33,928 bases of DNA from Bacteroidales bacterium (GTDB lineage: Bacteria; Bacteroidota; Bacteroidia; Bacteroidales; UBA7960). Within the stretch, counting starts at the first letter, position 1. Each line of letters starts with the position of its first letter. The position numbers and the translations under genes are program-made. The notes below the pieces were generated by a model. That model searched no databases. It worked only from the letters and a program-made list of their open reading frames with translations, and was not told the origin of the DNA. The stretch lies in NCBI GenBank assembly GCA_003556325.1, contig PWRF01000235.1, positions 1 to 33,928 of the forward strand, given 5' to 3'. Positions 1 through 33,928 of the stretch are shown here, piece after piece.

Positions 1-1202
1 ACCGTGGTTTCGCCGGAAGCGTCGCGGATCTCAAGGATGTAGTCCTGGGTGGCCAGTTCGAGATAGCCGGCGAAGTCGCCAAAGGCAAAGTCACCGATGA
101 TTTCTCCGTTTACAAAGGCGGTTTCCCATACGCTTACCGTGGGTGCGTCGGTGGAGCCGTGGAATACCAGCACGTCGGTATTGCCAGGTTCGCCGGCTTC
201 TTCCTGACCTGCAGGGAAGGCGAAGAGGCCAAATGGTTCTGACGGATCATACCCTTCCGCGCTGACGTTACCTGCAGCCACAACTACATAGGTTTCGTCG
301 GGATCGAATTGTACCGTTACAGGACCCACGCCGTTCTCGATGCCGGCACCGGCAGGCGTAACAACCAGGTCAAGATCAACACCTGCTGGCACGTCCAGGA
401 AAGGCGTTGCCTGGCGGAATCCCACCTCTTCGAGGAACAGGCCGCCGTTCACGAATATGTCCACCTGATCCACCAGGGCATCAGCCGAGTTGTGGATGAT
501 CTGTACACGGGCCGTCTCCATATCGGGAGCAACATCTACCGATACATTATCGATAAGCCAGTACCATGCCCATGATCCGTTATCGTTGTATTCGAAGCGA
601 AGGTAAAGGAAGTCTTCATCGGCATATCCGTCGATGATCAGCATTTCGCTGACAGGGGTTACCTCGAACGGCCCTGAAAAACCAGCGGATGAACCCTGAT
701 CCGAATTGTAGGAAACTATCGTTTCCCATGTTTCTCCATCCGGGCTTACCAGCACGTTTGCCTCTGAACTCCCCAGGTGCCTGTAGTGGTGATCAAAGCT
801 GATTGCGATAAGATCATCGTCAAAATTGGCAAGATCAATTACAGGTGCCTGTAAAATGCTCCACACGTCATTGCCGGATCCTGCAGCATCCGAGTCAATG
901 TTGGCAAAGTTGCCTTCCATGGGAAGCTGGAGATCAAAATTGTCGTTGTCGTCTACCTGCCAGACAAACCCATCGCCTGCACCATCAATGATAATCCAGT
1001 CGCCGAAGGTGTCCGGGTCTTCAAAATCCTGAAAGAACGGAAAGGAAACGATAACGGGAGCGTCATCTCTTTCCGCGATAGTTTCCTTTTTTTCCTCCTG
1101 GTTATTTCCTGTTTCAGGATAGCCAAAGGAAAAAAACGGAAGTGCCATCATTATCAGCAGTGGCATCGCTTTTCGTGTAATCTTGTTCCATAGGGTTTTC
1201 AT
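1..1202 (-). CDS. Secreted protein with choice-of-anchor-J-like and DUF4397 domains (3' end outside window)
   Basis: The frame is open from an ATG at 1202 down to base 1, so about 400 N-terminal residues are seen and the C-terminus is missing. Residues 1 to about 28 form a signal peptide (MKTLWNKITRK, then a hydrophobic run ending FFSFG). Residues about 55-225 resemble the beta-sandwich choice-of-anchor-J/MAM-like domain of Bacteroidota secreted proteins (FQDFEDPDTFGDW near the start, WYWLIDNVSV at the end). From about residue 230 the motif ARVQIIHNSADALVDQVDIF opens a DUF4397 domain. Such proteins usually end in a type IX secretion sorting domain, which would lie outside this window. It is likely surface-exposed or released; the ligand is unknown. 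The start is supported by the signal peptide directly after it. Confidence 0.8.
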   Translation of the reverse strand, partial: MKTLWNKITRKAMPLLIMMALPFFSFGYPETGNNQEEKKETIAERDDAPVIVSFPFFQDFEDPDTFGDWIIIDGAGDGFVWQVDDNDNFDLQLPMEGNFANIDSDAAGSGNDVWSILQAPVIDLANFDDDLIAISFDHHYRHLGSSEANVLVSPDGETWETIVSYNSDQGSSAGFSGPFEVTPVSEMLIIDGYADEDFLYLRFEYNDNGSWAWYWLIDNVSVDVAPDMETARVQIIHNSADALVDQVDIFVNGGLFLEEVGFRQATPFLDVPAGVDLDLVVTPAGAGIENGVGPVTVQFDPDETYVVVAAGNVSAEGYDPSEPFGLFAFPAGQEEAGEPGNTDVLVFHGSTDAPTVSVWETAFVNGEIIGDFAFGDFAGYLELATQDYILEIRDASGETT

Positions 1203-1531
1203 AATTTTAGATTTTATAAAATGTTTAACAAAATAATCAAAACATTAAACAAACAGATGCTTTGTCAAATTGTTTGAAATGTTTTGTGAAAAAATGTTAT
1301 TCTTTTTTTAAAAGGAGAGAAGCATAGCCCTGCACCCGGATATATAGGCAGTATAATGATAGATATGTTTATCAAATAACATATTTATATAAACAAAGAA
1401 AGTTATTCGCGGGGGGTGTATTTCCTATGATTGCAAGGCACAGTAGTTTCAGGAAGGACTGTGCAGGGAGCATTCGCTGGGATTAACGATGAATGCATGG
1501 AGTATCATCAGCAATTCGGGATTACTTTTTC
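1203..1531. other. AT-rich spacer upstream of the secreted protein gene
   Basis: This 329-base stretch has no convincing gene. The part next to the start at 1202 is very AT-rich and should hold the promoter for the minus-strand secreted protein, but I find no clean TTTG / TAnnTTTG pair. Two inverted repeats are visible: ATATGTT at 1363-1369 with AACATAT at 1378-1384, and GCACAGT at 1438-1444 with ACTGTGC at 1458-1464. Neither is followed by a T-run on either strand, so they are not clear intrinsic terminators; the first could be an operator. The fucose-isomerase-like gene reads into this spacer from the other side. Confidence 0.5.
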
Positions 1532-2830
1532 TTAACGTAAAATATCTATGTTTTTTACGCGGCAGACCTTTTGCAGTAACTCCGCCTGGTTTCCCGGCAG
1601 GATGAGATGATGGTTTCCCAGGGGTTTTTCTTTCATAAGCAGGATCGCTTCCGGGTTCATAGAAATCATTGTTTGTGTGCGGCAGGCATAAAGGAGCCCG
1701 GGGCGTGAGAGGATAGTGCCAGGTGTGACAAATGCCTTTTCAAGTTTCTCATCCAGGCGGAAAATGGTCACTTCTGATGGTTGTACATGTCCGGCGATCG
1801 CGGCAGACTTATCGGTTTCGAAGTGCGTATCGATGGTGAAGTCTTCAAGGAGGTCCAGGGGAGCTGTGCAGTGGGCAAAAAGCACGCTGTCTTCGTTCAT
1901 CGCTGCCACATTGGCCATCCAGGGAATCTGTCCCGTGACGGCTTTTGCGAGCATCATGCCGGCGAGGCTTACCGTGTCTCCTTCGCAGCCTGCCGGTAAT
2001 CCTTTGCTGTTCAGCAGGGCGAGGGAAAGACAGGCCGTTACGTGATGGTCATTCACCATGTCGAAACATTCCAGTGTGAGGGCATCCAGATGGTGGTCCC
2101 TGATAAGTTCCAGCAGGAAAGCATAGACACCCGCCTCTTTTTGCCAGGGGTCTGTCTCCTGCGTATCGTTAGCGGTTATATTTGAATGGTCAGGTGAGAG
2201 CTTTTTGCCGGGCTGTCTTATAGTGGATTGGCTGTTTTTTTTCTGATGGGAGGCAAAAACTTCAAGAAACTCCGGATGAGGAGGGTAATCGTGATACCTG
2301 GGGATGGCTTTCCAGGGCAGGTGAAAAATATCAATGCCCAGTCGTTCTTTGGCTATCGCGGGGGTAAGAGCAGAAGCTACGAGCCAATGCGACACGTCGC
2401 CGATCAGCCCGGCACATTTGCCTGCCAGGTTGCGTAACCCGGAAAACACCTGTGCATAATGCAGCAGTTTGTTATCATGACGGGCTTCATCCAGGGACAG
2501 GATCTCCACCTGAATATTCCTGTGTATAGCCCAGGCTTTTACCTCCAGGGCCGAAGCAAGGGCATTGCCTTCCGATCCGGCAAGCAACAGCGTAAACCGG
2601 CCGGGTTCAAGGCGTCGTATGGCATCTTGCTCAGAACCTCCGCTCAGAAAAAACAAGAGGTCAGGAATTGTATTGTCAGCAATGAAATGGATATCGGGAA
2701 AAAGAGAAGTGAGACGGGAGATACCGTCCCGGAGGAAGGTTTCTTCGGCCTGACGGTGGGCAACTGCAGAGATTTTTAAAGAGGCTTTCATGGGGTTTGG
2801 CTTCGCCGAGCTCGCAAGTGCCCGGTTCAT
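1532..2830 (-). CDS. L-fucose/L-arabinose isomerase-like superfamily protein (COG2407-type)
   Basis: The 432-residue protein resembles the FucI/AraI-like superfamily (COG2407). The C-terminal half shows the family pattern: ALTLECFDMV near residue 253, then a stretch with LPAGCEGD that runs into VSLAGMMLAKAVTGQ, then HCTAPLDL and HFETDKSAAIAGHV. In true isomerases equivalent acidic and His residues bind the metal and open-chain sugar, so a sugar isomerase or related role is plausible but no substrate can be named. No signal peptide is seen, so it should be cytoplasmic. Residues about 195-225 form a hydrophilic linker (Gln, Ser, Lys and Asn rich). ATG at 2830 is used; an internal ATG at 2791 (MKASLKIS) is an alternative start. 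No kinase or aldolase lies beside it. Confidence 0.7.
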   Translation of the reverse strand: MNRALASSAKPNPMKASLKISAVAHRQAEETFLRDGISRLTSLFPDIHFIADNTIPDLLFFLSGGSEQDAIRRLEPGRFTLLLAGSEGNALASALEVKAWAIHRNIQVEILSLDEARHDNKLLHYAQVFSGLRNLAGKCAGLIGDVSHWLVASALTPAIAKERLGIDIFHLPWKAIPRYHDYPPHPEFLEVFASHQKKNSQSTIRQPGKKLSPDHSNITANDTQETDPWQKEAGVYAFLLELIRDHHLDALTLECFDMVNDHHVTACLSLALLNSKGLPAGCEGDTVSLAGMMLAKAVTGQIPWMANVAAMNEDSVLFAHCTAPLDLLEDFTIDTHFETDKSAAIAGHVQPSEVTIFRLDEKLEKAFVTPGTILSRPGLLYACRTQTMISMNPEAILLMKEKPLGNHHLILPGNQAELLQKVCRVKNIDILR

Positions 2831-2842
2831 GTGTATAAATTA

Positions 2843-2868
2843 ATGTCGAAATGTCGAAACGTCAAAAT
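2843..2868. repeat. Short tandem repeat, TTTCGACA type
   Basis: On the plus strand it reads ATGTCGAA, ATGTCGAA, ACGTCAAA; on the minus strand the unit is TTTCGACA. It lies 12 bases upstream of the start codon of the isomerase-like gene. Similar TTTYGAC arrays precede the starts at 14241 and 24285. Confidence 0.7.
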
Positions 2869-3087
2869 CATCACTCCCCTGATTATCAAAACTTGTCGCG
2901 GGTGATCAGGGAATGGGCAATGGTCTCGTCCTTTGCAGGGAGTTTGTGGTAACCCCGGGCGGGAATATTTGGGCAATAAACATCTTCAGCAAGGGGAGCA
3001 GCTTTGCTTTTACCCTGCCCCTCGCGTAAAACAAGTAACGATATCTTAACCTGCAGGTATACTACAGGTAAGAGAAATTCCGGAAAA

Positions 3088-3372
3088 TTAAAATTTTGAT
3101 TTTGCATCATCAAAAGCAGAAGAGATCTCCTGCCAGGCACCTGTAATGCCTTCTTTCATTGACTCCCAGGCTTCCTCCCCGGAACTTTTCATTTCGTCGT
3201 ACTTTGCCTTGGCTTCCTCAAATTTGTTTTCCAGCTCCTGGATCTCCTTCTCAAGCTCAGCTTGCTCATCGGCTTCCTTCATTTTAACTTCTGCACGGTA
3301 TTTGTCCAATTCCGCTTCCCATGCCTCAAGCTGTGCCTTCGCCTTTTCCTGATGAAATTTTAAATCGCTCAT
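3088..3372 (-). CDS. Small coiled-coil protein of unknown function
   Basis: From the ATG at 3372 this gives a 94-residue charged protein starting MSDLKFHQEKAKAQLEAWEA. It is almost wholly alpha-helical, with Glu/Lys/Ala-rich heptads from about residue 5 to 75 and a short amphipathic tail (GAWQEISSAF). No signal peptide or membrane segment is present, so it is probably cytoplasmic. It resembles small stress-associated coiled-coil proteins of bacteria, such as the sll1863-like group, but this is a composition-level likeness and no function is assigned. An in-frame TTG at 3393 would add seven residues; the ATG is preferred. It is transcribed divergently from the GH16 lipoprotein gene at 3493. 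Confidence 0.65.
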   Translation of the reverse strand: MSDLKFHQEKAKAQLEAWEAELDKYRAEVKMKEADEQAELEKEIQELENKFEEAKAKYDEMKSSGEEAWESMKEGITGAWQEISSAFDDAKSKF

Positions 3373-3400
3373 GATGGTGTTATTTTGGTTCAACGATTAC

Positions 3401-3408
3401 TAAAGATA
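3401..3408 (-). promoter_or_regulatory. Candidate -7 box for the coiled-coil gene
   Basis: On the minus strand the bases read TATCTTTA, seven of eight matches to the Bacteroidota -7 consensus TAnnTTTG, 28 bases before the ATG at 3372. No TTTG box is seen at the right distance upstream, so support is partial. Confidence 0.35.
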
Positions 3409-3492
3409 CAAATAATTTACATATCATGTTGTGGTTTTCCCGGGTTGAATTAACTGAATGACCATCTTCAACATAATTATTATTTTTACCTT

Positions 3493-4374
3493 ATGAATCG
3501 CAAACATCTTATCCTTGCATTGCTTGCAGTGGTAGTATTAGCCGGCTGCGAAGCACAAAACAGGTATTTACGGACAAGATACGGAACTTACCGGATCCTT
3601 GGTTCAGGCAGGCTGGAAGACAAAACCGGGCCGGAAAGGGAGGGCTATAAGCTGGTGTTAAACGAAACTTTCGAGCGGGAATCGTGGAACAAGTCCGGTG
3701 ATGAGAATCACTGGAAGGTTGGCGGGTCGAACATGTATCATCCCCGAAGGCTTAACGTACATTACGGTCCGCCGGAACTCAGAGAAGGCGGCTATGCAGC
3801 TTTTACCAGCCGCTATAACCCGAAGGAGATCTACGTATATCAGCTGGATTCTGTCATCGAATTCCCCTACCAGGTAAGCAAGTTGTTTTCCTATAATTTC
3901 TTAAAGCAGCAATACGGGTATTTTGAGTGCCGCATGACCCTGCCATATGCACCGCACAGCTGGCCTGCCTTCTGGTTGTGGGGACCTCCCTGGCCGCCGG
4001 AGATCGACGTCATAGAAGCCTATGGGAGGGAAACAGGCCGGGATGTGGTGTACCAGGAGATCAACCTGCACTGGGGAACACAGGAAGACCGGCATCAGTT
4101 GGGGGCCTGGCCGGTAAAGATTGGCTCGCGCCGGAACATCGGCAGGGAGTTTTATGTGTTTGCGGTGGAATGGACACCCGACCGGATCGATTTTTATACC
4201 AACGACGTGCTGATATACCGTTTTGATGATAAAGAGATCCTGGATAAATGGTTTAACCAACCCATGTGGGTGGTCATCAACAACAGTATCCGCCATGCAG
4301 GGCTTGAAGAGCTGGGCAAGGACTACTATTCCGAATTCCTGGTCGACTATATTCGTGTCTACAAACCAAAGTGA
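3493..4374 (+). CDS. GH16-family lipoprotein (putative glycan hydrolase)
   Basis: This 293-residue lipoprotein has a signal peptide with lipobox LAGC (Cys19). From about residue 52 it has the GH16 jelly-roll pattern: LVLNETFERESWN near the start, YGYFECRMTLP before the active site, and EIDVIEAYG at residues 170-178. Glu170, Asp172 and Glu175 fit the ExDxxE signature of GH16, so the nucleophile and acid/base are present. The C-terminus ends FLVDYIRVYKPK, typical of the family. It probably sits on the outer membrane or in the periplasm and cuts a beta-linked glucan or galactan; the substrate cannot be told from the sequence. It stands alone, without SusC/D, and is unlike the laminarinase at 12942 around the active site (WGPPWPPEID). 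Confidence 0.82.
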   Translation: MNRKHLILALLAVVVLAGCEAQNRYLRTRYGTYRILGSGRLEDKTGPEREGYKLVLNETFERESWNKSGDENHWKVGGSNMYHPRRLNVHYGPPELREGGYAAFTSRYNPKEIYVYQLDSVIEFPYQVSKLFSYNFLKQQYGYFECRMTLPYAPHSWPAFWLWGPPWPPEIDVIEAYGRETGRDVVYQEINLHWGTQEDRHQLGAWPVKIGSRRNIGREFYVFAVEWTPDRIDFYTNDVLIYRFDDKEILDKWFNQPMWVVINNSIRHAGLEELGKDYYSEFLVDYIRVYKPK

Positions 4375-4543
4375 TATTGAACCCCTTCCAGGGTTCTGGG
4401 TTTGTTATTGCATTCATGATCCCAAATTTCATTCGTGATCCCCGAAAAAATTCCTGCTATCCTTGCAGCATCTCAAAGATTTTCATCGTAACAACTAATA
4501 GAGACATAAAACCCGGATTCGTTCGTTTTTCTCATATAGCACA

Positions 4544-4551
4544 TATATTTG
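4544..4551 (+). promoter_or_regulatory. Candidate -7 box (TATATTTG) for the sigma factor gene
   Basis: TATATTTG is a perfect match to the Bacteroidota -7 consensus TAnnTTTG and lies 28 bases before the ATG at 4580. A good -33 TTTG box is not seen at the usual spacing, which could mean autoregulation by an alternative sigma factor. Confidence 0.5.
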
Positions 4552-4579
4552 TATTGTATTTATCAGGTAAGATGTGAGT

Positions 4580-5140
4580 ATGCAGTTATCTGACAAGGAG
4601 TTGGTAAGCAAGTGCCGTAAGGGCAGGCGACGATGCCAGGAGGAGCTGTACCGAAGGTACTTTGGCTTCGGTATGTCGATATGCCTGCGATACACCACCA
4701 ATAGGGAAGATGCGCTGGAGGTTCTGAACGATTCGTTTTTGAAGGTCTTTGAAAATCTGGACACCTATGATGAAGAGCGGCCATTCAGGGCCTGGTTGCG
4801 GCGAATATTGATAAACACCGCCCTGGATCACTACCGGAGATCTCTCAGGTACAAATTGGTCGTGTCCCATGACAACTATGAAGAAATTGCAGAAAGCAGG
4901 TTACAGGATGAGGAACCCGGGCTGTCGGCCGAAGAGATCCTTCAGCTTTTCAGGCAGCTTCCCGGCAATTTGCGCATAACCTACAATCTGTATGAAGTAG
5001 AAGGGTATTCGCACGAAGAGATCGCCGGGATGATGAACATATCGCCCGGGACTTCGCGTGCAAACCTATCGCGAGCCAAAAAAATGTTGAGATGCATTTA
5101 TTCAGAATATAAAAACAGATCGTGCCATGAAGCGGTTTGA
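4580..5140 (+). CDS. ECF-type RNA polymerase sigma factor (sigma-70 family)
   Basis: The protein is about 186 residues long, normal for an ECF sigma factor. The region 2 pattern is clear: ELYRRYFGFGMSICLRYTTN, then REDALEVLNDSFLKVFENL, and RPFRAWLRRILINTALDHYR. Region 4 near the end carries LPGNLRITYNLYEVEGYSHE followed by EIAGMMNISPGTSRANLSRA, a helix-turn-helix for the -35 element. It should direct RNA polymerase to a small set of promoters. An in-frame GTG at 4574 is an alternative start; ATG at 4580 is preferred because it is the commoner codon and fits the distance from AGG at 4566. Its last 14 bases overlap the next gene, so the two are translationally coupled and the neighbour is the likely regulator of its activity. 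Confidence 0.93.
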   Translation: MQLSDKELVSKCRKGRRRCQEELYRRYFGFGMSICLRYTTNREDALEVLNDSFLKVFENLDTYDEERPFRAWLRRILINTALDHYRRSLRYKLVVSHDNYEEIAESRLQDEEPGLSAEEILQLFRQLPGNLRITYNLYEVEGYSHEEIAGMMNISPGTSRANLSRAKKMLRCIYSEYKNRSCHEAV

Positions 5141-6365
5141 TGAAAAACTTTCGGACCGGATCAGGGAAGAGTTCGATCGTTACGACGAGCCCTTTGATCA
5201 GGAGGGGTGGGACCGGTTGAGCATGCGCCTTGACCAAGCCGGCCGCTCCCGGAAAACCCTTCTGTTTAGTCGCCTGGGGCAAGCGGCAGCGGTGCTTTTG
5301 CTTGTCGCATCAGCCGTGTATATGTTTGTTCTGATGCCGGACACCGATGATCACCTGGCAGACGTTCCTGCAATGGCAATGCCGATGGAACCACTGGATG
5401 CCGCCCTGCCTGTGGCTGCCGACAGGTCATTGGATATTCGGCCGGCGACATACAGCGTAACCAGGGATCCGCAACAGGTGATTGCCATAGCTAAGGAAGA
5501 TGTTCCCGCCGCTGATCCCGGCCCCGGCATTGCGGAGCGCCCTGTAAGCAGCATGATAGCCATGGCTCCGGCACTCGCCGCTCCTGACCCCGTGAAGCCT
5601 CCTATACTGCATATTGCCGACCGCGATGCGCATTTTTATGGCGATCGTGATAGTCATAGCCTTGCCATGCTGCCAGGCAGGGAATTGGATCCTCCCGCTC
5701 GCGAAGGGGTGAGATGGAATATGCTCGTTGGTTCGCATGCAACATATGCGGAGAACCAGCTGGCCAGCGGACTGGGCATTGGTGCCTGCGTGATGGCAGA
5801 ATACCCGCTTACCTCATCACTATCCCTTTCATCAGGACTTGTTTTAAGCCATAGCAACTTCAGTGTTAAAGAGATGCCCGTGGAAAGCTACATCGAAGAA
5901 AGTGATGTAGGGCATGCATCTTTTGTCCGGTTTGATATATACGGCGACCATACTTACAGGCATTACGCGGCGGACGTGCCTCTAAACCTGAAAGTAAGGC
6001 TTTGGGAGCGGCCAGGACATGCGCTATCCCTGCAAACAGGTGTGTCTACACTGTTCTATTTCCAGCAGCATGTTGAAGGCGTCAATACCATTTATGCAAA
6101 AGATTACGTAGAATTACCAGGGGGTATGCACGTGAATACCTCTACCGATATCAGTCACCAGGAATTCACGGCAGACGACGTGATCGTAAGCAACCACCTG
6201 GATCCTGCGCGTATACTGAATGTTTCATTCCTTTATGAGACCGGTATTCAGCGTCGTGGCTTAAGCATTGAACCTTATGTTAAATTGCCGCTTGGCCCTG
6301 TGAGCGGGCACCAGCTTCGCTTCGGAACGGGAGGGGTAAATATCAGGTATCACATTTTCAACTAA
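5127..6365 (+). CDS. Membrane-anchored protein with anti-sigma-like N-terminus and beta-barrel-like C-terminus
   Basis: The 412-residue protein has three parts. Residues 1-48 are a charged cytoplasmic-type segment with WDRLSMRLDQ. Residues about 49-70 form a single hydrophobic helix (AAAVLLLVASAVYMFVLM). After a Pro/Ala-rich linker to about residue 185, the rest shows alternating strands resembling an outer-membrane beta-barrel domain (WNMLVGSHATYAENQLASGL near its start, LRFGTGGVNIRYHIF at its end). The gene overlaps the ECF sigma gene by 14 bases. By position and the short N-terminal segment before the helix I infer a sigma regulator; no known anti-sigma domain (such as ZAS or FecR) is recognised. 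An inner-membrane anchor followed by a barrel-like domain is topologically puzzling. Confidence 0.75.
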   Translation: MKRFDEKLSDRIREEFDRYDEPFDQEGWDRLSMRLDQAGRSRKTLLFSRLGQAAAVLLLVASAVYMFVLMPDTDDHLADVPAMAMPMEPLDAALPVAADRSLDIRPATYSVTRDPQQVIAIAKEDVPAADPGPGIAERPVSSMIAMAPALAAPDPVKPPILHIADRDAHFYGDRDSHSLAMLPGRELDPPAREGVRWNMLVGSHATYAENQLASGLGIGACVMAEYPLTSSLSLSSGLVLSHSNFSVKEMPVESYIEESDVGHASFVRFDIYGDHTYRHYAADVPLNLKVRLWERPGHALSLQTGVSTLFYFQQHVEGVNTIYAKDYVELPGGMHVNTSTDISHQEFTADDVIVSNHLDPARILNVSFLYETGIQRRGLSIEPYVKLPLGPVSGHQLRFGTGGVNIRYHIFN

Positions 6366-6371
6366 GAAAAG

Positions 6372-6404
6372 ACCTGTTACCTGCAGCACAGGGCTTCTTT
6401 TTTT
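6372..6404 (+). terminator. Probable intrinsic terminator
   Basis: CCTGT at 6373-6377 pairs with ACAGG at 6388-6392, flanked by partly complementary AAGA and CTTC, followed by a run of seven T at 6398-6404. It sits just after the stop of the barrel-fusion gene and may separate it from the lipoprotein at 6450. Confidence 0.5.
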
Positions 6405-6449
6405 CGTACAGACAGATACAGGATCATTACATTTAAAAAATTATCAGCC

Positions 6450-7007
6450 ATGAAAACAAATTATTTTATCACCGGATGGCCCTTAGCATTCTTTGTGATG
6501 GCCATTTTTGCTGCCTGCGACAAAAATGACGCCGGCCCGGAAGACAACAACAGGATAGATGATCTCGACGAATTCGTAGAGCGAAACCTCGAAAAGGTCA
6601 CAGCAGACCAGGGGTTGGCGGGTACTGTGATTGTAGAAGAGGGCAACTGCATGCCCCATGTAGGCGAAGAACCGGAGCCTAATCCTGACTGCTACCGGTA
6701 TCCAGCCGAACGCACGATTTACATCCATGAGTACACCACAAACGACCAGGTAACTGTTGACCCCGATCTGAACGCGCCCTATTTTTTCAGTCATGTGGAT
6801 ACAGAGCTTGTTAAGACAGTTACTTCGGATGATGAAGGATTTTTCCAGGCAAACTTGCCGCCGGGTGCCTATTCGATATTCATCCGGGAGAAGGACGTCT
6901 TTTATGCCAACCTGTGGGATAGCAATGGCGGCATTCAGCCGGTGGTTGTTGCACCGGATGAAGTAAGCACTGTTCTCCTGAAGATCACACATTCGGCTCA
7001 TTACTGA
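6450..7007 (+). CDS. Small lipoprotein of unknown function
   Basis: The 185-residue protein starts with a signal peptide and lipobox FAAC (Cys23), followed by acidic residues DKNDAGPED. I recognise no family. From about residue 50 there is GLAGTVIVEEGNCMP, and near residue 128 the pattern DDEGFFQANLPPGAYSIFIR, which reads like a transthyretin/CarboxypepD-regulatory-like beta-sandwich (a loop plus LPPGxYxI), common in Bacteroidota surface lipoproteins. Two more Cys (about 69 and 81) might form a disulfide. It follows the sigma/barrel pair in the same direction after a weak terminator, so it may be a member or target of that system; this is inference from position. A TACATTTA box at 6428-6435 could act as a local promoter. 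Confidence 0.7.
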   Translation: MKTNYFITGWPLAFFVMAIFAACDKNDAGPEDNNRIDDLDEFVERNLEKVTADQGLAGTVIVEEGNCMPHVGEEPEPNPDCYRYPAERTIYIHEYTTNDQVTVDPDLNAPYFFSHVDTELVKTVTSDDEGFFQANLPPGAYSIFIREKDVFYANLWDSNGGIQPVVVAPDEVSTVLLKITHSAHY

Positions 7008-7102
7008 TACGTGTGAAAGTGTCCGGCTCATACCCGGCAACCCAATTCCCAGTGCCTGGCTCTCAACGCCCAATTTTCTTTGAAGAGTTCTCGCATGATT
7101 CG

Positions 7103-7136
7103 ATGAGGCCTGCTGGAAGATGAGGCCAGCTAGAAG
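7103..7136. repeat. Two-copy 17-base tandem repeat
   Basis: ATGAGGCCTGCTGGAAG (7103-7119) is followed directly by ATGAGGCCAGCTAGAAG (7120-7136), matching at 15 of 17 bases. The second copy covers the stop codon of the minus-strand gene ending at 7130, so a small duplication may have set its C-terminus. Confidence 0.7.
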
Positions 7137-7843
7137 ACTTTTGGCACAAAGCCTTCCGGATTTAGGACACGGATCTTTTGATTTGATTGGGTAAGGACCA
7201 GCAGCCCGGAGCTGAGGGCTTTATCCATCGCTTCGCCGTCTATGGTCATGCCGGCAACAGCGCCTAATAAATTTTGGGGAGAATATTCGGGGTAAAGCTG
7301 CCTGAAAACGGAAATGGTTTTATCCTTGAAGCGGATGACATCCTCCAGGTGCAGTTTGTGCTTGATCTCAACGAGGATGATCAAATAATTGCGGCAGAAC
7401 AAGACGGCATCAAATTGTCCCTGCAGCCCTTTTACGCTTCTTTTCAGGCTGTCAACTTTTTCTATTTCGTTGCCAGCCAATGAACTCATGTTCTCAAGGG
7501 CATTATAGAAGTAGTCTTCCGTGGCTTCGCCGATATTGATGCCCAGGCCGCTGGCAATTTTTGACAAGCGTTTCAGGCTTTTTCTGGTTTCTTGTGTCTG
7601 TTCGGTTAATATCCTGTCTGTTTCCTTGATTTTATTGTCCGTTTCCTGCATCTTCCTGTCGGTTTCCCGCATCTTCCTGTCCGTTTCCTGCATCTTCTTA
7701 TCCGTTTCCTTAAACTTCTTATCCGTTTCCTGAAACAGCATCCATATCTTGTCAAAACTCAGCGGCTCCTGTTGCTGATATCTGCCGCCAGGCTCGTTTA
7801 CCTCGTCAGGGCCGTTTAAATCGTTATTGTCTTCGGCAGTCAT
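7130..7843 (-). CDS. Heptad-repeat coiled coil fused to PD-(D/E)XK nuclease-like domain (DUF3782-like)
   Basis: The 237-residue protein has an N-terminal acidic tail, then from about residue 38 six seven-residue repeats of the form ETD(K/R)KMQ, which should form one long coiled coil to about residue 95. The C-terminal part (about 100-237) shows QFDAVLF followed by LIILVEIKHKL; the Asp and the E-x-K fit the PD-(D/E)XK nuclease fold as seen in DUF3782-type proteins. No signal peptide is present. Family members are widespread in cyanobacteria and Bacteroidota and are of uncertain role; a DNA-acting enzyme is plausible. It is convergent with the lipoprotein gene and divergent from the sensor gene at 8185. 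Confidence 0.75.
   Translation of the reverse strand: MTAEDNNDLNGPDEVNEPGGRYQQQEPLSFDKIWMLFQETDKKFKETDKKMQETDRKMRETDRKMQETDNKIKETDRILTEQTQETRKSLKRLSKIASGLGINIGEATEDYFYNALENMSSLAGNEIEKVDSLKRSVKGLQGQFDAVLFCRNYLIILVEIKHKLHLEDVIRFKDKTISVFRQLYPEYSPQNLLGAVAGMTIDGEAMDKALSSGLLVLTQSNQKIRVLNPEGFVPKVF
7611..7735 (-). repeat. 21-base tandem repeat coding for ETDKKMQ heptads
   Basis: About six imperfect copies of a 21-base unit (plus-strand core TCCGTTTCCTGCATCTTC) lie inside the nuclease-like gene. Because 21 bases equal seven codons, copy-number change would lengthen or shorten the coiled coil without a frameshift. Confidence 0.85.
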
Positions 7844-8012
7844 TATGCTTATTTTTCTACAAAGATAAAATAAGCTAATTCAAAAAACCGTTTATTTTAA
7901 TGGAAAGTTTTTGATTGGTCGTATTACAGCTTTAAACGGTTGAAGTTTGGCACGTCCATAAAGCGCGGCATTTTCCTTTCAGGGAGTTCATTATTTTATC
8001 AGGAAGGGTGTA

Positions 8013-8044
8013 TTTGGTCCGCATAAAAAAAACTGTTATCTTCA
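8013..8044 (+). promoter_or_regulatory. Candidate promoter for the sensor/regulator gene
   Basis: TTTG at 8013-8016 and TATCTTCA at 8037-8044 are 20 bases apart, close to the Bacteroidota -33 TTTG / -7 TAnnTTTG arrangement, though the -7 box has two mismatches. The 5' leader would be about 135 bases. Confidence 0.35.
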
Positions 8045-8067
8045 TCTTTTGTTTTAGCACTTTCTAT

Positions 8068-8089
8068 CCTGCATTATGAATAATGCAGG
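8068..8089. promoter_or_regulatory. Perfect 22-base palindrome upstream of the sensor gene
   Basis: CCTGCATTAT and ATAATGCAGG flank a GA centre with no mismatch. There is no following T-run, so a terminator is unlikely. It lies downstream of the candidate promoter and 95 bases before the start at 8185, which suits an operator for a dimeric regulator or a leader hairpin. Confidence 0.5.
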
Positions 8090-8184
8090 CTAAGCGTTGA
8101 TTCAATTAAATATCACTTCTGAGTTTTTATGTAAAAATAAACACTGCACAACAATACCTCCGCTTAATCGTGAAAGGCAAATTA

Positions 8185-11088
8185 ATGAAACATATCATCC
8201 TGGTTTTTCTGAGCCTGATTTGTTTTACCGGCAAGGCCCAGATCAAAGATATTGGCTTGCCCTCCATTATCAACCACCCCAGGCACCTATACGATGCCAG
8301 CACGCAAAACTGGTCGGTTACCCAGAGCAGCCGCGGGTTCCTGTACTTTGGCAATAACGACGGTGTCCTGGAGTACAACGGAACAAACTGGAACACCTAT
8401 CCGATGCCTAACGGCTCCATCGTGCGGTCGGTTATGGCGGCAGGCGACACCATTTTTGCCGGCGCATATGAAGAAATTGGCTTTCTGGCTGCAAATGAAG
8501 AGGGAAGACTTGCCTGGAACTCCCTGAACCATCTTATTCCTTCCTGCTGTGATGACTTTGACGAAATATGGAATATCTTTCAGGACAATCGGGGACGGAT
8601 AATCTTTCAGTCGTTTTCCTACATTTTCATTTATGCAGAAGATCAGATAAAGGTGATAGCGCCGGAGAATGAATTCGGTTTTATGCACGATGTACGCGGC
8701 GATTTATATGTGGTTGATCGCGAAAAGGGCTTAATGCTCCTGGAAAACGACACCTTGACGCCGGTAACCGATCACCCGGTGGTATTGCAACATGAAATTG
8801 CCTGCATAATGCCCATGAGCAGGGGTGACTTGCTGATTGGAACATCCAGCGAAGGTTTTTTCATGTGGGACGGTGAGGAGTTATCACCCTGGGACAATCC
8901 GGTCAATGAGCAGCTAAAGCAGTACAGTGTCTATTCCGGCATCAGGCTGTCCGACAACACTTATGCCATCGGTACCATCAGCAACGGGGTCTATATTACC
9001 GACGCCGCGGGAAATTTGTTGCAGCATGTAAACCGGTCAAAAGGCCTGCAGAACAATACGGTGCTGGCATTATTTGAAGACCGGAAAAACAATTTGTGGA
9101 TGGCACTGGACAATGGCATCGACTACATCGAGGTCAATTCGCCTTTCTCCCTTCTCAACCATAATTTCAATATTGAAAGCGTTTATGCCACCGCAGTTCA
9201 TGAAGGAATTTTATACGTGGGCACCAACCAGGGGCTTTTTGGTCTCAGGCTGGAAGAGCTCAGTAACCGTCGGTTTTATCCCCAGCATTTTCGACTGATC
9301 AGTGGAACGGAAGGCCAGGTATGGAGCCTGGAGATCATCGACAACACATTGCTTTGCGGACACAACTACGGAAGCTTTCAAATCGATGGTTTTGAGGCTC
9401 ACCAGGTAGCTGACATAAGAGGCTTTTGGTCCTTCCTGGAAGTGCCTGACCATGAGGATCTTGCTATTGCCGGCACTTTTTCCGGGCTTGTGAGGCTTCA
9501 GAAAATCGGCGGCAGATGGTATCTCCTGGATGAGATCAAAGGGTTCAGGGAGTCAAGCAGGCATATTTTCCTGGACAACCAGGGCCTGCTATGGGTATCA
9601 CACGGATACAAGGGATTGTTTAAACTCGAACCCTCTGCTGATTTTTCTGAGATCAGGGATTTTCAATTATACCGAGGCGAGGTGGGTCTTCCGGAAGCAT
9701 TGCCCTATAACCTGCATGGGGTGAATGGAGAAATGGTCGTTAGCACACGCGAGTGGTTTTTTACATACAACCACGGCCAGGAAGTTTTTGTCCCCCATCC
9801 GGAAATGAACCGCCTGTTTGAAAACAAAGGATTTGTTGACAAAATACACCAGGATGCACAAGGGAACCTCTGGTATTACACGTATGAGTTCATGGGCCTC
9901 CTGCGCCGGCTCGAAGACGGCACATACCGCGACATTACCACTCCCTTTAAAAGGATCAACGCCTTTTTGCTGCCGGCTTTTCAAAACATCTCCATCCTGA
10001 ATTCCGGCAACATATTCATTGGATCACAACAGGGACTGATCCATTATGATCCTACCATCATTAACGATTACCAGGCAACGGAAAAGGTGAGCTTTCAAAA
10101 AGTATCTTTTTACGGAAAGAAAGAGACGGTGTCTTTTTTTGCACACAGCGACGAGATCATGAAGAACCGCGAGAGCATGCTGCAGCTGCCCTTTGCCTCG
10201 AATTCCGTAAGCTTCGTTTTTACGGCCCCCATGTACGAAAATCCCTTTTCAACAAGCTTTTCTTACAAACTGAAAGGATTTGACCCGGAATGGTCCGCGT
10301 GGGACGAGCTGAACATCAAAGAATACACAAACCTGCGTGAAGGCGATTATGTTTTCCAGGTAAAAGCCATGAATGCCTTTGGTGTGGAAAGCGGCATAAG
10401 CGCCTTTCACTTTAGCATAAGTCCTCCTTTGTACCGGTCTAAAGCAGCGTTTGCATTATATGGCCTGGTCATCATCTCCATCATAGCAGCCAACGCATAT
10501 TACGTAAGGCGCAGAATTCTGAGGATAAGGCAAAGGGAAAAGATCAGGCACGAGAAAAGGCTGGCACGCAGGGAACACATATTTAAAGAACAGACCGCCC
10601 TTAGTGAAAAAGAAATCATGGAGCTGCGCAACGAAAGCCTCGCCAGTGAAATGCAACACAAGAACAAGAAATTGGCGAACGCAACCATGCACCTCATCCA
10701 GAAAAACAAGACGCTTACTAACCTGAAAAACGACCTGAACAAGCTGCTGAAGAGTATCCCTGCTGATCATCCTGAAAAAATGAATATCCAGGGACTGTTA
10801 AAGAAGGTGAACAGGGAACTGAAGAACGAAAAACACTGGGAGCTGTTCAACAGCTATTTTGATGAAGTGCACCAGGATTTTATCACGCGTCTGAAAGAAA
10901 AGTACGACAACCTGTCTCCAAAAGAGTTGCGCTTGTGTGCCTACCTTCGCATGAACCTGGCCACCAAGGAAATTGCGCCGTTGATGAATATTTCCATCCG
11001 GGGCGTTGAGATAAGCCGGTACAGGCTCAGAAAAAAAATGCAACTCAATCAGGAAACCAACCTCACGGAATTCCTGATGACTTTTTAA
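8185..11088 (+). CDS. Membrane-spanning one-component sensor: propeller, triple-tyrosine and LuxR-type HTH domains
   Basis: From ATG 8185 the protein has 967 residues. A signal peptide (MKHIILVFLSLICFTGKAQ) leads to a large periplasmic region with two-component-regulator-type propeller repeats (NNDGVLEYNGTNW, DNRGRIIFQS, DRKNNLWMALDNGIDYI, DNQGLLWVSHGYKG). A Y_Y_Y domain follows (YKLKGFDPEWSAW, NLREGDYVFQVKAMNAFG). One transmembrane helix lies at about 754-772, then a coiled coil, then a LuxR-like helix-turn-helix at about 910-955 (LSPKELRLCAYLRMNLATKE and ISRYRLRKKM). It lacks histidine kinase and receiver domains, so it would couple periplasmic ligand binding directly to DNA binding. Its place before the glucan locus suggests it senses beta-glucan oligosaccharides and controls the genes from 11380. 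A GTG at 8170 would add five residues and weaken the signal peptide, so ATG is preferred. Confidence 0.9.
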   Translation: MKHIILVFLSLICFTGKAQIKDIGLPSIINHPRHLYDASTQNWSVTQSSRGFLYFGNNDGVLEYNGTNWNTYPMPNGSIVRSVMAAGDTIFAGAYEEIGFLAANEEGRLAWNSLNHLIPSCCDDFDEIWNIFQDNRGRIIFQSFSYIFIYAEDQIKVIAPENEFGFMHDVRGDLYVVDREKGLMLLENDTLTPVTDHPVVLQHEIACIMPMSRGDLLIGTSSEGFFMWDGEELSPWDNPVNEQLKQYSVYSGIRLSDNTYAIGTISNGVYITDAAGNLLQHVNRSKGLQNNTVLALFEDRKNNLWMALDNGIDYIEVNSPFSLLNHNFNIESVYATAVHEGILYVGTNQGLFGLRLEELSNRRFYPQHFRLISGTEGQVWSLEIIDNTLLCGHNYGSFQIDGFEAHQVADIRGFWSFLEVPDHEDLAIAGTFSGLVRLQKIGGRWYLLDEIKGFRESSRHIFLDNQGLLWVSHGYKGLFKLEPSADFSEIRDFQLYRGEVGLPEALPYNLHGVNGEMVVSTREWFFTYNHGQEVFVPHPEMNRLFENKGFVDKIHQDAQGNLWYYTYEFMGLLRRLEDGTYRDITTPFKRINAFLLPAFQNISILNSGNIFIGSQQGLIHYDPTIINDYQATEKVSFQKVSFYGKKETVSFFAHSDEIMKNRESMLQLPFASNSVSFVFTAPMYENPFSTSFSYKLKGFDPEWSAWDELNIKEYTNLREGDYVFQVKAMNAFGVESGISAFHFSISPPLYRSKAAFALYGLVIISIIAANAYYVRRRILRIRQREKIRHEKRLARREHIFKEQTALSEKEIMELRNESLASEMQHKNKKLANATMHLIQKNKTLTNLKNDLNKLLKSIPADHPEKMNIQGLLKKVNRELKNEKHWELFNSYFDEVHQDFITRLKEKYDNLSPKELRLCAYLRMNLATKEIAPLMNISIRGVEISRYRLRKKMQLNQETNLTEFLMTF

Positions 11089-11379
11089 CAAAAAGCTCTA
11101 TCCCGGGTATATTCTTATCATCACGAAAACAATTCAGCATTAAAAGATTAAAAAAAGTTAGTGAGAAACCCTTCGTTTTTCCTTGAAAAAATATAAAAAA
11201 CTATTAATCAGCTGATTGATGGCTGTATGATGTAGTTATGATGTATATATTTTTATGAAAGTTGCATCCATGTTGTAGTTAAATATTTGTTAATTGACCA
11301 GTGAGTTTCGTTCTTTGAAAGCAGAAATCGGCACAATGCCATTGTTACAATTATTATCAACCAAAAAAACAACATTTTT
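11089..11379. other. Regulatory spacer before the glucan utilisation genes
   Basis: This 291-base AT-rich region has no gene. It is the only sizeable spacer before the PKD/GH16/SusCD run and should contain the main promoter. A 12-base perfect palindrome AATCAGCTGATT lies at 11206-11217, a possible operator for the sensor protein. A TATATTTT box occurs shortly after 11240 but without a matching -33 box. Confidence 0.45.
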
Positions 11380-12876
11380 ATGAAAAAATCACAAAAACAC
11401 AAGTTTTTTAAACTTGCCATGTTTCTTTTAGCCATTACAGGTATGCTTGCATTTCATGCCTGTAGTTCGGATGACGATCCCGAGCCGGAATTGCCGGTTG
11501 CAAGCTTCCAGTATGAGATCAGTGAAGATAACTTCCTGGAAGTAAATTTTGAAAACTTTTCTCAAAATGCAACCAGCTATGAATGGGACTTCGGTGACGG
11601 TGAATCATCTACGGAGGAAAACCCTACACATATATATGCTGAACCCGGCGTATATGATGTGTCTCTTACAGCTTCCAATGAGGTGGGAGACAATCATACT
11701 TTCACCGAGACCATTGAGATAGATGATCCGGACGAAGCCCTGACCCTGCTGGCCGGTACGGAATACAAGGAATGGAAGCTTTATCGTGTGGGAACCAGCC
11801 TCGGCGTTGGACCTGACAAAGATGGCGCCCGCACCTGGTGGTCACTTGAAAACGACGGTTCAAGGCCATGTAAGTATTTCCACACCTTTACTTTCCATCG
11901 TAACGGCGACTTTGTTTTTGATGACCACGGCGCTTTTTGGGGCGAAGATGTCATTTTTGAAGGAACCGACGTACATGGGATTTGCTTTGAGGCGATCCCC
12001 GCAAACATGATCAACAAAGACGGAGTGGATGTAAGTGCGTTCCTGAGCGGGACCCATCAGTTCGAATTTAACTCCAATACCAACATGGTGACGCTTAACG
12101 GATACGGCGCATGGATGGGTATGCCCCAGATGACAACCACAGGAGAATCGTCAGTTCCCGTTGACTCCAAGCAGTTCAAAATTGAAAGCATTGAGGAACA
12201 CGGCGATTATGACCTTATGATCATTTCTTACACTTATGAAGAGCTGTATTGGGATTTCTCATATGCACACTATCATAATCCCGATGCTGAACCAGAGGTT
12301 GTCGAAGAAGAAGAGGAAATCGATCCGCTGGATGAACTAACTCCCACGGAAATGTTTAACACTTTTGCTTCGGAAAGTGAAGAAGATGTTCAGGTACTTG
12401 TGCCCACTGAATCAACTGTAGAATTGACAGTTGGCGTGGAAGACCCCGCTGATCCCGACGGAACCCCGGTTGGCGAATATCACAGGGTTGCCGAACTATT
12501 CCAGGAGCTCCAGTTCGCGACTGAATATTACATTCAGTTTGACAACTTTACTACCGTATCCCTTGATGTGTATATTCCAAGCGCAAATGATTTTTCAGGT
12601 GACCTGACAAATGAAATTGCGATCATCATTGCCAACAATCATGATACACCGGAATGGTGGAACCATCACCTGCAATATGATGTAAATCCTGATGACGTTG
12701 TACTCGATGAGTGGCAAACCTGGACCTTCCAGTTAGATGAGCCGACTAGTGGTCCCGGAATAGATGACGGTACCCCGCACGAACGTTCAGATCTTAATTT
12801 CTTTGCTATCACCATTGGAGGTGCAGGACACGACCAGGAAGGGATCTTTTATATCCGAAACTTTGTATTTGACTAA
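11380..12876 (+). CDS. PKD-domain surface lipoprotein, probable glycan-binding protein
   Basis: The 498-residue protein has a signal peptide with lipobox FHAC (Cys28), followed by SSDDDPEPE, an acidic stretch typical of surface-exported lipoproteins. Residues about 40-112 are a PKD domain (SYEWDFGDGESSTEENPTHI, then YAEPGVYDVSLTASNEV). Residues about 125-305 form an Asp/Trp-rich domain (EWKLYR, ARTWWSLENDG, HTFTFHRNGDFVFDDHGAFW) seen in PUL lipoproteins. An acidic linker (EEEEEIDPLDEL) leads to a C-terminal beta-sandwich resembling a carbohydrate-binding module (about 340-498, ending GIFYIRNFVFD). No catalytic motif is evident, so I infer a surface glycan-binding protein that holds beta-1,3-glucan for the GH16 enzyme and SusCD. 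It ends at a strong terminator. Confidence 0.8.
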   Translation: MKKSQKHKFFKLAMFLLAITGMLAFHACSSDDDPEPELPVASFQYEISEDNFLEVNFENFSQNATSYEWDFGDGESSTEENPTHIYAEPGVYDVSLTASNEVGDNHTFTETIEIDDPDEALTLLAGTEYKEWKLYRVGTSLGVGPDKDGARTWWSLENDGSRPCKYFHTFTFHRNGDFVFDDHGAFWGEDVIFEGTDVHGICFEAIPANMINKDGVDVSAFLSGTHQFEFNSNTNMVTLNGYGAWMGMPQMTTTGESSVPVDSKQFKIESIEEHGDYDLMIISYTYEELYWDFSYAHYHNPDAEPEVVEEEEEIDPLDELTPTEMFNTFASESEEDVQVLVPTESTVELTVGVEDPADPDGTPVGEYHRVAELFQELQFATEYYIQFDNFTTVSLDVYIPSANDFSGDLTNEIAIIIANNHDTPEWWNHHLQYDVNPDDVVLDEWQTWTFQLDEPTSGPGIDDGTPHERSDLNFFAITIGGAGHDQEGIFYIRNFVFD

Positions 12877-12889
12877 TTCATTAAATACA

Positions 12890-12923
12890 GGCTGCAGGGG
12901 TACGTTCCCTGCAGCCTTTTTTT
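12890..12923 (+). terminator. Strong intrinsic terminator inside the glucan locus
   Basis: GGCTGCAGGG (12890-12899) and CCCTGCAGCC (12907-12916) form a perfect 10-base stem with a 7-base loop, followed by seven T. It lies 13 bases after the PKD gene and 18 bases before the GH16 start, so downstream genes need readthrough or a promoter overlapping it. Confidence 0.92.
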
Positions 12924-12941
12924 ACCCAGCTCTTTCATACC

Positions 12942-14069
12942 ATGCACAATTTCCCATTCATAAAACTTGTCAGCTCAGTTCTTCTTTTGGTTGTTGCGTT
13001 ATCCTGTGATGATGACAACGATACCATTATACAAGAGGGGGATCCCTACAACCTGGTGGTTGACGTGACCGTTGAGCCTGAAGGCAGCGGCAACGTCATC
13101 GTTGTGGCTGCGGCAGAAAATGCCGTGGAGTACGATCTTCGACTGGAAGAACAGGATGAACCTCTTTACACGAATAATACAGGGACTTTCGAACATATGT
13201 TTTACCAGCCTGGCAACTATGGCCTGGAGATAAGAGCATACGGGGTTACCGGAAGATACCTTCGTAAGGTGGTTGGGGTTACCATCGTGTTTGAAGACGA
13301 TGATGTGCCGGTTGACCAGGGCTATGTCACTCCCATGGAGTATGAGGGCTATGATCTCGTCTGGCATGATGAGTTTGACGGGAATGCTATCAATCCGGAT
13401 AACTGGGTGTTTGAGATTGGAGACGGATGTCCCGATCTCTGTGGCTGGGGCAATAATGAGTCGCAGTATTACCTGGAGGAAAATGCCTGGGTTTCTGACG
13501 GGGTACTCACCATCGAGGCCAGGCAGGAGAGTGCCGGCACACGCGATTATACTTCCGCCAGGATGAAAACCCAGGGCAAACAATCTTTTCAGTATGGCAG
13601 GATCGACATCAGGGCTCTGCTACCCAGGGGGCAGGGCATATGGCCTGCGTTATGGATGCTCGGCAACGACATCGAAACCGTAGGATGGCCCAAATGCGGC
13701 GAAATCGACATCATGGAGATGATAGGAGGCAGCGGCAGGGAAAATGAGGTACACGGAACGCTTCACTGGGATAATAACGGACATACCTTTTCAGGGGGAA
13801 GCTATACTCTGCCATCAGGGACTTTTGGCGACGAATACCATGTTTTCACCATTATCTGGGACGAAACCTCTATCCGCTGGTTTGTTAACGACATCGAGTA
13901 TTATGAGCTGCTGATCACGCCGGCGCACATGACCGAATTTCACCAGGAATTCTTCTTTATTTTCAATGTGGCCGTGGGAGGGATCTGGCCCGGCTACCCG
14001 GACGAGACTACCGTTTTTCCCCAGCAGATGCGGGTTGATTATGTACGTGTATTCCAGGAAAGTAAGTAG
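12942..14069 (+). CDS. GH16 endo-beta-1,3-glucanase (laminarinase) lipoprotein
   Basis: The 375-residue protein has lipobox ALSC (Cys22) followed by DDDND, a surface-export-like acidic start. Residues about 35-120 form an N-terminal beta-sandwich of unknown family. The GH16 domain covers about 135-375: YDLVWHDEFDGNAINPDNW at the start, SARMKTQGKQSFQYGRIDIR, and the active site GEIDIMEMIG, where Glu254 is the expected nucleophile, Asp256 the assisting residue and Glu259 the acid/base. WGNNESQYY and the VHGTLHW motif are typical of laminarinases. It should cut internal beta-1,3 bonds of laminarin at the cell surface, giving oligosaccharides for SusCD encoded just downstream. Lichenase-like activity on mixed-linkage glucan is also possible. 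Confidence 0.92.
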   Translation: MHNFPFIKLVSSVLLLVVALSCDDDNDTIIQEGDPYNLVVDVTVEPEGSGNVIVVAAAENAVEYDLRLEEQDEPLYTNNTGTFEHMFYQPGNYGLEIRAYGVTGRYLRKVVGVTIVFEDDDVPVDQGYVTPMEYEGYDLVWHDEFDGNAINPDNWVFEIGDGCPDLCGWGNNESQYYLEENAWVSDGVLTIEARQESAGTRDYTSARMKTQGKQSFQYGRIDIRALLPRGQGIWPALWMLGNDIETVGWPKCGEIDIMEMIGGSGRENEVHGTLHWDNNGHTFSGGSYTLPSGTFGDEYHVFTIIWDETSIRWFVNDIEYYELLITPAHMTEFHQEFFFIFNVAVGGIWPGYPDETTVFPQQMRVDYVRVFQESK

Positions 14070-14074
14070 AAGCT

Positions 14075-14103
14075 AAGGTTAAGGTTAAGATTAAGATTAA
14101 GAA
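14075..14103. repeat. Short tandem repeat, AAGGTT/AAGATT type
   Basis: Two AAGGTT and two AAGATT units follow each other six bases after the GH16 stop codon. The motif looks telomere-like but is too short and internal; it is one of several microrepeats in spacers of this window. Confidence 0.75.
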
Positions 14104-14203
14104 GCAGGAGGTAGAGTTCCGGGGGAATATGGCTGCCCCACTAATTTACCGATGGAGGACTGTATTCAGGCTTTCCAAACAGCAAACAGCCAAAAGCATA
14201 CAA

Positions 14204-14226
14204 TTCGACTTTTTGACTTTTCGACA
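14204..14226. repeat. Short tandem repeat, TTTCGAC type, before SusC
   Basis: TTCGACT, TTTTGACT and TTTCGACA follow each other and end 14 bases before the SusC start at 14241. The unit matches the arrays at 2843 (minus strand) and 24202. Confidence 0.65.
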
Positions 14227-14240
14227 AAAAATATAAGATC

Positions 14241-17200
14241 ATGAAAATCAAACATTTACTAATCGCGTTTCTCATGGCAGGGGTGCTATGTGTTTCCTCC
14301 CTGTATGGGCAAACTTTGCAGGGCGTCGTGACGGATCAGGAGTCTGGCATGACACTGCCGGGGACTACCGTGCACATTGAAGGCACAACCCTGGGCACCA
14401 CCACGGATCTCGACGGAGAATACACCATTAGCCTCTCTCCGGGTACTTACACGGTGGCCTTTCGCTTTATGGGGTATACTTCCCAAAGGGTGGAGGTATC
14501 CATAGCAGAAGGCGAGACGGTCACCCGGAACATCGCCATGGAACCCGAAACCCTTACTTTTGACGAGGTAGTGGTGATCGGATATGGCACGCAGCAGAAA
14601 CGAGTTGTCACCGGGGCCATTTCCAGCATTGACGCTGAAGAGATCACCTCCACCTCGGTCCTTCGTGTGGAGCAGGCACTGCAGGGAAGGACTGCCGGTG
14701 TCCAGGTAACAAACCTGTCCGGTCAGCCCGGTGAACCGCCCACAGTCCGGATTCGCGGGGCAGGCACCACCCTAAACGCCGAGCCTCTGTACATTGTAGA
14801 CGGCATGGCCGTGGAAGGCATTGACTTTTTGAACCCGGGCGACATCGAGTCCATTGATGTCCTCAAAGACGCTGCATCCGCCGCTATTTACGGTGCACGG
14901 GCAGCCAACGGGGTTGTGCTGATCACCACCAAAAGCGGCATAGAAGGTGATATGAGGGTGAGTTACTCTTCCTATTATGGCATTCAAAACGCCGCACGCA
15001 CCATTGACATGCTGGATGCCGAACAATACCGCATGCTCATGAATGAAGGCGCCAGCAATGCAGGGCTGACCGAGCCTTTTGACCTGAACGAAATACCCCG
15101 GCACAATACCAACTGGCAGGATGAAATGTTCGAAACCAATGCTCCTGTCACCAATCACGAAGTTAGTGTGAGCGGTGGCTCCGAAAGATCCGTATACAGC
15201 TCATCTCTCTCTTATTTTGGGCAGGAAGGCATCATTGGCGGCGATAAGTCTCATTTTGAACGCATCACCGCCAGGCTGAACACCCGGCACCAGGTAAACG
15301 ACTTTTTTAATTTCGGAAACAACCTGTCCTATTCGCAGATCAACCAGAGGGGCATTGCCAGCAACGCATCATTCAATGCAGCCTATAGCAGCGCGCTGAA
15401 CATTGACCCCCTCACCCCGGTATTCGAAACCGACGAATACAATCTCGGGCAGGAGCCTTATTCCAATGAGCCCGTGGTTACCGATGATGAGGGCAGGGTG
15501 TACGGCATTTCCGAATATGTGGGCGCTGAAATCGTAAACCCTCTTGCCTTGCTTGAAACACAGACCGGCTCAACGCGTGTGGACAAAATTGTAGGAAATG
15601 TTTATGGCGAGCTGGAACCCATTGAAGGCCTTACATACAGAAGCAGCCTGGGAATTGACCTTGCCCTGGTGACCTTTGACAACTATACACCCTTATTCTA
15701 CCTTAACGCTGCCCAGGGCAATACCGGAAAAACCAACGTGAGCAAGTCCATGGACCGGAATTTCATCTGGGAATGGGAAAATACACTGAATTACTCCAGG
15801 CAGATTGACGACCACAACTTTTCAATCCTTGGTGGTTTAACAGCCAGAAAAGCCTTTTATGAAGACATTTTTGGCTTTAACGCCATGGTTCAGATCACGG
15901 ACCCCGATCACGTGTACCTTAACATGGCCACGGACACGGTTTGGCAAGCCTTCGGCGGTGCCAATCACTACTCACTCTATTCCCAGTTTGGCAGAATTTT
16001 ATATGATTACAAAAGCACTTATTCTATCAATGCTACCATCAGACGGGACGGATCTTCAAGGTTTGGCGCAAACAACCGCTTCGGTATTTTCCCCTCGGTT
16101 GGCCTCGCATGGGCGATCAGTTATGAAGACTTCTTCCCGGAACTGGGACCCATAGAGGTTGTCAAGCTCAGGGCATCCTGGGGTGTGAATGGCAACCAGG
16201 AGATAGGGCTTTACCAGTTCGTTTCCACTATGGATAGAAGCAGGGGATACATTTTTGGAGGTGGCAGGGCATTTGGCGCTTCGCCAGCTTTCATTGAAAA
16301 CCCGGACATCCGATGGGAAGAATCTGAACAAATTGACATAGGGCTCGATTTTGGAGCCTATGACAACCGGTTGACGGGAACCTTTGACTACTATATAAAA
16401 ACCACAAAAGGCTTGCTGGAGACCATACCCATTCCGGCGCATGTGGGCAACAGCCCGCCGGTTGCCAATGTGGGAAGCGTGGAAAACCGGGGTGTGGAGA
16501 TGAGCCTCGACTGGAGGCACATCGCAGGAGATCTCAGCTATTCAGTGGGAGTGAATGCCTCTTACAACCAAAACAAAATGACCAAAATTGGTAACGAAGA
16601 AGGCGTGCTGCCAGGTGCAAACTGGGCTGTGGCCGGCATGGTGACCCGTGCCGAGATAGGCCTGCCCATCGGTTACTTCTGGGGATACGTTACCGACGGG
16701 ATCTTCCAGAACTGGGATGAGGTATACCAGCACATCAACCGTGACGGACAGCTGCTGCAACCAAATGCCCGCCCGGGTGATGTGCGCTTTGTGGATATAA
16801 ATGGCGATGGAAGGATCGGCCCTGAAGACAGGACCAAGATCGGAAGCCCCACCCCTGACTGGACCTTTGGGATGAATGCAAACGTAGAATACAGGCGTTT
16901 TGATCTTGGCATTCTGCTCATCGGCACGTATGGTAACGATGTGTTTAATGGCATGATCAGGCCTGACCTTCGCTATACCAACCGCACCACCGCAGCCCTC
17001 GACCGTTGGACCGGAGAGGGAACCTCTAATACCGTCCCAAGATATACATGGATAGATACAAACAACAACAACAGGGTTTCTGACTTATACATTGAAGACG
17101 GCTCGTTCCTGAGGATAAGAAACGTTCAACTCGGTTATTCCTTTGACCCCAACTTGCTTAGCAGGATAAGGGCGCATTCCTGGCGCATTTACCTGGCTGT

Positions 17201-17339
17201 TGAAAACCTTTATACCTTCACAGCTTATTCGGGTGCAGATCCGGAAATTGGAGCCTTTACACCCTTTGACAGTGGCATTGACAGAGGCGTTTATCCGCAA
17301 GCAAGAACTTTCCGCCTGGGTACTAATATCACATTCTAA
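14241..17339 (+). CDS. SusC/RagA-family TonB-dependent outer-membrane transporter
   Basis: The 1032-residue protein has a signal peptide ending near residue 23 (SLYGQ). A carboxypeptidase-D-regulatory-like domain follows (about 25-100: LQGVVTDQESGMTLPGTTVH, DGEYTISLSPGTYTV). The stretch TFDEVVVIGYGTQQKR marks the start of the plug, which contains VRIRGAGTTLNAEPLYIVDG and KDAASAAIYGARAANGVVLI, both standard SusC motifs. The remainder is a 22-strand-type barrel ending ARTFRLGTNITF. It imports glycan oligosaccharides through the outer membrane using TonB energy, in complex with the SusD partner encoded seven bases later. The neighbouring GH16, GH3 and phosphorylase-like genes suggest beta-1,3-gluco-oligosaccharides as cargo. 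Confidence 0.97.
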   Translation: MKIKHLLIAFLMAGVLCVSSLYGQTLQGVVTDQESGMTLPGTTVHIEGTTLGTTTDLDGEYTISLSPGTYTVAFRFMGYTSQRVEVSIAEGETVTRNIAMEPETLTFDEVVVIGYGTQQKRVVTGAISSIDAEEITSTSVLRVEQALQGRTAGVQVTNLSGQPGEPPTVRIRGAGTTLNAEPLYIVDGMAVEGIDFLNPGDIESIDVLKDAASAAIYGARAANGVVLITTKSGIEGDMRVSYSSYYGIQNAARTIDMLDAEQYRMLMNEGASNAGLTEPFDLNEIPRHNTNWQDEMFETNAPVTNHEVSVSGGSERSVYSSSLSYFGQEGIIGGDKSHFERITARLNTRHQVNDFFNFGNNLSYSQINQRGIASNASFNAAYSSALNIDPLTPVFETDEYNLGQEPYSNEPVVTDDEGRVYGISEYVGAEIVNPLALLETQTGSTRVDKIVGNVYGELEPIEGLTYRSSLGIDLALVTFDNYTPLFYLNAAQGNTGKTNVSKSMDRNFIWEWENTLNYSRQIDDHNFSILGGLTARKAFYEDIFGFNAMVQITDPDHVYLNMATDTVWQAFGGANHYSLYSQFGRILYDYKSTYSINATIRRDGSSRFGANNRFGIFPSVGLAWAISYEDFFPELGPIEVVKLRASWGVNGNQEIGLYQFVSTMDRSRGYIFGGGRAFGASPAFIENPDIRWEESEQIDIGLDFGAYDNRLTGTFDYYIKTTKGLLETIPIPAHVGNSPPVANVGSVENRGVEMSLDWRHIAGDLSYSVGVNASYNQNKMTKIGNEEGVLPGANWAVAGMVTRAEIGLPIGYFWGYVTDGIFQNWDEVYQHINRDGQLLQPNARPGDVRFVDINGDGRIGPEDRTKIGSPTPDWTFGMNANVEYRRFDLGILLIGTYGNDVFNGMIRPDLRYTNRTTAALDRWTGEGTSNTVPRYTWIDTNNNNRVSDLYIEDGSFLRIRNVQLGYSFDPNLLSRIRAHSWRIYLAVENLYTFTAYSGADPEIGAFTPFDSGIDRGVYPQARTFRLGTNITF

Positions 17340-17345
17340 AAATTT

Positions 17346-18911
17346 ATGATCATGAAGAACTTAAAGATAAAATCAGTCGCAGCACTCCTCATCGTTTTTG
17401 TATTCGCTGGCTGCAGTGATGATTTCCTGGACCTGGGCCCCCTCGACCAGGAGGTTACCGAAAACTTTTACCAGACCGAAGAACAGGCTTTCCAGGCACT
17501 GGTAGCCATATATGACGCACTCACCATCCAGTCGACCGTGCAGGCAGGTTGGGCCCCGTTTGTAACCGTGGCAGATGCCTTGTCGGACGATGCCTTTGCC
17601 GGAGGGTCAGATGCCAACGACGGCATGGAGTTTAACCAGCTCAACAACCACAACATCCCTACCTCGAACCAGCTGGCCCACTCGTTGTGGATCATGAATT
17701 ACATTGGCGTCTACAGGGCCAATCTTTTCCTTGAAAGGATCGTGGAAATGGAAGAGGTTTCGGAGGAGTTCAAGACGAGGACCATTGCCGAGGCCAAGTT
17801 TATGCGGGCTTATTTTTACCTGGAGCTGGTACGGTTTTTTGAGAACATCCCGTTGCTCACAAAAACCATCAGCGGCCCCTCCGAATATCCGCAGGAGCAA
17901 AACACTCCTGAAGAGGTGTACAACCAGATAGCCCTCGACCTGGTGGAAGCCATTGCTGATCTGCCGGAGTCTGTTCCTGCAGATGAAAGGGGCCGGATTA
18001 CCAAATGGGCTGCCCAGGGCTTGCTGGGTAGGACCTACCTGTTCTACAACGGAGTATATGGTGGCGACCTGGCTGCAGGGGACACCCCGGTAAACCAGGA
18101 CTTTGTCCTTCAACAACTGGAAGACATGATCACCAACAGCGGTCTCGACCTGTTAGATAACTATGGAGATAACTTCAGCCTGGTGGGTGAATTTGGCATA
18201 GAGTCGGTATTTGAAATATCCCATGGGGATACACCGGAGTGGTGGGATTGGAATTACCCGCAGGGTGGGAACGGAAACCTTGCGGCCCAGATGCAGGGAC
18301 CGCGGGTAAGCGGATCGAGCAACTGGAACCGCGGATGGTCGTTTGCCCCTGTGAGCCATAAACTTGCCATGGATCTGGAAGATGACCCCAGGTTTGAACA
18401 CACCATCTTACTGGAAGAACAACTCGACGGTTCGCTCACCAAAGGATTTCAGCATACAGGCTATTTTTCCAACAAATACACCTCCGATGCCGAGCACTGG
18501 GGTTCCGGCGGGCAGTTTGAACTCAACAGGACCTGCAACTTCAGGGTGATACGTTTTTCTGACGTATTGCTCATGGCTGCAGAGCTTGGAAGCCCTAATG
18601 CACAGGAATACCTCGACAGGGTACGTGCAAGGGTTGGCCTCGACCCGGTGCCGGCAACCTATGAAAACATCATGAAAGAGAGAAGGCTGGAGCTGTCGCT
18701 GGAAGGCATCCGCTATTTCGATGTCCTGAGACAGGGCCTGGATTATGCCAACCAGGAATTCACTCACTCAGGCATCAGGGGTCCGAACTACGAAGGCGAC
18801 CAACAGATTTTCGACGTAACGTTTAATCCCGCTACACGCGGATTTTTACCCATACCGCAAACCGAGATCGACCTTTCGGCAGGCCTGTTTAACCAAAACC
18901 CGGGCTATTAA
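17346..18911 (+). CDS. SusD/RagB-family glycan-binding lipoprotein
   Basis: The 521-residue lipoprotein has lipobox FAGC (Cys23) followed by SDDFLDLGP, the usual SusD start. TPR-like helices include EQAFQALVAIYDALT, AEAKFMRAYFYLELVRFFEN and KWAAQGLLGRTYLF. The C-terminal SusD signature is present: ENIMKERRLELSLEGIRYFD and the final FLPIPQTEIDLSAGLFNQNP. It forms the lid of the SusC channel at the cell surface and captures glycan chains. The start could also be ATG at 17352, two codons later; both give the same signal peptide. It follows SusC by six bases and is surely cotranscribed with it. Confidence 0.96.
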   Translation: MIMKNLKIKSVAALLIVFVFAGCSDDFLDLGPLDQEVTENFYQTEEQAFQALVAIYDALTIQSTVQAGWAPFVTVADALSDDAFAGGSDANDGMEFNQLNNHNIPTSNQLAHSLWIMNYIGVYRANLFLERIVEMEEVSEEFKTRTIAEAKFMRAYFYLELVRFFENIPLLTKTISGPSEYPQEQNTPEEVYNQIALDLVEAIADLPESVPADERGRITKWAAQGLLGRTYLFYNGVYGGDLAAGDTPVNQDFVLQQLEDMITNSGLDLLDNYGDNFSLVGEFGIESVFEISHGDTPEWWDWNYPQGGNGNLAAQMQGPRVSGSSNWNRGWSFAPVSHKLAMDLEDDPRFEHTILLEEQLDGSLTKGFQHTGYFSNKYTSDAEHWGSGGQFELNRTCNFRVIRFSDVLLMAAELGSPNAQEYLDRVRARVGLDPVPATYENIMKERRLELSLEGIRYFDVLRQGLDYANQEFTHSGIRGPNYEGDQQIFDVTFNPATRGFLPIPQTEIDLSAGLFNQNPGY

Positions 18912-18941
18912 CAGCCAGCGTTTCACTGCTGCGCGGTCCTG

Positions 18942-18966
18942 GCGGGTGCTCTCAACGAATGCCCGC
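18942..18966 (+). other. Weak stem-loop between SusD and the MFS gene
   Basis: GCGGG (18942-18946) pairs with CCCGC (18962-18966), extendable by two G-T pairs, in the 104-base spacer after SusD. It lacks a T-run, so it is not a clear terminator; it may stabilise the SusCD message end. Confidence 0.35.
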
Positions 18967-19015
18967 TAAAAGGGATTTTATACTTTTTTGGAAAGATGTT
19001 TAACCAGTTAAGAAG

Positions 19016-20581
19016 ATGACACGAAAGACCTATACCGTATTTATTTCCCTTATCGTGGCACTGGGCGGATTCCTGATGGGCTTTGACAGCGCAGTGATAT
19101 CCGGAGCCACTCCCTTTTACCGGGAAACCTTCGGGCTGGACTCCGGCTCCATGCTGATAGGATTTTCCGTCAGCTCGCTCATCCTTGGGGCCATCATAGG
19201 AAACATTAGTGCGGGCAAGCTGGCAGACCGTTTTGGTCGCCGGCAGATCCTGATGGTGACAGCCGTATTGTTTGGCGGTAGCGCCATCATGTCGGCCCTT
19301 GCGCCCAGCATCAATGTGTTCCTGGTCGCACGCATCATCGGCGGAGTAGGAGTTGGGATGGCCATCCTGATCGCCCCGATGTACATCGCCGAGGTTTCTC
19401 CGCGAAAGCTTCGCGGCACCCTGGTAACTTTTAACCAGCTCAACATCGTGGTGGGCATCTCCGTTGCCTATTTCTCCAATTACTATTTTCAGCAAACCAT
19501 TGCCGACCCCGACCTGAAATGGCGTATCATGCTCGGCGTGGAAGCAGCACCCGCAATTATCTACCTGGCCTTGCTGTTTTTCGTTCCGCGAAGCCCCCGC
19601 TGGCTGATGCAGAAAGGGAAGCAGGAAGAAGCCCTCCATGTATTGGAGCGCGTAAATGGAAAAGAACAGGCACAGCTTGTGTTCCAGGAGATCGATCAAA
19701 GCCTGAGAGAGGATATCAACAAGAAAAAGGCCCGTTTCTCAGAAGTGTTCTCCTCCCGCATGAAAACCGTGTTGATCATTGGCTTCGGCATCGCTTTTTT
19801 CCAGCAGATCACCGGTATCAATGCGATTTTCTATTATGCCCCCATGATCTTTGAAATGGCTGGCGGAGGCCAGGATGCCGCCTTTATTCAGGCAGCCATC
19901 CTGGGTGTGACCAATGTGGTGATGACCGTGGTGGCGCTGTTCCTCATCGACAGGCTGGGTCGAAAACCCCTGCTGTACATAGGCTCTGCCGGCATCTGCG
20001 TTTCTATGCTGATTGTAAGCTTTTCATTCTTCAATGCTGAATACAATATTGACGAGAGAAGCATGAAAAACCTCATGCATGAGGTTAACGAAATGGAGGT
20101 CGACCCTCACCACCTGGCCAACTTATATAAGTTAAACGATCTTCAGAACGAGGTATTCGAAAACGAGACGGCCTTTTTCAGCAAGGTAAGGGAAAAAGTA
20201 GGGCAGGATACCTATAACCGCCTGAAAGAAACCATTTTGGTTCATTCCATTTCCATTAACGCCATTTCGGTACTGATCGGATTGCTGATGTTTGTAGCCT
20301 CTTTTGCCGTATCTCTTGGCCCCGTGATGTGGGCCCTGCTGTCCGAAATATTCCCCAACAGGCTCCGGGGACTCGCCATCTCCATCATGGGCTTCTGGAA
20401 TTCCATCGTAAGCTTTTCCGTAGCTACCGTATTCCCATGGCAGCTCGAGTTTCTGGGATCCGGAACGACCTATTTCATATATGCCGTTTTTGGCTTTTTA
20501 ACACTCCTTTTTGTCTGGCGGCTGATCCCGGAAACAAAGGGGAAATCATTAGAAGAACTGGAATCCAAACTCATTAAATAG
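19016..20581 (+). CDS. MFS sugar porter with an enlarged TM9-TM10 loop
   Basis: The 521-residue inner-membrane protein has all sugar-porter signatures: GFDSAVISGA in TM1, GKLADRFGRR between TM2 and TM3, PRSPRWL after TM6, QQITGINAIFYYAP in TM7, DRLGRKPLL after TM8 and PETKGKSLEELE after TM12. It should carry a monosaccharide or small glucoside from periplasm to cytoplasm, probably with protons. Residues about 340-410 form a hydrophilic, likely helical insertion (starts NAEYNIDERSMKNL, ends near RLKETILVHS) between TM9 and TM10, where typical bacterial porters have a short periplasmic loop. In the locus it would feed glucose or laminaribiose to the cytoplasmic phosphorylase. It lies six bases before the next gene. 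Confidence 0.92.
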   Translation: MTRKTYTVFISLIVALGGFLMGFDSAVISGATPFYRETFGLDSGSMLIGFSVSSLILGAIIGNISAGKLADRFGRRQILMVTAVLFGGSAIMSALAPSINVFLVARIIGGVGVGMAILIAPMYIAEVSPRKLRGTLVTFNQLNIVVGISVAYFSNYYFQQTIADPDLKWRIMLGVEAAPAIIYLALLFFVPRSPRWLMQKGKQEEALHVLERVNGKEQAQLVFQEIDQSLREDINKKKARFSEVFSSRMKTVLIIGFGIAFFQQITGINAIFYYAPMIFEMAGGGQDAAFIQAAILGVTNVVMTVVALFLIDRLGRKPLLYIGSAGICVSMLIVSFSFFNAEYNIDERSMKNLMHEVNEMEVDPHHLANLYKLNDLQNEVFENETAFFSKVREKVGQDTYNRLKETILVHSISINAISVLIGLLMFVASFAVSLGPVMWALLSEIFPNRLRGLAISIMGFWNSIVSFSVATVFPWQLEFLGSGTTYFIYAVFGFLTLLFVWRLIPETKGKSLEELESKLIK

Positions 20582-20587
20582 CAAAAC

Positions 20588-21910
20588 ATGACAACTATGA
20601 AAAACATATCCATCATTGCACTCCTGCTTTTTGTTTTCTCTTGCAGCAGCAATGAGAAAAACAATGGCAACTACATGTCTGAAGGCCCTTCGCATGTTGA
20701 GATGCGCCAGACGGACGGGAAATACCGCCTGTTTGTTAACGGAGAAGAATTTTACGTGAAGGGCGCTGGTTGTGAATTTGGCCCTTGCCACCTGGTGGCG
20801 GACCACGGCGGCAACTCATTTCGCACCTGGCGCACGGACGACGGACAACAGTCCGGTCTTGAGGTGCTGGACGAAGCCTATGAGCACGGTCTTATGGTGA
20901 TGATGGGGCTTGATGTGGCACGCGAGCGCCATGGATTTGATTACGATGACGAGGAAGCCGTTGCCGCCCAGCTGGAGCAGTTTCGCCAGGAGGTTAAGGA
21001 GCTGAAAGACCACCCGGCACTCTTGGGCTGGGGTATCGGCAATGAGCTCAACCTGCGCTATACCAACAAGAGAGTCTGGGATGCGGTTAATGACATTGCC
21101 CGCATGATCAAAGAGGTTGATGGCAACCACGTCACGACAACCATGCTTGCCGGCATTGGCCCGGATGAGGTGGCCTACATTGCAGAAAACTGCCCGGACC
21201 TGGACTTCCTTTCCATCCAGTTTTATGGAGATATCATGAACCTGCCGCAGCGATTGAAAGATGCGAATTATGACGGCCCCTACCTGGTCACCGAATGGGG
21301 TGCCACCGGACATTGGGAAGTTCCCCAAACAGAATGGGGATCCCCAATTGAACAGACATCCACCGAAAAAGCAGCGGCCATCAAAAAGCGCTACCAGGAG
21401 ATCATCCTGGGGGATGAAACCAACTGCATGGGCTCCTACGTGTTTCTCTGGGGCCAAAAGCAGGAGCGCACCCCTTCGTGGTACGGTTTGTTTACCGAAG
21501 ACGGAGAAAAAACGGAGGCCATCAATGTGATGGAGTATTTGTGGACCGGCGAATGGCCCGAGCATCAGGCGCCCAGGGTTTACGACTTCACGATTGAAGG
21601 GAAGGGAGGCCGCTATGATAATGTATATTTGTCGGCCGGGGAGGAATACAGCGCACATTTTGTAGCCGAACATCCGGAAGAACTATCGCTATCTGTTAGA
21701 GCAGAGATCATGCCTGAGCCTGTAGAGCTCAGCGACGGGGGAGATTATGAGCCCAGGCCGGAAACTATCGAGGGTTTGATCCTGTCGGCAAACAATTCAG
21801 GAATAAGCTTTAAGGCCCCGGAGGATGAGGGTGCCTATCGCATCTTCCTCTACCTAACGGATGAGCACAATCATGCCGGCACAGTCAACATCCCGTTTTA
21901 CGTGAAATAG
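20588..21910 (+). CDS. Clan GH-A glycoside hydrolase lipoprotein (GH2 TIM-barrel / GH158-like)
   Basis: The 440-residue lipoprotein has lipobox FSC (Cys19) followed by SSNEKNN. Residues about 45-330 form a TIM barrel of the GH-A clan: LFVNGEEFYVKGAG, GGNSFRTWR, LLGWGIGNELN with the acid/base Glu153 after Asn152, and YLVTEWGATGHWE with the nucleophile Glu236. A C-terminal Ig-like beta domain follows (about 350-440, ending NIPFYVK). The barrel resembles GH2 catalytic domains without the usual sandwich domains; given length, Ig-like tail and laminarin context, the endo-beta-1,3-glucanase family GH158 is a good alternative. It probably trims imported or surface beta-glucan. The exact family cannot be settled by eye. 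ATG at 20597 is a possible later start. Confidence 0.85.
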   Translation: MTTMKNISIIALLLFVFSCSSNEKNNGNYMSEGPSHVEMRQTDGKYRLFVNGEEFYVKGAGCEFGPCHLVADHGGNSFRTWRTDDGQQSGLEVLDEAYEHGLMVMMGLDVARERHGFDYDDEEAVAAQLEQFRQEVKELKDHPALLGWGIGNELNLRYTNKRVWDAVNDIARMIKEVDGNHVTTTMLAGIGPDEVAYIAENCPDLDFLSIQFYGDIMNLPQRLKDANYDGPYLVTEWGATGHWEVPQTEWGSPIEQTSTEKAAAIKKRYQEIILGDETNCMGSYVFLWGQKQERTPSWYGLFTEDGEKTEAINVMEYLWTGEWPEHQAPRVYDFTIEGKGGRYDNVYLSAGEEYSAHFVAEHPEELSLSVRAEIMPEPVELSDGGDYEPRPETIEGLILSANNSGISFKAPEDEGAYRIFLYLTDEHNHAGTVNIPFYVK

Positions 21911-21917
21911 TTATTCA

Positions 21918-24224
21918 ATGAGGTTTCTGAACATACTACCTTTCTTCATGTTTGTGGTTTTGGTTGAAAGCTGTTCACAGCCTGCCCTGGAAGTGCACGA
22001 CGATGAGCACTTCCGGCGGGCTGACAGCCTTCTCCAACTGCTTACCCTTGAAGAGAAAGCGGGCCAGATGACCAACATCGGCCTCACGGCCATCACGCAA
22101 GGCCCTTTCTGGAACGATTTTGACACACTCCTGCTCGACACGGCCAAAATGAGGGATTTGTTGATCAACCAGCACGTCGGCTCCATCCAGAACAAAGGGA
22201 AATACCCTCCTTCGAGGGAAGAGTGGCATCGCATCATAAAAAGCGTGCAGCAATTTGTGATGGAGAATTCACGGCATCAGATCCCCGTGCTCTTTGGCAT
22301 GGATGCCGTTCATGGTGCACATTACACGGCTGGCTCAACGCTTTTTCCCCACCAGATTGGCCTGGCGGCAAGCTGGAACCCGGAGCTTGCGAGGATGGTG
22401 GGCGAAGTGACTGCTTACGAGATGCGTGCCTCTTCGCAGCCCTGGAATTTTGCTCCCGTCCTGGATGTGAGCAAGCAACCCCTTTGGGGTCGGGTGTTTG
22501 AAACCTTCGGAGAAGACACCCACATGCACAACGTGATGGGCCGGGCTTTCATAGAAGGCCAGCAGGGAAACTCCGTGGGCGACACCACGCGGGTGGCCAC
22601 CTGCATTAAACATTTCGCCGGTTACGGAACGCCGTTCACCGGCAAGGACCGCTCGCCGGCCCTCATACCTGAACACTACCTGCGACAGTATTATATTGAA
22701 CCCTTCCGTCACGCCATTGAAGCCGGGGCCATCACGGCCATGCTCAACTCCGGTACGGTAAACGGCATTCCGGGTCATGCTGACCATTACCTGATCACGG
22801 ATGTCCTGAAGGGTGAACTGGGGTTGAAGGGGTTTGTTATCTCCGACTGGGAGGATGTCGGACGACTGGCCAGCGTGCACCGTGTGGCCAGCGATGCCAG
22901 GGATGCTGCAAGAATTGCAGTGAACGCCGGCCTCGACATGAGCATGGTGCCTTACGACGCCAGCTTCGCTACCGACGTTGTGGATCTCGTAAACGAAGGG
23001 AAGATCCCCATGAGCCGTATTGACGATGCGGTGCGGCGTATCCTGTACGTAAAATTCAAGCTCGGACTCTTTGACAACCCCTGGCACGACCCGGCCGGGT
23101 ATACCTATTTTGGTTCGGACGAGTTTGCCGAAAAAAGCTACCAGGCTGCACTGGAGTCCGTCACCCTGCTGAAGAACGACAACGGGGCCTTGCCCATCAG
23201 CAACAACAACCCAAAGATTTTGATCACCGGTCCGACATCCGATGCACTCACTGCCCTGAATGGCCCCTGGAGCAGAACCTGGGCCGGCGACGACCCGAGC
23301 TACGACGACCCCGGGAAAAAGACCGTTCTTGAAGCCATGCAAGATGCCTTTGGTGCCGGACAGATCCTGCATACCCCGGGGACATCCTATGAGGGAGAAG
23401 TGGAGAGCGAACAGCACCTGCTGCAAAAGGCCAGCCGTGCCGACATGGTCATTGTGTGCCTGGGCGAAAGACCGGCAACGGAGAAACCCTCCGACATCGA
23501 TGAACTCGACCTGCCCCGGAACCAGCTCGAACTGGTAAAGCGCCTGCATAAAAGCGGCAAACCCATTGTCCTGGTATTATTGCAGGGCAGGCCGCGCATC
23601 ATCCGGGAGATCGAGCCCCTTGCCGATGCCATCGTTCACGCCTTCTGGCCCGGGCATGAAGGCGGACGCGCACTGGCGAGCCTCCTGAAAGGAGAAGAAA
23701 ACTTCAGCGGAAAACTGCCCTACACATACCCGCGTCATGGCGGAGCCCTGTATACCTACCAGCATAAGGTAAGCGACAAGCTTGACCACGAATTTGGTCT
23801 TGATGGGTTTAATCCCCAGTGGGAGTTCGGCTTCGGACTCAGCTACACGGCATTTCAGTACTCAGACCTCAGGCTCTCTGCCGACACCGTATACACCGAC
23901 GATGAGTTTTCCCTGGAGATAAGCGTTACCAACACGGGTAGCAGGGCAGGCAAGGAGGCGGTGCAGGTGTATCTTCGTGACCTGGTAGCCACGATCACCC
24001 CGGACGACAGGAAGCTTATCGCATTCGAAAAAATTCACCTGGAACCCGGGGAAAGCAAAACCCTGGAGTTTACAGTGACCTATCGCGACATGCAATACAT
24101 GGGTGCCAATAACGAATGGACAGCGCAAAGCAGCGACTATGAGGTGCTTGTGGGCGGCCTGCCCGGGGAGTTGCTGTCGGAAAAGGTTTTCTATGCCGGC
24201 CCTTTCGACCTTTCGACCTTTTGA
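21918..24224 (+). CDS. GH3 beta-glucosidase (BglX-like), exported
   Basis: The 768-residue protein has a signal peptide with an off-consensus lipobox VESC (Cys19). The GH3 N-terminal barrel starts LLTLEEKAGQM and includes PVLFGMDAVHG, WNFAPVLDV, ETFGEDTHM, CIKHFAGYG and the nucleophile motif VISDWEDV with Asp310. The C-terminal alpha/beta sandwich (VTLLKNDNGALPI, GPTSDAL, HAFWPGHEGGRALASLLKGE) and a fibronectin-III-like domain (EISVTNTGSRAGKEAVQVYL) follow. It should release glucose from the non-reducing ends of laminari-oligosaccharides in the periplasm. The last six residues (FDLSTF) and the stop codon are encoded by a TTTCGACC tandem repeat that runs into the spacer, so the C-terminus may vary between strains. 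Confidence 0.93.
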   Translation: MRFLNILPFFMFVVLVESCSQPALEVHDDEHFRRADSLLQLLTLEEKAGQMTNIGLTAITQGPFWNDFDTLLLDTAKMRDLLINQHVGSIQNKGKYPPSREEWHRIIKSVQQFVMENSRHQIPVLFGMDAVHGAHYTAGSTLFPHQIGLAASWNPELARMVGEVTAYEMRASSQPWNFAPVLDVSKQPLWGRVFETFGEDTHMHNVMGRAFIEGQQGNSVGDTTRVATCIKHFAGYGTPFTGKDRSPALIPEHYLRQYYIEPFRHAIEAGAITAMLNSGTVNGIPGHADHYLITDVLKGELGLKGFVISDWEDVGRLASVHRVASDARDAARIAVNAGLDMSMVPYDASFATDVVDLVNEGKIPMSRIDDAVRRILYVKFKLGLFDNPWHDPAGYTYFGSDEFAEKSYQAALESVTLLKNDNGALPISNNNPKILITGPTSDALTALNGPWSRTWAGDDPSYDDPGKKTVLEAMQDAFGAGQILHTPGTSYEGEVESEQHLLQKASRADMVIVCLGERPATEKPSDIDELDLPRNQLELVKRLHKSGKPIVLVLLQGRPRIIREIEPLADAIVHAFWPGHEGGRALASLLKGEENFSGKLPYTYPRHGGALYTYQHKVSDKLDHEFGLDGFNPQWEFGFGLSYTAFQYSDLRLSADTVYTDDEFSLEISVTNTGSRAGKEAVQVYLRDLVATITPDDRKLIAFEKIHLEPGESKTLEFTVTYRDMQYMGANNEWTAQSSDYEVLVGGLPGELLSEKVFYAGPFDLSTF

Positions 24225-24270
24225 CCTTTTGTCTTTTTGACCTTTTGTCCTTTTGTCTTTTTTTCCTTTC
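24202..24270. repeat. TTTCGACC/TTTTGTCC tandem repeat across the GH3 stop codon
   Basis: About seven degenerate units of 7-10 bases (CTTTCGAC, CTTTCGAC, CTTTTGAC, CTTTTGTC, TTTTTGAC, CTTTTGTC, CTTTTGTC) fill the junction between the GH3 and phosphorylase genes. The first units are coding and include the stop at 24222-24224; the array ends 14 bases before the next ATG. Confidence 0.85.
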
Positions 24271-24284
24271 GTCATTCTTAAATT

Positions 24285-27200
24285 ATGCCTGAAAAAAGAA
24301 CATACATCAACCAATCTCCATTGCATGGGAAAAACGAACAGGTAAAAGGCGTTATCACCGATGTGGATGGTGAATCGTTTTACTGCATCAGGAATTATGA
24401 CCTTATGAAGCCATTTCTGATGAGCATTGTCAGCAACTGTGACCTGTGGATGTATATTTCTTCCCGCGGAGGCCTGACAGCGGGCAGGAGGAATTATCAA
24501 AACGTTCTTTTTCCTTACGAGACTGATGATAAGATCCATGAAGACAGCGGAAAATCCGGTTCAAAAACCATTATCCGTATAAAAGAACCCGGGAAAACAT
24601 TGCTGTGGGAGCCTTTTTCTGATTCAGGCCTTTACGATACCCGGAGAAATCTCTACAAGAACACCCCGGGCAATACTGTTATTTTTGAAGAGATAAACGA
24701 TACCCTTGGACTGGTCTTTCGTTACCGGTGGTCGGGCAGCGATGCACTGGGCTGGGTCAGGAAATCCACGCTGGAGAACTTTACGCAAAAGGATGTGGAA
24801 GCGGAAGTCTGCGACGGCTTGCTTAACGTCATGCCCTGGGGCATAGAACGCGAAACTCAGAGCCTTATGAGCACCCTGATGGATGCCTATAAAGTGGCAG
24901 AATACCTCCCGGATAGCAAGATGGCCTTGTACTATTTATCGTCCATACCGGTTGACCGCGCTGAACCCAGTGAAGCACTAAGGACAAATGTTGTCTGGGC
25001 ATACGGAAACGATGACCCGGAGATACTGCTTAGTCCTGGCCAGCTGGACAAAGTGCGTCTGGGACATCCCCGGGAGCCAGAAAATAAGGTTTTCGGGCAG
25101 AAAACCGCCTTCCTGGTGTGCGACAACATCAGGCTGGAGGCAGGTGAGGAGACATCCTGGCATATCATTGCCGACGTGGCGAAGGATGCCGCTGATGTGC
25201 CAATGCTGCAAGGCCTTATTGCCAAGACAAAGGATATGACCGGCTTCATCGAGTCCAGGTTACAGGCAGACACGAAGAGACTGGAGAGCAAAGTCGCGCT
25301 GGCTGATGGTTTTCAACACACCGGCGATCCCCTTAACGACAGGCGGCATTTTTCCAACGTACTGTTTAACATCATGCGTGGAGGAGTCTTTGAGCAGGAA
25401 TACACCGTTGCGGTGGATGATTTTCTCCGGCATCTTGCAGATGGCAACAAAAAGGTTTTTGAGAAGCACGCCGGGTTGTTTCGTCAGCAAAGCCCACAGG
25501 TGTCCTGGAATGAACTGTTACAGGTTTCAAGGGATAGCGCGGATGACGACCTCTACCGCCTCACTTTGGAGTATCTCCCTTTGAGTTTCAGCCGGCGCCA
25601 TGGCGACCCGAGCCGTCCCTGGAACTTTTTTGACATACGCGTAAAGAATGCCGACGGCACCCCTTCACTGAATTACCAGGGCAACTGGCGCGATATTTTT
25701 CAGAACTGGGAGGCCCTGGGTTTTTCGTTTCCCGCTTTCCTGCCCGGAATGATCGCCCGCTTCCTGAACGCCTCTACCGCCGATGGGTATAACCCTTACC
25801 GCATCACCCGCGAAGGATTTGATTGGGAAGTGCCAGAACCCGGTAACCCGTGGGCAGGCATCGGATATTGGGGCGACCACCAGGTCATTTACCTGCTGAA
25901 GCTGCTCGAACTCCAGGAAAAGTTTTTCCCCGGCCAGACCTGGGATAAACTGAAAGGCAGACACTTTGCCTATGCCCGGGTTCCATACCGCATCAAAAAA
26001 TACCAGGAGATCCTGGAAGACCCGCAGGAGACCATTGACTTTGACAAGGAATGGCACGAAAAGCTGATGCAGCAAAGCCGCGAAATGGGTGCAGACGGCA
26101 AGCTGATGCTTCAGGCAGATCAGCAGCCTGTGAAAGCAAATTTTACTGAAAAAATCCTGGTGCTCCTGCTCACCAAGCTCAGCAATTTTGTGCCCGAAGC
26201 GGGTATCTGGCTTAACACCCAACGTCCCGAATGGAACGATGCCAACAACGCATTGGTTGGCAACGGAGCTTCCATGGTGACACTCTATCACCTGCGAAGA
26301 TTTGTGTCCTTCCTCAAAGAGACCACAAAGCAACATCCTGAAAACAGCTTTGTCCTGAAAAAGGAAATCATGCTCTTCAAAAATCAGGTTGAGGATTGCC
26401 TGATCAATTACCATCATTTGCTGGACAATGGATTCACTGACCGCGATCGCAGGGCGTTTGCGGATGAAATGGGGCATGCAGGCGAAGAGTACCGGCAAGG
26501 TGTTTATGATGGCTTTCGGGACGAAGATGCTGAACTCAGCAAGGAGAGCCTGCTGGCGTTCCTTTCCTTTGTGCTGCGATACCTGGATCAGAGCATCCCG
26601 GCAAACAGGCAGCCCGATGGCCTTTATCACTCTTACAACCTGCTCAGATTTGATCAGGATGCGATACGTATCAACCGTTTGTACCCCATGCTGGAGGGTC
26701 AGGCCGCCATACTGAGCAGCGGGCTGCTGACGCCGGAAGAAAACCTGAAGCTGATGAAGGCCTTGTTCGCCAGTGACCTTTGGCGAGCTGATCAGCAAAG
26801 TTTCATGTTATACCCCTTCAGGGAGCTGCCGGGTTTCCTGGAAAAGAACATCATACCCAAAGAATTGGCAGAGTCTTCAGAACTGTTGCGCGACCTCGTT
26901 CGCAAGGGAGACACCCGCATCATAATAAAAGACCAGGAGGGCTTATACCATTTTGATGCCGGGCTAAGGAATGCCAGGCTGCTGAGCGACGTCCTCCGGC
27001 AGATGCAGGTGGAAGACCCCGGAATAACGGGTGAGGAAATGGAGCGCGTCCTTGCTGTTTATGAGAGCGTGTTTAACCACAGGGCCTTCACCGGACGCTC
27101 GGGTTCGTTCTACAAATACGAGGGGCTCGGTTCCATCTACTGGCATATGGTATCGAAGCTGCTGCTTGCCCTGGGTGAGAACATCATGGAGTTTGCCCGG

Positions 27201-27668
27201 GACGGCAAATCCCGGGATAGCATCATGCCGTTGAAGGAATATTATTACCGCATACGGGAGGGGATAGGTGTGCACAAGAAGCCTGAAGAGTACGGAGCCT
27301 TTCCAACGGATCCCTATTCCCACACACCATCTATGATGGGGGTGCAGCAACCCGGTATGACAGGCCAGGTAAAGGAAGACATCCTGAGCAGGTTCAATGA
27401 GCTGGGGATATGCATAGAAGCGGGCAGCATCGTATTTCGTCCTGTATTGTTGAAGGATGAAGACTTTTCAGAAGAAGGGACGCTAAGCTTCAGTTTCTGC
27501 AATGTTCCTGTAAGCTATAGAAAAGGGCAAAAAAAAGGCATAAGCATCCATTGGAAGGAAGAAGGGCGCGAGGCACTTACCCTGGAATCTGCAGGCATCC
27601 CTGCTGACGTATCTGCTTCCGTATTTTATCGCAGCGGAAAAATTAAGGAAATTATTTTGTATTTTTGA
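24285..27668 (+). CDS. Cytoplasmic GH94-clan-like phosphorylase, probable beta-1,3-glucan phosphorylase (GH149/GH161-like)
   Basis: The 1127-residue protein has no signal peptide or membrane segment, so it is cytoplasmic. The N-terminal part (about 1-330) is beta-rich; from about 390 to 1010 an (alpha/alpha) barrel is likely. Notable motifs are RHGDPSRPWNFFDI (about 437), NYQGNWRDIFQNWEALGFSF, YRITREGFDWEVP and GYWGDHQVIYLLKLLE (about 505-540), and RPEWNDANNALVGNG, with Glu649 and Asp652 near the place of the DWND acid motif of GH94 phosphorylases. Size and motifs fit GH149 or GH161, whose known members phosphorolyse beta-1,3-oligoglucans to glucose 1-phosphate. The neighbouring GH16, GH3 and MFS genes agree. 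I recognise the fold group by pattern, not by alignment; the subfamily and the catalytic residue are unproven. Confidence 0.72.
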   Translation: MPEKRTYINQSPLHGKNEQVKGVITDVDGESFYCIRNYDLMKPFLMSIVSNCDLWMYISSRGGLTAGRRNYQNVLFPYETDDKIHEDSGKSGSKTIIRIKEPGKTLLWEPFSDSGLYDTRRNLYKNTPGNTVIFEEINDTLGLVFRYRWSGSDALGWVRKSTLENFTQKDVEAEVCDGLLNVMPWGIERETQSLMSTLMDAYKVAEYLPDSKMALYYLSSIPVDRAEPSEALRTNVVWAYGNDDPEILLSPGQLDKVRLGHPREPENKVFGQKTAFLVCDNIRLEAGEETSWHIIADVAKDAADVPMLQGLIAKTKDMTGFIESRLQADTKRLESKVALADGFQHTGDPLNDRRHFSNVLFNIMRGGVFEQEYTVAVDDFLRHLADGNKKVFEKHAGLFRQQSPQVSWNELLQVSRDSADDDLYRLTLEYLPLSFSRRHGDPSRPWNFFDIRVKNADGTPSLNYQGNWRDIFQNWEALGFSFPAFLPGMIARFLNASTADGYNPYRITREGFDWEVPEPGNPWAGIGYWGDHQVIYLLKLLELQEKFFPGQTWDKLKGRHFAYARVPYRIKKYQEILEDPQETIDFDKEWHEKLMQQSREMGADGKLMLQADQQPVKANFTEKILVLLLTKLSNFVPEAGIWLNTQRPEWNDANNALVGNGASMVTLYHLRRFVSFLKETTKQHPENSFVLKKEIMLFKNQVEDCLINYHHLLDNGFTDRDRRAFADEMGHAGEEYRQGVYDGFRDEDAELSKESLLAFLSFVLRYLDQSIPANRQPDGLYHSYNLLRFDQDAIRINRLYPMLEGQAAILSSGLLTPEENLKLMKALFASDLWRADQQSFMLYPFRELPGFLEKNIIPKELAESSELLRDLVRKGDTRIIIKDQEGLYHFDAGLRNARLLSDVLRQMQVEDPGITGEEMERVLAVYESVFNHRAFTGRSGSFYKYEGLGSIYWHMVSKLLLALGENIMEFARDGKSRDSIMPLKEYYYRIREGIGVHKKPEEYGAFPTDPYSHTPSMMGVQQPGMTGQVKEDILSRFNELGICIEAGSIVFRPVLLKDEDFSEEGTLSFSFCNVPVSYRKGQKKGISIHWKEEGREALTLESAGIPADVSASVFYRSGKIKEIILYF

Positions 27669-27724
27669 TTCTGTGCACCCTGCTAATGAGGGTTTTTGGG
27701 TATTTGTGCTTTGGCAAAGAGTAC

Positions 27725-27838
27725 TAATTACCAGAAGTTTCGCATGTTTTTATAGATCGATAACTTCATGATTTAATGTGTTTTATCGTTAATGCTTGGT
27801 GAACCTTAGTGCCAATGTGTGCGAAACTTCTGTAATTA
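27725..27838. repeat. 114-base element bounded by 19-20-base inverted repeats
   Basis: TAATTACCAGAAGTTTCGCA (27725-27744) is matched by TGCGAAACTTCTGTAATTA (27820-27838), perfect except for one extra C in the left arm. Inside, CGATAA (27758-27763) and TTATCG (27783-27788) form a nested inverted repeat. There is no T-run after it and no obvious flanking target duplication. A miniature mobile element or a regulatory hairpin are both possible. Confidence 0.85.
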
Positions 27839-27872
27839 CGAAAAGACAAAAGGACAAAATGGCAAAAATACG
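27838..27872. repeat. Degenerate AAAAGGAC-type microrepeat
   Basis: The plus strand reads GAAAAGACAAAAGGACAAAA then TGGCAAAAA; its complement has TTTTGTCC and TTTTGTC units like the array at 24202. It abuts the right arm of the inverted-repeat element. Confidence 0.5.
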
Positions 27873-27915
27873 GTGCTGTAGTTGACTTATGGGGTTTTAG
27901 CAAAAAAGCAGACTT

Positions 27916-28905
27916 ATGACCTATACAGCAAATCCTGGAAGGTATAACGGGATGACATATAACCGGGCCGGCCGCTCCGGCCTGTTGCTCCCGGCCATAT
28001 CATTGGGGTTATGGCATAACTTCGGAGGGGTGGATGTATTTGAAAACGGGCGCAGGATCATTCACAAAGCTTTCGATGCGGGCATCACACACTTCGACCT
28101 GGCCAACAACTACGGGCCGCCTCCCGGCAGTGCCGAAGAGAACTTCGGAAGGGTGCTTGCCGCAGACCTCAAACCTTACCGCGACGAGCTCATCATCTCC
28201 ACAAAGGCAGGATATGCCATGTGGCCGGGGCCTTATGGCGACAACGGATCGCGCAAATACCTCCTGGCCAGCCTGGACCAGAGCCTCAGGCGCATGGGAC
28301 TGGATTATGTGGATATTTACTATTCCCATCGCCCCGACCCGGATACACCGATGGAAGAAACCATGATGGCACTGGACCAGGCCGTCCGCCAGGGCAAAGC
28401 CCTGTATGTTGGCATATCCAGCTACTCCCCTGAACAAACACGGCATGCCGCTGAAATACTAAAGCAACTGGGTACTCCCTGCCTGATACACCAGCCCAGC
28501 TATTCGCTACTCGACCGATGGGTGGAAAACGGGCTGCTCGACACGCTGGAAGAGCTGGGTATGGGATGCATCGCCTTCTCCCCGCTGAAGCAAGGCCTGC
28601 TTAGCAACAGGTATCTCGAAGGCATCCCTGCAGACTCAAGGGCTGCAAAGCCTGCCGGATTTCTCAGCAAGGACCAGGTGAATCCGGAGACGATAGATAA
28701 AGTCAGACGACTCGATGAGATAGCCCGGAACCGCGGCCAGAGCCTTGCACAGATGGCCCTCTCCTGGCTGCTCCGCGATGGGCGCATTACCTCCGTGATC
28801 ATCGGTGCCAGCAGCACCGGACAACTCGAAGACAACCTGCAGGCACTGAACTCCCCCGGCTTTGACCAGGAAGAACTGCGCCGCATCGATGAGGTGGTGG
28901 GCTGA
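27916..28905 (+). CDS. gpr: Aldo/keto reductase of the YghZ/Gpr type (glyceraldehyde 3-phosphate reductase-like)
   Basis: The 329-residue NADPH-dependent reductase has the catalytic tetrad Asp61 and Tyr66 (DLANNYG), Lys97 (ISTKAGY) and His138 (YYSHRPD). Features of the E. coli YghZ (Gpr) group are present: MTYNRAGRSGLLLPAISLGL, NNYGPPPGSAEENFGR, MWPGPYGDNGSRKYL and the C-terminal cofactor loop IIGASSTGQLEDNL. Members reduce L-glyceraldehyde 3-phosphate and methylglyoxal, so a detoxifying role is likely. No signal peptide is seen. It is 247 bases from the phosphorylase gene with an inverted-repeat element between, so it is probably not part of the glucan operon. The first ATG is used; the ATG at 27952 (MTYNRAG) is a possible start. 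Confidence 0.9.
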   Translation: MTYTANPGRYNGMTYNRAGRSGLLLPAISLGLWHNFGGVDVFENGRRIIHKAFDAGITHFDLANNYGPPPGSAEENFGRVLAADLKPYRDELIISTKAGYAMWPGPYGDNGSRKYLLASLDQSLRRMGLDYVDIYYSHRPDPDTPMEETMMALDQAVRQGKALYVGISSYSPEQTRHAAEILKQLGTPCLIHQPSYSLLDRWVENGLLDTLEELGMGCIAFSPLKQGLLSNRYLEGIPADSRAAKPAGFLSKDQVNPETIDKVRRLDEIARNRGQSLAQMALSWLLRDGRITSVIIGASSTGQLEDNLQALNSPGFDQEELRRIDEVVG

Positions 28906-29035
28906 ATGCATTGCGCCAGGGATGCTTTTCGTATCCGGGTTGCCAATTACCGCATCATTTACGAAATTCAAGACTCAATTCTACTTGTGGGTGTTAAAAA
29001 TAATTAAAACCGCAATGCATATATATGTGAATATG

Positions 29036-29043
29036 TATATTTG
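29036..29043 (+). promoter_or_regulatory. Candidate -7 box (TATATTTG) for the SQR gene
   Basis: TATATTTG matches the TAnnTTTG consensus exactly and lies 57 bases before the start at 29101, a suitable leader length. No clear TTTG is found at -33. Confidence 0.5.
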
Positions 29044-29100
29044 TACCGTGTCATTCTCCATCGAATCATAAACCATCTCAATAACCCATAAAAACTGATT

Positions 29101-30588
29101 ATGTCTGAAGAAAAGCATTTTAACAGCAATTCTGGCCACGGAGAGGGCGGGGAGTCCGGCGGCCAGTCAAACGGGCAGCATGCCGATCATGTGTCGGCCG
29201 CGCAGGAGGGAACGCAGGACACTGCGGCTGACGGTTCTGACGAGGCAGCGGGCGGCAAGGGTATAAGCCGTCGCAAGGCCCTGAAGTATCTTGGCATTGG
29301 TGCCGGCACTCTTGTGGTAGGGAGTGCGCTGGGCGGATACGGTTACAAACGGAGTTTGCGCATACCTGCGCACGAGGCGGCAAAGATCAAGAACGTCCGT
29401 TTTGTGGTTGCCGGTGGAAGCGTGGGCGGACTGACGGTGGCTGCGAGGCTTTTGCGCGCCATGCCCGAAGCGAATGTCACCGTGATAGAACCCAACGCCG
29501 AGCATCATTACCAGCCCGGTTACACACTGGTAGGAGCCGGTGTGTATACGCCCGAAGAAGCGAAGTGGGACCAGAAGGACCTGATGCATTCGTCGATGAA
29601 GTGGGTGCACGATGCCGTGGCGCATTTTGAGCCCGACCGCAACCGGGTCATCACGGCGCGTGGCAACGTGGTAGAATACGACTACCTTGTCGTGGGCCTG
29701 GGCGTGCAGATGAACCCCAACTCGGTGGAGAACTTCCATGAGGCTCTGGAGTCGAACCACGTAGCTACCATTTACGACCTGGATCAGAGCATCAAATACA
29801 ACAAGCTGATGCAGGATTTCCGGGGCGGTCAGCTGGTAAGCACCTATCCGCGGGGTTATGTGAAGTGCGGGGGTGCTCCCCAGAAGATCACCTGGCTGAG
29901 CGAGGATTACTGGCGTTCGGCGGGTATACGCGACAAGGTGGAGGTGGATTTTTACACTCAGCGCCATACGCTTTTTCCGCCTGTTCCTGATGTAGACAAC
30001 GCTGTGAAGCCTCTTATTGAGGCGCGGGGTATCCGCAACCACTATCATCATACCATCAAGGCGGTTGATGTGAAGGGGCGCGTGGCCATCTTCGAAGAAG
30101 AGCGTCCTGATGGCTCTACCCGCGAAGTGCGTAAGCAGTATGACCTGCTGCACCTTGTCCCCGGGTTCCGCACCCCGGAGCCTGTGCGCCAGGGGCCTTT
30201 GACCCGCGAAGGCATTGGCGGGCAACTCTCCGTTGATCGCGAAACCCTTCAACACACGCACTATCCCAACATCTTTGGCATTGGCGACGGGGCAGCGACA
30301 GGTGCAGCCAAGACGGCCGCCACGATCCGCAAGCAGGCCCCCGTGGTGGTGGCCAACATGATCGACATGGCCCTTGACAGGGAGCCCGTGGCCAAATACG
30401 ACGGCGCCTCCGGTTGCCCGCTGCTCACCCGCTACGGCCGCTGCATGATGTTTGAATTCGACTACGAAGGCAACCTGGTCAACGAGTGGATCTACAACTC
30501 CACCCGTGAAACCCGCATGTGGTGGCACTTCAAGGTGCACGGCCTGAAACGGCTCTACCGCCACGCCATGCTGAATGGCTTTGTGTAA
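29101..30588 (+). CDS. sqr: Sulfide:quinone oxidoreductase with Tat signal and hydrophilic N-terminal extension
   Basis: The 495-residue flavoprotein has a Gly-rich FAD fold (FVVAGGSVGGLTVAARLL, about 101-118), YDYLVVGLGVQMNP, and IFGIGDGAATGAAKTAATIR. Cys256 lies in KCGGAPQKI and Cys439 in GCPLLTRYG, matching the places of the redox cysteines of human-type SQR; Cys448 is extra. SQR oxidises sulfide to sulfane sulfur and passes electrons to quinone. Residues 1-53 are Gly/Ser/Asp/Gln rich, then SRRKALKYLG (Arg57-Arg58) and a hydrophobic helix to about 80 form a Tat signal-anchor. Export would place the enzyme on the periplasmic face. It stands alone, with its own -7 box and a strong terminator. 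Confidence 0.88.
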   Translation: MSEEKHFNSNSGHGEGGESGGQSNGQHADHVSAAQEGTQDTAADGSDEAAGGKGISRRKALKYLGIGAGTLVVGSALGGYGYKRSLRIPAHEAAKIKNVRFVVAGGSVGGLTVAARLLRAMPEANVTVIEPNAEHHYQPGYTLVGAGVYTPEEAKWDQKDLMHSSMKWVHDAVAHFEPDRNRVITARGNVVEYDYLVVGLGVQMNPNSVENFHEALESNHVATIYDLDQSIKYNKLMQDFRGGQLVSTYPRGYVKCGGAPQKITWLSEDYWRSAGIRDKVEVDFYTQRHTLFPPVPDVDNAVKPLIEARGIRNHYHHTIKAVDVKGRVAIFEEERPDGSTREVRKQYDLLHLVPGFRTPEPVRQGPLTREGIGGQLSVDRETLQHTHYPNIFGIGDGAATGAAKTAATIRKQAPVVVANMIDMALDREPVAKYDGASGCPLLTRYGRCMMFEFDYEGNLVNEWIYNSTRETRMWWHFKVHGLKRLYRHAMLNGFV

Positions 30589-30626
30589 TTCCAGCTGAAA
30601 CCTTTTTTTTCCATAAGTCAATTCTG

Positions 30627-30665
30627 GCCGGTATGGTGCATGGCATCATACCGGCATTTTTTTTT
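30627..30665 (+). terminator. Strong intrinsic terminator after the SQR gene
   Basis: GCCGGTATGGTGC (30627-30639) and GCATCATACCGGC (30643-30655) form a 13-base stem with one G-T pair and an ATG loop, followed by A and nine T. Confidence 0.93.
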
Positions 30666-30861
30666 ACTTTTCCATTGCTATCTTCCCGGGCCTTCTTACC
30701 AGGTGGCTTCGCCGGTATCATTTGCAGGGCGATTCTGCGGCAAGCGAGCACCGGTAAAACATTTTTCAAAAAAAAACTGTCCTACGACCTGTTTTGTCGT
30801 ACCACTGTCCTATCTTGCCGGTACATTGTCTGACAATCTCTGGTGTTGCTTTGTTTCGGTT

Positions 30862-30966
30862 TTTTAGTAAGCACATACTGACAATCGGTGGTATATCAAT
30901 CAATAAAGTTGAAGTTTTACTAAAAGGAATAACAACCGGATGCACCCTGCAAACCTTGTCAGTATG
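30862..30966. repeat. Two crossing inverted repeats (pseudoknot-like order)
   Basis: TTTTAGTAA (30862-30870) pairs with TTACTAAAA (30917-30925), and CATACTGACAA (30874-30884) pairs with TTGTCAGTATG (30956-30966). Both are perfect, and their order A-B-A'-B' means that in RNA they would form a pseudoknot or two exclusive folds. Confidence 0.7.
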
Positions 30967-31004
30967 GGGTTTCAGGGCGCTTGAGTCACAGCCGGCGCAG
31001 CGCT

Positions 31005-31036
31005 ATTGTCTGCCAAAGATAAATTTAGTATCTTTC
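31005..31036 (+). promoter_or_regulatory. Candidate promoter for the PP2C gene
   Basis: ATTG at 31005-31008 and TATCTTTC at 31029-31036 are 20 bases apart, matching the Bacteroidota TTG / TAnnTTTG layout with one mismatch in the -7 box. The leader to 31186 would be about 145 bases and GC-rich. Confidence 0.45.
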
Positions 31037-31185
31037 TGGTAAGAACGAAAGCTATTGACTGATAGCGACGGGTTGCCGGCAAGGATGCCTGGGGCAGCGG
31101 CTGGCCGGAAGCCACTGGCAGAGGGCAGCTCCAGGCCCTGTAACCTGCCGTTCATTTAATATGTTGACCAAGATTTATACAGAAC

Positions 31186-32220
31186 ATGAGAAAATCAACA
31201 TTTGATTCGTTTGTCCGGAAACACGGTTTGCGCCGCTTCGACGCCCTGGTAAGGGTCACCCTGCAGGATGGCACCAGTCATGAGGCAGTATGGGTTGCCC
31301 GGGTGCCCGATCTTCACCCGTCTGCAGACGGCCGTTTTAAGGGAATCATCGGTGACGAGCCGCTTGTGTTTTATCTTTTTGATGAAGACCGTTTTGCGGT
31401 ATGGCGCTGTTCGGAAGTCAAAAACCTGGAGCTTTTGCAGGAGGGTTACCTCCGGCCGGATGGCCGGGAGTTTTTGCATAAGATGTGCGTGGAGGTGGAA
31501 GCCGTGAGTGATGTGGGCAGGGTGCGTGAGAAAAACGAAGACTGTGTGCTGATGCAGGAGACTGTCTTTGTGGATGACCACCGCCAGGCCAGCTACCAGG
31601 AAGAAGAGGTGTTGGTGTTTGCCGTGGCCGACGGCATGGGCGGTCACCCGGCCGGAGACGAGGCCAGCAAGACGGTGCTGGAGAGCCTCCGCGACCACGC
31701 CGGGGAGATGTCTGCCGACCTGGGAGGCGATGCGGTGAAAGATTCCCTGAAGGCCTGGTTTAAGGAAGCCCAGTCGCAGCTGCAGGCCATCGGCAGGGAA
31801 GATCCTTACAAGAACGGTCTGGGCACCACACTGGCTGGGCTGCTCATCCATCGCGACCGCCTCTTCCGTTTCCATGCAGGCGACAGCCGCCTCTACCAGA
31901 TCCGTAAGGACAAAATGGAACAGCTGACCATCGATCACAGGAGTACAGGCGACAGCTATGCTTTTGCTTTGCCCGGTGCACTTACCAACTGCCTTGGCCC
32001 CTGCAAAAAACCCTACCTGGAGGTTGAAGAGATCGCCGATGTGCAGCGTAATGACCGCTTCCTCCTGTGTACCGACGGCCTGAGCGACATGCTCAGCAAG
32101 CAGGATATCGAGTTAGAGCTGGGCAGGAACAACCTCCGGCGACTGGTTCAAAGTGCCAACGACGCCGGCGGAATGGATAACATTACGGTGATGATGATCG
32201 ATGTGTCAGCACAAAGGTAA
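31186..32220 (+). CDS. PP2C-family protein serine/threonine phosphatase with unknown N-terminal domain
   Basis: The 344-residue protein has a C-terminal PP2C domain (about 104-342) with the standard motifs: VSDVGRVREKNED, FAVADGMGGHPAGDEAS (metal-binding Asp149), GLGTTLAGLLI, FHAGDSRLYQIR, LLCTDGLSDML and GGMDNITVMMI. These supply the metal-binding Asp residues, so it should be active on phosphoserine/threonine proteins. Residues 1-98 form a separate, strand-rich domain that I do not recognise (DALVRVTLQDGTSHEAVWVA, LVFYLFDEDRFAVWRC), possibly a substrate or ligand module. No signal peptide or membrane helix is present. No Ser/Thr kinase is encoded nearby, so the partner lies elsewhere. The DUF4236 gene follows 145 bases later. 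Confidence 0.9.
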   Translation: MRKSTFDSFVRKHGLRRFDALVRVTLQDGTSHEAVWVARVPDLHPSADGRFKGIIGDEPLVFYLFDEDRFAVWRCSEVKNLELLQEGYLRPDGREFLHKMCVEVEAVSDVGRVREKNEDCVLMQETVFVDDHRQASYQEEEVLVFAVADGMGGHPAGDEASKTVLESLRDHAGEMSADLGGDAVKDSLKAWFKEAQSQLQAIGREDPYKNGLGTTLAGLLIHRDRLFRFHAGDSRLYQIRKDKMEQLTIDHRSTGDSYAFALPGALTNCLGPCKKPYLEVEEIADVQRNDRFLLCTDGLSDMLSKQDIELELGRNNLRRLVQSANDAGGMDNITVMMIDVSAQR

Positions 32221-32325
32221 GGGAAGACAAATTATCAAAGAGGAGTTGGTGATTTTTAAAAGTTAAGTTAAGGAGTTATGGATTTACAAACAAAGGTCAA
32301 ACCACATCTTATATCCGAAACCCTT

Positions 32326-32360
32326 CATTAGCACATTAACACATTAGCAAATTAGCACAT
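32326..32360. repeat. CATTAGCA tandem repeat before the DUF4236 gene
   Basis: Four near-identical 8-9-base units (CATTAGCA, CATTAACA, CATTAGCAA, ATTAGCA) end five bases before the ATG at 32366, taking the place where a ribosome-binding site would be expected. Confidence 0.8.
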
Positions 32361-32365
32361 AAATA

Positions 32366-33595
32366 ATGGCTTTTTATTTACGAAAACACTTTAACAGCGG
32401 TCCCTTGCGGCTGAACCTTTCGAAGGGCGGATTAGGTCTTTCGGGAGGTGTCAAGGGCGCCCGTGTGGGCTTGAGTCCGCGGGGAGCCTACGTTCATGGC
32501 GGGCGGCAGGGCCTGTATTACAGGAAATACGCCAAAAAGGGCAGGGGAGAGCGTACTGTGGCCCGGCGCGGCGAGGAGGTGCGGTATTTTGTCGACACCG
32601 GGCTGACTTACCGGAAGGGGTCTGCTGAAGGAGCACCGAAGGAGGCAGCTGCCCCGGCATTGCCCAATAAGGGCAGTATGATGACCCCCCTGGTGGTGCT
32701 CGGCTTCTTGATGGTCCTTGTGTGGGTTTACAATAACCACTGGGTGTTCTTGCTTCCGGCGGTGATCTTCTTTGCCGGGGCTTACCTGGACAAGCAGAAG
32801 CACGAGAAATACCGGCAGGAGGCGGGAAAGCTTTTCCGGGCGATCGATCGCGGCCTGGAAGAGAAAGAGGGTGTGCCGGCCCTGTTGGAAAAGCATCAGC
32901 AGGCCAGTCTCCCCGATGCCTATCGCCGCTCGCTCGACCACCAGGTGATGGCCCTGTTCCTGGATGCCTATTTCGAAGACCCGGACTACATCCTGCCGGA
33001 AGAGTTGCAGCAGCTGGAGGCCCGGGTCCGTGTGCCCCGAAGCGACAGGGAGCAGATGAAGGCCGAGGCGTTTGGCAGCTTCCTGGATGCCGTGATGGAA
33101 GACCACGTGATCAGCAGGGAGGAAGAGGAGCAGCTGCGGCGTTTGCAGGAAGACCTCGCCATCGACGATGCCCGCATTGTCCGCGAGCTGGAGCTGATCG
33201 ACCGGATGTGCCGTTTTCGCGATGCGATGGAAGCACCGCTGGAGCCTATGGATGTCGGCATCCGGCTCAAGAGCAACGAAGTCTGCTACTACCACACCCG
33301 GGGCCGGCTGCTCAGGGAGAAGGTGATGCGCTCGTACCAGCGCCAGGGCGTGCGTTACAAGGAGATCGGCTACGACACCGACATGGAGGGCGACATCTAC
33401 CTCTGCGACAAACGTATTCTCATCGTCGACAGCGGCAGCCGTTCCTACCAGCTCAACCGCGTGCTCGACGTGACCCTCTCCGTGGAAGACCACACCGTGC
33501 AGCTCACCCTCGACGGCCGCAAAAGCCCGCTGATCTTCACCATGGAAGACATCGGCGTGTTTGCCGGGAAGGTGGAGAAGGTGCTTTTAAATTAA
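32366..33595 (+). CDS. DUF4236 membrane protein with unknown C-terminal domain
   Basis: The 409-residue protein opens with a DUF4236 domain (FYLRKHFNSGPLRLNLSKGG, then LGLSGGVKGARVGLSPRG, residues about 2-55), a small Gly-rich module of unknown function. Two hydrophobic helices lie at about 108-140 (LVVLGFLMVLVWVYNNHWVF, LLPAVIFFAGAYL). The long remainder is helical and charged (EEEEQLRRLQEDLAIDDARI); residues about 225-290 recall TerB-like helical domains, and the end is beta-rich (GDIYLCDKRILIVDSGSRSY, then LTLDGRKSPLIFTMEDI), like a PH-type domain. Roles are unknown. The gene follows the phosphatase gene and precedes the MntA/HepT pair; there is no evidence that these act together. Confidence 0.75.
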   Translation: MAFYLRKHFNSGPLRLNLSKGGLGLSGGVKGARVGLSPRGAYVHGGRQGLYYRKYAKKGRGERTVARRGEEVRYFVDTGLTYRKGSAEGAPKEAAAPALPNKGSMMTPLVVLGFLMVLVWVYNNHWVFLLPAVIFFAGAYLDKQKHEKYRQEAGKLFRAIDRGLEEKEGVPALLEKHQQASLPDAYRRSLDHQVMALFLDAYFEDPDYILPEELQQLEARVRVPRSDREQMKAEAFGSFLDAVMEDHVISREEEEQLRRLQEDLAIDDARIVRELELIDRMCRFRDAMEAPLEPMDVGIRLKSNEVCYYHTRGRLLREKVMRSYQRQGVRYKEIGYDTDMEGDIYLCDKRILIVDSGSRSYQLNRVLDVTLSVEDHTVQLTLDGRKSPLIFTMEDIGVFAGKVEKVLLN

Positions 33596-33600
33596 AACCG

Positions 33601-33608
33601 TATCTTTG
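33601..33608 (+). promoter_or_regulatory. Candidate -7 box (TATCTTTG) directly before mntA
   Basis: TATCTTTG matches TAnnTTTG exactly and lies only four bases before the ATG at 33613. If used, transcription would start at or next to the start codon, giving a leaderless message. No TTTG is seen at -33. Confidence 0.4.
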
Positions 33609-33612
33609 AAAC

Positions 33613-33903
33613 ATGACCACTCAGGATGAAATAATTGATAAGCTAAGAGAGTTAAAGCCAAAGCTCCGCGAAGAATATGCCATCAGGGAGATTGGCTTGT
33701 TTGGTTCATTTTCGGAGGGAGACTTTTCGGATGAAAGTGACATTGACATTTTGGTTGAATTGGAAAAACCCATTGGCTGGAAATTTTTCTCCCTTGAACT
33801 CTATCTGGAAAATGTTTTCAAAAGAAAAATAGATTTGGTCACCAAAAATGCGCTTAAAGAGCAAATCCGGGACGATATTCTTAGCCAGGTCAAATACGTT
33901 TGA
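33613..33903 (+). CDS. mntA: MntA-like nucleotidyltransferase antitoxin
   Basis: The 96-residue protein is a minimal nucleotidyltransferase. Gly31-Ser32 followed by ten residues and Asp43-x-Asp45 gives the GSX10DXD motif of MntA antitoxins (GSFSEGDFSDESDID). The rest, including RKIDLVTKNALKEQIRDDIL, fits the same family. Known MntA proteins adenylylate the HEPN toxin HepT and silence its RNase activity. The next frame begins three bases after this stop codon with codons typical of HepT, so a two-gene toxin-antitoxin system is expected, though the antitoxin-first order and truncation leave the partner unproven here. Confidence 0.88.
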   Translation: MTTQDEIIDKLRELKPKLREEYAIREIGLFGSFSEGDFSDESDIDILVELEKPIGWKFFSLELYLENVFKRKIDLVTKNALKEQIRDDILSQVKYV

Positions 33904-33905
33904 TT

Positions 33906-33928
33906 GTGAAAAAGGGCGACAGGACATA
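33906..33928 (+). CDS. hepT: HepT-like HEPN (DUF86) toxin, first codons only
   Basis: A GTG at 33906, two bases after the mntA stop, opens a frame reading (M)KKGDRT and then TA at the window edge. KKGDR followed by a tyrosine-like TA start is the usual N-terminus of DUF86/HepT proteins encoded next to MntA. An in-frame TTG at 33900 is an alternative start. Only seven full codons are visible, so identity rests on this short likeness and on position. Confidence 0.55.

Follow-up and report, generated by a model that had tools for sequence, protein, structure and literature searches.

The combination of outer hydrolysis and inner phosphorolysis of beta-1,3-glucan is already in print (excerpts of PMC5827456, PMC6246565, PMC13188888 and PMC10877868), and the excerpted literature reported GH149 in glucan loci of Bacteroidetes in 2018. 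Marine 'variant-1' laminarin polysaccharide utilization loci (PULs), as described in excerpts of PMC10877868 and PMC10108472, contain GH149, GH17, GH16, GH158 and GH30. We found GH149 in 70 of the 395 Bacteroidota genomes that were searched. The locus type is therefore already described and not rare, and the weight that the original prediction placed on its unusualness is not borne out. Here, we analyzed one such locus in a 33,928-nucleotide stretch (hereafter the window) of a Bacteroidales genome, contig PWRF01000235.1 of assembly GCA_003556325.1. The locus very probably serves the utilization of a laminarin-like beta-1,3-glucan by outer hydrolysis and cytoplasmic GH149 phosphorolysis, with an SP-family porter carrying the products inward. 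The sequence-based part of this reading consists of the gene families, the conserved active-site residues, and the gene order and its conservation.

Organization of the locus

The gene set originally listed, from a sensor to a phosphorylase on one strand, was recovered as nine plus-strand open frames with family matches between 8170 and 27668. The first frame starts at a GTG at 8170, and position 8185, previously taken as the start, is an in-frame ATG. This frame (8170..11088) encodes a propeller sensor-regulator with Reg_prop repeats, a Y_Y_Y domain and a C-terminal LuxR/GerE helix-turn-helix. Pfam detected neither a histidine kinase nor a receiver domain in it, and it is therefore not a hybrid two-component system.

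The second gene (11380..12876, plus strand), placed before the GH16 gene, encodes a PKD lipoprotein (Pfam; lipobox by eye) that is a candidate surface glycan-binding protein. Its N-terminus, read by eye, is ...FHAC-SSDDD, acid-rich downstream of the Cys, and it matches 7kv5, named 'PKD domain protein', weakly (41 bits, residues 9-178). A SusC/RagA TonB-dependent outer-membrane transporter (14241..17339, plus strand; TIGR04056, 870.7 bits, cut-off 368) and a SusD-like lipoprotein (17346..18911, plus strand; family match) are encoded by adjacent genes, a hallmark of PULs.

The eight genes from PKD through GH149 likely form one operon, since the gaps inside the run are short (6-171 bases) and those at its edges measure 291 bases (5' of PKD) and 247 bases (after GH149). 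The order SusC-SusD-MFS-GH158-GH3-GH149 is conserved in two other loci, L002 and L055. The Bacteroidetes promoter consensus is TTG...TAnnTTTG; no promoter of this type was found in six scanned stretches, including the gap before PKD, and the scan gave a single isolated -7-like match at 27660. An Rfam scan returned nothing at gathering score, and a tRNA search found none. An aldo/keto reductase gene of the L-glyceraldehyde 3-phosphate reductase subfamily (27916..28905, plus strand; Pfam/NCBIfam family match) lies 247 bases downstream of GH149 and has the same placement after GH149 in L002; its membership of the locus is uncertain. A perfect 13-base inverted repeat sits between GH149 and the reductase gene, with no second copy in the window.

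Enzymes of beta-1,3-glucan-active families

As originally predicted, the enzymes belong to families that all act on beta-1,3-glucan, namely GH16 of the laminarinase type, GH158, GH3 and GH149. The GH16 lipoprotein (12942..14069, plus strand; Pfam) carries the ExDxxE catalytic motif noted earlier, in the form EIDIME, and its solved relatives include 4dfs (258.7 bits) and the laminarinase 3azx (258.2 bits). It is acid-rich after the lipobox Cys and is probably located at the cell surface. The GH3 lipoprotein, a beta-glucosidase (21918..24224, plus strand), contains PF00933, PF01915 and Fn3-like domains and is closest among solved structures to 5jp0 (BoGH3B) and 8va3. Its SDW aligns with TDW of BoGH3B, the Asp of which we take to be the nucleophile. 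The lipoprotein previously placed only in clan GH-A (20588..21910, plus strand) was assigned to the endo-beta-1,3-glucanase family GH158, matching 9oro, which is named GH158, with 299.6 bits and 6pal with 266 bits. Its GNELN (acid/base) and LVTEWG (nucleophile) align with 9oro, with the residue roles taken from an excerpt of PMC7157763.

The last gene of the run (24285..27668, plus strand) encodes an equivalog match to the GH149 beta-1,3-glucan phosphorylase model NF058639 (1488 bits, cut-off 1150, residues 17-1125), and the solved phosphorylase 6hq6 is matched with 1100 bits. The frame begins MPEKRTYINQ, and no signal peptide was seen by eye, in agreement with the earlier description, so that the enzyme is probably cytoplasmic. 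Of 80 kept relatives, 77 are 44-48% identical to the window protein, and three, from Bacteroidales bins, reach 82, 61 and 60%; its nearest relatives come from sediment bins, presumably of soda lakes. By alignment with 6hq6, the active site is kept: WND in RPEWNDANN, RD in GNWRDIF, Glu951 in KYEGLGS and His959 in IYWHMVSK (numbering from PMC6771811; chain numbers minus 19). His959 serves in phosphate recognition, and the WND loop, the RD motif and Glu951 are elements of the catalytic site. The protein is a GH149 member with its catalytic residues, and phosphorolysis of beta-1,3-gluco-oligosaccharides is predicted for it.

Association of the SP porter with GH149

The porter gene (19016..20581, plus strand) encodes an SP-family (XylE/GLUT-like) MFS sugar porter that passes the family model TIGR00879 (381 bits, cut-off 238), and among solved structures it is nearest to XylE, GlcP and GLUT-type hexose carriers. 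The residues aligned with XylE Q168, Q288, Q289, N294, G388 and W392, to which we ascribe hexose-site roles, were kept in 35/35 GH149-linked SP porters. The XylE pair Gln415-Trp416 is replaced by Asn-Ser, and about 70 extra residues at 341-416 lie, by the XylE alignment, in what is presumably the TM9-TM10 loop. This insert was shared by all 35 SP porters within 4.5 kb of GH149 and by 12 of the 22 remaining SP porters, among the long loci to which the comparison of insert and site residues was confined. A GH149-specific porter signature was consequently rejected, the Asn-Ser pair likewise occurring in other porters. Three of the 12 (L021, L288 and L289) lie farther off in GH149-bearing regions; among the others are neighbours of GH43 and GH2 (L281, L282), GH127 (L287) and GH3 (L279, L280). 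Because the insert occurs in SP porters near GH43, GH2 and GH127, where no GH149, the sole phosphorylase checked for, was found, it marks a subfamily, not a substrate. In the porter tree, the window porter groups with those of L002 and L042 (100/99). For a single origin of the GH149-linked porters, the tree group counts were left unused, many unlinked porters having been dropped as identical to left-out short loci.

The kept hexose-site residues, and the subfamily members without GH149 nearby, count against oligosaccharide cargo, and they suit a reading to which we give somewhat less than an even chance. According to it, the SP porter carries glucose or another hexose freed by periplasmic GH158 and GH3, and the GH149 substrates enter through another porter, such as the GPH/sucrose-symporter-like MFS protein encoded elsewhere in this genome on contig C171. 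The usual partner of GH149 in regions without GH158 is indeed an MFS_2 porter, present in 48 of 50 such regions at a 60-bit threshold and in 42 of 50 at 120 bits or more; the six regions with a best MFS_2 score below 150 bits all proved to be MFS_2 by Pfam (339-371 bits).

The distribution of the SP porter argues the other way. In our GH158 and GH149 surveys (100 fetched regions, the window itself left out), an SP porter was found within 8 kb of 20 of the 24 GH158 copies with GH149 nearby, compared with two of the 30 without, four of which are on contigs shorter than 7 kb with invisible neighbours. The Fisher value of 6e-9 from the GH149-region survey overstates the case because related species are not independent. 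When the comparison is limited to GH158 copies that share 50% identity or more with the window copy, the contrast narrows to 18/20 versus 2/5 (Fisher 0.04), a thinness that we count against the porter as oligosaccharide carrier. An SP, MFS_2 or SSF porter was within 8 kb in 66 of 70 GH149 regions, three of the four misses being cut by contig ends; GH3 was that close in just 16 of 70. Genome G104 enters the count twice, once for each of its two GH149 fragments. The SP porter, GH158 and GH149 also stand together in Eudoraea chungangensis KCTC 42048 (L015). This co-occurrence agrees with a porter supplying the phosphorylase.

Glucose handling elsewhere in the genome also speaks against a dedicated glucose carrier: a second SP porter, lacking the long insert, could serve glucose, and profile searches of this genome, 86% complete, found neither ROK nor Glk glucokinase for free glucose. 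This lack may be genuine or may reflect the missing part of the genome; across 19 genus genomes, including this one, ROK matched in eight and Glk in one. A Hexokinase_1 search matched 0/14 control genomes and is uninformative on hexokinase. The original prediction is supported in its enzyme families and its phosphorylase; for the MFS porter as a mover of oligosaccharides, only gene co-occurrence speaks in favour, and its XylE/GLUT-type relatives and site residues look like those of a hexose carrier.

Target glucan and direction of the GH149 reaction

A target other than laminarin, either mixed-linkage beta-1,3/1,4-glucan or fungal/yeast beta-glucan, appears unlikely, even though the range of GH16, GH158 and GH3 would accommodate it. 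Laminarin carries beta-1,6 branches, and Pfam found neither GH17 nor GH30 among 20 window frames scanned, the lack of GH30 favouring another glucan. In a related Bacteroides uniformis locus, the GH16 enzyme cleaves laminarin and yeast glucan as well as the mixed-linkage glucan of barley (excerpt of PMC7157763). GH158 and GH149 together, on the other hand, indicate beta-1,3 backbones, and in the excerpted descriptions of characterized GH149 enzymes, beta-1,3-glucosyl linkages are the bonds acted on (PMC5827456, PMC6484121). A mainly synthetic GH149, building a beta-1,3-glucan store from glucose-1-phosphate, is very improbable: the reaction can run both ways, and the use of acceptors was assayed by reverse phosphorolysis (excerpt of PMC5827456), but the gene closes a series of genes for glucan breakdown and glycan import, an arrangement shared by other GH149 regions.

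Proposed working of the locus

In our preferred reading, outer hydrolysis followed by cytoplasmic phosphorolysis, the SusD-like protein, the PKD protein and GH16 would bind and cut the glucan at the surface, and SusCD would move oligosaccharides into the periplasm. There, the endo-glucanase GH158 and the exo-glucosidase GH3 would trim them, and the SP porter would take the products across the inner membrane. GH149 would then use phosphate to convert oligosaccharides to glucose-1-phosphate, which a phosphohexomutase would feed into glycolysis. An ATP saving would follow from the chemistry of phosphorolysis. The substrate, the protein locations, the co-regulation and, above all, oligosaccharides besides glucose as porter cargo are what we infer in this scheme. 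Three PGM/PMM superfamily matches in the genome speak for the scheme. Two further points count against it: the periplasmic GH3, from the same operon, would deplete oligosaccharides before import, and the one phosphohexomutase scanned scores below every NCBIfam equivalog cut-off.

A bolder extension is tentative and, in our estimate, rather doubtful: the insert-bearing SP porter would be a proton-driven laminari-oligosaccharide carrier that replaces MFS_2 in an SP porter-GH158-GH149 cassette across many Bacteroidota families, and phosphorolysis would be the main glycolytic entry of glucan carbon in a possibly glucokinase-less genome. Our search of open-licence PubMed Central found no description of such a swap from MFS_2 to an SP porter. 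If the porter does carry oligosaccharides, a laminari-oligosaccharide importer would be named for GH158-type loci, and the energy saving by phosphorolysis would be measurable.

Comparison with known systems

The window phosphorylase resembles Pro_7066, EgP1 and the GH149 of Bacteroidetes PULs (excerpts of PMC5827456 and PMC6771811) in full-length homology, in the WND, RD, His and Glu elements, and in having its gene inside a SusCD locus that also holds GH16 and GH3. Of the surface-site residues of Pro_7066, the window protein retains E990 and Y993 and has Arg in place of E994; the excerpt of PMC6771811 describes these residues as less conserved among distant bacterial members. The porter shares with XylE and GlcP an SP family score above the cut-off and the hexose-site residues, and departs from XylE in the Asn-Ser pair and the long loop.

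The outer-membrane and periplasmic enzyme set matches that of the B. uniformis 1,3GUL (GH16_3, GH158, GH3, SusCD, SGBP-B and HTCS; excerpt of PMC7157763). The window adds the SP porter and GH149, and its propeller-LuxR regulator without kinase replaces the HTCS. SGBP-B lies next to SusD in the 1,3GUL; the PKD lipoprotein is its possible counterpart here, with a placement before GH16 and 41 bits to 7kv5. The marine variant-1 PULs and the loci of Formosa (PMC6246565) and Muricauda (PMC13188888), as excerpted, share with the window GH149, secreted glucanases and an MFS porter. Surveyed GH149 regions with GH17 mostly carry MFS_2 porters, some fused to GH17, whereas in the window the porter is of the SP family and is accompanied by GH158 and GH3. 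Partial hydrolysis outside with phosphorolysis inside, known from marine Flavobacteriia, would thus also operate in Bacteroidales, with a different porter and a different endo-glucanase.

Organization of the predicted beta-1,3-glucan utilization locus

The window is the entire contig C101 of a 2.81-Mb genome that is 86% complete. Frame calling and family profiles placed nine genes on the + strand between positions 8170 and 27668, with families matching those of the original prediction, and gaps of 6-171 bases separate the eight consecutive genes from the PKD lipoprotein gene to the GH149 gene. Comparisons with solved structures showed that the GH16 protein, which carries an EIDIME motif, matches laminarinases, that the predicted clan GH-A lipoprotein belongs to GH158, an endo-beta-1,3-glucanase family according to excerpts of PMC7157763, and that the closest solved structure to the GH3 protein is BoGH3B. 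The product of the last gene, GH149, scored 1488 bits against the NCBIfam equivalog and 1100 bits against the solved phosphorylase 6hq6, and alignment showed that it has all the WND, RD, His and Glu residues named in the excerpted text of PMC6771811. The predicted enzyme assignments were thereby borne out for GH16, GH158, GH3 and GH149, in family and in catalytic motifs.

By eye, GH149 lacks a signal peptide, and lipoprotein-like signals were seen at the start of the GH16, GH158, GH3, SusD and PKD proteins. An acid-rich stretch after the lipoprotein cysteine is a surface-export signal in Bacteroidetes; the stretch right behind the cysteine is acid-rich in GH16, SusD and the PKD protein, and less so in GH158 and GH3.

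A second GH16 lipoprotein gene (3493-4374, + strand; EIDVIE motif), weakly laminarinase-like with 67.9 bits to ULam111, is located outside the operon, with an ECF sigma factor gene (4574-5140) downstream of it, and perhaps shares its substrate with the operon. The window also encodes a pyridine nucleotide-disulphide oxidoreductase (29101-30588, + strand) resembling type III sulfide:quinone reductase, with a score of 188.6 bits that falls short of the 525-bit cut-off, and a 432-aa protein without a Pfam match (1532-2830, - strand) whose similarity to sulfoquinovose isomerase is weak (39.7 bits against a cut-off of 700). Between GH149 and an aldo/keto reductase gene, a perfect 13-base inverted repeat (27732-27744 and 27820-27832) has 75 bases between its arms; no further copy was found elsewhere in the window.

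Porter types at GH149 and GH158 genes

The GH149 regions of our survey were of two kinds, without GH158 (n = 50) and with GH158 (n = 20). An MFS_2 porter was located within 8 kb in 48 of the 50 regions without GH158, two of which also had a sugar-porter (SP) family porter; the weakest MFS_2 assignments were upheld by Pfam. SP porters were found in 18/20 regions with GH158, two of them also having an MFS_2 porter, and the two regions without any porter were truncated by the contig start. Four GH149 regions with both SP and MFS_2-group porters (L042, L065, L144 and L150) are useful for telling the substrates of the two types apart. Among GH158 copies, an SP porter was present within 8 kb in 20/24 with GH149 nearby versus 2/30 without, many of the latter being only distantly homologous. 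Restricting the comparison to copies with 50% identity or more to the GH158 of the window gave 18/20 versus 2/5 (Fisher 0.04). This exchange of porter types at GH149, observed in related genomes, is moderate evidence for a porter that supplies the phosphorylase.

The porter itself looks like a hexose carrier, its nearest solved relatives including XylE and GlcP, which counts against a role in serving the phosphorylase. We compared 59 SP porters, 35 of them at most 4.5 kb from GH149 and 22 others. D24, R106, Q141, Q263, Q264, N269, G435 and W439 (window numbering) were kept in all 35 GH149-near porters and N300 in 32, and an insert at the TM9-TM10 loop, placed by XylE alignment, was found in 35/35 and also in 12/22 others. 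The insert-bearing subfamily also serves other glycan loci, as seen from neighboring GH43 and GH2 genes (L281 and L282) and a GH127 gene (L287). The genome additionally encodes an SP porter that lacks the long insert and a GPH/sucrose-symporter-like porter, which could transport glucose or oligosaccharides. Oligosaccharide import by the SP porter of the locus, as originally predicted, is plausible.

Downstream metabolism

The genome has three matches to the PGM/PMM superfamily, the best of which, a 578-aa protein, is below every equivalog cut-off. Searches for ROK and Glk kinases found none in this 86% complete genome, and both were missing in three of six genus genomes at least 90% complete (G402, G407 and G409, 95-96% complete). 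The absence may reflect the incompleteness of the genome, and it covers the ROK and Glk types; a Hexokinase_1 search matched none of 14 control genomes. If free glucose could not be phosphorylated, phosphorolysis would count for more than energy saving.

Comparison with known GH149 loci

In the named collection, the closest GH149 relatives were from the Bacteroidales bins B1Sed10_143R1 (82% identity), CSSed165cm_555 (61%) and CSSed10_38 (60%), names that we take to denote soda-lake sediment metagenomes; the remaining 77 of the 80 kept relatives were 44-48% identical. An SP porter and GH158 occurred together in 11/80 of these loci, including Bacteroidales, Flavobacteriaceae, Cyclobacteriaceae and one Limisphaerales bin.

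The locus is less unusual than originally suggested. GH149 was found in 70/395 Bacteroidota genomes (E up to 1e-60) and GH158 in 46/395 (E up to 1e-30), own genome counted in both, and GH149 loci are already in print. Excerpts of PMC5827456 place most Bacteroidetes GH149 genes in CAZyme clusters and polysaccharide utilization loci that commonly contain GH3 and/or GH30_1 along with GH17 and/or GH16. Loci of the same sort appear in the excerpted accounts of Formosa (PMC6246565), Muricauda (PMC13188888) and bloom bacteria (PMC10108472, PMC10877868), the last listing GH158 among variant-1 locus members. The locus is a well-formed member of this known class of GH149-bearing beta-1,3-glucan loci, and a less described version of it, with GH158 and an SP porter.
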